NCBI GenBank assembly: GCA_949987705.1
Contig: OX465281.1
Coordinates: forward strand, 3,450,001-3,514,000
Direction of reading: 5' to 3'
DNA: 64,000 bases
Source of the DNA: Thereva unica
Taxonomy: Eukaryota; Arthropoda; Insecta; Diptera; Therevidae
Shown: positions 1 to 64,000 of the stretch, in pieces
How the letters are laid out: each line of letters opens with the position of its first letter
Position numbering within the stretch: the stretch's first letter is position 1
Program-made: the position numbers and the translations under genes
The notes under the pieces: generated by a model
What the model was told of the DNA's origin: nothing
Seen by the model: only the letters and a program-made list of their open reading frames with translations
Databases searched by the model: none

Positions 1-640
1 CATTGCCTCCTCCCTGTGCGGCCAGGGAGTTCCTTAACCTTCGCAGAAGACTAGCAAGTACTTGTAACACACTGGGGACTCATTCTAACACCTGAGCATA
101 CCTTTGGTAGACGCACTGTGATAACAACGATAACGGCAGAAGCTAGTAAATATTGATTAAAGTCAGGAGAGACTAGAGAATCTGTTGCATGACTTGAAAT
201 GCTGACATTGAAAACATTTTTCAAATACTTCGACAAAGGCAATAAAATGTTCGTTTGATTTATTTCCATTGTCAACAAATCCTTTTTTAAAAATCGGTTT
301 TTATTTGATTTAATTTCCTGGCAAAAGTTTCCTGCTAAGGATTCTATGAGATGTTGGAGGAAGGCGGCTCTCTCTGCATTGAAACGCGATGGACTTAATG
401 CGAAACTTCTGGATTGACTAAACCCCATTAAGGGAGCAAGTTTATGAATAAATCATGTTTATTTTTACTTTTAGACGCAGTTTACTAAGTTGCCGAAGGA
501 GTTTAGTTTATTACTTTTAAGGTCAATACGGCAGCCGAAGGATTTGATTAGGCCGATGTTTAATGATTAAAATGGTTCTGAGCTGAAAAATCGATACTGA
601 TTAAGTTAATTTCGGTGTTTTTAGTGCATTTTCGGGGGTC
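1..640. other. No recognisable feature
   Basis: AT-rich sequence with one 125-codon minus-strand frame that shows no family signature. Nothing supported. Confidence 0.5.
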
Positions 641-1060
641 CCTTCGCGTTGGACGGAATTTAAGGGGTCGATGGGGTTGTGAAGAAAGTGGTAATCCGCC
701 CTTTTGAGATGGGCGCCATGGACCAAACGGTATATTGAGTATACTATATTGGTTATGGTGTTCTACTTATCATACCCTTTCATTTGATACCCATGTCGAA
801 GGGGTTGTGAAGAATATTTCAATCCGCCCTCCTTAGATTGCCGCCATGGATCTAAAGGTATATTGAGCATTGTCATCGGAGCTAAAGCTGTATGCAAAAT
901 TTCAGCATGATAGGATATCCGGAAGTATTTGAAAAATTGATTGCGAAATTTGTTCCGTGAAGAAAACAGTAATCCGTCCTCTTGAGACGGCCGCCATGGA
1001 TCTAACGGTATAATGAGTATACCATATTGTATTGCCGTCAGAGCTGAGCTTATTTTATTT
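640..1060 (+). repeat. Diverged copies of the 53.4-kb tandem-repeat family
   Basis: Blocks containing TATTGAGTATACTATATTG, CCTTTCATTTGATACCCATG and GCCGCCATGGATCTAA recur here two to three times. They are interspersed with a different spacer around 850-960. The same blocks form the array at 53404-54420. No coding content. Confidence 0.75.
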
Positions 1061-1104
1061 TTTCATCGTTGAGTTCCGCCAAATTTTATACATTGTAGAA
1101 AGGT

Positions 1105-2180
1105 TCCGTACGAAATAAAGTTTGGGAGCCACTGCTCTAGATATATCAAAGGCTTTTGACAGAGTATGGCACCCTGCTCTGTTGAATAAACTCCAAACTA
1201 TTGGTATACACTTAGTTCTAAGGAACGGGAGTAAGAGCTTTCTTTCAGGCCGTTCAATCAAGGTAGTATTGGATGGCGTCGAATCCAACCCCCGCGCCAT
1301 TTCGGCCGGAGTTCCCCAGGGGTCAATTCTCTCACCCGCACTTTTTCTAATCTTCATTAATGATCTGCTCTCAATCCCCTCCAACCCAATTCACTGCTTG
1401 GCTGATGACGATACTTTGCATTTCTCGACAATATAAGACAAGCACGTGCCAGACCTTGTCTTTACCACCGTCAACTGATGTCTCCTTCGATCAACTGGGA
1501 TATCGAATCGATTCTTCATTGGGGCGAAATGAACCGCATCGAATTCAATGCCACGAAAACGAAGTACTGTCTGATCTCCAACAAAAATTGTACCGACCTT
1601 CCTCCTATCTCAGTGGATAAAGAGAATCTAACGGCTGACTCAGCTCTCAACATCCTAGGGGTGACTTTAACGGAGCATCTGCGATGGAATGATCACATAT
1701 TCCAATTTGCCAAACAAGCCTCCCGTGCAAAATCGCGCCCTCGGTGCAAAATCGCGCCCTCAAACTCATTGGTGATGGCCCCTTAAGCCACCGTAGGAAT
1801 GTAGCAGCCCTCTCCGTACTTTATCGCTATTACCATGGCGACTGTTCCACTGAAATTCAGGACCTTCTGCCTGCACGGCAATATTTTTCCCGCAACACAA
1901 GACTTGCCCGCTCGGCTCACCCCTATACCCTACAGCCCCCCTTCGTTTATGAATAGAACAACTCGACTGTGGAATAATCTCCCGCAGTTAGTATTTCCGA
2001 ACTCGTACAACACCTTAGAGTTCAAACGTGAGGTCCATCGTCGTTTTCTTCTACACCCTCCAGACCCCCCCCCCTAACCTTTCCTATTCTCCTCTATTCT
2101 TCAAACCAAGCTTACTACTAGACATTGCACCATGAACTGAACGACATGACGGACTGGTAATATAAAGGGTTACTCCTAAG
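1105..2180 (+). pseudogene. CR1-like non-LTR retrotransposon, 3' part of ORF2
   Basis: Frame fragments read as reverse transcriptase: DISKAFDRVWHPALLNKL, then GVPQGSILSPALFLIFINDL and LADDDTLH at the place of the usual catalytic YADD. A thumb region with LGVTLTEHLRWNDHI follows, and then a C-terminal tail with RALKLIGDGPLSHRRNVAAL and RTTRLWNNLPQLVFPNSYN. That tail pattern is typical of CR1/L2-type elements. Frames shift at about 1436 and 1780. The endonuclease and ORF1 are missing, so this is a 5'-truncated dead copy. Confidence 0.75.
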
Positions 2181-2612
2181 CTTGGGTTTTTCATATAAAA
2201 AAAAATGGAAAAATGTTTCAAATCAAGTAATGACTTCTTGAAAACGCACTATCTATGAGAAATGCCACTTTCTGCTTGACCGAGACAAGCAGATCCAACT
2301 AAGGGACTCGAAACTTTTGGTCCACTCGCATCGATACTCCTCTTTCCTCTGAAGGTTACTGGATTCATTAAGGATTAATTGGGGCACAAAACCCACTTAA
2401 TATTGATAATCCTGTTAATGCAGCTATAATAAATTTATCTGCTTGAACTGGCTGACGAATTTCGTGAATAATTTCCAATATAAAAGAGAAGGGCAAGGTC
2501 ACAACGATACTTGGACTGGAATTTTGAACATCACTTTAAGGTAAAAAAGTTCTAGATTTTAACTTTGTGGTGGTGTAAACCCAGATTTTACTTTATGAAA
2601 GAGCCTCTTACT
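2181..2612. other. No recognisable feature
   Basis: AT-rich spacer between the CR1-like relic and a hAT-like MITE. Nothing supported. Confidence 0.4.
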
Positions 2613-3193
2613 CAGAGGCGGTGCTTTCATAGGTGCGAATGGTGCACTTGCACCGGGCGCAATTAATCGGGGCCGTAGTTTCAGACAGCAGAAATGGCCT
2701 GTAATCGTTCATTCCTTTTTGAAAAGCAATGAAGAGTCGCATGGGTTTTCACAAGAGCCAACTTTTCCAACGAACTATACGTCAGAATGCTTTAGCTTTT
2801 TGTTGTTGTTTTTAATCTTAATTCTCCCTTCTGCCATTCTTTTTCTTTTCCTAACAAAAAGGAGACAAGAAATAACAATAACCACGCTGTTAAAAAAAGT
2901 GAATTCAGAAATCCAAAAAATCTGCTCAGCCCATCGTCTTCTCCAACTCCGCGCAAACGACGTTTTCAGCAGATATTTGTTGTTGGATGTTGACCCATAT
3001 GAAACTCCCTATGTAATCTTTTCTTGTGGTGCAATCCTAAATTTTGTGCAAACTATGAAAATTATTTCTCCCACCCATACAGCAAGTCTTTGTGTCTCTT
3101 TCCATTGTCCTTCACTGCGTTAAAAAGCGAACAGCTTATGGGGCGCAATGTGGCATAGTGCACCGGGCGCAAAAAAACCCAAGTACCGCCCTG
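2613..3193 (+). mobile_element. hAT-like non-autonomous element, copy 1
   Basis: The element starts CAGAGGCGGTGCTTTCATAG and ends TACCGCCCTG, giving imperfect terminal inverted repeats of the form CAGRGSCGG. Both ends carry the subterminal motif TGCACCGGGCGCAA. It is flanked by CTCTTACT and CTCTTACC, an 8-bp target duplication with one mismatch, as expected for the hAT superfamily. The 134-codon frame inside has no transposase signature. Three related copies occur at 47278, 51123 and 61794. Confidence 0.85.
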
Positions 3194-4090
3194 CTCTTAC
3201 CTAATAGTAACATTCATAAGGAACGCCATATATTTTCATAGGAGATCTATTTTTCAGGAACCATTTTGGATAGGAATGAATTCTAACGCTATGTGGGGTG
3301 AGCAATGAAATGCGAGCTATTCATTGAAGATCTTTGTTAACCTTTGGATTGTTAAGATTGAATACTGGTATATGTTGTACCGTACCGATTGTGTATATTG
3401 ACACGATGGACTCAAAGCTTCGACATAATTGCAGCATACATTATCGTGGAACAGACGTCAATTCAGGCAGATATTGAAGACGTGAGCAATTCTTGTCCGC
3501 AAAGATCTTTAAATTTAAGTCTCTTTCCGTGAACATGTAAGACAAATAATGCTGGGTTATCCCTCAAAGTGGACTAATATGATACAAAAATTTCTCCAAG
3601 ACAGAAGTAGTTTGAATATCATGGGCTAAGGTGAAACCCAAAAGTTTGGCAAAGCGTTCAGTTTGGATACCCCTTCATTTTCTTTCGAGTCGAGATGTGC
3701 GTTATCTTGACATGAACCTATGAAAATTTAAGAAGAGCCTATGTCAGCATCACCAGGCAATCGAATACTATTCCAGAGTTACGTGGTTCGACTTCACTCT
3801 GCATATTCTTCGTATTTTCACTTGTGTCACCTAGATAACATTCATTCTTTCTTATCTCCCCCCATTTTACAGCCAAACCCTGAGCTTTGTCAAACAATCG
3901 CCTCGAAGCGAAGAAGCTATTTCCTGTTGGATCACCGAATTCAGGGTTCTGTTACTACAGCGACAGATGAGAGCCACTGAAATGAAACCACGTTTTGGCT
4001 TTGGTTATTTTTCTGACTAGAGTTTACTCTTAAATTCAGAGCGTTTATTTTGGATCACTGTGAGTTGGAGGAACACATCCATCCTGGGGC
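3194..4090. other. No recognisable feature
   Basis: Unique-looking AT-rich sequence. The short frame at 3741-3980 has no family signature. Confidence 0.4.
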
Positions 4091-4094
4091 GGAA

Positions 4095-4400
4095 GAAACC
4101 TCTACTGATTCACCAATGGGTCAAAAATGAAACATGGTGCAGAGGCTAGTGTCGCAGGTTCAAGGTCTCAATTGCAAAAGAAAGGTAGCTCTCTGTTTTC
4201 CAGACCGAAATATTACATGCCATTGAGATTTGCGCTAGGCTCAACCTTGCGAAAGGATTAAAAAGGCGCCCACATTGGCCAGAAGAAATAGTCTCGCTCT
4301 GCTTGGTCTGCGAACACGGGCATCAAGGACAATGGGGCTCTTGCATCGGTCTAGTAGCAGGGAATGTATGCGACGTCTTGTCAAAGGCCCTAATGCAGCA
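4095..4400 (+). pseudogene. LOA-like retrotransposon RNase H fragment
   Basis: Nucleotide blocks (GGGTCAAA, GGTGTCGCAGG-type, CTCTGTTTTCCAGAC, GCGCTAGGCTCAACCTTG) match the RNase H region of the LINE at 37975-38110 in order and orientation. An internal deletion brings CCAGAAGAAATGAGGTCTCGC-like sequence close to it. Heavily degraded. The matching downstream part of the same element seems to lie at 5405-5880. Confidence 0.65.
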
Positions 4401-4554
4401 CACCCAGGCGGTAGTGTCATATTCCAACTCACCAACCCTTTTTCATGACGTTTAAGACGAGATCGGTACGAGACGTAAAGGTAGCCTGGCGTCATCAACG
4501 TGACCCCCCCCCCCGAAAGCAAACATTTATGCGCATTTTTTATGAGTCCATCTG

Positions 4555-5397
4555 CCCTTCTTTCTCTTCTTCTTTGATCCGTTAGCTGGCGATCCGAACG
4601 GGACGTCCCCGCAACGGATTCGCTGCTGCCGGTGCCGCTGGGTCGCGAACTCTATTCACGATTTCTATTCTTGCCGATTTTTGGCGACGTCTCGAGTCTC
4701 GGTAACTGATAATCTTTGATTCTTTAGGTCGCCTTCGATATTCTTGAGCCAGGTTTTCTTTAGCGCCGATCGCTGAATTCTCCACTCTGCGGGACGGTTT
4801 CGCCAGAGAAGTTTACATACGTGGCAAGCGGTTATCATCCATTCGGCCAACATGTCCAAACCATCGTAGTCAACGTTTTCACATCTCTTCTTCGATCAGT
4901 GTCTGTTGATCGCAGCTTTGTTTCGTTTCGAAGGAGATCGCGGAATCCTCAAGCATCGCATTTGGAAGACCTCGAGCTTGTTGACGTCCGACTTGAACAG
5001 TGTCCACCTTTCCGATCCATAAAGAAGAATCGGAAGGATCAACGTTCGATAAAGGCGTACTTTCGTTTTGATGGTAATATTTGTTCGTTTCCATATGCAC
5101 CACTTGAGCGAAGCCCATGTTGCTGTTGCCTGGACGATGCGGCTGTGAACGTCGGCCGTCGATGCAACTTTCTTTCACTTTCAACGATCCCAAATATTTA
5201 AACATCGGAACCTGTTCGATTTGGGTTCCATCGAGATGACCACTGGCTTTCGATGCGTCCGCTGTGAGCACTTTGGTCTTTTCCGCATTATTTTTTACGG
5301 CGTTATCGTCGGCGAACATTAAGTCGGTTACGAAGTTGTTGTCATCGATTTCCCGATTCTGGTAATTTCGACAGCTCGACCACCCTCCTCCTTCCAC
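4555..5397 (-). pseudogene. RTE-like retrotransposon, reverse transcriptase C-terminal part
   Basis: Minus-strand fragments read DDNNFVTDLMFADD (catalytic FADD), ADASKASGHLDGTQIEQVPM, FKYLGSL, then CDQQTLIEEEM and the 3' part LKNQRLSVTETRDVAKNRQE and VRDPAAPAAANPLRGRPVR. The latter part matches the copy at 25855-26520. The 3' end carries a GAAGAA-type short tail, as RTE elements often do. Many frameshifts. It appears to be inserted into a LOA-like relic. Confidence 0.75.
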
Positions 5398-5404
5398 ACC
5401 CTGC

Positions 5405-5880
5405 CCTCCAAGTCCCTGATAGAACGCTGGGTTACGGGGCTGAACCGAACCAATTTGGACTCAACCCCAGGTATTAGACAGGCAAAAAGATCACAACACC
5501 CTTTACCTTAAGAGACGTTATCACTATGAAAACCTATCTGACTGTTCATGTGTGGCTGTCGTACCACATTCACAACCTAGGACTGTCTTAGGAGGCAAAA
5601 TGTCGACTCTACAGGGAAGGCGACAATACTTCCATACACATGTTCTCTGTGTAAGTTCTGCTTTGATCGGGCTTAGAAGAAGAACGATTATCAGAGAGCT
5701 TCCAAACCCAATTCAAGGAGGGCTTGTGGAGGATGTAAAATTCTTCTTGATGAAAGTTACCAAGGACCAGAAGTTTTTGTTGTCAGCATTTGCGCTAAGA
5801 ATCTTACTTCTTAACTTGTAAATGTTGAGGAGTACAGGAATTTCTCAACTTGATATTCTCACGACGAAGTGGTCACTCAT
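5405..5880 (+). pseudogene. LOA-like retrotransposon 3' fragment
   Basis: This block matches 38373-38650 in order: a CTTGATAGA-type block, CCCAGGTNTTAGACA, CACAACCTAGGACTG, ACTCT-ACAGGGAAGGCGAC and ACTTCCACACA. It corresponds to the C-terminal RNase H to zinc-knuckle portion of that element. Frames are broken. Confidence 0.7.
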
Positions 5881-8379
5881 TTTGGGAGAGCCTACACGCT
5901 CAACAGGCGGCTTTTTTAGCGTTAATTTGATATGCAACTATTAAAGCCCACAGGTTACTGTAGGCCTTATGAAGGTGGCGTATATCGAATGGATAATTTT
6001 TGGCTTTAGACCTCATATAGATCCACAGACTCCGCAATAAGCTAGCAGATATCTGTACGTCCTGATCATCAGATTGCCCTTGCCCTGATCCCAATGGAAT
6101 TTGGCATCCAATGTATTTTGCTTGTTGTGCGAAGCCTAAGGATTTGCCAGCGAGGATCACGTTCTTTTAATCTCGATAATGTTGAGTTAATGGTGCCAGA
6201 ATCGATTTGTCGAAATTGGCATTAAAGTGCTACGGACCAATTGGCAACCAAATCAAGTCCGTATGGCATATGCCTGAACGTGGTTCTTATTGTTTCATGG
6301 GTTATCATTGTGACATCGTCCCCATGGATATATTGTCGAAGTCTCTCTCAATATCGAGAAAGATCGTCCGCGCAACTCCTTTTATTTAGCACTCTTTCTA
6401 GCAGCTTGAAGATTACATTGTGAACGAGTGTTCTATTGGACTTCTAGCTTTCTATCCGACGAAATTGAATTTCTCAAAATTCTGCCACACAAAGAGGAGC
6501 CCTAGTTTTCAATATAAGAAGAAAGTGGACCTACAAAACATCGATTATTAGTAAAAATACCTTTGTGACTAATTACAAACCACTTATGCAAACCGTCTAG
6601 CACAACTTTATCCTCGGAAAAATCTAACATTAAATATTGACGCCAACACCTCTGCATTTTTAAACAAATGGCTCTGAAAGCTTTTAGTCCTTCCCTCCGC
6701 ACTCCCGCCACTTTCATGTCATATTCACAACTTAAAGGTGTCGAAACTGGGACAAGTTACACAGTGCAAGTTCGTCTCATTGAAATGAAACCCTCTTCAT
6801 CATATCCCTGCTATAAAAGGAACCTGAATTTAAATCACATTTTTTGTTGTATTCATGCCTTTGCTCAAGTCGTGTTTGCCTAACTAAATTAATTCAATTT
6901 ATGTACATTCCAATTGAAAAATGAAAAAAGCCGATTTTTCCTATGCCCACGCTTTCATTAGAAGTATTTTCCAACAAAATTAATTTCAATCAAAGCCCTG
7001 TAACGCGTCCTCGTTATGAAATATGCCGAAAAAAGAGGACTCTGCGGGAATTTCGTATTCATTATGCATTCGTTCGTTCTATCCCACTTTGGCGGCGTCC
7101 ATAAATTTAATATCTAGATGGGGAAATTTAAAATTTTAATTTGCAGGATAATCCCCCCTTTCGCGGCTGATAGAAAGGACAGACAGGCAGATTAATGCCT
7201 TTCAGTTTCGTCAGCTTCCTCAGCGTTAGCAGGGAATAACCAACGAAGGGATCCAGGGCTTCTCTATTCAGTCCCAACTCCTTGGTGCGAGATTAAGTTT
7301 ATTGATAAACACGGGAACTTCCTTTGATACCTGGTTGTTTTGAAGTTACAAAGCTCTATGCGGTCGGTGTGCTTACGTCGAGGCTGAGTATTGATAAAAC
7401 TATTTACGAACTGCCTCTGTGCATTGTGCGGGGGAGGAGGTCTGCACCCCCAGGGCGCAGGCAGAATGCAACGCCTGGGTTACGTCAAAGTCAGAGTCAA
7501 GGCATAAAAGAGAAAGTTTCAATGTTTTCCTCCATTACAAGGTTTCGATTTAGTTCTGTTCTTCATCAACCGAGTGGAAATGTGTTAATGTGGTAGTAAG
7601 GAGATAACGTTCGCGCTACTGCATTGTTTTATTATATTGCAGATGAAAGTTGTTATCCCCACCTTCACCAGCTGATCAAAACAGGCTATTGTTGAAAACT
7701 CACATTTTGCGATTAAGTTTAAAAATCGCTTCGGGCTATGCTTGATGGATTCCGAGTTTTTGGCACATTATGCGAAAAAGATGTTTTTGTCGAACCCTTT
7801 TCGCCCGAATGGTCCGTAGTTAAGTAGAATTGAGAACTTGGTCGGAGGAACCCAATCCATTAAAACAATTAGATGGATTTGCGCTTGCAGCAGAATTTAA
7901 AGTAACCATTTTCGGAGCTTCTTAGAAACACTTTTAGGAAACTTGTGGCTGTGCAGAATCGATATACATATGAGGTTGGAGGTTCTGTTGAAAAGTTAGA
8001 AGTCCCAGGGCCCCAACACTAGAAAACGTTCCTGGCCTAATGCTGCATCCACCAGTCCCGATTATTTCTTCTGACTCTCCCACAAAACACTTTCTGAGCA
8101 GGTTCCTCTTAGTTTATACGAACTAGCTGTCCTGCACGCAGGAACTTACTAGGATTTATTTTTGGCATAGCGCTCGTACAGTTAGTAATTGTAGTCTTCA
8201 GAAACGTCTTCCATCATATAAAGCACGAACGATGATATTAAAGACTTTCAACTCGAGCACGGTACCCATGGCTTGCTTTTATAAAGTATTAGTTCTCGTG
8301 CCGCCCGATCAATCTGAGTGAATGTTGTCTGCATATCACAGTAATGGGGTGGACTTGATGATGATCGAGCTTCTTGCTG
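5881..8379. other. Mostly unidentified intergenic sequence
   Basis: No gene or element recognised with confidence. Sequence near 8290-8379 probably belongs to the Jockey-like relic that the element at 8380 interrupts. The 90-codon frame at 7324-7596 has no signature. Confidence 0.35.
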
Positions 8380-8927
8380 CAGGGTGGCGATTCCATTGAT
8401 GATTTTAAATTCCCTGACTTTCCCCTGACTTTTCCCTGACTAATCTAAAAAATTCCCTGACCTAACAAAACAATTGTGATAGAACATAATACTATAATAT
8501 TATATGTATATGTTCGATCAATTTATAATGGGTATTTGTATCGTTCTTTGAAAGCGAGGTATTTAGAAATTTAAATTGAAGGGGTTAGTGAAAAAAGGGT
8601 CAACTGACAATTTTTGCGATTATACTTTTTTTGACAAAATTGGATTCATCGCGTCCTTCACTCTTGTTGTTTTAATATAAGAACGACTCAAATACACCCA
8701 AATGCATCTCTGCTTTTTTCAGAGCGACAGTAGTAACTATTCCCAGATTAATACTAGCTGCTGTTAATAAATTACTTGCGTTCTTCATGTCTACATCTTG
8801 AACCGAAAATTCAAATTTAAATCTGTAGTTGAATTCTGCAGTGATGAGTTTTTTAATTAACCTTAGATTCGTAGAACAAATGACCTATTGCTCAATTAAC
8901 TTTCATAGATGGCAGCATTAATATATA

Positions 8928-10857
8928 CAACGTCGGCCCTTAGGTAGAGCGAATGGAGCGGTCGCTCGAGGCGCCAGGTGTCAAGGGGCGCCAAAATGAA
9001 TGCGAAAAACAATTTCGAGCAAAAATACAATTTTGATGGTGCCTTTTTATAAAAAACCGTAGCACCTCTCAAAGTTCCAAACACTTCTTAGGCTTTCATA
9101 TCCCCTAAGAGGACGACCTGCAAGGCCAGTTGGATATTTCTGAACCCATGGAGTAGGGTGCCGAATGTGGCTCCAATGAAGGGAAATTTTCGGGATACCT
9201 CTTCAAGGAGGGCAGACTGAGCACACGAACCACGGTGCGGAGTTCTAGAAGCTACGTATTCCCGTGTAGAAGCTGCTGGGCTCTGCATCGCCCTCGAGGA
9301 AGAGAAGAATGCCGTTTTACTTAATAAGAAGATAATAAGACCCTCTGGATTTCCTCCAAACCACAATAACTCGACGAAAAGGTGAAGGCTCCGGGCATAC
9401 GGTTTGCGAATCCGACTGAAAACCCTTCAGAAAAGAAGTCCGATCAAATGGCAGAAAGTGTGGCCATATTGGCGGCAAGTTTGGGCAGGCATTGCTTGGG
9501 ATCAGGAAATACCCATGTCCCAAAGTGCCCAAAGCCAAACTTGAAATATCCCCAGCTACAAAACCAAAGTGACTCCAGATATTGCACTTTTGGAGCCGCT
9601 AAACCCTCACAGCGACAGCAGCAACATATGGCAAAATGCGACTCCAAAGCAAATCAACCTCCAGCTCCAATACCCTAAAATACCGAGCCACACAACCCCT
9701 ACATTAAACGACACAAATGTTTCCGATCATATTATCCTATCCTCCCTCATATGATATTTACCAGTGGCCACCGCTAGGAGGTTATAGTAGCACTTCCATC
9801 AGTTCGAAATAGTTGCGGCACGTGCACGTTATGCTACATGTTATTCCCCCTATTCCGCTGATGAGTGACCACCACTGACCGTAGAAACCACCGCTTCAAT
9901 CCTTAGGGGGACAGCCCAGATCGAAAAGGCTCGTACTTGGGGAGGGCACAATCCCTTAAGGGGGTAGAGCACAGTAACGGGCATTGTTTATGGGTCATTT
10001 TCATTAATTTATTGCTAACTAACTAATAATGTTACACTAATAATTTTTGTTTTATTATCTTCCGTACATATTAAAAAACGTTTAAAAATTTTTTTGTTAT
10101 GATATATGTATGTTGCTATATTTCGATATATGTTGCTTCGCACATCCCTATGATTTTCACGCATTGTTGGATGGTGTACATGATTCTGCGAAAACCAGTC
10201 GTCTGAGGCAAAAAAACCAAATATTCTCATCATCTATATGGTATTGGCTATCGCGTCACGTAGCCTTTTTTTTAGCATTTTTTGGCAACGAGAAAGAAAA
10301 TCCTGAATTATACATACGTTTTTTCGGCACAAATTTCATGTTATGATTGTTAATAATTATTGAACAAAGCAAGATATTGACAAAATCCTACGTGACGCCA
10401 GAGGCACTCATCCATAAAAGAAGTGTGTCAAATTTCAAGTCAATTCGTTAATTAGATCTTGAGATATCATGTACACCGTTTTGAAAAACATCGTTTCGAG
10501 AAAAACGCGTTTGAACATTGCACTGTGGGACAGAGTCCCAAATTTCTGGCCAAAACGTGAAATCTTGATTATTTTGTGATGAAATTTCTAACTCGGTGGT
10601 TTTCGAGGTGGCTGATTTCAAATTTAAAGCAAAAAAAAAAGAAATGAATTTTTTGAAAATTTTACTGTAGTCTACCCCCTTAAGGAAATGAAAACTGCTT
10701 CCAATATAAAGCTTGTCCAGTAAAACTTAACGTCATGGCAGGTCTCGAAAAAAGGTTTATCTAGGACAACCCGAAATACAATTTATGTGAAAGCGTCCAC
10801 AAAAGGCGCCGAAAGACAGTCCCGCTCCACCCTGAGCAAAGGCTAGATCCGGCGCTA
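8928..10857. mobile_element. hAT-like element, middle layer of the nest
   Basis: The termini CAACGTCGGCCC and (complement) TAGCGCCGGATC are imperfect inverted repeats. Each is followed by a GGAGCGG motif and GGCGCC. The flanks AATATATA (8920-8927) and AATACATA (10858-10865) form an 8-bp duplication with one mismatch. It contains the TTAA element at 9960. About 860 bp at 9090-9955 has a 98-codon frame (9382-9675) with no recognised domain. Confidence 0.6.
9960..10679. mobile_element. TTAA-flanked MITE (piggyBac- or Kolobok-like), inner layer
   Basis: GGGGGTAGAGCACAGTAA at the left and the complement of GGGGGTAGACTACAGTAA at the right form an 18-bp inverted repeat with two mismatches. Each is directly bordered by TTAA (9956-9959 and 10680-10683). 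The interior is AT-rich and non-coding. TTAA targets are used by piggyBac and Kolobok superfamilies; which applies cannot be told from termini alone. Confidence 0.85.
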
Positions 10858-11079
10858 AATACATATATACATACATATATTGCCATATTGTATTATTATC
10901 GCGTAAAACTTGAATTTTTATCCCGAGAACATTAATGATTTTTAAATTAATTTTACAATAAACAAAATTCCCTGACTTTCACATTTTTTCCCTGATTTTT
11001 CCCTGACTTTTCCAGAAATTTAAAATTCCCTGACATTTCCCTGACTTCCAGAATTTCCAGAAGAATCGCCACCCTGTGC

Positions 11080-11720
11080 TGTCCCATCCGAATGACAGAT
11101 CCCTTTCTCCAAAGTCAGGTTGATCTTCCAATCATAACTAAAGCATTCGATTGTTTCGAGGTCAAGTTGCAGGAGTGTCTGGATCAGTACACTCTTCGGC
11201 CTGTACAGAATTAGGCTATCCGCATACGTTAGTGCGAAGTGGAATAAACTAGTAAAGATATTAAATAAGAGCAGCGTGTTTACCGAACCATTTTTAATGT
11301 CAAAGACCCTACTAGATATGTAGGCCACCTTTGACGATGAACTCCTTTTATGAAATCATATTATATATCGTATATAGCTAAGGCACGCTCATTTCCAATC
11401 TGACAAGTTTATAGAGAACATCTTCGATCCATCCTGTATCGAACGCCTTCTCTAAATCGATCAGCTTTTCTTCGATACGGCATGAATAGTGTCATGCCCT
11501 GCCCGGAATTCGTATCGGTTATCGGTAATTATCTTTTTTTCCTCAACCCATTTGGATAATGATCTATTAATCACTGTTTCAAAAACCTTACTGATATTCG
11601 GGAGCAGAATTATTGACCGAAGATTAGCAGGGTTACTTTTATCTTTACCCTTCTGAGGAATTGAGTACACTACAGCTGTCTTCCAGTGTCCTGAAAATGG
11701 AAATTGTTAAAAAAAGTGAT
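11080..11720 (-). pseudogene. Jockey-like reverse transcriptase remnant
   Basis: Minus-strand pieces read PQKGKDKSNPANLRSIILLP and NISKVFETVINRSLSKWVEE (RT fingers), FRAGHDTIHA, and then LTYADSLILYRPKSVLIQTL with YADS in place of YADD. This is the usual order in Jockey-type non-LTR elements. Parts between are lost or frameshifted. The nested DNA element at 8380-11076 was inserted at its 3' side. Confidence 0.65.
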
Positions 11721-12430
11721 GTATGTGGCTATAGTCAACAAGGGCACGAATCTTGTTGTTCCAATGCACATTCATAGACTATGAATATTGTTGTCCATAC
11801 ATTTGAGATGTGCATCAATCTCATTGTTGGTTAGATTCCTAGCCGTTTGAGGTAAGAGTCTCTAATTCTGTATTGCTCTTTCACTAGACTTTTCGAATTT
11901 TGGCCAGTGCATGATCTGGTAGGCCAAAGAATGCACTTGGCAATATTTCAGAAGTTCCACGGAATCGTCCGAGAATTGTTCTGTTATTTCAAGTCCATAG
12001 TGGTCTCTGTCGTACCCACTGTCGTAAACATTCCGTCTCGTTCTTCTCCCAGTGTGTGAATTTTATGTTCTTAAATTTACATGCGCTCACCAGATGCTTC
12101 TAGACGACTTCGTACTCGCCGGATACCTTTGTCATCGATGAATGGGCATAATGAAGTGAGTCCACTTTCTGAGCTTCTTTTCAAGGTGCATGAATCTTCG
12201 TCAGCCATGAACCAATTACACAGAATTTGGAAAACAAATCTTCAGCTTGATATCAAGACACAATCAGCAATGGCACAGCATTTTAAAGCGGCATCTCAAT
12301 ATCATGGCTGACGAAGCAGATACAAGGTGCAGGAATAGACCAATATAAGAAAAGGTTGTCACGCTCTAAGCGTGCTACTTCAAGAACATCTTCCACAAAA
12401 TCGTGAAAACCAAAACCCATCAACTGACCA
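11721..12430. other. Unidentified sequence with an inverted repeat
   Basis: No element recognised. TTCGTCAGCCATGA near 12197 and TCATGGCTGACGAA near 12302 are inverted copies about 100 bp apart, possibly the ends of a small foldback element. Confidence 0.35.
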
Positions 12431-12469
12431 TTCCTCAAGCGTTTAACTGCCCAAGATTACGCTGCACAT

Positions 12470-14050
12470 CATGAACAGACGCGATGTCTGCAATTTAAGT
12501 TTACTCTTTGGATGCAGAATGGCAATGCGCGCTTGTCTATGTCCTGGGTCAAAGTCATTGCAAGAGGAGTTCAACAGGTGGAGCTTGGCAAATCCGTGTT
12601 TACCAAGTTCAGGCAGGGCAACATCCTTCGCAACAAACCAAAGGAAGGGCAGTGGTCAGGACACCGGTACAGGCAGAAATTTCTGGACCCACCAGAAAAT
12701 TGCTAGACAATCGGGCGACAATAGAGGGCAATCTCGCATGCCGGACACAACTCATGCATTGCCCAAACGGCAGCGGTCAGAGGATTCACCGGCTGGGCAG
12801 GGACCCCAGAAGAAAAAAAGAGGAGAGTCGAAAGAAACTGCATACCGGAAGAAGTTGGCTGGGATGGAGTGTTCCTGGACAAATATCAAGAAGACAAGTT
12901 AACGAAGGAGCAGTCCTACTCTATTTGCGATTCTATCTTGACTGAGGTGGACAAAAGTGTTAAGGCCCATCTTGGTTTTTGGGTGTAGGGGTCTCATTAA
13001 GATCACCTGCACCACCATCATTAGACCCATGGTAACTTATGGAGTTTTAGTTTGGTGGTACAGAACGGCGCTTAAAGGTTTCATAACTAATTTAGGCAAA
13101 ATTCAAAGAATGGCTTGCGTTTCCAGCACTGGGACCATCCAAACTTTCCCGACGCCAGTGCTGGAGACTCTCCTCAATCTGGTACCCCTCCACCATGAGG
13201 TAGAGAAGTCCGCCAGAAACGCGGCTGAAAGCGAATGGGTTTCTGGGCGCTGGTCTTGGGCAAGGACATTTTACAATAATCAAAGAAGAGATTCGGGAAT
13301 CTATCGGATTGAAAGCTCTTTGAAATCTCAGGTTTAGCAGGGCGATAAGCCTAGGCACCCTAGCAACTGTCTCTCAAGCAGAAGTGTATGCTATACTGGC
13401 ATGCACTCATGAGAACTTAAGAAGGGCCTACCAGAACAAACGGATGTTTATCTTTTCTGATAGCCAAGCGGCAATTAGGGCGATAAGGCCCTGTAGAACC
13501 AAGTCGAAATTAGTTTGGGACTGCCAAAGTGTTCTTGGTGAGCTGGACGTTTTCAATCAAGTTACCCTTGCCTTGTTCCCCGGGTCACCGGGGCTTCAAA
13601 AGCAACGAAAGTGTGGATGCCCTCCCTGGCTATTGCATTCATCGGTCCAGAGTTGGCTATTGGAGTACCCACCAGCTTGCTGCAAAGGGCCCTGGTCGAT
13701 CGGGCTTTGATGAAACATACTGAACGCTGGGGGTCGGTGCCTGGACTGGCCAACTTTAAGCAGTTTCTTTCTGTGCCGTCCCCTAAGACGGCCAAGGAAT
13801 TGTTAGGGCGCAGTAGAAATGATGTCAGGACACTTTTTGCTTTGATTACCTCACACTGCACTAAATTACCACAGCTGCAGGCATTGCCTGGATGAAGAAG
13901 AGACTGCCCTCCACGTTCTCTGCGAGTGCCTCGCAATAGCGAGAAGCAGGGTTTCTTTATTCGAGGAGTCGCTGTACGAACATTCAACTCTAAGCGACAC
14001 GATAATAGGCAGACTGTTAACGTTATTCAAGTCTGGCCAAATATGAGGTA
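12470..14050 (+). pseudogene. I/LOA-like retrotransposon with internal deletion
   Basis: 12480-12905 holds an ORF1-like basic tail (KRQRSEDSPAGQGPQKKKRG). Almost directly after it comes the RT C-terminal region IIRPMVTYGVLVWWYRTALK with KIQRMACVSSTGTIQTFPT (12960-13200). RNase H follows with FSDSQAAIRAIRPCRT (about 13450), and a C-terminal zinc-knuckle-like end with EETALHVLCECLAIARSR (about 13890-13940) and a stop near 14045. Most of the RT and all the endonuclease are missing, so ORF1 and the RT thumb were joined by deletion. Confidence 0.75.
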
Positions 14051-14054
14051 CAGG

Positions 14055-14640
14055 AGTGTAGTACAATAGGTCAAATGAATGGCCGCAGTATGGATCCAAT
14101 ACTCCCACACAGGAAAAAAAAGCTGTGTCAAGCTTGCTCTCATCTCCTTAGCTCACGTCAGCAATTGCATAGTTACAGGAGACGATTCAACAAAGACATG
14201 CAGCACAGTCAAGTCAAGGCGGTCTTCGAGGGAAGCTTCCCAAGAACAGATTGGCTGTCTGGTCTGCTCAAACCTTGCCACCGCAGAATGGGTGAGGAGT
14301 AACTTCTCCGATATCAAGGACAAAAGTGGTCTTGATATCACTTTGGTGGAAGAAGGAAATTTTTCTCACACCATTGCGTCCGTCGTCGAGAGATTTATCA
14401 ATAGTGCCACCTAAGAGGGTTCAAGACCTTCTAGAGTTCTGTCGCTGGATGAACTCACAGCTCGTGATCGCTTGTAATGCGCATGATTACTACGCTATTT
14501 AATGGACCACTGACCTAAATGATAGATGTGACTGTCTGCTAGAATTTCTTGCACCATGGCCCTAAATTGGCCGCGGTGGTGCCAACCATAGGAGTAGCCC
14601 CGTACTTATAACAGTAATAACATCTTAATCAAAATTTCAA
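14055..14640 (+). pseudogene. Second LINE fragment, ORF1-like end plus 3' tail
   Basis: A frame at 14079-14414 contains GCLVCSNLATAEWVRSNFSD and ITLVEEGNFSHTIASVVERF before a stop, resembling an ORF1 C-terminus. Near 14560 an AATTGGCCGCGGTGGTGCC block resembles the LINE tails at about 38750. Clade assignment is weak. Confidence 0.4.
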
Positions 14641-16062
14641 CGTTTCTCTAGAGTGAAACCTTTAAGAATATTGGATTGGAATCAAGTTGTTTACAAACTA
14701 ACAATGTAATCTATTAATACGGCCAACAGCTCCAAGAACTATTGATTCAATTCCAAATTTCCCAAGCTAAGCACATGTCCTCCTCCATAAAGGGGCTTAA
14801 TAGCTCCGTAATCGTCGTGGGAATAGAAACCTCATATCTATGTCACTATCACGGCACAAGTATCACTTTCCTGTCCGCACAGCAGCCTTCCTGTTGCCTG
14901 AATGAAACTAGTCAAATTAAAATAAACACAAGCAGATTTCCTGAAGCCATTAAATTCCTCCACTATCTCCACCACTGCGGTGTCAAGTCCAAGCGAACTC
15001 ATTAGCAAGATCTAAAAATAATTGGAGCCGTGCTAACTGAAACCGGATTAGGCAGTCACCATTCAAGTCTAGATCCAAGTCATCGGGACAGAAGAACAAG
15101 AACCGTTAACCCGAGCAGCAAGGCGAGGCAAGAAAAGCAGTTCCCATGAAATCCATAAAAGCGCCCTCCCGAAGCAGATTTCGAGCAAAACCAAAAACCC
15201 CGGCTCTCCTTATGAGTCATCACCTGCAATTAACTAAATTCGTGTGCCGTAACCCACAGGTAATCCAAACTGCTCCGAAGAATGATTAGGAGAACTTTCT
15301 GAGGACTACACCAGGACTAATTTGCTGTGGTTGTGCTCCTGCGGCAGGGCTCCGCACAAATCATGTTATTCACCCCATCTCTGGGGATAACAACCCCGGG
15401 TGGGGATCTGCGAGTGATACGACTGTGTGCATGCATCCGACCACCCTTCAACGGTGAATTATTGTTTAAATCCCTGCTCCAAAGTCACAAGGTCACAGGG
15501 GATGACGAGCAGCATTTATATAGTTCCGGTGATAGCCGGCGATCCACTCCCTCGAAATGATTCAACCAGACGAGAATACATTTGGCCAATCAGCAGCCAC
15601 GGGACAACGAGAAGCTTTCAGCCCTAATTGGAAGGCCGGGATACCGCGCGAGCGAGGAGAGCCCGAAACCTGCACGGCTTCACAATTCAGACATGAAAAT
15701 CAATAAAAAAAAACGAAAACAAGTAGTACACGACACGAAATGTTGTTTTTTGTCAGGCTCTTCTCGCGGGGTTCTTGGGCAGTCTGGATATCCTTTGGGG
15801 CCAATCGTGCACATCAAATATTCACGGGGCTCCTCCAGCCAATATGCCACTCCGCTCGAATCGATTAATTGATTTTATTCCACGGTTTTTAACGCGCTTC
15901 GGCCCACTGGCACGGCACTAGATGAATCTCGCATTGATTCCATTCATGATCTGCGAAAAAACCCCATTTTCCAGCTGGAGGCTCCGCTAAGTGGTTGCTG
16001 GGGTCGCCGCGCGTTACTCAATACCTGCGAGGGGATGGGGGCGGATTTTAGCAGCTACTCAC
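14641..16062. other. Unidentified; partly unique-looking sequence
   Basis: No element or coding family recognised. 15500-15900 is less AT-rich and non-repetitive within the window, but its open frames show no domain. It lies just downstream of the candidate exon at 16063-16104. Confidence 0.35.
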
Positions 16063-16104
16063 TTGTTGTTCTAGCTTCTGGTGTCTGCTGTTAATTGCCG
16101 TCAT
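16063..16104 (-). CDS. Candidate first coding exon of an unidentified minus-strand gene
   Basis: An ATG at 16104 opens a 14-codon exon (MTAINSRHQKLEQQ) that ends at a consensus donor, CAA|GTGAGT, in phase 0. About 150 bp upstream (to about 16260) is moderately GC-rich, non-repetitive sequence with several CpGs, unlike the transposon debris around it. That would suit a leader or promoter. No later exon was found in the window, so the gene would continue below 15.9 kb or outside it. The product is unknown. Confidence 0.3.
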
Positions 16105-17390
16105 ATTTCACACTTTAAGAGCACTTCAGAACGGATTTTTCGATCGGAAATTGAATTCGCGACTCGCCACAAACACTTCTCGACAACGATTGACAGCCAG
16201 CGTCCGATTTGTTTACGGATTTGCTTCCTTTTCTTCCACTGCTGTTCGCAGTGAAGTTGGCTGTGCTTTAGTGGTCGTTAGAAAGTGCGTTTAATGCTTG
16301 GAAACGTTGAGGCAAAATGAGAAATTTAATTATTTTTAGGGTTTAAGTTGGTTTCCTGTAGGTGTAAACCTAGAATATAAACTAAGGAAAGGCTCTCGAG
16401 GGTACAATCCATGCATGTAAACGTGGTGAAATCTGGGATCAGACAACTGTCAAATTGGGTAAGTGGACTGCTTGTTTTCCCGCGCTCGGTTGAATAATTT
16501 CTTTGAAACGAGTTTTTTAATGTTTACTCAAACAGATTTTCTCAAAATTAACTCAAAAATGAAAAAGAAAGTTTTAAGAATTGTTTTTAGTGTAATTCAA
16601 GTTTTTACAAGTGAGTTTTCTCTAAAATAAGTCAATGAATTGTGCAGTTTGTGAATGTTGGAATGATGCGAAATTTCCGCTAGGAAAATCCTTCTTCAGG
16701 TAAATGTGTTAATTAAAATGCTTCCTAAACACATATATTACATGTTTACATTAATAAATATGTGAATCACTGCGCTTAATACTTCAAATAATATAAATTT
16801 TGTTTTCTTGGATTACTTTGTTTACATTAACTGGCCTAACGCAAAAATCAAGGGGGATCCCTGACTAAAATTCGGAATGACGGTGTGTGAAAAGGTAATT
16901 TCTGGGGGCAAGATTTTATTTTAGATAACTCATAATTTTAACTCCTTTTTGCCTCTGCTCTATTTCACTCGCCTTTTCCGCTTGCAGTGGACCAACCAAC
17001 AGCTACCAAAGCGTGGGCCCTCATACAAAAAGAATTGCACTACGCTTTAATTCGGCGAGGGGACTTCTTGTAGTTCTATATTCTAAGGTTTTGATTGAAA
17101 ATTTGAATTGTAAATGTCGAAGCTGAATAGATACAAAATGGCAAAAGGGAATGCCAAATGTATCTCTTAGTCTACCTTTTGCAGGAATATAGAGTCCATT
17201 TCGGAAGCTTCAAGGTTTCATTAAATATACCAACAATGAGTTATTTATGCAAAGAAAACGGCGGTTGGATTCACTCAGGGCTGATTCACATTCACAGCTT
17301 CAAGCTGAAGGCCTCAAATGGAACAAAAGTCAGCTGAAGTTTGCAGTTTGAAGCTCTGATTGCGAATCAGGCCTAATGCGGGAATCCCTG
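16105..17390. other. Candidate leader, then AT-rich spacer
   Basis: 16105-16260 may be the leader of the candidate exon at 16063. The rest is AT-rich with no recognised feature. Confidence 0.35.
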
Positions 17391-17394
17391 AGAC

Positions 17395-18760
17395 ATTACT
17401 TATGGACACCCACTTTCCGAGTAGTACTACGGTTGAGACAGCTATCGTAAGTAGAGCAAGTATTAAATAGGCTGTAAGGCGTATAAATCACCAAGGCCTG
17501 ACGGCATAGTTCCGGCACAATTGCAGCGCCCCCTTAGTTACATCATGCCTTGGTTGCACGCCATGTTGACTGGCCTTCAAAACAATTGCATCCTCTCTAG
17601 TTGGAAAGGGGTCAAATTAGTTTTTATACCTAAGGCAGGGTAAGCCTCCCACGCAATACCCAAAGACTTTAGACCAATCACCTTTCTATTAAAGATTCTA
17701 GAAAGGCTAATCGAAATACATCGGAGGCATACCATACTAACCTCGGAACCCTGTGACGTATAACACGCCTACACAAAGGTAAAATCTGCTGATACTGCTC
17801 TTCACTCACTTAGATCGAGCGTTTAACAACGTATTACCCTGGCCTTGACGGAACAGAGGATCGAGGCATCGCTGTTGGTGTTTCTCATCCACCAAATGCT
17901 TACTGGCTGGATGGTGAGCTCGATCCTAAACGACAGCTTGGTCCGAAGGCCGTAAATAAAGTCACTCAACAAGGAGGAGTACTTCCCTTGCTGTTATGGG
18001 TTGTAAATATGAACCAGCTGTTGTGACGCATGGAGGCAGACCAGCCTCACACTCTGGCGTAGACAGATGACGTTGTTATTATTACAAAAAGAAAATTTCT
18101 CACGTCCTCTGTGATATCATAGAGGCGCCGTTACAAACTCTCTCAAGCTGGACTGTTACTCGCGGACTAAAATTAACCTAGTAAAAACAGAATTGGTCCT
18201 CTTCACAAGGAGGTATAAAACCCCACCTTTAACACGGAATTATAAATAACAGGGGCTCTTCGCTCCACACCTTAGTTATTATACCTCCCTCCTTTGAACC
18301 TTGTGGCAAGAGAAAACGCAACCATCGCAGCTCTTAGAATTCAAAAATCTGGGGTTTAGACCGGAATAAGGGGAGGGCACACGAGCGGGCTGAGCTCGTT
18401 ATGATCCCTCTCAAAAACCGGCCTTTGCTTATCCGAGGCTACTCTCACGAAAATCTGCGGAGTTCACATCCATTGAGAAATAGACCACACAGAACTCTTC
18501 GGAGCTTGGGATTGAAATCTCCTTCCGACTACCCGATCACTTCAGTGTATACCAAGTGGAAGTTTTAGCCATAGATGAAGCTGTTCTGAAAATCGACTAG
18601 CACGGCGATAGGAATCGGACTGTCTACATCTTCTCAGATAGTCAGGCGGCTCTAAAGGACCTGCCCTCTTGCACTAACAGCTCTAAAACTATCTCTGCAT
18701 GACGCAGATCTCTTAACGAGTTCAGTTCAGGACCCTCGTTGTATGGGTCGCCGAAATATA
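17395..18760 (+). pseudogene. LOA-like retrotransposon relic (RT to RNase H)
   Basis: Broken frames read as VKLVFIPKAG and KDFRPITFLLKILERLIEIH (RT fingers), KSADTALHSL, then TDDVVIITKRKF at the catalytic region. FSDSQAALKDLP of RNase H lies near 18640. Segment order is that of LOA-type elements such as the one at 35160, but with many stops and deletions. Confidence 0.7.
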
Positions 18761-19480
18761 GAGGTTAAGTGTATGAGATAACACCAGCTCCTCAGCCATA
18801 TCTAACCTAACCCTCCACCATGCTCGACTTTCAGTTGAGTTTTCGGTCCAAAAAAATACCCAGAAATTTAACCCTGGAAGAGAGAGTTGGCTATGCCCAA
18901 CCAATCTAGAGAGGTTGAAGGGAACATTTTGGTCTTCCATCCGCTTGATTTCGCTAATCACGGTTGGAAATATTCCACTATTACCACTAACTCGCCGAGT
19001 ATGCTACTATCTTATTAGCTTCATTTATACGTATCTTTTGCTGTATGCCAGAGAACGGAAATCTCCTTCCAGGAGTGTCTTTGCCTATTCCCCGAAGCTT
19101 TAAGTTTCCTTTTGTCCTTATATCTGGAAAAGTGTATGTTTATTAGTAGTTCTAGCGATTTCGACTGCAATTCTGTCAAACTTCATTCCCCCGGACGGGC
19201 TTGAGTGTTATTTTGAGACGACCCTGCCAGGAGTCTCTCTTGTTAACTTCCTGAGTTTCGAGAGATCTTCACGGGGGCTTTTTTGCTCTGCTTTATTAGG
19301 CAGTATACCTTCTATGTCGTGGGAATAGCGCTTTCGAAGACTTTGAGTCTATCTTCGATTGTTTCTGTATGGTGTATCTTTTCCTTTGAATGTTCTTTAG
19401 AATCTGCTCTTAGGACCTCACGAAACATGTTCCAGTTAATCCCTCTTGAGTTTTTATACGCATAAGGAGCTTTAGCCTGC
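18761..19480 (-). pseudogene. Possible non-LTR element linker region
   Basis: On the minus strand about 19480-19340 reads KNSRGINWNMFREVLRADSK and ETIEDRLKVFESAIPTT then a stop. This resembles the segment between endonuclease and RT in Jockey/R1-type elements (the W..F...L pattern). The rest is unrecognised. Confidence 0.35.
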
Positions 19481-20700
19481 AGGTTTACTTTGAAGCGTAT
19501 CCATTTTCATGATTAACAAACAACATTTATTTTCAAAATATATTATTTATTAAATAACTTATGGTATAAACATTTCTTTGAAATAATCAACATCTTATAT
19601 TTAAAATCGATTTAATTTTTAGTCAAAAATATTAACAATATAAATTATTAAATAACCATACATCATTCTGATAATAATCCCCACACAATTTAGTTATTTA
19701 TTTTATATTATTTATTTTTATTTTGTTTTTACAAATTCAGGACATGTCTTCTTAAGGCACAACAGCATTGCTCGGGCTCTGCAGCGACGCAATCATTAAT
19801 TTTTATATTTTTGTAAATGCTTAAAAAATACTAAAACCACTTTTGGCAAATCAAGCAGTTGTTTAGGCGAAATTTCTTTTTGTTCATATACAGTAATAAT
19901 TTCTATAAAGTTCACAATGAATGTTTTGCAAAATTTAGTTTTGGCCTGATTTAGTGATGAAATACATTCAATTTTACCCTTTTGGGGAGGCGGACTATCT
20001 AGAAAAGCTTTTATTATACAAAATCTAACAAAGATCACAAGTTTTATTTATATTGAATCATTTGGTAAAGAGTTTATCTTATTTCTTTTGTAGTTTGTAG
20101 GAATAATTGTAGTTCGTAATTACCGATTAGAAGCAGCTTTACAATCATTGCAATTGCGGCAAATTCGTTTTTATTTACAATTTTATTAAGTAGATTTTCC
20201 ATTTCGATTTTTTGTTCTGACATTTGCACAAGGGAATCGTTGCTTGCCTATAACGTTTTTAGGATTCGTTTGTTCATTTATCCCGTGTCAATAAGTTATA
20301 CTTGTTTTTAGGATTCTTTAACTAGGTTATAGGTTCTGAACTTCAATTGGCTCACGATGATAATAACGAGTCTCTAAACAAAGAAGTGTCAATTTAAATT
20401 TCACGCCATTTTTGAACTGTCAATTACTGCGGCTCTACGTTTTAGTACTTGTGATCAAGCAAAAAAGGTTTGCTGATTTCAAATGCGTCCGCACAAACGT
20501 TGATGATACTGAAGGCTCTGGTCGACCAGATGCAGCAGTAGTTCCAGAAGAAAAGAGTGCACAAAATCGTTTTGGAAGACCATAAAGTGAAGTTCACTAT
20601 TTTGCATGAACATTTGTCCATATTAAAACTCTGTTTGAAGTAGATACTACGTTTGCCACTGTTGGCCAAAAACAACAACCAGTTGATGATTCATAGCGCT
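19481..20700. other. AT-rich spacer
   Basis: Strongly AT-rich at 19500-19740 and otherwise without recognisable genes or elements. Confidence 0.4.
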
Positions 20701-20704
20701 GTTT

Positions 20705-21690
20705 GGATCCGGTCCTCCTGGTAATGGGGTTGGGCGTTGGGCTAACTACCCGGCCCTGTAAAACACATCAGTTAAGAAACCCGAAGCAAAGCCACGGAAC
20801 GGACGGGAAAAACGGCAACGACTACGGCAACAGCACCTGGAAATGATTTTCGGAACATGGAATACACGAAATATGTACAGAACTGCAGCAGTTGTCACTA
20901 TTAGACGAAGTGGGCAGATATAAAATAAAATTACTCGCGTTACAAGAGATCAGATGGATAGGAGACGGGACAATGGACCTTGGCAACTACAGGATATTCT
21001 ACAGCTGCGGAAGGGAACATCACTTAGGAGTAGGCTTCGTAATACACAAATCAATTATAGATAATGTGATAGAGTTCAAGCCAATCAGTGAACGATTATG
21101 CTTAATACGACTCCGAACGAAGTTCTTTACACTCTCAATCATAAACGTACATGCGGAGACGGAGGAGAAAGCGGACACGACAAAGGACACTTTCTATTAT
21201 AAGCTTGAGCGCGCATATGATACGGCCCCTTCCAATGACATCACGATGGTGATAGAAGACCTCAACGCCAAAATTGGAAGAGAAAACTGGCACAGACCGA
21301 CCATTGGAAAGGAAAGTCTCCACGAAACATCAAACGATAACGGACAACGTGTTATCGATTTCGCAATGAGGTAAAAATATGATCGTCAGCTCAACATATT
21401 TCCCAAGAAAGGACATTCACAAATACAGCGAAAGATACTGCAATAAAATAGACCATGTTCTCATAGACAGAAAAGCAGCTTCCAGAATCCTGCAAGTAAG
21501 AACCTGTAGGGGTACAAATTGTGAATCGGACCACTTCCTAGTTAAAGCTAGATTCAGATGTTGGCTGTCTACTCAAGAAAGAAGAAACAGCAAACAAAAG
21601 AAATTCGACGTCGATCGCCTGCAGGAACAGCCCTTGTTGGAGAGATATCAGGAAACTCTAGCAGCATGTATTGTGCTCTAAGTCGATTGC
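20705..21690 (+). pseudogene. RTE-like retrotransposon, 5' region and endonuclease
   Basis: From about 20890 it reads LLALQEIRWIGDGTMDLGNY (the catalytic Glu of the AP-endonuclease fold), GVGFVIHKSIIDNVIEFKPI and SERLCLIRLRTKFFTLSIIN. It continues with VIEDLNAKIGREN (degenerate GDxNA motif), SNDNGQRVIDFAMR, and after a stop STYFPRKDIHKY and KIDHVLIDRKAAS...SDHF. These are the ordered motifs of RTE-type endonucleases, also annotated in animals as craniofacial development protein 2-like. No RT follows, so the copy is cut off. Confidence 0.8.
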
Positions 21691-22130
21691 ATGGCAAAAT
21701 TGCCCGAATTGCTTTCACATCCACCGACTTTTCCCATCAACCTGTTCTTAGGTCTCAAAAAGTGCTTAACGGAAAGAAATATGGGTCCAATGAGGAGATG
21801 TCGCCGAAACTGAAGCGTTTACTTTTATTTAGCTTTGCACACACATTGAGTTACCGTGACAATTCAATCTAACAATTTTGTAAAAATCAAGATGGCGGAC
21901 GTATTTTGCCATTATGTTCCGATTCCATTGAAAATCGGTACCGGGCAGGGGCGGTGGAGCGCATGGGGATGGATGGAAAAGTACATACGCACTTTTGCTT
22001 TGGGTTAGGAAGTCCACACCAAAATGTTTTCATGGACACCTAATAACCCAGAAATTAGGAGGCCGTCCCGATCTCTGGCGACGAACGAACGTGGAGAAGC
22101 TAGGATTATCATACGAAAACTACATACAGG
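21691..22130. other. No recognisable feature
   Basis: Spacer between the RTE-like relic and a DNA-transposon region. Nothing supported. Confidence 0.4.
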
Positions 22131-22133
22131 GTG

Positions 22134-23510
22134 TCCGGTGGCAGATTTACGGTTTTAATTTCGAATATTTGTAAAACCGTTGTCCGAAGGAGCGGGAGAG
22201 GAGCATAGCTCGACGCGGCGTGCGTCCGGATTCAAGATATAGCAATGGTTATAACTTAATACCTGTAAAAATATACGACCTAGATCATTCTTGTGTGAGT
22301 AACTTTTTTAGGTAATTGTTTGGTGCACCAGAAATGAAAGAAAAGAAAAAAAGTTAATAATACATTTTTCTAAGATGGCTCAGATACAATCGATATTTAA
22401 ACCAACATATCGTCTAAACAGAGCCGGTTATTTATACCCAATTAAAGAATACAGTTAGTTAGATAACAAACCTAACTATAAAGCTCAAAGCTTTTTTAAT
22501 GTATTTTCGTAAACACCCCGTATTTCAGCGGATCGTGCCGATAGGCCCCTCTATTACCCTGTTTATGACTAGGTTGAAAAGATGGTCGAGGTTGAGTTGA
22601 AATTTCGACCACCGTATATGATGTCGCGATGAGTTCACAAAATATCAACTCGACCCATATCTCGTTTATGACTAGGTTCAACCTAGGTTAAACTCAGTCA
22701 TAAATGGGGGCGAGTTGAAAGTGAGTCCGCCTTTGGCGTTAGTTCTATAAATAAGAATTTCACACAAAAATTTGAGGTTATGGTTAGATTTCAGTTCAAG
22801 TCTATTTCAACCCAAAGTGAACCCAATTTGATATCATATACGATGGTCGAAATTTCAACTCAACCTAGACTCAACTTTTTAACCTAGTCATAAACGGGGT
22901 ACCAGGTAGGAGACCTGAGTTGGGTTGATTGGTCCCAGTTTCAACTCGACCCCCGTTTTATGACTAGGTTGAACCTGGGTTAAACCTAGTCAAAAAAGGG
23001 GGTATGTAGAACAATTCGTTTCTCCAAATCTACCCAGAAATCACCCCTTAATATAACGGATTAGCATTTTAGTCTGAAACACCCTGTTCATGTGCTCCCC
23101 ACCCTCATAGATTATGTTCTGCCGCGAGAGGTTTTTATGAGCACAAATGATGATTCTGTGGTCAAAATTTGAAAATTCAAAATGGCGGCGCCAATATGGC
23201 GAACGATTAGGGCAATTACAATTCGATTTCCCTGAATTTGGGGTGGTTAAGGTTGGAAATAATGAATTTGTACGAAAAACGACCAACCGAACAGCTGGAC
23301 TACAACTTCAGAACCATAACCCTATTCGAATTTGCAATGTTCCAGCAACGGTTCAAGCACTCAAAGATAATATCAGAGTTGCTATTGACGAAATACAGTC
23401 GCTATTAAGCGAAATCGTAATGAAAAATTTCATCAAAAGTATAACCGTTTGTAAAACGAGCCGAGCCGAACATTTGGCAGATATTGTATTCCATTATTAA
23501 CCTCAGAGTT
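22134..23510 (+). mobile_element. Degraded DNA transposon region with transposase-like C-terminus
   Basis: CAGGGTGT begins at about 22138 and inverted copies (ACACCCCG at 22515, ACACCCTG at 23074) occur further on. A frame at 23290-23500 reads NHNPIRICNVPATVQALKDN, IRVAIDEIQSLLSEIVMKNF and ends HLADIVFHY. This resembles the last helices of Tc1/mariner-like (IS630-type) transposases. The catalytic DDE part is not visible. A foldback element interrupts the region. Confidence 0.4.
22546..23010. repeat. Foldback element built of GTTTATGACTAGGTTGAAC modules
   Basis: The left arm (22548-22622) and right arm (22836-22903) are inverted copies of each other over about 70 bp. They share GGTCGAAATTTCAACTCAAC on the right and its complement on the left. 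A second inverted module, TTATGACTAGGTTCAACC facing GGTTAAACTCAGTCATAA, lies at 22668-22706 and recurs at 22958-22993. No coding content. Related AGTTGAGT-rich sequence occurs at 26895-27150. Confidence 0.65.
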
Positions 23511-23519
23511 TGTACTTTA

Positions 23520-24068
23520 CACGAAAATAAAAAAATCTTCACTTTTTAGAAAAAGGGTGCACTTTTTTGTTGATTTAAAGTAACACCTCTTGCTGAATGA
23601 GCCTGAATGTATCTTCTGAGACTTAGGAACTGATCTTGATCAATAGTTTGTCAAACAAACGACATTCCAGTAGGAAACTAACAAAAATCGCGTATGTTTT
23701 CTCTTTTCTACACAATTACACAAAGCTACTCTACGCAGCAAGCAAGATTCTTGTCAGACGAATGGAAATATTCTGTACAAAAATTGTGAAAGTCTAAATA
23801 CATCTATCTCGTCATTGTCCTTAATCTTAAACAAATTTAAATATTCTAGCTACAGAAATAACAAAAAAAAACACTTTGGTATCTTTATACAAATGGCCAC
23901 ATTATCCTAGTATGGACGACAAATCTTCTAGTATGCGTGTATAAGTATGAGTCTTAAAGCTACAATTTAAAAAAAGTCTTAATCACACTCAATCTGAACG
24001 CCCACTCGTTTAAAACTAAAAAACAATGTCTTAAGCAAACTCCTTAAATCTTCTGGGTTACCTTAATG
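23520..24068 (-). other. Probable 3' UTR and downstream flank of the K2P gene
   Basis: This AT-rich, ORF-free sequence follows the channel stop codon. I see no canonical AATAAA on the minus strand in the first 300 bases, so the poly(A) site is not placed. Confidence 0.4.
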
Positions 24069-25099
24069 TTAAAAGTTAAAAAATCTCCTCTTGCTTTTCT
24101 TCTCCTCCTCCTTCGATCCGTCGTTCGGCGGATGGCTGCGTGGCGGCGGTGGTGGTGGTGAGTTATCCTCCACAGCAATACCAGCGGCGTTATTGTGGTT
24201 ACTAATGCTAGGATTGTTGTTGTTCACTACGACATCACCACCAGCAGCATGACTTCCTGGAATCGGATTCAGCAGGATACTTTCAAGCTTCGATACTGAA
24301 TGGACCGAAGCAAGATCGGCCGAAGGAGTTTGATTCTGGGATTTTCTACTCTCCTCTTCGGCCATTTTAAGACCGATCGTTGCTCCCAACTTGGCGCTTG
24401 CATGCGCAAAGCTGTCCTTAAGCTTTTCCTGTACAACATTAATGCACATGGAAGTCAACGCCAGGCCGAATATCAAGTAGATAATGCTGCACATCATGAA
24501 GATCGGATGATCTGGCACAAAGTCACCAAAGCCGATCGTTGACATAGAAATGAAGACGAAGTAGAACGACTCAAAATAGGACCACTTCTCCCAGAAATGG
24601 TAGATGAATGCGCCGAAGAAAATATACCCCAAAAGTATCGTGGTAGCCAATGACACAGGTAGATTGAACTCGTCATCAATAACCATTGTCTCAGGATAGG
24701 GCGTTGTCGGAGTTTCGGCATTTGATATTGTGTACGCCTGTGTTGAAACTGAATGCGGTGTTCCCGGTTCCTTGTGGTCCCTATCGGGAGCTGCAGCTGA
24801 TTGTGTCGGGGATTTCATCGATTCTCCGTCTCTGATAAATGCGCTGGGGCGTCTTATTGTGATGTCGTACATTGTGTTGAAGTTTTTCATAGTTTGTCGT
24901 ACTTGTTTCTGATGGCGTATTTTGCGACAGGTACCAGTGTAGTATACTCGACGGACGTAGGCCCATAGGAATTTTATGCATCTGGTGAAGAGTTTGCCGA
25001 AATCTGCTAGTAGGATGAGGAAGATTGGAATACCAATGATGGCGTAAATAATTGTTACTCCTCGGCCGATTGTTGTTTTTGGTGTTATGTGACCGTATC
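24069..25099 (-). CDS. K2P channel shared terminal exon (TM2, TM3, pore 2, TM4, C-tail)
   Basis: The acceptor is CTTTTTAG|GATACGG. The exon supplies the last two bases of a Gly codon and then YGHITPKTTIGRG, the end of filter 1 and the start of TM2 (VTIIYAIIGIPIFLILLADF, with the conserved GIP). A roughly 110-residue cytosolic loop with TP and Ser-rich stretches follows. TM3 is NLPVSLATTILLGYIFFGAF, pore 2 is SFYFVFISMSTIGFGDFVP, and TM4 is CSIIYLIFGLALTSMCINVV. The C-tail carries an Asn/His-rich run and PPPPPP, and ends KSKRRFFNF with TAA at 24071-24069. STIGFGD is the typical second K2P filter. No other exon in the window could serve this role, so forms A and B probably share it. Confidence 0.92.
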
Positions 25100-25854
25100 C
25101 TAAAAAGTAAATAAGAGATTTTTTAGTTTATTTGGAATTTTTGATATGAGGCTATGTTTGGACGAAGTATTCGTTAAGTACTTAACGCTATAATCATATA
25201 CTTAATTTTATTTTGCGCTGTTTTTATCAAGTTTAACTAGAGCTCCTGAGTAAATTTAAGAAATTTTGTTTTTTACAAAAAAGCAGAAAAGTAAAGTCCA
25301 TGCCTTGACGCTATTTTGCTTGTGGAAGTAGGCTTCTTCGGCAAATCTTTAAAAACGTCACAGATGCAGAAATAACAAAAATCAGTTGGATTAATGATAA
25401 TAGATAGGCTACTTCGAAAGATAGCCTCCATCTAAACACAGGATCCAACGGCACACGGTGTTTCCCAACGGTCACCGTCTAAGTGATAACCGTGACCAAT
25501 GCTGCTTGACTTAGATGATCGGTTTATAAAGTATGCTATGCGCTAAACGAAATTTGAACAAACTTTGCGTGGCAAATACATTTAAGATCATAAGCCGTAT
25601 AAAAATTTACGCATGTACAGAAGAGTTCCAGAAGGATGAAAAGAAGCATTCTTCAAAGCAGTAGAAAGAGAATTTAATCCCTGCTCTAGGTATGATGTGA
25701 AAATCATCTTGGGACGTAGCGAATTATAAAGATGGCAGCAAGAAAGAACTTGGACGCTGCAAAAACCAGGTTTGCGTTACCCAATAATATAAAGATTGAC
25801 AGCCGCCACGGGCCTGATGTTGGTGAGAATGTACCGAGATGCCAACTACGAATG
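25100..25854 (-). other. Shared K2P intron, proximal part
   Basis: Intronic sequence upstream of the shared exon, with no recognised feature. Confidence 0.5.
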
Positions 25855-26520
25855 GGGCTTCTTCTTCTTTCTTTGATCCGTTAACTGGCGGTCCGAGCGG
25901 GACGTCCCCGCAACGGATACGCTGTTGTCGGTGCCGCTGGGTCTCGAACTCTATTCATGATTCGTTTCCATTCTTCCCGGTTTTTGGCGACGTCTCGAGC
26001 CGCGGTAACTGATAACCGTTGATTCTTTAGGTCACCCTCGATATTCTTTAGCCAGGTTTTCTTCGGTGCCTATCGCTGGATTCTCCAGCCAGCGGGCGGT
26101 ATCGCCAGAGAAGTTTACATGGGAAGAATGGATGATGACCATTCGGCAAACATGTCCAAACCACCACAGTCGACGTTTTTGTATTTCTTCTTCGATCAGG
26201 GTCTGCTGATCACATCTTTGTCTGACTGTCTCGTTTCCAAGGCGATCGCGTAATGAGACACCGAGGATCTGCCTCAAGCATCGCATTTGGAAGACCTCGA
26301 GCTTCTTAACGTCCAGTTTGTAGAATAATAAAGAATAATTGGAAGGATCAACGTTCGGTATAGGCGTACTTTCGTTTAGATGGTAATATTTGTTCGTTTC
26401 CATATGTACCACTTGAGCGAAGCGAATGTTGCTGTTGCCTGGCCGATGCGGCTGTGAACGTCGGACGTCGATGCTACTTTCGTTTCCTCAACCAATGATC
26501 CCAAATGGGGCAAAAATCTA
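25855..26520 (-). pseudogene. RTE-like retrotransposon 3' end
   Basis: The minus-strand frame reads KLDVKKLEVFQMRCLRQILG, VSLRDRLGNETVRQRCDQQT, IQKRRLWWFGHVCRM and a tail with NRVRDPAAP and LRGRP before a stop. A (GAA)-rich 3' tail follows at 25855-25880. Same family as 4555-5397 and, by its 5' neighbours, as 40480-42915. It lies in sense orientation in the last K2P intron. Confidence 0.8.
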
Positions 26521-27236
26521 GTTGATATAGTGCTCATTGAGAAAGTACTTTGTGTTCACGAATGATCATTCACATACGAGGGACCATGCCAAAAGCTTTG
26601 CTGCAAGTTTGGTGAATATACGGCGTTGATAAGATTTTTACCTATATGCAAAATGCTTTAAGGCTGTTTATGATAGAGCAGAGTATTGTTCTAGTAGAAA
26701 CTTAAAAAGCCAAAAGAGAGCGCGGCAAGCGTTGTAAATATCTTAAGAATTGTTCCTACTTTGTTCAGGGGGAAATGGTACTCAACATCCTACGCGTAGA
26801 GAAAGCCTCCACACCAAACCCACCCTAGGCTAGCGCCACAAATCTTCAAATTCATTGGACACTGCAGCAAGGTCATGCTGCATAGCTTCCACATCTTCAC
26901 TACATGATGAGTTGAATAGTTGATTCGAGGTTGAGTTGAATTTTCGACTCGCGTCACAAATCACAAACAAAACACAGAGATGCTGTTGTCAACTAAATTC
27001 AACCACTCAACTACTGAACTCGCGTCTATATGCATTATTTCAACTAAACCCAGGTAGCAGAGATTAGTCGAGTTCAGTCGACTTTAACTCAAGTCGACTC
27101 GCGTCTACATATAGTTGGACTCGAGTTCAAACTGAGTTTAACTTATCATGTATACGTACTATTAGTTTGCGAACTGGGCAGTTGAAACTGCTACAGGCCT
27201 CCTCAATTTGCATCGTCAGGCTGTTTCATTCTAACG
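26521..27236. repeat. Intron sequence with AGTTGAGT-rich foldback repeat
   Basis: 26895-27150 contains repeated direct and inverted blocks such as GAGGTTGAGTTGAATTTTCG, GACTCGCGTC and CAACTAAA. They resemble the 22.6-kb foldback family. The rest has no recognised feature. Confidence 0.45.
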
Positions 27237-27400
27237 TCAAAAGGCCAAACCTATATGGGAAGTGAGTTGAAGTTAGGTATCATTACATAAGAATGTATAA
27301 GAGTGACTAAAGTGGAAGTAAGTGGAAGTTACATCTACTTCAGCGGAAGTATCGTCTACTTCACTTCTGTGTTACTTTTCATTTAGGTTTGGCCTTTTGA
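27237..27400. mobile_element. Short MITE with perfect 17-bp inverted repeats
   Basis: TCAAAAGGCCAAACCTA at 27237-27253 is exactly inverted at 27384-27400. The 164-bp body is non-coding with GTGGAAGTAAGTGGAAGT repeats. A target duplication is not obvious. A partial right-hand copy (TACTTTTCATTTAGGTTT) lies at about 27737-27760. Confidence 0.65.
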
Positions 27401-27760
27401 TTAGACAACCGGAAAGAAGTCCTCCTCCTACTCCTTATCCTCCTCTATAGCTGTCTATCTGGTCTGTCTGGGCTATCTGGTCTTAGTTGAACTTCAGATT
27501 CGATTCCCAGTGCGAAAACTTTTCTAAGACGAAGTAAAGTTCATAATCACACACAGGTGGCGCTCATTCACACCCAAGACCACATCCACACCAGAGTCAA
27601 CAACCGAGTCAGTAACGGTTTAGCTATACTACTGTAAGAGAACTTTCAACCAAGTTCTTTAAAATTGAGTCAATACCGAGTCGGTTTGGAGTTTAGTTAA
27701 TAGAAGAGGACGTTATATATACGTCTACTTCACTTCTCGTTACTTTTCATTTAGGTTTAG

Positions 27761-28184
27761 CTTAAACGTAGGAAATTTGTCAACCAGTAACCTGAGGCCA
27801 GCGAAGTGTTTTTCTCGAGCAGCTCATAGTTGTGATCAGGAGTTGCAAGTAAAGTGTGAACCTTGGAGTTTTACCATTGCTGCTGCCACCATCGTGTCTA
27901 CTGGCAGAATTTTCGGTAGTATTACTTCAGGCGGAATTACACTCAGTAAGTAAGTGGTGGCAGATCGAGGTTGGTTGGGTTTCGACATTTGGCTGGAAAG
28001 GTTTTTACGGCTAGTTCAACTAGCACAGCTAAAGTTCAACGAGAAAAAAAGACAAGCACGGTTTTATCACTAGAATAAATAGCACAGGCGTGGGAGAGTA
28101 GAGATATCGAAATACAGTCAAGATTGAATGGCGGAAAAATTTCATATACAACACCTACAAAAAAATTAAAATAAAAACGTTTAC
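27761..28184 (-). other. K2P intron just downstream of form A exon 2
   Basis: No repeat or gene recognised. It includes the donor side of the form A exon 2 intron. Confidence 0.4.
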
Positions 28185-28342
28185 CAATTGTCGTTATGAC
28201 TGTTAAGCAGTACAACACGCTGTTAACAAAATTCCACGCATTTTTCCCACTGTACGTCAAGACTCCAGCTTCATAGGCCGCTTGCAGTTCCTCCTCGAAC
28301 GTTCTCAACTTGTTTCTAGCCGCTGATTTCCAATCTTCTTCT
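28185..28342 (-). CDS. K2P channel form A, exon 2 (cap and pore helix 1)
   Basis: This 158-bp exon follows a 58-bp intron whose 3' end is TTTTTAG. It encodes REDWKSAARNKLRTFEEELQ and on, the second half of the cap, then AWNFVNSVLYCLTVITTIG, the first pore helix and filter. The donor ATTG|GTAAAC is in phase 1, exactly as at the end of B exon 3. The shared exon 3.1 kb downstream adds YG to complete TTIGYG. Reading through the donor gives unrelated residues and then a stop, which supports splicing here. Confidence 0.87.
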
Positions 28343-28400
28343 CTAAAAACACAAAAAATACAAATTCATGCACGTCCAGTCTACCATAACAAAAGAGCAC

Positions 28401-29944
28401 CTCATATTGTGACTGGTAGTCCACAGTTGGTCGATGAAATTTCGTTTAATTTTGCGCAGTCCGCACTTGTAGATATTCTCGAACGATCCTTCCATAAATC
28501 TGAACATCATCCCACCGAAGCCGCAGAACAGAGCCAGCAGCACCACTTGGGACAGACACTTGTTCCAATGGAGGCGGATCTTCACGATTTCCTGCGGGTA
28601 GTCAGCCTTAAGGCGCCGCCATTCGAAGCGGAATTCGGAGATCATTTGTTTCAGGAATTGCTTTTTGGACGAGTCCAGACTGGGCTTCTGTTCTGCGGCG
28701 ACTTCTGTTATTTGTTTCTTTTCCTCGATTTTCTTTTCTTGCGGTTTTCTTTTGAAGCTTGAAAACATCCTCGAGATTATTCCTGGTTTCTTCTCCACTT
28801 TCACCTTTTCTTCTTCTTTTTCTGCTACTTTCGATTCTGCTTCACTTTTCTCGTCGATTTCTTTCTTGTCCTTTACTTCCTTCTTCTCTTTCAGTATAGA
28901 AACAAGTGGTTGAGCTGGAGGTGGTGGCTCCTCTTTCTCCTTCTCTTCTGGTCTCTCGACTTCTTCTGGTTCCTTCGCAATTTCTGCTGCAGGTGCCGAG
29001 AGCATCCTCTTGACAGGAGAGTGACTCGAATGACTAGAAGAACGGCGACTCAAGCTCTTCTTCCTCTCGGGAATTACTGGCTTTTCCACAACCACCTCCT
29101 CGTCATCAACATCCGCTTCCACTGCATCCGAATCCGACGATGAGATCGTAGATGACTCATAATCAGGATACACGGGCGGAGTTATCGGTATCTCGATAGG
29201 CGCTCGCACTAGTTCCGAGGCTGGACGTTTCGTTTCCCGGACAATCTCGGTCTTCCGGCCCCTCTCTTCGGGATCGTTCGTTGGCAAGGTTATGCGATCG
29301 CTGACCTTCCTGTAGGTTTCCATAAGGCGTTTCCTGTCGTCTTCGATCTGCTTGTATCGAATTTTGTTGTGTAGGTCTCGTTTTTCTCGTTCGAACTTCT
29401 TCTTATCAAGATCAAATTTGCGTCGTTCCTCTTCAAATCGCTGCAAGTTTCGTTCCAGTCTTGACAGGCGATCGTCTTCACTGGGCTTAGACATTCCCGG
29501 TGGAAACTGTGTCCTCGGCGGCGGCAGAGGAGCCTGGGGCCGAGGGTGGTGTGGCGACGATCGACCACTTTCACTCGACTCTTCCTTGTGTCTCGGCGAG
29601 GACAAGCTCCTTCTAGCCGATCGCAGCAAGTCAAACACCTCAGGAGTGGAATTCACTTCGTCCTCCTGCCTAGGGCTGGACAGACTCCGTGCTACCGCTC
29701 CCGTGAAGTTCTTGTTGCGGCGACTCAATATTTTGCTCTTGTGCGCCGAAATGGTTCCGGCCGGCTTGATTTGCATTTTAATAGATTGGACGTTCGCCTG
29801 CTCAGCTGAGCTGCTCTCGTCTTCCGCGGACGGCCTCCTCGCCGTGCTGCGGCTCGTCGGTTCTGGTGTTTTCTCGCGTTGTTGTCGTGCAGCTTTTCTC
29901 CTGCGGCGCATCACAGCCGGGGCATCGACGTGGCCTTGGTCCAT
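28401..29944 (-). CDS. K2P channel form A, exon 1 (long cytosolic N-terminus, TM1, cap start)
   Basis: This exon encodes 514 residues plus two bases, starting in a good context (AAAAATGG). Residues 1-155 are basic and Ser/Pro-rich, with repeated SLSSPR motifs at about 87-92 and 113-118. Residues 157-215 are a highly charged, predicted coiled-coil-like helix (LERNLQRFEEERRKF onward). Residues 262-285 are acidic and serine-rich. Residues 325-420 are a Lys/Glu-rich tract with a PPPP run. TM1 is about 463-482 (CLSQVVLLALFCGFGGMMF), followed by FRFMEGSFENIYKCG, the start of the cap. The donor is ATGAG|GTGCTC. Most K2P subunits have short N-termini, so about 450 cytosolic residues is unusual. The function of the tail is not known to me. 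Confidence 0.88.
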
Positions 29945-30130
29945 TTTTTCGTCGCTCTCTCTCTCTCTCGCTCTGTCACGGAAATATTTTCCTTCGCAAC
30001 ACGCTCTTCACCTCACTTCAGTTCTTCTCACCCTCGGGAATATTCGCGAACACTTTATATGCACTTGGACAAATTCAATCGAGTGAACGCACAGTCTTGA
30101 AGGCGGCCATTTTTCACGCTATAATTAGGA
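29945..30130 (-). promoter_or_regulatory. Leader and possible promoter of form A
   Basis: Upstream of the form A ATG is a leader containing a (GA)n run at about 29955-29980. A TATA-like ATATAAAG at 30060-30053 lies about 110 bp before the ATG. No strong initiator was recognised at the expected spacing, so the start site is a guess. What is clear is that a leader unlike intron sequence sits directly before the start of the A cassette, inside the large B intron. Confidence 0.35.
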
Positions 30131-31309
30131 AAAACTTTTATTCGAATTTATTTCGCGAAAAGTGATTTTTTCCTCATGAAAAAAAGACGGATCCGCTCGC
30201 GATTATGAATTTATTTTTGAGGAAGAACGCGACGCTTTAAGCACAACATTGGCCGGATTATGGTCTGAAAATAAACTGAATCCGAACGGCAGAAACCGAC
30301 TGTACAGGCTGCTGAGGTGCTCTCTGCTGGGCTTTTTGGAGGTGGCTCCCAGCACAGGTGGGTTTTATTTTTAGCTTTTTCCGACAATTTCGAAGCTTTC
30401 AAATTTCCCTTAGGATAAAAAATTGGTTTTGAGCTTTGCTAGGATAAACTTGAATTAGAAAAGCTTTTTTGGAATGCTTTCCTGCTTAAATCCTTCACTC
30501 CTTGGTTTTCTGGCTTTTTGTGCTTTCGCGTGAAGTACCACAACAGTAGAGAGCCTGGGTAAATTTTGAGGCCAACATAAAAACAAGTTTTTTTTTGAAG
30601 CAAACGTAGTTTTATTTAACTCTTCTAAATAAAAGCCCAGATCATCCGCTTACAGCCGGCATTTAGGTGGTATCTGAAAGTGATAATTGAGTGAAGGCTC
30701 AACTTCGAGGTGCACCGGAGTGGTGGCACGACGGGAAAAGCGTCCCCTATCAATGCAGCACTTACGAGGAATTTGTACAACACAAAATATGCCCAAATCA
30801 GTACAACGAATTCTGGTGCAAGGCTAGCCTATCGCAGTATAGCCTGAATCTAATATGACGTACCGTACGGTAAGCAAACTCAACGAATTTGATTTTATTT
30901 ACGTCATGTTGAACCATGGCCAAATATGCAGTAACAAGTGTAAGTGACTTATAACCTCATGCATAAATGTTGGAAGAACTAGAAAGAGTACATGAAAGGC
31001 TCAAAGAGACAGTCATGGGGGAATATTGCCAAAATCTAGAGGGTTTAGGCGTAACAGACAGGCTTGACAAAAGATTCTCTATAAGTATTCTTAGCCGGAA
31101 AGAGGCACAGCGTGAAAACGCCTGTATGGGGCCCAAAACAGGCACGGCCTGAGTAAAAGTTATATATTTCCAAATGCAGGCACGTACCAATAAAAGACGC
31201 ACGGAATAGTCCGAACGAAGCACGGCACGTTCACTCTTTTTGCAGACTAAAGGGAGCAAAATTGGAGCTTTAAGAAATTTTATAGAACGAAGAAACAGAG
31301 GAATTATGT
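30131..31309. other. Region upstream of the form A start
   Basis: No element recognised. The first few hundred bases may hold form A promoter sequence, with no motif strong enough to name. Confidence 0.35.
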
Positions 31310-31450
31310 TGTGTAAATGGTGCCATTAGCAAACTCAGTAGACCGGTTCTTGTTTGATTGCGTAGGTCAAGCAGCATTGGATGCGGTTAGCACTAAGTTG
31401 GGGGACCGCTTGGTAAAACGAAACTAACTTTTGGAATAGTCGATTACGAA
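31310..31450 (+). repeat. Dispersed repeat X, copy 1
   Basis: Contains GACCGGTTCTTGTTTGATTG, GTCAAGCAGCATTGGATGCG and AGTTGGGGGACCGCTTGG. These blocks recur at 47213, 55490 and 59310. Translated in the shared frame it gives DRFLFDCVGQAALD and LGDRL. Similarity continues at least to AACTTTTGGAATAGTCGATT, shared with 48450-48475. Confidence 0.7.
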
Positions 31451-32729
31451 TACATTCAAAGTCTTTTACGGATGTCTTAAAGCTTCTCCTGGAAACCCAT
31501 TCGCTTTTTGCAAAAAAGCGTTCCCTGACAGATGTTTGGAGATGGCAGGCAGCGATTTATCATAATAGAAACCTGCCAAAAGGTCACCTTGCTACCTTAG
31601 GAACCTACCTACCTACGTTGGGTAGTGAACTGATTCTGCCTATATAAGTCGCATTGAGGCATTGTTTGTCGATTCGTAGTAAGGGAGTTTTTATGGGACC
31701 GGGTTGCTAATACTTAGTCTAACTGATTTACAATTCTGAAGTATAGCACAGAGGACTCGCCATTCCACCGTCTTTCGTTAGCTCCGTCCGAAGAAGTAGC
31801 TCCGGGGTACCGTGTGGAGGTGGGATTAGGACTTGCTAACAGAGCTAATGGGTGTTCGTCTTCAGTGACTCTTCTCAGTTTTAGATAGAAGAGCCAAATC
31901 AGGAACCACCACCTTCCGAGGCGTTTTTTAAGCCGGGCCCGGACCCGGTCGGTCCTTGGTTTATGTCAATCTGTGATTGACAATCACTAAGCAACATGTC
32001 GCCTCTCTAGCCAATGTGCTCTAAGTGCCATCAGGATCGGCCAAATTTAAAGGCGGCTAAATCGTATAGGGATAAGTGCACAACACAAGGGCGCAATATC
32101 AAGAAAATATAAACGTCTGTAAGATCAAGCCTTAAGCTCGACATATAAGTATATTGCAAGGTAAGCATTCAGTCGTGTTCTACATTACAATATTCGCATG
32201 TATGGTAAATGTTTAGAATTGGGGCTCCAAACCAATATCGTTTCAAAAATAATTTCATGTATTCAGAGCGATTTTTGAGTGCTCCAATAGTAATTTGCGG
32301 GTTGCGAAGACTCCAGGCCGAAATCGCCCTACAAAACTCTTAGGTATTCTGAATGATTTTCCTCCTCGTCTACCGCTGTCGCTCGACATGGGCGTAACAC
32401 TAAAATTGATAAAAATTCAATTTGTCAGCACTCAAAAATCACTCTGAAAATTGTTTTTGGGACGATTTTAATCTGGAGCCTGAATTCTTAACATTTACTT
32501 TTTCGTTATATAATGTTACCTTAGAGACAGCCTTGAACCCTGGCATGAAATCGGCCATATACTCAGGCACTGCCCTGGTTATGAGGTTTCGGGAGGGTGA
32601 CGTCGAATCCAGGGTTTGATTTGAACTCTTGGATATTGTAGGACTTCATAAATACTAATTGCGAGAACAACCTCAAGGTTGTTCCACAGTTGAGTTGCTC
32701 AATTTAGAAACAAATCACTAGTTTGTAGA
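31451..32729. other. No recognisable feature
   Basis: Intron sequence without recognised coding or repeat content. Confidence 0.35.
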
Positions 32730-33143
32730 TTTTTTTTTATGTGAAAGACTAGAGTCTCAGGAAAGGCCCTTTATACTGTTGACAATATATTTTCTTCTTA
32801 TAGAGTGCAATGTCGAACAGCAGCTCTAGTCGGGGAGGAAGGAACTGCCATAACCTTCCCGCGATATTTTTAGACCGCCTACTCCCAACCATTACTATCG
32901 CGACTTTGACATCGGGGCATCGAGAAACAACTCGCTGGAGTGTTATGCCTGTGGAGCGGGGAAGGGCTAAGGAAGGCTATGTCAGAAGGAATCAGGAATG
33001 TAAAGAGGGAAGAAGGAAGAAGGAAAGTTAAGTAGGTGGAAAAGTGGAAAAGGTGAAGGACCGTGGGGCTGGCCGGGATTCGAACTCGGGACCTCGGGAT
33101 ATTAGTCAGGAGCCTTACCCCTAGACTACCAAGGCCCCCAGAG
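32730..33143 (-). mobile_element. tRNA-derived SINE, copy 1
   Basis: On the minus strand the element begins with a tRNA-like head at about 33140-33065. It has an A-box-like TGGTAGTCTAGGGGTAAGG and a B-box-like GAGTTCGAATCCC. About 330 bp of body follows, and a 3' run of A residues at 32740-32731. A second full copy lies at 60489-60952 with the same head, body and tail. Such SINEs are transcribed by RNA polymerase III and mobilised by LINE enzymes. Confidence 0.85.
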
Positions 33144-35159
33144 TGCGTGAAATGGGAAGCTGCAGTTAGAGGGAATGAGACTAGTGGGATAATCTGGTGT
33201 TGAGGGAATCCCGATCTAAGACAAGATTGTCGTGGAGGCAGAAGAGCGTTTATTTCGATGGAATGGAGTGAGCGAACAAATTTTGCCAGAGTGGTATTAC
33301 ATTCCTACTATGGCTCAAAGGGTCGCGGTGGTGGAGCAAAGTGGTTTTTGAAGCACCGCCCGAAATGAGAGAGGTGTATTCGAGAAGAGGCCGAACGAAG
33401 CACCTGCTTATTTGCCGATTTGAAATATGTCTTGGCTAAGTAACGCCTATGATGTTGAAGGATGGGTCGCCTATTAGTTCAGCACGATCCACTCACCGAT
33501 GGAGAGGCGTTGAAATTTTTATTGGAGATAAGAAAGTACTTCCTTTTGGACACAATTCTTGGGGCTTGGTTCGCGATCATCAAGCCAGGATCTGGCACGT
33601 GCTTATCTTACATCATCGAGGCGGCAAGAGTAATGCAGGGTACCATCATCAACGAAGTTGGGAAGTAGGTTGAAGGGGATTGAATGTAGTTTATTTATAA
33701 AGATAAGAAATAGAGCAGGTGATAAAATTGATCTCGGGGACCCCGCAGAATTCACTATCAATTAAGTTCAGCTTCACACAACTTACTTCGCCACGATCAC
33801 CTGACAGGGGTCATATTGACTACATTAAAACAGTAGTATTTAAGATAAATCAGACTTCTTCTACGATCAACAGACAACTAACAACACAATAAATTTCAAC
33901 CATTAAAATATATTATGGATTCTCATCTGGGCATCATGACTAAGCAAACGAGGAAGTTTCCAGACTTCATAAATCTGACTGAGTGCTCAGAATCATAATT
34001 TTATTTTAAGAAAAACCGCGACAATCTTACTAATCATATTTACTACTAGGAAATTGCCCAATTTTCGTCGATATTACCAGGAAATGTTTCCATTTCAATA
34101 TTTCTCTTAAATAAATTTTACTTAGAAATAGAACTGAGGAAGATTCAAGTTCAATCACCACAAAATCTCACCGCGGATTTCTTTTGTCGTTTCTATTTCT
34201 ATTTCCACACTTTTTGTCGTCCGTACGCTTAAGCATAAATAAAATACACACTTAAAGAAACAACGAAATCTAACGTGTGAATTAAAAAATCCGATGTTGA
34301 CTTTGAAAAAAAAGAAGAAATAAAAAAAAACACAAAACACGAAATTAAAATTTTTAAAAATAATTCAAAGAATTTCGGATTTTAGTCAAAACACTCAAAA
34401 ATAGACTCAAACAAGAAAAAAATACTCTTTGCTAAATTAATGACGTAAAAAAAACTCCAAATAGAAAACCACAAATTAAAAATGACTTTGCTGACGAATT
34501 TCGCTATATTTTTTGTGCAATTTCATAATTTTTTTTCCTGGTGGGCGAAATTGACTTTGTTTTTTAGTTAGGGTAGAAACGAATTGCTTTTGCGGGGCTA
34601 AATTTAATTCACCCCAAAAGCAACGATGACGTCGCATTCGTCATTAAAAATCGAGAGTTCAATAATGCTAAGTGCTCGTGTCAGCAATCTTGAGTGACTC
34701 AAGTGGGACCACATGTCACGGGCGGCGAGCTAGTGCGGTCGCCGCACATAATCTTGTAAGAGTAGTCTTAAAATAATGCGATGAATCCAAAACCGACGGA
34801 GGATGATGATTGCGGCGCGGGTTTGGGGTTTTATGAGGTTTCAAGTAGGAGTTTATTGGCTGTAAATTGGTTCGTATCAATTGCTGAATAAAATTGTGGC
34901 TAGAAAGCACGCTTTTGAAAGTTTTTTTTATATTTTTTAACGCAAATTGAAGAAAAAATGTCGGCTGGGCTTTACACCGTTAGTAAAATAAAGAGATTTC
35001 GTGCAAAAACTGCAAAAGTTCTCAGTTCACTTCTTGTGACAACCATACTCTAGGCTCTTATTGTTTTTATTCTCTGTGGCATTTTCTTTTTTAGAAAGAT
35101 GCTTCGGATAAAGATAAATTAACTTCTTCCGCTTTATTATTAACAAACAAAAGGTACTT
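33144..35159. other. Intron spacer, very AT-rich after 33.8 kb
   Basis: 33440-33670 has an open frame (LLVQHDPLTDGEALKFLLEI) vaguely like a retroelement gag, but too weak to call. A 12-bp hairpin, TTGCTTTTG and CAAAAGCAA, lies at 34584-34623. Nothing else recognised. Confidence 0.35.
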
Positions 35160-35606
35160 AAACTCATGAATCTGGAGAAAAGTCGTGGTGGTTTTTATCC
35201 CGAAACAGGGCAACAGACCCCTGGAGCTGCCTAAATCGTACAGACCTATCAGCTTAACCTCTTTTCTTTTGAAAATGATGGAAAGGCTACTAGACCTTCA
35301 GACTAGGTGCAAGCTGGAGCTGTCCCTTCTTCTACAAAGCTCCCAGTTCGCTTACTCTAAGGGTAAATCAACAGAGGTTGCTTTACACCACCTGGTCAGT
35401 AAAATCGAAAAAGCCTTCCTTGCTAAAGAAACTGCTTTATGTACGTTCCTTGACATCGAAGGTGCTTTCAATAACACTGGCTATGATTCTATCTCTAGAT
35501 CATCACACGATTGAGTGGATAAATGCCATGCTTATAGATCGTGACATTTCTTCTACCCTAGGTGTCTCCACCATTGGTGTTAAGGTGCAGTCTTATCCCC
35601 GTTACT
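35160..35606 (+). pseudogene. LOA-like LINE 'A', 5' segment (RT fingers)
   Basis: Reads VVFIPKQGNRPLELPKSYRP, ISLTSFLLKMMERLLDLQ, FAYSKGKSTEVALHHLVSKI and FLDIEGAFNN, the RT fingers-palm start with one frameshift near 35500. It runs to WINAMLIDRDISSTLG. It stops at a 13-bp direct repeat, TATCCCCGTTACT (35594-35606), where another LINE is inserted. The continuation resumes at 36862. Confidence 0.8.
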
Positions 35607-36861
35607 ACAAGGTGCAAAGGATGGCCAGCGTAGGTGTGAGCGGTGCTTTCCGCACCACACCCGCCGCGGCATTGGAGGCGCTGTTAGGTCTGCTGCCGTT
35701 AGATCTCCAGGTGATGAAGACTGCGGCAGCCTCAGCGATTCGGATGAGACGGGATGCCGCATGGCAGGCGTCAGGAGCCTTATATGGGCACATGAAGATT
35801 CTGGATCGCATCAAAGGGATTAGGGAGCTCATGATGCCCATGGAAGGGATCACAAAAATGAGGGTGACCGAAAGGTATCATAAAACTCTCATAGGGAGCG
35901 GAACGCTCCCGGAAGGGAGGCCGGAAGACATATATATCTTCACGGATGGATCCATGATTGACGGCAGAGCAGGTGCGGGAGTCTTCTCAGAGGACTTAAA
36001 TCTGACCTGCTCTCTGGCTTTGGGGAATTACACCTCAGTCTACCAGGCGGAAATGCTTGCTCTGCTGCACGCGCTGGATCACATAAATGATGGTCAGGTG
36101 CAGGGAAGAAGTATCCTTATAGCACTGGACAATCAGGCTGTGATTAAGCGCATGAGTCAGACAGAGATTAATGCGTCTCTGGCGCTGGAATGTGTCCAAA
36201 AACTGAACAGGTATGCGAAACAAAACAACGTGACGCTAGCTTGGGTTAGAGGACATACACGCATCGATGGGAACGAAAAGGCTGACAACCTGGCAAAACA
36301 GGGGTCAACCTCGGAATTCTGGGGACCGGAGCCATACTCTGCCATTGGCAGAGGGTTGGTAAGGAACTGCATCGAGAAATGGGTCGCTGAGGAACACCGG
36401 AGACGGTAGGACGCTATGACCACGTGTAGGCAGGCTAAGATGGTGCTTACGTTGCCGATTACCGCAGCCAGAAGAAGGATCCTGCATATGCAAAGGAGAA
36501 CCCTCAGATGGTTGGTGGCACTGATTACAGGACACGGATGTTTCAGGTATCACCTAAAAAGAATGGGAATTCTGGAGGATGACACCTGTCGGATGTGCCT
36601 GGAGGAACCTGAGACGGCCACACACATAGTGTGTCACTGTCTGGCGGTGGCGAGAAAAAGGGCTGCCATAACTGGACTCCATTGGATGGAGGACATGAGG
36701 CAGACTCCCTTCAATCAGCTGCTTGCGATAACTAGGGGAGTCGAAGCAAGGGAGCAATGGGACAACCCACTGCAACCCCAATAAGATGACTCTAGGCAGA
36801 GGGACGAAAAGGGACCCGCAAATAGTGGTCTGATTCGATATCCCTCGAAAATCTATATATA
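35607..36861 (+). mobile_element. 5'-truncated I/LOA-group LINE 'B' inserted in LINE 'A'
   Basis: The insert is bounded by perfect 13-bp duplications, TATCCCCGTTACT at 35594-35606 and 36862-36874, and ends in a short TA-rich tail. It encodes the RT thumb (RMASVGVSGAFRTTPAAALE), an RNase H domain with the acidic residues in FTDGSMIDGRAGAGVF, QAEMLALLHAL and ALDNQA, then WVRGHTRIDGNEKADNLAKQ. After one in-frame TAG at about 36407 the same frame continues into a CRMCLEEPETATHIVCHC zinc-knuckle and stops at 36783. This is the best-preserved element here and a recent insertion. It probably came by target-primed reverse transcription. Confidence 0.88.
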
Positions 36862-38800
36862 TATCCCCGTTACTCTAGTTACTAGTTGTGGATGAACTTT
36901 TGATCAAACTGTCTGAATCTGGTTTCGATGTGATCGGTTATGCAGACGATCTTGCCATCATTGCTCTGGGAAGTTGGACTTGACCATTACAGAGGTCATG
37001 AGAACAGCACTCCGAGAAGTTCAAAGATGGTGTACCAAAGAGGGTCTGTCAATCAACCCAAATAAGGCTGTCCTGGTACCTTTCTCCAAACGCTTCAACG
37101 TGGACCTAGGTCCTATCTGTATCCAGGGTTCCACAGTTGAGTACTCAGACTTAGTCAAATATTTGGGAGTTTTAGACAAGAGACTGAACTGGAACGCTCA
37201 ACTTGACTACGTCATCAGCAAATCCACAAGGGCCATATGGGCCTGCAAAAGGCTTCTGGGAAAGGCATGGGGTCTTACATCACAAATGTACTGGATGTAC
37301 GATCGTTAAACCTGTGGTCACTTATGCCGCTATAGTTTGGTGGCCCAAGACTAAACAGGTTACGTCGATCGTCAAGTGCAGAAAATTGCAACAGCTTGCT
37401 TGCGTCTCCATTACCGGAGCTATGCAGACCTGTCTCACAGTTGCAATGGAGGCAATCATTGGATTGACCCCTTTGCATCTCTTCATATGGAAATCCGCCG
37501 CCATAAGTGCGTTGAGACTTCAGATCTCATCCAACTGGCCTCATACGGTCAAAGGGCGCATGGATATCCTTAATGGTGCGTCCACACTACGCGGTCTTAG
37601 GTCATACGCGCTCTTTTTTTCATATAGAGTTTAATGGCTTTTTTTGTGATATTTTTAATGGAAAAGGCAGCACGACCAAACGGCACGGACAAAAGGTTGT
37701 GCTTAAAAAGGTACATTTTACGTCCACACAATACGGGCTTTTCAGAAGCGCGTACGGCCTTTCATATGAAAATTCATTAGTTTTCTCAATTTGCTCACGA
37801 TTTAAAGCTCATGCGCGCTTTTGTCTGAGGCCGTACAGCGAAAAGCGCGTGGGATCCAACTCCGCATAGTGTGGACGGCCCATAACAATATCCCAAACAT
37901 TTCCATTTGCCGCGTATCCGACCATATGGTTAGTCAACTGCGGCTCCAAAGAAAATTCAGAGCGATTACCCGTACTGACGGGTCAAAGATGGCACAGGGG
38001 CTGGTGTCGCAGGATCCAATTCCAAGGTCTCGATTGCAACGGGTAAGTGGCCCTCTGTTTTCCAGACTAAAATACTTGCCATTGCGACCTGCGCTAGGCT
38101 CAACCTTGAGAAAGGTCTGAAAGGCGCCAACATTAAAATCTTTTCTGACAGCCAAACTGCCATCAAGGCACTCTCAACGTGGAAGTTTTCTTCCAAAATA
38201 GTAGCAGGGTGCTTTGACGTACTCCAGAGCCTGACCAGAAGAAATGAGGTCTCGCTCTGCTGGGTCCCCGGACACTGGGGTATCGAGGGGAATGAGGCGG
38301 CAGACAGCCTCGCGAGGGAGGAGTCTGAGACGTTGCTCCAGGGCCCACAACCCTTCTGTGGAATGTCTCAAGTCCTTGATAGAGGAGTGGATTAAGGGAA
38401 TAAACCTAGCCTATTGGGAGTTAGTCCCAGGTCTTAGACAAGCTAAAGATCCTTTGCCCTAAGGGGCACTACCACTTTAAACAGAGTGGACCTAAGGGTT
38501 ATCTTACTGGCCATGTAGGACTGCGGTACCACCTCCACAACCTAGGACTGTTTCGAGAGACAGAATGCTGACTCTGCTTGGAAGGCGACGAGACTTCCAC
38601 ACATAGTCTTTGTGAATGTCCTTCTCTGATCTGGCTCAGGGAGTTTTTGAGCCCTGCTCAAGTCCGGTCTTCATAAATTAAAGACCTTCTTGCCTTCATC
38701 CGGAAGGCTGATAGTCTGTTCCACTAGTGGGATACGTACACAATAGGCCTAACTTGGCCGCAGTGTTCACCATGTGGGTTGCCCCCCCCCCATTCCTTAA
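36862..38800 (+). pseudogene. LOA-like LINE 'A', 3' segment (RT palm to tail)
   Basis: Continues the element cut at 35606: VVDELLIKLSESGFDVIGYADDLAIIAL (given here in part) holds the catalytic YADD near 36945. Then come VQRWCTKEGLSINPNKAVLV, VKYLGVLDKRLNWNAQLDYV, VTYAAIVWW and KLQQLACVSITGAMQTCLTV. RNase H follows with TDGSKMAQG, FSDSQTAIKALSTWKFSS and LCWVPGHWGIEGNEAADSLA. The 3' end near 38740-38800 has CCTAACTTGGCCGCAGTG before a C-run. A Harbinger-like MITE interrupts it at 37574-37882. Several frameshifts; dead copy. Confidence 0.82.
37574..37882. mobile_element. PIF/Harbinger-like MITE inside LINE 'A'
   Basis: Left end TGGTGCGTCCACACTACGCG and right end, complemented, TGGGCCGTCCACACTATGCG are inverted repeats. 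They are flanked by TAA at 37571-37573 and 37883-37885, the 3-bp duplication typical of PIF/Harbinger. Removing the element and one TAA rejoins the LINE reading frame (MDILN|NIPN). The 309-bp body contains no transposase. Confidence 0.85.
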
Positions 38801-40160
38801 TAATAAAAAATAAACTCATGAATGCACAAAGCAAATCGAAGGCCGAATGGAGGAAGTTCACGCATAGTAAAAAGTTCGTCAAAGGCTCAGAGTATGGCAC
38901 GACGGAATCCAAATATCTCAAAATTGGCAACTTGACCTCCTCTCAGCCTGTGTACTGCCGAGATTTATTTTAAGTCCGACCAAAGTGAAAACGTCTTGAT
39001 TCACATTCGCTATTTTTAGACTTAAAGTACGCCCGTACTGGCGCGATGGTGACAATCCCATAGGTCTACGACTCGAACTCGCATGAGTGAAAATTTTTCA
39101 TATTTCCCTCGATTTTCCTTTTGTCAAGCCTTTTACTTTTCGCAAGGCGCAAGGCGAGTCCCAGCGCGGATTTGTGCTGTTAATGACACGAGGAGACATT
39201 TCGAAACCAATTTGCGAAAAGATAAAAACGCTGAAATATGCACCCATCACGACCACATGTATTTTTGGGACTCCTCTGGCACTTAAAAATGGGTTAAAGT
39301 GTACGGCACAAAACCGACAGGAGTCCTTCCGTCCAATGGGATCGCTGCAAAAATATCCGACTTTGATCTTTTTTTATTCCTATTATTTATAGTTGGACAT
39401 AAATTATACTTTTTTGGGTGGGGGGAAACTGCCACCACAAAATAATAAATGGACGTTTTCTGTGTGTGCGTTCGTTCATAATTTGCGACAAATTCTTTAT
39501 AATGAAGCGACAGAAATATGAAATCGCAACAACAAAAAAATAAATAATGCGAGATTCTTGCGAATTCCAAGTCTCCTACACGATTCCGTCCGTCCGCCGC
39601 GGGATTGTTGTGTAGTTGCTGCGTTGATTAGCGCGAATTCGCTGGCACTATTCCAGGACATTTCTGATTGGAGAATTCCGCGCGAGAGTGTGAGGATCGC
39701 CAGACGATCGCCCGAGGAATTATTTATTAGTTAATTGCTGGCCCGTATTTAGCGAAGTGCATGGGGGATGGTGTTTCTAGAACAACATTGGTGATCGCTG
39801 CTGCGGCAATAACCTAAGTTACAACAGCAGAAAATGTAAATAATGTTTGGCTTAAATCAATTTTAAAGTTTTAGTGCGGAGGAGAGGGGATGTGGGGGAC
39901 TCTAATGGGACTGGGTGAGATAGATTGTTGCAGTCACGCGTTGTTACTTTGTGAATATCAATTATAGACGATCATTTTCATTATTTTTTTGAAATATGAA
40001 ACCAAATTTCTTAATCTCTTATTTATATTAGGTTTGGGATAAAGTTGGTAGAGTTTTCCCGATAGATGGCGTTAATTCCAAATAAGTGACGTTCACAATG
40101 ACACTACTAAACCGAAAATTGACAGTTATAATAACTTTCCTGCTCTGTAAGTAGGTATTA
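38801..40160. other. Intron spacer
   Basis: No element recognised. 39560-39760 is less AT-rich and not repeated in the window, so it might be conserved non-coding sequence, but nothing direct shows it. Confidence 0.35.
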
Positions 40161-40373
40161 GGGCCTTAACTCATTAGGACGTTATGGCGACGTCACCAGC
40201 TACGTTGCACTTTGGACGCTCGGCTCAATATTTGTGTTAGAAAATGAGTTTCGATACAGATTCCTGACGATGGCCGAGACTATACTGAGACATCTAGTAG
40301 TCAATAGCTGCTCTACTTCGCGACCTTAGGTTGCCCGCGACGTCACCATGGCGTCCTAATGAGTTAGGGACCC
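40161..40373. mobile_element. Small MITE with CTCATTAGGACG inverted repeats, TA flanks
   Basis: GGGCCTTAACTCATTAGGAC at the left matches the complement of the right end, GGGTCCCTAACTCATTAGGA. The match continues through ATGG(C/T)GACGTC. TA lies on both sides (40159-40160 and 40374-40375), which would suit a Tc1/mariner-type target. No coding content. Confidence 0.65.
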
Positions 40374-40479
40374 TAGGGCAAAAGGGCGGTAGTCTGGCTA
40401 CTCCATGTGGAGTTCTTAGTCATACACCGTGAATGACTGTCGTCGTTTGGTCCCATGTCCAAGGTGTAAAAAGAGGAGG

Positions 40480-42915
40480 ATGGTCGGCCTGCCGAATTGA
40501 CCAGAATCGGGAAACCGAAGAAACTAGGAAACATGGATATACGAACTAACTATTTACGAAATAATGCTGTTATAGCCGAGGTAGTCGATGCGCCAGCGCT
40601 GGGAACCAGGGATTCTGGTGAGAAGTGGGTTTCTGGTCGAAAACCCAAATTAGTCACACTGAAAATGGAAATTCAATTCGCCGCGTAGAATGAACGAACA
40701 GGGCATTACGGTGGTCAAAAGCTGCGCTATTGGACTGGATCAGGGACATTGAAGATCGTCCCGCCAACAATCGACGAAACGATGACGCTTTACTATTCCG
40801 GTGGTGAGAAACAAGAGGTCGGCGTCGGGTTTATGGTTGTTCGACGGGCTGCCAGCAGCGTTAACGCATTCCAACCCATATCCGAGCGTCTGGCGGTTAT
40901 AACCATGGGTGGAACGATAAAGACCCATATCGTATCTATTTATGCGCCAACCGAGACCAGCCCAGACACAAACAAGGGCGAATTTTACGATCAGTTTCAA
41001 CAGACGATGGACACGATATCTTGAACCGAATTAATCATCCTCACGGGGATTTTAAGGTGCAGATCGAACCGGCTTGGAAGGAACGATGAGTAAATTCGGA
41101 CATTGAGCAATTAACGACAACGGCTTAGGCCTCGTTTCATTCGGAGCGTCATACAATTTGATCGTTGACAACAACAGGCCATCGGTTCAAACATCAACTC
41201 ACCTGGCGAAATCCATCCGGCAACGACGCGACGATGTTTGACTACGTTTTGACCAACGCAAGATTCCGATCGACACTCCAAGACGTACGTGTGATGCGTG
41301 CGCCCGATTGCAGATAAAGCCGGCTATACACGATGCGGCGAAAGTTCATGCGAATGTTGGCTTTCAACGTTTGAATCAATACCGAAAACAGCCCGAACGT
41401 ATCCAAACACCAAAGTTGGACGCTTGACATTGGACACTCGTAGTTCGAGCATCACCTACACGATGCGTCCTACTATCAAGCGTCCAACATTTGAGGGTGA
41501 TCATAGCATCGTGTAGAGCCGACTTCAGACCATTATCTTGTTAGAGCGGAATTACAGATGCGATTACAAAGAGCGAAGACGTGCCTACGGGACCCGACCA
41601 TCGGGCGAGAGTTGCAAATGGCATTAACCAACAAATTCGGCAACACCGGACGATATCGACGTAGAGGAAAGGCAATTATCAGAGTACATTATGGTGTGTG
41701 CAATGGAGTTGTGTCCACCTATCCGTAAACGGACGCAGCCAGGGATCTCGGACAGCTACCTGGACCTCGTCGATCAGCGGAAACGGATGAAACACGTCGA
41801 TTTCGAGCAGTACCGACGATTGAACAAAGAAGTTCGACAGAAAATAAAAACGGGACGCGATCTAGAACAACGTTGCGGCCGACATGAAAAAAACGGCGTC
41901 GAGGTACGAGTACCGGACGCTGTACAAGACAATCCGGCGGTTAGGCGGCAAAAAACATCAACAAACGACATCAATCGGATGGAACTTTCGTGACCTCTCC
42001 CAACCAGCTGTACAGCCACGATCCGCAACAAAATCCAGCACCCGAACCGCCGATTATCGAACAGCCGACGAATCAGTTTCTCGATACCGAAACGACAATT
42101 ATCGAAGTGACGACGGCAATAAAATCGCTGAAAAATGGAAAAACGCCGGAAATAGATTAAGTAATCGCCAAGATGATGTCCTATCACGACTCCACGTTCT
42201 CATAACACACATATGGCATTGCGTCCTGCCGTCGTGGAAGAAAGCGGTCATTGTGCCGATTTTTAGCATAGGCGACAGTCGGGAATGCAAGAATTAGCGC
42301 GGTATTAGCCTCCTTTCGGTCGTCGGCAAAGTATTTACAATCGAGTATTTACAATCGTACAATCGAGGCTACAGAAACATCGAGAGCAAAAGAACCGGAG
42401 AGAACAAACTGGATTTAGACCAAATCGAGGATGCAATGATCAAATATTCGCTCTCTGTCAGCTAATGGAAGAAAGAGCTCGTTGCGGCGAATGAACTATC
42501 GTCGTTTTCATCGATTTCAAATCAGCTTTCCTTCATATCGATTTTTGGAAACCGAACACCTGCCATTGAAATTCATTCATTCTCCAAGCGTCGTACGACG
42601 GCTCAACCAGCAGCGTTCGTATTGGAAGCGACTTATCCGAGGAATTCCCGATTCAAAGAGTTGTCCGACAAGGAGACGTCCCTTCGCCACTTCTGTTGTG
42701 ATTAATACGATTGTACGTGAAGCGTCCGATGGACGACGCAGAGTTCTATACGACGACAACAACTTCGTAGCCGACTTGATATTCGGCGACGATAGCGCCG
42801 TCTCCTCCGACACGGATGCCGAAGCAACGGACATCTTATACGACATTTCTCGCATTGCCATATATCGCCGATGTATTTTAACGTGTGACACCCCCCAAAA
42901 CTGTTCCTCATAAAT
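40480..42915 (+). pseudogene. RTE-like retrotransposon, endonuclease and reverse transcriptase
   Basis: Broken frames in order: VGVGFMVVRRAASSVNAFQP and SERLAVITMGGTIKTHIVSI with YAPTE (endonuclease); TYVLTNARFRSTLQDVRVM; a linker with CPPIRKRTQPGISDSYLDLV; KKTASRYEYRTLYKTIRRLG; TTAIKSLKNGKTPEID; then RGIPDSKSCPTRRRPFATSV, DDNNFVADLIFGDDSAV (GDD at the catalytic site) and ATDILYDISRIAI. It ends abruptly at about 42890. It complements the 3' pieces at 4555-5397 and 25855-26520, which continue from the same DDNNFV motif. Numerous stops. Confidence 0.8.
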
Positions 42916-43735
42916 GACCAATTTTCGTCATAATTTATTTGTCGTGTATCGAGGCTATTAATCGCCCTCGAGGCATTAAGGATGAATTTTTAAATTAGAA
43001 CCTACCATGCAGGGTGCACCCCTGTAGTAATAGGACTCGGAGCTGCAACCACTGCTCAAATTCAATGTCACCACTTTTAAGACGATTCAAGTATTTCGTT
43101 TATGCTCCCCATGCGAGTTTATCGCCTGCTTTTATTGCATTTTTAGCGCTCCACAAAAATTCTTGTTACATGCTCGAAAAAATGCTTGCTTCCATAAAGC
43201 ACCGCGACAATAGGGCGGATTTCGGCGGGCGTTCAAATCTGTTTTTTCGCCTCCTCTTAATTCCATCTGATTTATAAGCGACGAATTCCTAGACTTACAA
43301 GAATTCAGCGAAACTCCAACGACAGAATTTGTTGTTTACCGCCGCGGACTTCAGTAAACAGCGATGAGTTATTAACTAGTTTCCTCCAACGAACTAAAAA
43401 TAATTTCGGTTTGTGTTGATAACAGGACGACATTAGCGGCGATCTCATTAAAAATATCAAAAGAAAAAAAAAACATTTTAATGAACGACCGCCGAACAAC
43501 GACGACGCTTGGTTTAGTTTCTAAAAGTCCCTGACAAATAAAATCCGAAATAAAAATTCTCTAGAAATATTATTTTTCTTTTCCCAACAAATAAATTAAG
43601 GTTGACTCTGGGTGGGTGAGAATCTCGCACTCCCTCCGCCGAATCAAGGCCACCTGCCTTTCGGCCGCTTGACACAAAAATATTATATAAAAGCCGGACT
43701 CGTGTCCTTCACAGGTGCAAGCGAACTCAACTCAC
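42916..43735. other. Intron sequence beside form B exon 3
   Basis: No element or gene recognised. Confidence 0.4.
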
Positions 43736-43907
43736 CTATCGTGGTGTAGATCGTTCCGCAGTAGAACATGGCGTTCCAGAACGACCATGGATTCTCGAAG
43801 AACTCCAGCTCCTCCTTGGTCTTCTCGTTGTTCAGGAACGAGCCCACGGCGTCTTTGTGCTCGCGCAGAATGTGTATCACCTGTCCGTCCCACTCGTCCG
43901 GCTGATT
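43736..43907 (-). CDS. K2P channel form B, exon 3 (cap second part and pore helix 1)
   Basis: This 172-bp exon follows a TTACAG acceptor and ends ACGATAG|GTGAGT in phase 1. It encodes NQPDEWDGQVIHILREHKDA and on, then the first pore helix and filter NPWSFWNAMFYCGTIYTTIG (about residues 208-227). The filter stops at TTI plus the first base of a Gly codon. The YG that must follow is supplied by the shared exon at 25099, giving TTIGYG. The 18.6-kb intron to that exon contains the whole A cassette. Confidence 0.87.
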
Positions 43908-43994
43908 CTGTAATTAAGGTGAGGCGGTGTGTGATCTTCGCAGTTTTAATGACATTTATTTATAAATAGGCAATTATTTATGAGATTCGCTTAC

Positions 43995-44092
43995 CCGAAG
44001 GATTTCGGTGTCCAATGCCAGATCGCGCAGAGCTTGAAACAAATCTTTTTGTGCCGCATGGGAGTTGAAGAATTCCTGACGTGCTTGCTTCT
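43995..44092 (-). CDS. K2P channel form B, exon 2 (extracellular cap, first part)
   Basis: This 98-bp exon lies between a TTTCAG acceptor and a CGG|GTAAGC donor. It completes a Glu codon and encodes EKQARQEFFNSHAAQKDLFQ and on to EILR (about residues 138-170), a charged helical stretch. That is what is expected for the first helix of the K2P extracellular cap, which follows TM1. It contains no cysteine. It is separated from exon 3 by only 87 bp, and a Ty3/gypsy integrase relic begins about 90 bp on its 5' side. Too short to be called as an ORF by itself, it is supported by frame, splice sites and context. Confidence 0.8.
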
Positions 44093-44184
44093 CTGAAATT
44101 AAATAATGATCAGTTTTTGGGTTTTTGGAATTGATCTAGAAAATTTAAAAATAATTTTTTGAAGGTCGTGAAAAGGGGTACCCA

Positions 44185-44985
44185 ATGAAAGCTTTTACCT
44201 TATTGACATAGTTGAACCAATGAACGAATCGTTGGGATTCAAGTATTGTTTGGCCATGATAGACCGTTACAAGCGATGGCCGTACTCCTATTAAGGATTT
44301 CACAGCCAACACTGTATTTGATGCATTGTTTTCAACATGGATAGCACGATTTGGCACACACCAGCAATTATCACGTCTGACCGAGGGACACAATTTGATT
44401 CCCAACTATTCGAAGGCTTTGCGAGTGCACCACAGCTTATCAGCCCCAAGCCAATGGGATCGTCGAGAGATGGCACAGGGCGCTGAAGGCGGCGATAAAA
44501 TGCTACGAAGGTGTCGATTTGGTGCAGCATTACCTGTAGTCCTATTGCTACTAAGAAAGAGGATATTGGGAATCCAGCGCGGAGTTGTGAATGGAACCAC
44601 ATTGAGGTTACCATGAGAGTATTTTCTACAAGAGCACTTCGAGCCCGACTGGACAATTTTCAAAGAAAATCTCAGGGAACACATGCGCGAACTTAGACCA
44701 CACCAAACCGCTCATCACATAAAGTCCAAAATTTTCAAAAGCAACGACTTACACACATGCGCATACGTATGCAATAAGCTGGACGGGGCAAGAAAACCCA
44801 TCGAGCAACTATTTGCGCGCTATCTATTAGTCAGTTTTGAGCGAGCGGTAACTCAAAATATTAAGCTTCTCAAAATTTGTAGAGATTGCGAAAATAAAAT
44901 GCTCAAACGTGCCTGGGATATATTTGTAATCACTCTGCGGTATCAAAAAAATTGCGTTCCGCCTTTAATCTCCACATAAGCTAGC
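44185..44985 (+). pseudogene. Ty3/gypsy-like integrase remnant
   Basis: Reads DIVEPMNESLGFKYCLAMID, RYKRWP, TPAIITSDRGTQFDSQLFEG (the DRGxQF motif of the integrase core), then a region with ATKKEDIGNPA and a C-terminal part with HIKSKIFKSNDLHTCAYV. Several stops and frameshifts break it. No LTRs, protease or RT were recognised nearby. The fragment sits in the first intron of form B, on the opposite strand to the channel. Confidence 0.75.
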
Positions 44986-47212
44986 ATTTTGTATTTTCTA
45001 CCAAAAGGGTTTTCCTACGAAATCGTAGGCTGATATTAAAATTTTCCTCAATTCTTTAGAAATATAAATAAATAAAATTTATCCTAAAAGTATGCAATAT
45101 CAAATATTCATAAGTTAATGAGAATTTCATCATAAAAGTATGCAGAGAAAAAACAACCAGCCCACAGAGACGTTACGTCGTTCATAGATTCGAATGATAT
45201 TCAATCAAATACACTTAATCCCTTTCTACAAGTTCGGAAACTAATTCCAAACTCCACAACACCTTGAAGTTGAACTGTAGTTTTTGTTGAAAACAACTTT
45301 CCCCATACACAACAATTCTGCCCAATCAGCAAGGCCAATGCCAGAAGTCTGAAAAACTTTTTTTATTTTTTTTTTATTAAACACATTTGGCACACGAGAA
45401 CAAAAGATCTCGAGCCACATTGCCACTCCAATAGTTCGATAAAGGATAAACTATCAGGAAATATCGCGTTTCGTATCGAACGAAATATACTGCCAAGAAT
45501 AGGGCGGGATGTCGCACTTAAATCGCTCTAGGCGTTCACTTTTACGTGTGTGTGTGTGTACGTGACTCGAAAGGAGATGGAAGAAAACGGGGATTCAATT
45601 TGGAAATATAAAATAACATAACATAAAAAACAATGAGGGCTTGTTGATATGTTTTTCATTCAATTGGGCAAAATGTTTGCTCTTCTGAGAATGATTATAT
45701 ACACGAATACCAAATGACGAACAATTTGGCAGATGGTTCGGCAAATCAGTGAAAACGTTTTGTGGAGCGTAGTCAACGAGCTCTTGCTTAGGTATTATAA
45801 TTTGCTGTGACTATTGATCCTTCCCCTGCTCGGCAAAGGCTCTTATGACGAGGAGGATGTCCCTGGAAGATTATCGTGGAGGGTTGTGGATTTTGATTCG
45901 GATTTAGTAGCAGATTTCGTTGGCGGTTTACTTAAATTAATTTTCAATAGAAAAACGTATCCTTTTTTTGCCAAAGCGAATCCTTCAAAACTAAGCTTAA
46001 AAATCCCACCCTTAAGAGTTAAGCTTTTGACTACATTAGGAGAAGGTAATCCTGAATTTCCCGAAATAAGGTTAATCAAATGTCATTTACAAATACATCG
46101 CCTCCCCCTGCCATCCAGGACAATTTCGATCCCTTTTAATCTAGTTCAGCCTACGTGTTATCGCCTGCTCCTCCATGGCTTGGACATTTCGGGGGTAGAA
46201 GCAGGCACTTGGGGACCTGGTCTCCGGGAGCATTCCAGGAATGCTTAGTTTTGTCGAGGAAATGTTCTGTGGGGATTAATAAAATTCCGACTCGGGGTCG
46301 AGAGCAATATCATAACGAGGGGATTGTTCCCCTTTAGGTCGACCTACCGCAAGACGGGGGGGCGTATTCTGCTCGGTTCATCGGATTATGGCAGCCCGGG
46401 TTACCAAGCAATTTTTTGCCCTGGAATGAGAGATAAAGCCGGAATTAAGAACCTGTAACAAGGTGAAATTGCGGCATGTTAACTCGAGTTTATAAATTAA
46501 ACATTTCTTTTTATCGGCACTCAGTTTTTGTTTAAACTTCTGCGAGGGCGGCGCTGCTCCCTTTTGATGTGCTGACTTTCAATGCTAATGAACAATTTCG
46601 AGTGGTAAAATATTTATTGTTGTTTTTTGTGTGGCTGGTGAAAGGGAATTTGTAATTTCGTTTAATGCAAAATTCTCAGGCTTGTATGAAGGCTAATAGA
46701 CGTGGGATTCGGGAGGGGGTTGAGGAGTTCCGTTTGAGTTGGGATGAAAGCATCAACAGTCAATGCAAATTTATTGTATGTAAAGAATAGATGAAAAGTT
46801 CGATAATTGGAACTAGAAGAACAACAAGCCTTTGGCTGGCTGAAATTCAACGACCACGCAACACGAGCGCAAGCTTCGGCTGAGTAGAAATCAAGTCAAT
46901 AAACAGTTCCGCAAAAACTGAATTACTTCCTTGGATACCGTGATTCCAAAAATTGATTTGAGATGAGAGAAAACCCTTTTATTCGGGCGGCTATAACGAG
47001 AAGAAGTACCATGGCGCTGCTACCCGAGGGTATGGTTGACACAACCACTAACTACCTTCCCTTAGACTGACCTTCAGGAAGGAAATCCCGGTCGAATGGT
47101 TGGGCGTTTTAGACTATCACCTATGGCAGGTAACACATAGAAGGCACGTACTTCTTGGAAGACTTCAAAGTTTTCTTCAAACTAGCCTTCCCAAACTGAT
47201 TGCGAAGGGACG
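44986..47212. other. Intron spacer
   Basis: No element recognised. A short (GT)n run lies at 45547-45560. The 144-codon frame at 45814-46245 has no family signature. Confidence 0.35.
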
Positions 47213-47277
47213 GTAGGTTGCGTAGGTCAAGCAGCATTGGAGGTGGTGAGTACTTAATTGGAGAACCGATTTACAAG
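47213..47277 (+). repeat. Dispersed repeat X, copy 2, left part
   Basis: GGTTGCGTAGGTCAAGCAGC and a following TACTTAATTGGAGAACCGAT block match the other copies. The copy is cut by the hAT-like element at 47278. It resumes at 48446 with ACTCACATTTGGAATGGTCG. Confidence 0.7.
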
Positions 47278-48437
47278 CAGGGACGGGCTTTCATAGGTGC
47301 ATATGGTGCACTTGCACCGGGCGCAATTGGACGTGGGCGCAATTTAAGATTTTGAAGAAAATATAAGACTTTGTTTCCGTGACTTCATTTTCATAAATTA
47401 AAGGAATTCACTTTTATTACCCCGATCTATTGTTCCCAATTTCTTTTCTCGATAAAATATTCTGTACGTCTGTCCCCGAAATAATGCCGATCCCGCAGGG
47501 GGAACAAGTTACAAACAAGTTAAATTGTGTCAAGGGCTGCATGACAGGGGGTAGGTTTTGAACTGTCGTTTAAGGATCTCTTCTGGGCACCGGGTTATAT
47601 AATGACCTATTCTGATATGGAGGCTCTGTCAAAATGGATCCTTTCGTGAACTCCTTCCCTACAGACCAAAGACAGGATGACGGCCTTGAGCCCGACTAGC
47701 CAAGAAGCAAACCTAGACAGCCGCTGGCCGTTCTGCCCAAAGTTTCTGGGCCCGCAGCACCAGTTCCCATTTAATCTAGGGGAAACATTCCTATCAACCA
47801 GGGACAGAGGAACCCCAGAAAAAGGAAATAAAAAGAACAGTGGAATCGCAATAACCCTCCTATAAGGAAAACAAAGAGACCCGGACCGCCGCCGCTCTGC
47901 CCTAAACTTCTGGACTCACCGGACAAGGAGAGCCGGAGTGGGATTGGGGAGCCCACGGAGCATACCTGGCCCACTTTTGTGAATTCCTTCCGAACAGATC
48001 GAAGGCTGGATTTCGGTCGGGAACCCGGAAAGCTTGAACAGTCGAGCCACTAGGCACTGGGGGTTGGTGTAGTACAATAGACCAAGCGAATGGTCGCGGT
48101 ACTTTTGGACCCAATATCTCACGACCAAAAAAATACCCATGAAGTGAATGAACAGACTTTCTTCTTCTGCACTGTTGGAGCACCTATAAATCTTGTTCCA
48201 AAATTTGTTAAAAGAGGCAAATAAATGAAATGTAGGGAACAAAATCCCAAAATGTTGCAGTGCGTCAATGACTATGGCGAACTATTTACTAGATCTTGGT
48301 TGGTTTATTAAATTTCCAAAAAAATCATCTAGGGCTTTGTGGTAAACTTTTCCTGCTTCTTTCCATTGCGATCAAAAAATGATGGGGCGCAATATGGTAT
48401 TATGCACCGGGCGCAAAAAAAGTAAGAACCGGCCCTG
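47278..48437 (+). mobile_element. hAT-like non-autonomous element, copy 2
   Basis: Starts CAGGGACGGGCTTTCATAGG and ends GAACCGGCCCTG. It carries GGTGCACTTGCACCGGGCGC near the left end and GTGCACCGGGCGCAAAAAAA-type sequence near the right. Perfect 8-bp flanks TTTACAAG lie at 47270-47277 and 48438-48445. At 1160 bp it is twice the size of its relatives. 47,560-48,200 may be foreign sequence, with a TGTAGTACAATAG block also seen at a LINE end near 14060. It is inserted into repeat X. Confidence 0.88.
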
Positions 48438-48445
48438 TTTACAAG

Positions 48446-51114
48446 GCGTCACTCACATTTGGAATGGTCGATTATTCCGTAACAGGGGCATGCATACCTC
48501 TGTAGCGAAAGTACTTTTAGATTTTTGTAACCGTGCCGGACATATTTGTTCTCTATGGATGTTAGCTACGGGCTCATATATGCTTCTAAAAATGTTAGTA
48601 CCTCTGTACTGGGTTTGTGCGTGAATATACCAACTAATTACTTTTATTCGGCGGTTCTGGCATTCCCGGCAATATTCTCTTTTTTTTGTTGGTACCACAG
48701 GGAATCAAGTCCTACCAAGCTGTGTCGATAACTTGACGCTTCTGAAGGGCCGTTGGTGATACAAACACATCTAGGTACCAGCTCCGACTCGGATCACTAT
48801 CTTTATCCGTATTACAACGCAAGAACGCTTTCTGTAACTTCGTATTACGCTTGAATCAACATTGCTGCCCTACGCAACGAGACGTGAATGTGTCTGTGGC
48901 ACTATGACTCATCTGGCACTCGGTAGTCATTCACGTAAATGGCAATGTGATGTGTATAATCTCAGGTCTCCTACAGTTTTTGAACGTAGGATCCGTGCCG
49001 CGGTTTAGTATGTCCAGGTTAGTAGTTAAGAGGTAATCAAAAAGGTATTCACCCCTTTACTCTACTCCACTACAGCCCTAGGCGTCATGGTGGAAGATCG
49101 CATCGCATGACGATGATCTGCAGACCCTGCAAAAGACTGCCTGGGCAGACTTACTGTGTTGCAGAGTGCACTGGAGCACTCATATCCTTGGATTCTACCT
49201 GCTGCTGTGAGCCAGTATGAGTCTCCCGTTTCCTTCCAATCTCCTTGGCTTTGATTCGACTGATCGAGATTCTGTAGATTACTCGTTCCGGATCTGTAAC
49301 ATGGTAAGGGACCTAGAAGCTCATCCGTTTTAGTTTCTGGTACGTCCTTTTCCTCGATTACTTGGAGTTGACAGTGGAGTTACTTAAGCCCGTAATTAGA
49401 CGACAGCATTCGTCAGTCACAAACTCATGAGGATTCCTCCTCAGTAAATTTTCTCTCGGGAAAGTTGTCCAGGACCATTGCATTGATGATCCCGGTCAAC
49501 TTAACTCTGTCTAAGGGTACCTTCCGTTCTTTCCCTGCTCCCCTGGAGAATCTTCTGACCGCTGCCGCTGCAGTGCACCAAATGGGTCACTATGACCACC
49601 AAAAGGTATGGAAGCGGGTGTATCCTATTTTATGGTACGTCCAGAGACTTTTAACAGAACGGCAGCTGACTGGGTCTCTGGCCTCCCAGGTTCCTAGCCA
49701 TTGTTATGTCTTCGTTTGGTTTGGAAAGAGTTTTGCGAAAGAGGGGCCGAGTGCGCTCCATGGGGCTATCGAAATCCACTTCGACCTTCCTTGCACTAGC
49801 CCTCTTCCTCTAGGCCTCTTGATGACATTTTCCTGCTACGCTGCACGACCGTGCCGACAACCCTGGCAAGTAGTTTTTCATCAGAATTGCTGCCGGCTGC
49901 CTGGGGCCTGTTGTTGATTGCGAAGATGAAGCTTATATGCTGCACGAGATACCTCTAAGGAGGTATCTCTCCAGCTCTAAGCTGATTCATATGGCATCAA
50001 ACCCACAACCTTCTTCTTCGTAAGCTTTTTTGGTGTGTTTTGATCCATTCCCACGAATATGACTGGAATGGCAAGATCTGACCTAACAGAACCTCTATAT
50101 CAGGGAAAAGCTTTATAACTTTTTTATAACTGGGTGTGTCCGGTACCTAGACGAGATCGTTCGTGATAGTGCAAAAACTTTCCACTGCCATGAAGCGCTT
50201 GATATTTTGCTATACCTCTTCTTCTCATTCCCCTATGTTTTTATAGCAATCTCCTTCTCTAATGCACACGCTGCATAGTCAGCCCTACTCAATACCGTAG
50301 CCCATACTTCTCTAGGGCATTTACCATCAGCACCAGATTTTGCAGGAGTATCTCAGTAAATATAACCTCATCGAATGTGTTAAGTGATCATCTAACTATA
50401 TGTACGAGGTTCCTGGGCTGTTCTGTTTTAGTGCTGTATTTCCTACTGAAGATAACTTAGCTTTCGCTGGATTGCTATCTAAGACCCTTGGCTAGTGTGT
50501 GTCACTAACGAATGTGATATCTCATACGAAGCCTAGCGGTTCGAAAGCTATTCGCACCAACAGTTTCGGTATTACGACAGTGATCCTCTTTCAACATGAA
50601 CACATTTTGAGTGCCTGTTTAGACCTATGCCGAAACCCCGAGTCAAGCTTCACTAAGGTCCTGACCAATAAGATCGTAGAAGGCCGCCAAATAGGTAGAC
50701 CAGTTGACTTACTGGGACTTCGTTACCACCTAACCGAAAATGCCTCTTCAATAATCTAGATAGGGAGGATCGCAATCTCTCATGTGGGGCCAGACGTATT
50801 TTCTTAGTATAGCCTTTCTCCAGGATTTCCTCTACTACGCTTTTGGCAGATATGGCTCTATATGACCTGTCGATACATCGCAGTATGCTTTGGTTTCAGT
50901 GCCTGTTACGCCACTAACTCATACCCCTCTTTTGGCCATCCACCTTATGGAGAGACGAATGTCTGCAAAAAGTCATTACCCGGTGAACTTGGCCCAAGGC
51001 TTGCAGTCTAGCTTCAGTAGTGCTATAAGAAGAGGAAGATTTTAAAAGTCAAGAGCTTAGCCGTAACAGAAAGGTAACTTCAGTGAACGAACAGGAGAGG
51101 AACTCCTTACTATG
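48446..51114. other. Unidentified intron sequence, possibly old retroelement debris
   Basis: 48446-48500 is the right part of repeat X copy 2. The rest is less AT-rich than spacer, with broken frames on both strands. A minus-strand stretch near 51000 vaguely resembles BEL/Pao polyprotein, too weak to call. Confidence 0.3.
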
Positions 51115-51122
51115 TTTACAAG

Positions 51123-51354
51123 CAGGGCCGCCGTTTGGGTTTTGCGCCCGGTGCAGTATGCCATATTGCGCCCCATCAGCTCTATATTTTTTGATCGCAA
51201 TGAAGGAAATTTGATCCAATTCCTGTAATAGATGAAAATGAAGTCACAGGAACACTTTTTTTTAAAGATTTTCTAAAATTGCGCCCTCGTCCAATTGCGC
51301 CCGGTGCAAGTGCACCATTAGCACCTATAAAAGCGCCGCTCCTGTTTACAAGTA
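51123..51354 (-). mobile_element. hAT-like non-autonomous element, copy 3 (short, inverted)
   Basis: CAGGGCCGCCGTTTGGGTTT at the left and GCGCCGCTCCTG at the right are the family termini in reverse orientation. GCGCCCGGTGCA lies inside both. The flanks TTTACAAG (51115-51122 and 51355-51362) are a perfect 8-bp duplication, identical to that of copy 2. 232 bp, non-coding. Confidence 0.88.
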
Positions 51355-51442
51355 TTAGCAGGAAAAGGGGCAGGGAATGCTCTGTTGAAACGAAAAGAAA
51401 AAGCGAATGTTATCTGGATGGAATTAGTGAAAAAACAAAGGA

Positions 51443-51513
51443 CTATGCCACTGAATCGAACCACGGACCTCAAGAATGGTAGTCGAGCCCCTCAACCTCT
51501 AGACTGCCAAGGT
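51443..51513 (-). repeat. tRNA-derived SINE head fragment
   Basis: On the minus strand, GGCAGTCTAGAGGTTGAG resembles an A box and GTGGTTCGATTC a B box. They stand at the spacing seen in the SINE heads at 33065-33140 and 60870-60950. No full SINE body is clear. Confidence 0.4.
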
Positions 51514-53403
51514 CGGTCATGTAACAAAATCTAATTGGGCACTGTTAAATCATTTTGCATCATTTGCTTTGCGTAACTGTTTGGAGCCATGTGGTTTTGT
51601 GTCCAATAGAAGAGGCTATAATCTCAAATTAAATTTTATTTACCTCCTTAAATCGTCTGGCATTGGCGGCACTAAAGCAACTTTTAATTAGCCTCTTTAT
51701 GCAAGAGGCAAAGCTCAGTCTAATCTTCCTCAAATCGGAAACCAGCTACTCAAATTCCATCAAAGTCTATTTAAAGTGGCATTATTCAAAATAAAGTGAC
51801 CAATTTACCGAAAATATTTTTAATTGAATAATAAATCACAATTTACAACCACTTCAGCCTCCGGCACAGATCTGGCAAATCACACAAAAATTATTCAACA
51901 ATAATTCTCTTCAATTTCACAGGAAAGCGACGGACGACGATTTTGATTGAGTGTGGTCCAATACCAATACGCATCGGCCAAGGACGCCGCCGCCGTTTTG
52001 ATTAGATTTCAGCTTTCCAAACATTAAAACCGATCGAGTCGAAATATTGATGTTTTGGTTCGGCAGCTTCTTCTACAGCTCCATCCCCTCGACAAAGTAA
52101 ACAGAAATGCGCGGGGAGGATGGGACCTGTTGATTTATTGCCGTATTAACTCTGGAGGCAATTTGGCAAACTGATCGGCAGAACTTTGTTGAGTCATTGA
52201 TCGCCAGAACGTCCAAGGAGTGTGGATCAATTGCATAACGAGTTGCAATAGGATCACAAGAAAAGTTTGGTCGTTTTTTGTAATAATTTTAGAGACGACT
52301 CTGTCCTTAAACGACCACCAATCCACTAATCTTCGTTAATCCATGGAACCCGTGAAGGTTGTGAATTAGGTCCGCATTTATTTTCTACCTCTAGACTGGG
52401 CTGGTGCGTATTTCTTTCACTTGCGCTTTCATTACGGCATGTATCCTGTGCGGCAGCATAAATTACAAATAAAATTAGATCACAAACACGGCAAACGATG
52501 ACGTCGAATTGAATTCATGTGTGGACTGCATTCGTAATTTGCGGCGAAATTCCTGAAATCGTTTCAACAATTTTCAATTCTCTCTCAATTCGTTCTCGCT
52601 GCTGCCATGATCCTGGCGTGTTTATGTGCAAGATTATTGTCTCGGGGGGTGGAATAATTCATGACGCTATGGATTCGGGCGTCTTGATTTCAGTTCAGTT
52701 CAGAACAAAACGAACTTAATAGACTCCTCTCCACGGACCGTGTGTGTTGTTTTTCTAAAATTAAAATCGGTAAGTCAAGACACGGTGTTTTTCAGTACAT
52801 CTTTCTGAACATGTCATAAATTTTGCCGAGAAGACTCCATCCGCACTTTGCCGCTCGTGAAAATTATTGTGGCGCTCACGGGGAAATTATTATTTTTTTG
52901 CTTGAAAATGTCTTTCGGTACTTGCGTTATTTTCTCGCGTATTTTTTTCGTCGGTTTTTTTTCACTTGGCTTGTTTCTGAACGTGAAAGTAGGTGAAACA
53001 TTTCATATGGGCCGCGGGCGGGATTGAATGGAAGATTTTCTAAAAGTGATGCTTAATGAGTTTTTTTGCATTAGTCATGGAAATTGCAAATTATTTTAGA
53101 TTTCAAAATATACAAATACCTATGTTAACAACATCGGGGGGTTTGAATATATATTTACTTTTTGGCGGTTTGGAGAATGAAATAAACTATGAACGCATCT
53201 GTCATAACAGAAAATCAGCACAGTTTTGAACGGCGATAAGCATTTCGTGGTCTTAATTCTGCAAATTATATTAACTTAAGTCCATTCATTATTTAGGAGA
53301 GCATGCGGCGAACACAAAAGCTTTTTAAAAGTTCACTGAAAATTCATAGGGTGAAAGCTTTGCATTCAGACAAACCAGCTTTTGTTTAACTGTGCAATAC
53401 ACC
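51514..53403. other. Intron spacer
   Basis: No element recognised. 51900-52130 and 52430-52720 look non-repetitive and less AT-rich than their surroundings. Confidence 0.35.
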
Positions 53404-54424
53404 ATGTATCTAAGGGCATAGCCTATTGAATTCTACTTATGATGCCCTTTCATTTGATACCCATGTTGAGGCGGTTGTGAAGAAAACGGAATCCGAGCTC
53501 TTGAGATGGCCGCCATGGACCTAACGATATATTGAGTATACTACATTGCTTATGGTGTTCTACTTATTATACCCTTTAATTTGATACCCATGTCGAAGAA
53601 GTTCTGAAGAAAATGGTAGCCCGCCCTCTTGAGGTAGCCGCCATGGATCTAACGACATAGTCTATTGCTTTCTACTTATGATGCCCTTTCATATGATACC
53701 CATGACGAGAGGATTGTGAAGAAAATGGTAATCCGTCCTCTTGAGATGGTCGCCTTGGATCTAACGATAATTGAGTATACTATATTGCTTATGGTGTTCT
53801 ACTTATCATAACATTTCATTTGATACCCATGACGAAAGGGTTTTGAAGAAAATGGTAACCCGCCCTCTTGAGATGGCGGCTATGGATCTAACGACATAGC
53901 CTATTGTATTCTTCATATACCCTTTCATTTGATACTCATGTCGAGCTGGCTGTGAAGAAAACGGAATCCGAGCTTTTGAGATGGCCGCCATGGATCTAAC
54001 GATATATTGAGTGTACTATATTGCTTATGGTGTTCTACTTATCATACTCTTCCATTTGGTACCCATGTCGAAGAGGTTCTCAAGAAAATGGTAACCCGCC
54101 CTCTTGAGGTGGACGCCATGGATCCAACGACATAGCCTATTGCATTCTACTTATGATGCCCTTTCATTTGATTCCCATGTCGAGCCGGTTGTGAATAAAA
54201 TGGTAATCTGCCCTCTTGAGGTGGCCGCCATGGATTTAACGACATAGCCTATTGCATTCTACTTATGATACCCTTTCATATGATACCCATGACAAAAGGG
54301 TTGTGAAGAAAATGGTAGTCCGCCGTCTTAAGAAGGCCGCCATGGACCTAACGATATATTGAGTATACTGTATTGCTTATGATGGACTACTTATCAAACC
54401 CTTTCATTTGATACCCCTGTCGGA
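53404..54424. repeat. Tandem array of alternating 112-bp and 128-bp monomers
   Basis: Nine related monomers follow each other. Type A (about 112 bp) begins ACATAGCCTATTGCATTCTA. Type B (about 128 bp) begins ATATATTGAGTATACTATAT. Both go on with CCTTTCATTTGATACCCATG, a GTGAAGAAAATGGTAATCCG-like block and GCCGCCATGGATCTAACG. The order is A-B-A-B-A-B-A-A-B, the last one partial, so the basic unit is a dimer of about 240 bp. Related copies lie at 640-1060. Confidence 0.9.
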
Positions 54425-55489
54425 CATCGGGGAACACAATTACAACAATTGTTCGTCATCTTCGAACCGCTATCTTGATTTTTTTTTACAAAATGGCCAG
54501 ATTGCATTGTCACGCGCACTGTGCATATGTGCAAAACTTGAAGTTAATCGGTTATATGATCGAGTTGCAAAATTTGTTTACACACATGATGCGAGATACA
54601 GGCGAAGCAAATATAAAGCGTTTAAAAAGAGACAGAGAGAGAGATTCCATTCATTTCAATAAGAAAGCATAAGCATCCATCCTCGATAATGACTAGAGCA
54701 AAAGTGTACACGTTCGTCATGCATGACACTTTGCTTTACCATTTCTTCCTATATCTACCGGTGCAAATTGGCTCCAATTTCTACAGAAAAACACTTGTTC
54801 CGAGGGGTAAAAACGCGATACTGCGTCGGTGTTCTCTAATTTCCCATATTTCCCATAACTTCTGCTCCAGCTAACAGGTTCCGAAGAGAGTGTGCGACCA
54901 TGGAAAGACATGCTGCTGCCGAAGCGGTTCTTTGAAGCCGCTATACTCGGATTTGTGTTGCTGAGCGGTAATAAGAGGTAATGCCTCTTTGTACTGTTGC
55001 CGATTTTATCATTGGGTGCAAAGCCGAAGAGTAATGTCTAATCGGAAAGATAGAAGAGGCAAGAGTGGAAGAATTGGCAATGCGAAAACGTAGTTTTATT
55101 TCATTAGCTTTCCATCTAATACTACCTTTACAGAACGCTGCCTTCAGTGATCGAACAGGACATGGCGTCCTCATCGTTTATTATGAACAGGTTTATGCTA
55201 CCGGTCACCGAACAGATACCGAACAGACTAGAGGAACGGATCAGCTAGGTTTATAGGGAAGACGGTAAGAGAGGACGGTGAAATGAGCAGATAATCTGAA
55301 TGAGCTGACATTTTGACAGTTCCTGCGTTGCTAGAAAAAGAAAGCAAAAGAAAATTTCAAAAAGAAACAAGCAAATGCTAATCGGTTTTGACTAGTTCGT
55401 TGAAGTTCGACGGTGTAAAAGCTCATGCGATCCTATGGAATTTTAAAAGATCATTAACGATACCCACTACCATTTTGAGGGGCTGCAGA
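54425..55489. other. No recognisable feature
   Basis: Intron sequence with short frames only. Confidence 0.35.
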
Positions 55490-55856
55490 TTAGGCCTGCA
55501 CGAGGCTAGCCCCACTGCGTCATGTAGATCCCGTGTGGATTGCCCTATAAGGACCCCAAGGGGCCGTCTAACGGCTTGCCCAATCCCGAGTGAAAAATAA
55601 GAGGAAACAAATTTGATAATATCGGCTGGAAATGCGAGTAATAACTGCGGCGGTGTCGAAGGTTTGTATTTTCAAACACGAGCGTCGTATTTCCAAGCGG
55701 TCCCCCAACTCAGTACCATTCACGTCCAATGCTGCTTCACCTCCGCAATCGAACGAGAACCGGTCTGATGAGTATAGACTAATTTCACTGTTGCCAACAT
55801 AATTGCCTGAAATATAAAGCAAGGCAACAAGAAAAACTAAAGCCTTATGAGTAAAA
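55490..55856 (-). repeat. Dispersed repeat X, copy 3
   Basis: In reverse orientation it contains AAGCGGTCCCCCAACTCAGT, CCAATGCTGCTTCACCTCCG, AACGAGAACCGGTCTGATGA and a terminal CAACATAATTGCCTGAAATA block. All align with copy 4. The minus-strand frame reads SDRFSFDCGGEAALDVNGTE and LGDRLEIRRSC. Confidence 0.75.
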
Positions 55857-57763
55857 TTTTGGACTCTTTGCCATGACGTTCATGTCGCACGACAAAATCT
55901 GGATTTTGGCTTGCCTTCATGTATAGCATTCAGAATCAACAAAAAGTTTTGTTTCATCGCTGCGTCTCATGGTTCACATCTGTTTGTGAAATTTTAGCTG
56001 TTTTTTCACTATTTCTGTAAGATCAAGTCTTCTTCAGTCGCAAAATTATCGTCATCGTGAACTTGTCAGTTCCGTGATTGCATGAATGAACGAGACATTA
56101 TGTCTTGCATGACTTTTGCAGCAAGACTGTGTAAGAGAGAAAATACGTGTCGCGAGACAGATAGTCCCACTTTTCGCATGCCCCTCATTACCCTCATGAG
56201 GCATGCCCCTTTTAAATGCTAGTCGAGTTTCAGTTAAGTTTTGCCTGTTCGGTGTTCGGTCGTGTAAAACCGGCCTATGCTGACAGGAAGACAAGAAGTA
56301 AAGGAATCTTTAGAGTTGAGGCTGTCTGAGGCAATACATTTGCTCCTTATGTAATGGTAAATTGTACTGAGGCCTCAAAATTTTTAAATGTCCCAGTGCA
56401 AAAATAATATCCCACTGCTCTTGGTATGAGCATGTTTCGAGATAAGTTGATTCTTGATTTTCGATTTTTAACATACAAGAGGAAATGAGGCGAGCTGTGA
56501 TCGTAACCACCTAGTGGTGGAACATGGGTTTCTAATTCCTTACTGGTTTTGCGGTTGTAAAATTCAATTTCAATAGCGACGATATGAAATGGTAAAATAC
56601 AAATATACATCGGGAGGGCTAGGTTTCTTACTTTATTACTCTTATCTTACTCTGAGGCAGTTTAATACATATTAGAAACAAACTCATTCAACAAGCTCTT
56701 TAATGGTATTTATTTTCTTTCTTTCTTTAATTTGCTTGTTTTTTTTTTCATTTTGGCTTTGAAATGTCACCTAGCCTCATTTGAAGTAGTACATTGTACT
56801 GGCTCAAAGAAAAAAGAGGCACCTCTTTCAAACAAGCTCATTTTATAATTGTGGTCTGAATTTCAAAATTCTTTCAGCTAAACTGAAATGTTATTGAAAA
56901 GGAAAAACAATAAAAGAGAAGCACTGCGCCACTTTAACTACTACGTCCAAATGTAATCTCAAACCTTTGTTCCGTCCATTCACAGCGAATTTGTAATGAA
57001 TGTCCTTTTCAACTTTGGCCAAATAAAAAGGAAAAAAAACAAAAAAAATCTCTAATTTAATTCCGGAGCATGAAATTGTTTCCAGAGATGCTTTTCTTCG
57101 CTTTTTCTTGTTGATAAAATTGAATTCCGACCCTAGAAGAGCTCCTTCCTTTGAATCCTGCCAACTTAACTTCATTTCGCACGTTTAAGGTTATGCAAAA
57201 CAAATTAGAAGGTCATGAATGCTAAGAAGAATTCGTCTAAAAGTGCCCTGAGATGGAATTATTAAACGCGCCTAATGCGCCCTCATTTGGGGCCAATTCC
57301 GCGGGCGGAACGAGATCTGCAGGCGCCGCCACAATCAATGCCACAAGTTTCCTTCGAGATTACGCAATTTCGTGTCGCCAGTGAAGTTCTGCTGTTGTTA
57401 TTGATTGTGTGCGAGAGAAGTTGCATTCAGGATGCATGATTCACTTTTCGATTCAACTAGTTTAGTCCTGTTGTAGGGCGTCAGGAGCTTTTACGACCAC
57501 TTAAAGCAGCCCTTTTCAGCTCCAGCACGTGCTTAATTGATCGAATAGAGCAGAACTATTGGGTGGTAGAAACTCTCTCTTTGGGGTTCACAAGCACACA
57601 CAAAAACTCTTTCTCGGCCCCAAATGAGAGTAGACTAACCGGCGCCCATAGTTCGGGGGAGCCCCGGGATCCAGAAGGGAGAAATGGGTCACGGATTGAG
57701 CATTGCAGTGCTAGCGCTGCGTCTGTTAAACACAACACACAACAAGATTTCTTTGCCACTCAC
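55857..57763. other. First intron of form B, 5' part
   Basis: No element recognised. 57270-57450 is GC-richer and not repeated in the window, possibly conserved non-coding sequence close to the form B promoter, but unproven. Confidence 0.35.
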
Positions 57764-58175
57764 CTTCGAGGAATCGGAACAGTAGCGCCCCACCGACGCT
57801 GTACAGGAGCACCACCAGGAACAGGAATATGTGCGTGAACCATTTCTTCGACCATTTGCTGATTCTGTCGTACAGCCAAATGACGGACTTCTCGCCGAAA
57901 CTCATGCCGGACTTGGTGAAGTCGACGAATCCGCCGAAACCCTTGCTCATAAATTCGCCTGCCTTCTGGGAGTACATCATGTTGAACGGGTTCGCATACG
58001 GGGGCCACATGTGCGATTGGGGCGCTGCTGATCCCGGCATGGTTTGGGCCGTTGCTGGCCCTATCTGGGGGGTCGGCAAGGAGGCTACGTATGGAGGGAT
58101 GTCTATCGAGATCCGGGGCGGTCTTGGCGCCATCCCTTTTCTCGGCGGCTGAGGGGGTGGCGATGACTCCGTCAT
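57764..58175 (-). CDS. K2P channel form B, exon 1 (N-terminus and TM1)
   Basis: This exon encodes 137 residues plus one base. The ATG is preceded by an in-frame TAA three codons upstream, which fixes the start. Residues 1-60 are proline-rich (PPPQPPRKG, PRPPR). Residues 70-110 are a cytosolic linker with basic and aromatic residues. TM1 is about residues 113-135 (HIFLFLVVLLYSVGGALLF) and runs into the typical K2P cap entry motif FRFLE. The donor is GAAG|GTGAGT in phase 1. The next coding exon is 13.7 kb away. The N-terminus is unrelated to that of form A. Confidence 0.85.
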
Positions 58176-58510
58176 CTTGTCTTAACGATTTTTATTATGT
58201 TATTAACTAATTTTATTTTGCACTATTTTTTTTGTTGTAAAAACCACTAAAAAGTTTCTTTTCTTTCAAAACTCCGAACAATTCACAACCAATAACCCGT
58301 TCATGACCTCCGCCGACCGATAAGACTTGACTAACGACACACAAACACTCGAACTCTTCCACAATCTCTTAAAGCGCACAAATTTTAATTATTTATTCAA
58401 ATACGATTTAAAATTATATTTTTAATAAAAAAAAGTGTAAAAAATAAAGTAAAAAAAAAATAGTAATAAAATAATTCGCACGCAGGGAGAACACGGCCAC
58501 CGGCGACACT
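58176..58510 (-). promoter_or_regulatory. Leader region upstream of form B start codon
   Basis: This is AT-rich minus-strand sequence immediately 5' of the form B ATG, with an in-frame stop three codons before it. It presumably holds 5' UTR and perhaps a promoter. No core promoter motif could be identified with confidence. Confidence 0.3.
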
Positions 58511-58512
58511 TT

Positions 58513-58752
58513 TCACTTGAACAAAATTCCGAAATAGACTTGAGACTTCTTGAGACGTTCCTTAACTGAGAATTCGTCTTCGTCGTTGTCGTCAGTCTGG
58601 CGAAGGAATATCAGCTCCGGAGAAATTCGATTTGGTGTGCTGCTGCTGCTGGTGCTGCTGTGCCGTTGCTGTGAGTCGACTTCATTACACGGAATGACTG
58701 TGGGGAATGCTTTCTGCTTCGGTTGTGCCAAAAACAAAAAAAATCCATTCAA
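58513..58752 (-). CDS. Possible additional coding exon upstream of form B
   Basis: A minus-strand open frame reads through SSTSSSSTPNRISPELIFLR and an acidic DDNDEDEF segment, then ends YFGILFK and stop. A plausible acceptor (CATTCCCCACAG) opens it near 58701. The donor is weak, CAA|GTGAAA near the stop. The composition looks like disordered protein, and the AGC repeat is in a Ser-coding frame. It could be an exon of another N-terminal form, an exon of a neighbouring gene, or chance. I do not recognise the protein. Confidence 0.22.
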   Translation of the reverse strand: MNGFFLFLAQPKQKAFPTVIPCNEVDSQQRHSSTSSSSTPNRISPELIFLRQTDDNDEDEFSVKERLKKSQVYFGILFK

Positions 58753-59309
58753 GATTGAAAGCGTTCTAGAACCAGAACTTCACGAAATAGTATCGAAAAA
58801 AGTGTGGAAGTATCACAGGAAAAATAGTAGTAAAATCGTACTAAATCTGCTACTCTCTTTCTGTGTAGTTCTTGTAATTCGCTATTGGGCATAGAGTTGT
58901 ATTTAGCACTCGGAGTCATCAATATTTTGTAGTACTATGATGTTTGTAATCTACGTTGAAAGATAAATTTATTGGATAACAAACACCTCCAATGTTGTGG
59001 CTCGTGCCGGGGACTCTTTGTTGGGTCTGGCAGGGAAATTGTACCAGGCACTTATGTCGACAGATATACGAGTCTGTAAAAAATCTATTTAGGACGTTTC
59101 ACCTGAATAAAAAACAGACTGTGGAGGGATTGGTGATAGTGATTCAGGAGCAGTTCATAGTAGCTGTTGCATGTCATCTGTTATCCCGCGAATTCCTAGA
59201 TTGAGTTTATTGCCATTAACACTTCTTCTCAAGCAAATTCTTAGAAAAACTTTTAAAACTGTATGAAACATCACAAATCGTGAAGGTCGAATTTATACAC
59301 TTTATTTAG
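58753..59309. other. No recognisable feature
   Basis: Sequence upstream of the possible exon at 58513-58752. Nothing supported. Confidence 0.35.
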
Positions 59310-59785
59310 TGGAGACAGGGTCCATGTAGATTGCCCTATAGGACCCACAAGGGACATCTAACGCCATGCCCCATTAAGGAATGTCGAGTGGAAAAAGCAC
59401 TGAAAAGTTTGAGATTCTCGTCACACGAGTGTCGTTTTTCGAAGCGGTCCCCCAACTGAGTACTAATCACGTCCAATGCTGCTTGACCTATGCCATCAAA
59501 CGAGAACCGGTCTACTGACTTTGATATAAAGTGGTCACCAACCATGGTAGAATAATACAAGGTAGGCTCATAAGGAAAAGCTCTGTTTCCATCTTGAAAA
59601 GCTTTTCCCTTTTTACATTAGAAAAGACCTGAGTGACGTCACAAGAAAGCTCTTTTCCCTTGTGAGCTATGATCTGAGTAATGTGAGCTTACCTTGTAAT
59701 TATTGTACCATGGTCACCAACATAATTGGCTGAAGTAGGAAGCAAGCCAACAATAAAAACTAAAGCTTTGTACGAGTAAAACTAA
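59310..59785 (-). repeat. Dispersed repeat X, copy 4, interrupted by a MITE
   Basis: Contains TAGATTGCCCTATAGGACCC, AAGCGGTCCCCCAACTGAGT, CCAATGCTGCTTGACCTATG and AACGAGAACCGGTCTACTGA. After the MITE at 59543-59711 the CAACATAATTGGCTGAAGTA block resumes. The minus-strand frame reads SVDRFSFDGIGQAALDVIST and LGDRFEKRHSC, clearly related to copy 3. Confidence 0.78.
59543..59711. mobile_element. Foldback MITE inserted in repeat X
   Basis: The ends CATGGTAGAATAATACAAGG and (complement) CATGGTACAATAATTACAAG are inverted repeats that continue into GTAGGCTCA / GTAAGCTCA. GTCACCAAC is repeated on both sides (59534-59542 and 59712-59720), a 9-bp duplication that can be read as up to 11 bp (TGGTCACCAAC). 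Uninterrupted repeat X copy 3 supplies the empty site. Superfamily uncertain; a Mutator-like or Merlin-like origin would fit the length. Confidence 0.8.
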
Positions 59786-60488
59786 AGCTCAAGCTTAAAC
59801 CCTTTTAAAAAGCTTTTGGTTTGTAATGAGGTTAGCCTCATAGGGCATCATGAGAAACTGATAGGGCATACCTCACTTCAGTTATGTTAATTTTTCTTTG
59901 TGTGGTACTCATGAGGAATCTACGGGGAAAATCTTCTTTCTACCTACCCCTACCCACATGGCGGCCCACACGCTGCAATATAGCAGCTGAGATACTAGGT
60001 ACATACCCTTCATATCCCAGCCAGGGATTTCTGGCTAAGGTACCCAGGCCGGTAAGCCTCTTACCGTTTGTCTTGAAATCCAAGGAGAAAATATTGTTGG
60101 TAGAAGATAAGGGGTCGTCCATACATTACGTGAAGCATTTAGGCGGAGGGGGTCGAGTCGAGTCTCACCCAATCTCACTTGGCGAAGATGTGGGGTCTAC
60201 AGCCACACTAGCGAAGACGACAGTTTAGCATAGCATGCTGTTAATTCAATTGCAAAAATGTTCATGGCCTCAACGGAAATTTTAAACGCACGAACAGATT
60301 CGTGACTGGGAAAACCTTTAAAATTCACCATCCACCATATTGGCAGGAGCAGGCGACGCGGAGAAATTAAATGTACGGGGAATTATCTCGCAGGTGGCGC
60401 GCTTTCACTATAGTACCAATATGTTTGTGCCTTAAGACGGCTTCAGATTCACGCCGTGAACACCCGCGAACAAGCGCGAATTCGAATG
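59786..60488. other. No recognisable feature
   Basis: No gene or repeat recognised. The 114-codon frame at 59884-60225 has no signature. Confidence 0.35.
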
Positions 60489-60952
60489 TTTTTTTTATGT
60501 GAAAGACTAGAGTATCAGGAAAGGCCCTTTATACTGTTGACAATCTATTTTCTTCGTATAGAGTGCAATGTCGAACAGCAAGCTCTAGTCAGGGAGGAAG
60601 GAACTGTCACAACCTAACCGCGATTTTTTTAGTCTACCCGCTCCCATCATTACTATCGCGACTTTGACATCGGGGGCATCGCGAAAAAACAACTCGCTGG
60701 AGGGTTATGCCTTCTGAAACGAGTTGAATCTCATCAACCAACCGATGACATGCATTTTTGGTGGAGCGAGGAAGGGCTAAGGAAGTATATGACTGGAGGA
60801 ATAGGAATGTAAAGAGAGAAGAGGAAAGTAGGGAAGTTTGTAAGTGGGAAAATGGAAAAGGCGAAGGACCTTGGGGCTGGCCGGGATTCGAACCTGGGAC
60901 CGCTGGGATGGTAGCCAGACGTCTTACTCCCTAGGCTAGCGAGGCCTCCGAG
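60489..60952 (-). mobile_element. tRNA-derived SINE, copy 2
   Basis: Same structure as copy 1 at 32730-33143. The head has CGCTAGCCTAGGGAGTAAG and GGTTCGAATCCC, followed by the body with AGGCCCTTTATACTGTTGAC and TCGAACAGCA. The tail is an A-run at 60496-60489 read on the minus strand. An extra segment of about 50 bp near 60712-60765 is absent from copy 1. Confidence 0.85.
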
Positions 60953-61793
60953 TGTGAGTGGTTTTCGCGCCTAGTTCTCGCCTTGCTTTCAGGTCCGAGT
61001 GGATACGGTGTGAGTGTGAATTCGAGCCGTAAATTCACGATTTAAGACTGAATAGAAGTTCAGATCTTCTTTTTTGTCAGTTTTCTTGGACTTCAGACGC
61101 CATCTACACATACTTGACTTCAAGGCGTGAACTTTCAGGCCACGGCCTGCCGTCGATCTGTGTTGTGAAAGGGGCCTTAAGATATGTCACCGGGCCGCCA
61201 AACGACGAATGCTGCGGCGTACGAGCCAAGTAAAACTGACCCGCGAATAGCCATTACAATATAGAACTACAGGAAGGGCCCTCGCAGAATTTTAGCGAAA
61301 TGAAATTCTTGTTGATTCTGAATGCTCACGTTTTGGTAGTTGTGTGTCGACTACATCTCACCAAGAGGGGAGGGGGGGTCGAAATATCCCAAAAATCGCC
61401 TCACGTAATTTATGGACGGCCCCTAAGAAGCACTTATATATCCACTTCGGATTACTTGTTGTAGATATGGTAAAGCGTGAAATAGAGGGCACCACGTCAA
61501 GGCGCATGCGACTTGGTCTCCAGATGATAATTCCGGGTAGAACTGGCACTAACATCTTGTTTTTAATTACCATTTATCAGGTGGTCTTTGTTGTAAATTT
61601 CTCACAAGCCATATTTTGTGTGAGGTTAGAGGACAAACTCCACTGGAACTAGCGCTAGCGCATGGACAGTCTGAGGAGCAGGACTCGCACATCTTTATGG
61701 GGTTTGCCGCAGATCTTGCTTGGAGATGATAATGTTCCCTTTGCAACGATCACCAAAGCTCTAAGTGAATTTAATCTGATTCGTGTATGGTGG
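60953..61793. other. No recognisable feature
   Basis: Short frames only. 61344-61650 shows no family signature. Confidence 0.35.
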
Positions 61794-62326
61794 CAGGGGC
61801 GGCGCTTTCATAGGTGCAAATGGTGCACATGCACCGGGCGCAATTGTACGGGCAGTTCAAACAAAAATTGTGCTTGAAAAGGATTGTGCTTGAAAGTTCT
61901 AGAAAAGTACACCGAAAAACATCCTGTGTAGCAGATGAAGACGTTGGTAAATGTGTGAAGAATAGTAGGCCTTCTACCAGAATAATAGAAGGTCATCTAT
62001 CAGAAGCTTAAGCAGTACGAAGCTTAAAGAAAATAGCTTTAGCGGGGGAGAGTTTTGTGATGCTAAACCGCAAGCAAACCCCGCACAAAAGCAAGATTAC
62101 GAAACAATCTCTAATTGGACACAGCCTTTCTCATTGGTGCAAATGGTGCACTTTCACCGGGCGCAATTTGAAAAATTTATTAGTTCGTGTGTTCATTTTA
62201 AGATATTAAAAGAACTTCACAGAGTGTTTGTGTTTTTTGCCATTGCCCCTCACTGCTGTAAAAAAATGAACAGCTGACGGAGCCGCACTATGGCACCGGG
62301 CGCAAAAAAAACCAGCGCCGGCCCTG
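61794..62326 (+). mobile_element. hAT-like non-autonomous element, copy 4
   Basis: Starts CAGGGGCGGCGCTTTCATAG and ends CAGCGCCGGCCCTG. The 8-bp flanks TATGGTGG (61786-61793 and 62327-62334) are perfect. A second left-end-like block (TCATTGGTGCAAATGGTGCA...CCGGGCGCAA) lies inside at about 62132-62167, so the element holds a partial internal duplication or a nested relative. 533 bp, no transposase. Confidence 0.88.
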
Positions 62327-62334
62327 TATGGTGG

Positions 62335-64000
62335 TTGTTTAATATCCTGTGTAGTACCTTTCTCCGTTCTAAAAATAGATTTAAGCTTGTTGTAGCTAAA
62401 AGAACTCGAATTTTTTTTTCTATTTTTGTTGATTGTATTCTAGGGGGTTTAATTAAAACAACGGATTTACATCCACGTTTCTACATACTCTCACCGCTAT
62501 ACATATGTATGTATATCCTTTCGATCCTAGGAAAATTCATGCAGATATGAACAATGATTGATTATGAGTAAGCGGAGATTTTTATTTGTTGAAGATAGAC
62601 AAACATCACAGCCCCCACAGCATTTTAAGCCATCAACAACGAGGTGACTCACCCACGTCCGACTCTTTACCCTAACTCTGAAATTCAAATCATAAAACAT
62701 CCTTCAAAATCTCAAGCTTTAACAAACAACAACAACAAAATATCGAAAGGAGAAAGTAAATATACAACAACAACAACAACAGCAACAAAATCACCAACAA
62801 ATGAAATCCTGCAGAAGGACTGTTTTGACGCCAACGTCTTTATTGCGCTTTTCTGATATCCATTTTCGACACAGGCGCAGAGGGGCCGCTTGTAAAGCTC
62901 CCCCTGCTCGACAAGAGAAAAAACTTCAAAAAAACCGTTACAAGTGAGATTTTCCTCGAGAGCTTTTCTCCGGCTTTGACAATAAATTACCTCCCCCCCT
63001 CTTTTGGGGCGTCCGATGCTCTTTTTTGAGAATTTTGACAATGCACTTTCTCAGATTTCCAAAACGAAATTCGCAAACTCACGAAAAATCATGAGAAAAT
63101 TCCGTCTTCGGGATCCGAACCGTCAGACCTCGGGTTGGGCAGCATTCATGAGATTTTCCTCGAAGGTTGTGACTTTCCTCGCCGAGGTAATGACTCCTCC
63201 GTTGGTGACGTGAACCTGCTGTGTGAGTTCAGACTGTAGAGGGAGTCGAGGGCGGGAGTGAGGGGATGGGGGAAAATCAACAGTCTTTCAGCTATTCAAG
63301 GCGGGAAGTTCAACAACGTCTTAGAGTTTTTTTCTTTCGATTTTTCTGGTGTAGATAATTGCCGTTTTGATGATGGAAGTTGTTGAATGGTTTTCGGTGG
63401 TAATAATGCGGTACTAAATAATTAATGTGTTTAAAGACCCGCCCTCGGTCCGTGGAGAGGAATCACTGTCATCCTAGCGAGGGTCATAAAAAAAACTCGC
63501 TGAGTCACCCTTTATCTTCTGCTCTTTCTGCAACACCTTCGGGGACTTTGGACTTTGTTTATTTTTTCGGGACTCAGCACTTTTCTCGATTTTAATCGCA
63601 TTTCTTTCAAACATTCCTCGGTGATAGTCATGGAGATTGAAAAACAAATTTACTTTGAGAACTAAAAATGTTTTCATTAAATTTTGCGACTTTTGCCAAT
63701 TGGAGGATGTACAACTGTCGAGCTTGGCAGATGTCGTCTGCATACATATGTAGAGTAGAGACCGATGGTCATTTCCCCGAGAGAGTAGAGGGAAATTGGC
63801 AAAGGAAAGCAAATTTGAACGAAAATGTGAAGCTGTCGACCCAAGTTTATTAACGCTTCAACATTGCTCTTGAATTCCGAGACTATTGAACGGCTTCGAG
63901 TCATGTGAGATTGGATGGAAAAGGGAATTTGGAAGATAGTTGCTTTCGGTTTATTAGAACAATGCGAGAAATTGCATCCTTGTGTCCTTTAGTTTGTCTT
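62335..64000. other. No recognisable gene; simple repeat
   Basis: A (CAA)n run lies at 62765-62785. No coding family or mobile element was recognised. Reading frames near 63500-63850 lack signatures. Confidence 0.35.

What the first reader, a model, noticed from the sequence alone, without database searches (positions are those of the whole stretch)
24069..58175. One K2P channel gene with two interchangeable TM1-cap-pore1 cassettes
Cassette A (28185-29944) and cassette B (43736-58175) each encode an N-terminus, TM1, cap and first pore helix. Neither has its own TM2-TM4. Both end in phase 1 at TTI-G and fit in frame to one terminal exon at 25099. The result would be two channels with different cytosolic tails, caps and first pore helices but the same second half. 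Alternative N-termini are known in K2P genes, but swapping half of the permeation unit by promoter choice is far more drastic and, as far as I know, little described.
Basis: partly seen in the sequence, partly recalled or inferred. Interest (0 to 1): 0.9.

Follow-up and report, generated by a model that had tools for sequence, protein, structure and literature searches.

The report
K2P gene with two front halves
A fly gene for a potassium leak channel carries two very different front halves (first membrane helix, outer cap and first pore helix) and one back half; A-form and B-form proteins of many winged insects share one identical back half, so each front half is likely spliced to the same back half here, which would give two channels with different gating from one gene.

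Summary
On the minus strand, A1-A2 (29944-28185) and B1-B2-B3 (58175-43736) each encode an N-terminus, TM1, cap and pore helix 1 ending TTI-G in phase 1; one exon (25099-24069) supplies GYG, TM2, P2, TM3 and TM4. Both splices give open frames (910 and 570 aa) and the three B/A hybrids tested break the frame. No second K2P back half was found in the window.

The design is old. In 25 of 33 same-species A/B protein pairs, from six insect orders including dragonflies and mayflies, the back half is identical from GYG to the last residue, while the cassettes are 18-35% identical. Three pairs have different back halves (two longhorn beetles, one Drosophila). The cassettes form two fully supported groups and differ beside the filter: I/V in A (183 of 188), Y/F in B (90 of 90).

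Databases already list some as isoforms X1/X2; ten open-access paper searches found no description. RNA of this fly, promoter choice, function and heterodimers are untested. Verdict: real; a new variant of alternative-exon channel diversity.

The parts
28401..29944 (-). Exon A1: long charged N-terminus (about 450 aa), TM1, start of cap
   Evidence: Open frame from ATG 29944 to donor GT after 28401; matched by A-type relatives
28185..28342 (-). Exon A2: rest of cap, pore helix 1, ends TTI-G phase 1
   Evidence: AG acceptor, GT donor, in frame with A1 and the terminal exon
57764..58175 (-). Exon B1: proline-rich N-terminus, TM1
   Evidence: Open frame from ATG 58175, GT donor; matched by B-type relatives
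43995..44092 (-). Exon B2: cap helix
   Evidence: AG/GT boundaries, in frame; tblastn of relatives spans B2-B3
43736..43907 (-). Exon B3: cap, pore helix 1, ends TTI-G phase 1
   Evidence: AG/GT boundaries, in frame
24069..25099 (-). Shared terminal exon: GYG, TM2, P2, TM3, TM4, C-terminus (343 aa)
   Evidence: One open frame to the stop; the only back half hit in the window
30054..30059 (-). TATAAA 110 bases before the A1 ATG; possible core promoter of the A transcript
   Evidence: Seen in the sequence; motif recalled, function untested

Best explanation
This is one insect K2P potassium-channel gene with two alternative front cassettes (N-terminus, TM1, cap, pore helix 1) that are likely spliced, one at a time, onto a single shared back-half exon. 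The likely mechanism (inferred) is two transcription starts: a distal one before B1, 33 kb from the shared exon, whose transcript loses all of cassette A with the intron, and a proximal one just before A1, 4.8 kb from it. Both cassettes donate from the same phase-1 point inside the first G of G-Y-G, so either fits the same acceptor, while the exon phases make the hybrids B1-A2, B1-B2-A2 and B1-B2-B3-A2 frameshift (shown). The two products would be dimeric K+ leak channels with the same TM2-TM4, second pore and C-terminus, but a different cytosolic N-terminus, extracellular cap and surroundings of filter 1 (I/V in A against Y/F in B, three residues before the filter isoleucine). They would thus likely differ in gating, trafficking or partners; A/B heterodimers are possible (untested).
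For: Exon anatomy and frames; one back half in the window; two pores and K2P structure matches for both splices. Of 33 hand-picked same-species A/B pairs, 25 have back halves identical end to end, 3 differ by 1-2 residues, 1 is identical but for a 41-residue insertion, 1 is identical for 184 residues up to a differently ending model; their cassettes are 18-35% identical. Two pairs carry one gene identifier in the listings: D. ficusphila LOC108095215 and Manduca O3G_MSEX006302. Uninterrupted proteins from contigs of about 2-4.3 kb (source label 'lgn'): 11 B-type, 5 A-type; too short for a gene spread over 34 kb as here, so they look like assembled transcripts (inference). P0012 (B) shares 304 of 304 tail residues with a Culex A protein, P0051 (B) 276 of 276 with a Vespula vulgaris protein that carries cassette A. 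In 11 fused database models the B part comes first and breaks right after TTI or TTI-G, the same intron point. Cassette tree: A and B each one side of a branch, 100/100.
Against: No reads or cDNA of this species, and its genome could not be searched for another tail. Three of 33 pairs have different tails: Exocentrus 194/267, Anoplophora 201/265, D. rhopaloa (longest shared block 26 residues). The 11 models that join B3 to sequence before A1 could mean that A1 is also reached by splicing. B1 joined straight to the shared exon also keeps frame, so a form without P1 is not excluded. Structure models are weak (mean pLDDT 59.5 for B, 53.8 for A), Foldseek TM-scores low. Many relatives' isoforms are computed predictions.
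Confidence: 0.88

Rival explanations
1. One start only: all transcripts begin before B1, and A is chosen by splicing from an upstream exon into a site just before A1, with B skipped. The two products would be the same, but the control would be splicing and not promoter choice.
For: 11 fused database models join B3 to sequence before the A ATG, with two choices three bases apart among Vespidae (TTI-A, TTI-EA), which looks like a real splice site.
Against: In the window A1 opens with its own ATG and a TATAAA 110 bases upstream, and no exon that would join it was identified. The fused models do not agree on the linking sequence outside Vespidae.
Confidence: 0.2
2. Two separate genes: cassette B belongs to another channel whose back half lies outside the window, and its place upstream of A is a coincidence.
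For: Listed B-type copies in Exocentrus, Anoplophora and D. rhopaloa do have their own tails. The rest of this genome was not searched.
Against: B3 ends in the right phase and residue for the shared exon, all on one strand; B and A proteins of 25 of 33 same-species pairs end in an identical back half; the window runs on to the T exon with no other tail in between.
Confidence: 0.05
3. Cassette B (or A) is a relic that is no longer used.
For: No expression data for this fly.
Against: Both cassettes are intact with clean splice sites and conserved over winged insects: median identity to the window 0.54 for A (188 rows) and 0.38 for B (90 rows), with W, T and T of pore helix 1 in 90 of 90 B rows.
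Confidence: 0.02

Closest known systems
Alternative N-terminal exons of K2P genes: C. elegans twk-40 (PMC9049526, passages seen) and mammalian KCNK2/TREK-1 (review PMC12490864, passages seen)
   Same: One K2P gene, several first exons, different proteins and, for twk-40, partly different behaviour of isoform mutants
   Different: In the passages seen, the variants change the N-terminus and share the channel region, or truncate it; here TM1, cap and pore helix 1 are exchanged
NALCN alternative pore exons 15a/15b and 31a/31b (PMC3557258, passages seen)
   Same: One channel gene makes two pores by choosing between related exons; conserved over wide groups, and the 15b exons group together in a tree
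   Different: NALCN swaps a short tandem internal exon and changes a selectivity residue; here multi-exon 5' cassettes with their own ATGs are swapped and the TTIGYG signature stays
Insect K2P isoforms X1/X2 in public protein records (e.g. D. ficusphila LOC108095215 X1 P0215 and X2 P0046)
   Same: The same two cassettes and shared back half
   Different: Computed annotation; product names such as trichohyalin for A forms and KCNK18 or KCNK4 for B forms do not show the shared-half design

Membership tests
K2P (two-pore-domain potassium channel, KCNK) | Two pore domains per chain with TxGYG/TxGFG filters | tested here: met
   TTIGYGH and STIGFGD in both splices; Pfam Ion_trans_2 two stretches in each sequence given
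K2P (two-pore-domain potassium channel, KCNK) | Four TM segments with a cap between TM1 and P1 | tested here: met
   Sequence matches to KCNK4 (B, E 9.6e-27, query 114-269 covers TM1 to TM2) and KCNK9/KCNK1 (A piece, E 1.1e-21 and 1e-20). Helix order in the B-form model of a relative: TM1+cap, cap, P1, TM2, TM3, P2, TM4; listed Foldseek hits are K2P for both forms, TM-scores low
K2P (two-pore-domain potassium channel, KCNK) | K+-selective leak current as a dimer | not testable with these tools
   Needs expression and recording
Channel gene with mutually exclusive alternative cassettes | Two cassettes fit one shared exon in frame and exclude each other | tested here: met
   A1-A2-T and B1-B2-B3-T open; three hybrids with A2 frameshift; B1-T also open
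Channel gene with mutually exclusive alternative cassettes | Both joins seen in RNA | tested here: inconclusive
   Not for this species; short-contig A and B proteins of unnamed sources look like transcripts
Ortholog of D. melanogaster CG34396 | Orthology to that gene | not tested
   Name recalled; no D. melanogaster record is named in the hit lists. PMC12603805 (passages) places Gar1 in an intron of CG34396; Gar1 was not looked for in the window

The most novel reading that the evidence does not exclude
A K2P gene older than the split of dragonflies and mayflies from other winged insects switches the whole first half of its channel: promoter choice swaps cap, TM1 and the residue packing beside filter 1 (I/V to Y/F) while keeping one back half, and A and B subunits pair, so cells tune their leak through AA, AB and BB channels from one locus.
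Probability: 0.35. Interest if true: 0.78.

Novelty: new variant of a known kind. Interest (0 to 1): 0.58.

Why it matters
K2P diversity is usually put down to gene number and short N-terminal variants. A conserved gene that exchanges TM1, cap and pore helix 1 against a constant back half is a natural chimera experiment: it isolates what the first half contributes to gating, and can be tested in a laboratory fly with cassette-specific deletions. If right, it would also explain misleading product names (trichohyalin, KCNK18) and mean that counts of insect K2P genes understate the number of channels.

Tried and rejected
Own-genome search for further K2P tails (genome search, own, PF07885) did not complete, so a second tail elsewhere in this genome is not excluded. 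Drosophila gene names led to no paper on this gene in the listings. A WormBook chapter was not held. A bacterial promoter scan before A1 is not informative for a fly. Reading the 11 fused B+A database proteins as real channels with five TM segments was set aside on topology (inference). Cap cysteine: one Cys after TM1 is invariant in 23 of 23 aligned A-type rows (C214 of P0177), and the cap slice of B has none in 81 of 90 rows; not used further because the slice may include the end of TM1. Non-insect relatives could not be sought: each of the three protein searches lists only its best 120 (of 1022, 561 and 504), and the named ones there are insects.

Rows dropped: one search left out 9 fused models, then 4 of 192 A-type and 8 of 98 B-type rows without a usable P1. 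The 33 pairs were picked by hand from listed names (22, 11); two cross-species pairs (Lucilia 316/321, Anopheles coluzzii/gambiae 307/309) are not counted. For A. funestus one search used P0025 (314/315); another record, P0022, is identical over 315.

Full report
What is in the sequence. On the minus strand lie six exons. A1 (29944-28401) and A2 (28342-28185) form cassette A; B1 (58175-57764), B2 (44092-43995) and B3 (43907-43736) form cassette B; T (25099-24069) is the back half. The internal boundaries are GT-AG. A2 and B3 both end inside the codon of the first glycine of G-Y-G, phase 1, and T completes it. A1-A2-T reads 910 residues, B1-B2-B3-T reads 570, both to the stop at the end of T; the other two frames of T hold 13 and 18 stops. 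An intron at this point of P1 is, as I recall, common in K2P genes; not tested.

The cassettes exclude each other by frame. Nine exon chains were tried. B1-A2-T, B1-B2-A2-T and B1-B2-B3-A2-T shift frame and stop 8 to 12 codons or so after the wrong join; A1-T, B1-B2-T and B1-B3-T fail too. Besides the two full forms, B1-T keeps frame and would lack most of the cap and P1.

It is a K2P channel in both forms. Pfam gives two Ion_trans_2 stretches for the spliced B and for the last 488 residues of the spliced A. Against solved structures the spliced B scores best with KCNK4 (96.9 bits), the A piece with KCNK9 (80.4) and next KCNK1 (77.2), although 343 residues are the same. Structure models of one wasp's A and B forms (Leptopilina heterotoma P0177, P0044) are of low confidence (mean pLDDT 53.8 and 59.5). 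The B model shows helices in K2P order; in the A model the P1 region is poorly resolved. The listed Foldseek hits are K2P channels for both, best E 2.3e-06 (A) and 9.8e-08 (B), with low TM-scores.

No second back half for B in the window. tblastn with 16 queries (two own, 14 relatives, E up to 0.1) hits T, cassette A, B2-B3 and B1, and gives two marginal hits (E 0.06, 0.07) at 2475-2675. The rest of the genome could not be searched.

Relatives show the same design. Three protein searches list 299 different proteins: by cassette score 192 A-type, 98 B-type, 9 with both; two more short fused ones are visible. I paired A and B forms of one species by listed name: 33 pairs. In 25 the back half is identical from GYG to the end: Haematobia, Scaptodrosophila, five Anopheles (stephensi, moucheti, albimanus, aquasalis, atroparvus), four Drosophila (gunungcola, eugracilis, suzukii, ficusphila), Malaya, Uranotaenia, two Leptopilina, Lycorma, Manduca, Ischnura, Cloeon, Neocloeon, Bemisia, Halyomorpha, Nezara, Aricia, Pararge. 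These are Diptera, Hymenoptera, Hemiptera, Lepidoptera, Odonata and Ephemeroptera. Three differ by one or two residues (Anopheles darlingi 326/327, A. funestus 314/315; the firefly Photinus 283/285). Chrysoperla is identical but for an insertion of 41 residues. Cotesia is identical for 184 residues, then the B model ends differently. Three differ: Exocentrus 194/267, Anoplophora 201/265, and D. rhopaloa, whose B-type record is partial and shares blocks of at most 26 residues. The cassettes of these pairs, where aligned, are 18-35% identical.

Signs of transcription. Eleven B-type and five A-type proteins come from contigs of about 2-4.3 kb with source label lgn. The tool does not explain the label; an uninterrupted frame on so short a contig suggests assembled transcripts (inference). 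P0012 (B) has the tail of a Culex quinquefasciatus A protein (304 of 304), and P0051 (B) that of a Vespula vulgaris protein that carries cassette A (276 of 276).

Order and intron point are old. In 11 database models a B part comes first and breaks right after TTI or TTI-G, and other sequence, in most of them the recognisable A N-terminus, follows. They probably result from chaining exons; the order B-A-tail that they imply is that of the window. One model of the beetle Asbolus runs B, A, tail, second B, second tail (P0121), which fits the longhorn-beetle exceptions: a second B-type copy with its own tail.

Two ancient cassettes. In a tree of 30 cassettes (14 species and the window) A and B each form one side of a branch, support 100/100 and 100% of 200 bootstrap trees. 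Dragonfly and mayfly cassettes fall within each side, so the two kinds are older than the winged-insect radiation (inference). A is better conserved than B: median identity to the window 0.54 (188 rows) against 0.38 (90 rows). At position -4 before G-Y-G, A has I/V in 183 of 188 rows and B has Y/F in 90 of 90. This residue sits at the end of pore helix 1 next to the filter, which makes a gating difference likely (inference).

Which animal. In a tree of 24 A forms the window joins a group of 12 (hover flies, dolichopodid, Drosophila, house-fly kin and one unnamed) at 97/96 and lies outside them at 96/93: probably a lower brachyceran fly (inference).

How it likely works. Two starts (inferred): a distal one before B1 and a proximal one before A1, where TATAAA lies 110 bases before the ATG (motif recalled). 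A distal transcript splices B3 to T and removes all of A; a proximal one contains only A. The cell would thus choose N-terminus, TM1, cap and pore helix 1 while keeping the C-terminal controls. K2P channels act as dimers (established knowledge), so mixed dimers are possible.

Literature. Ten searches of the open-access library listed no paper that describes this by title or abstract; subscription papers and most full texts were not read, so this is a limited negative. Nearest precedents, seen in passages: twk-40 upstream exons with a common channel region (PMC9049526), TREK-1 N-terminal and truncated variants (PMC12490864), NALCN alternative pore exons (PMC3557258). Passages of PMC6377628 compare K2P sequences, 8 Drosophila channels among them, and those seen do not mention this design.

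Noticed in passing
Database proteins P0081, P0082, P0085, P0109, P0121, P0128, P0134, P0137, P0145, P0151, P0157: Eleven database models chain a B front half into an A form. Among Vespidae two join variants three bases apart are visible (TTI-A and TTI-EA), so a real splice site may lie before A1 there.
   Followed up: partly
P0121 Asbolus, P0001 Tribolium madens, P0085/P0110 Exocentrus, P0295/P0111 Anoplophora: Some beetles seem to carry a second B-type copy with its own back half beside the B-A-tail gene; the firefly Photinus pair shares its tail (283/285).
   Followed up: partly
P0037 (Anopheles arabiensis isoform X2) against P0029: One Anopheles B form has a much longer, alanine-rich stretch in the cap than similar B forms, a possible third cap variant.
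   Followed up: no
P0004 and P0063 (Megaselia abdita): Consecutively numbered gene models ACFFRR_008394 and ACFFRR_008393 are both B-type with different tails: a possible local duplication in a scuttle fly.
   Followed up: no
P0103 (Drosophila rhopaloa, partial): A divergent B-type record with its own tail, possibly a decaying duplicate.
   Followed up: partly
window 12942-14026, 20847-21678, 35170-38392, 40689-42910: Flanks and introns hold open stretches that look like pieces of retrotransposon reverse transcriptase, RNase H or endonuclease (judged by eye, no family search).
   Followed up: no
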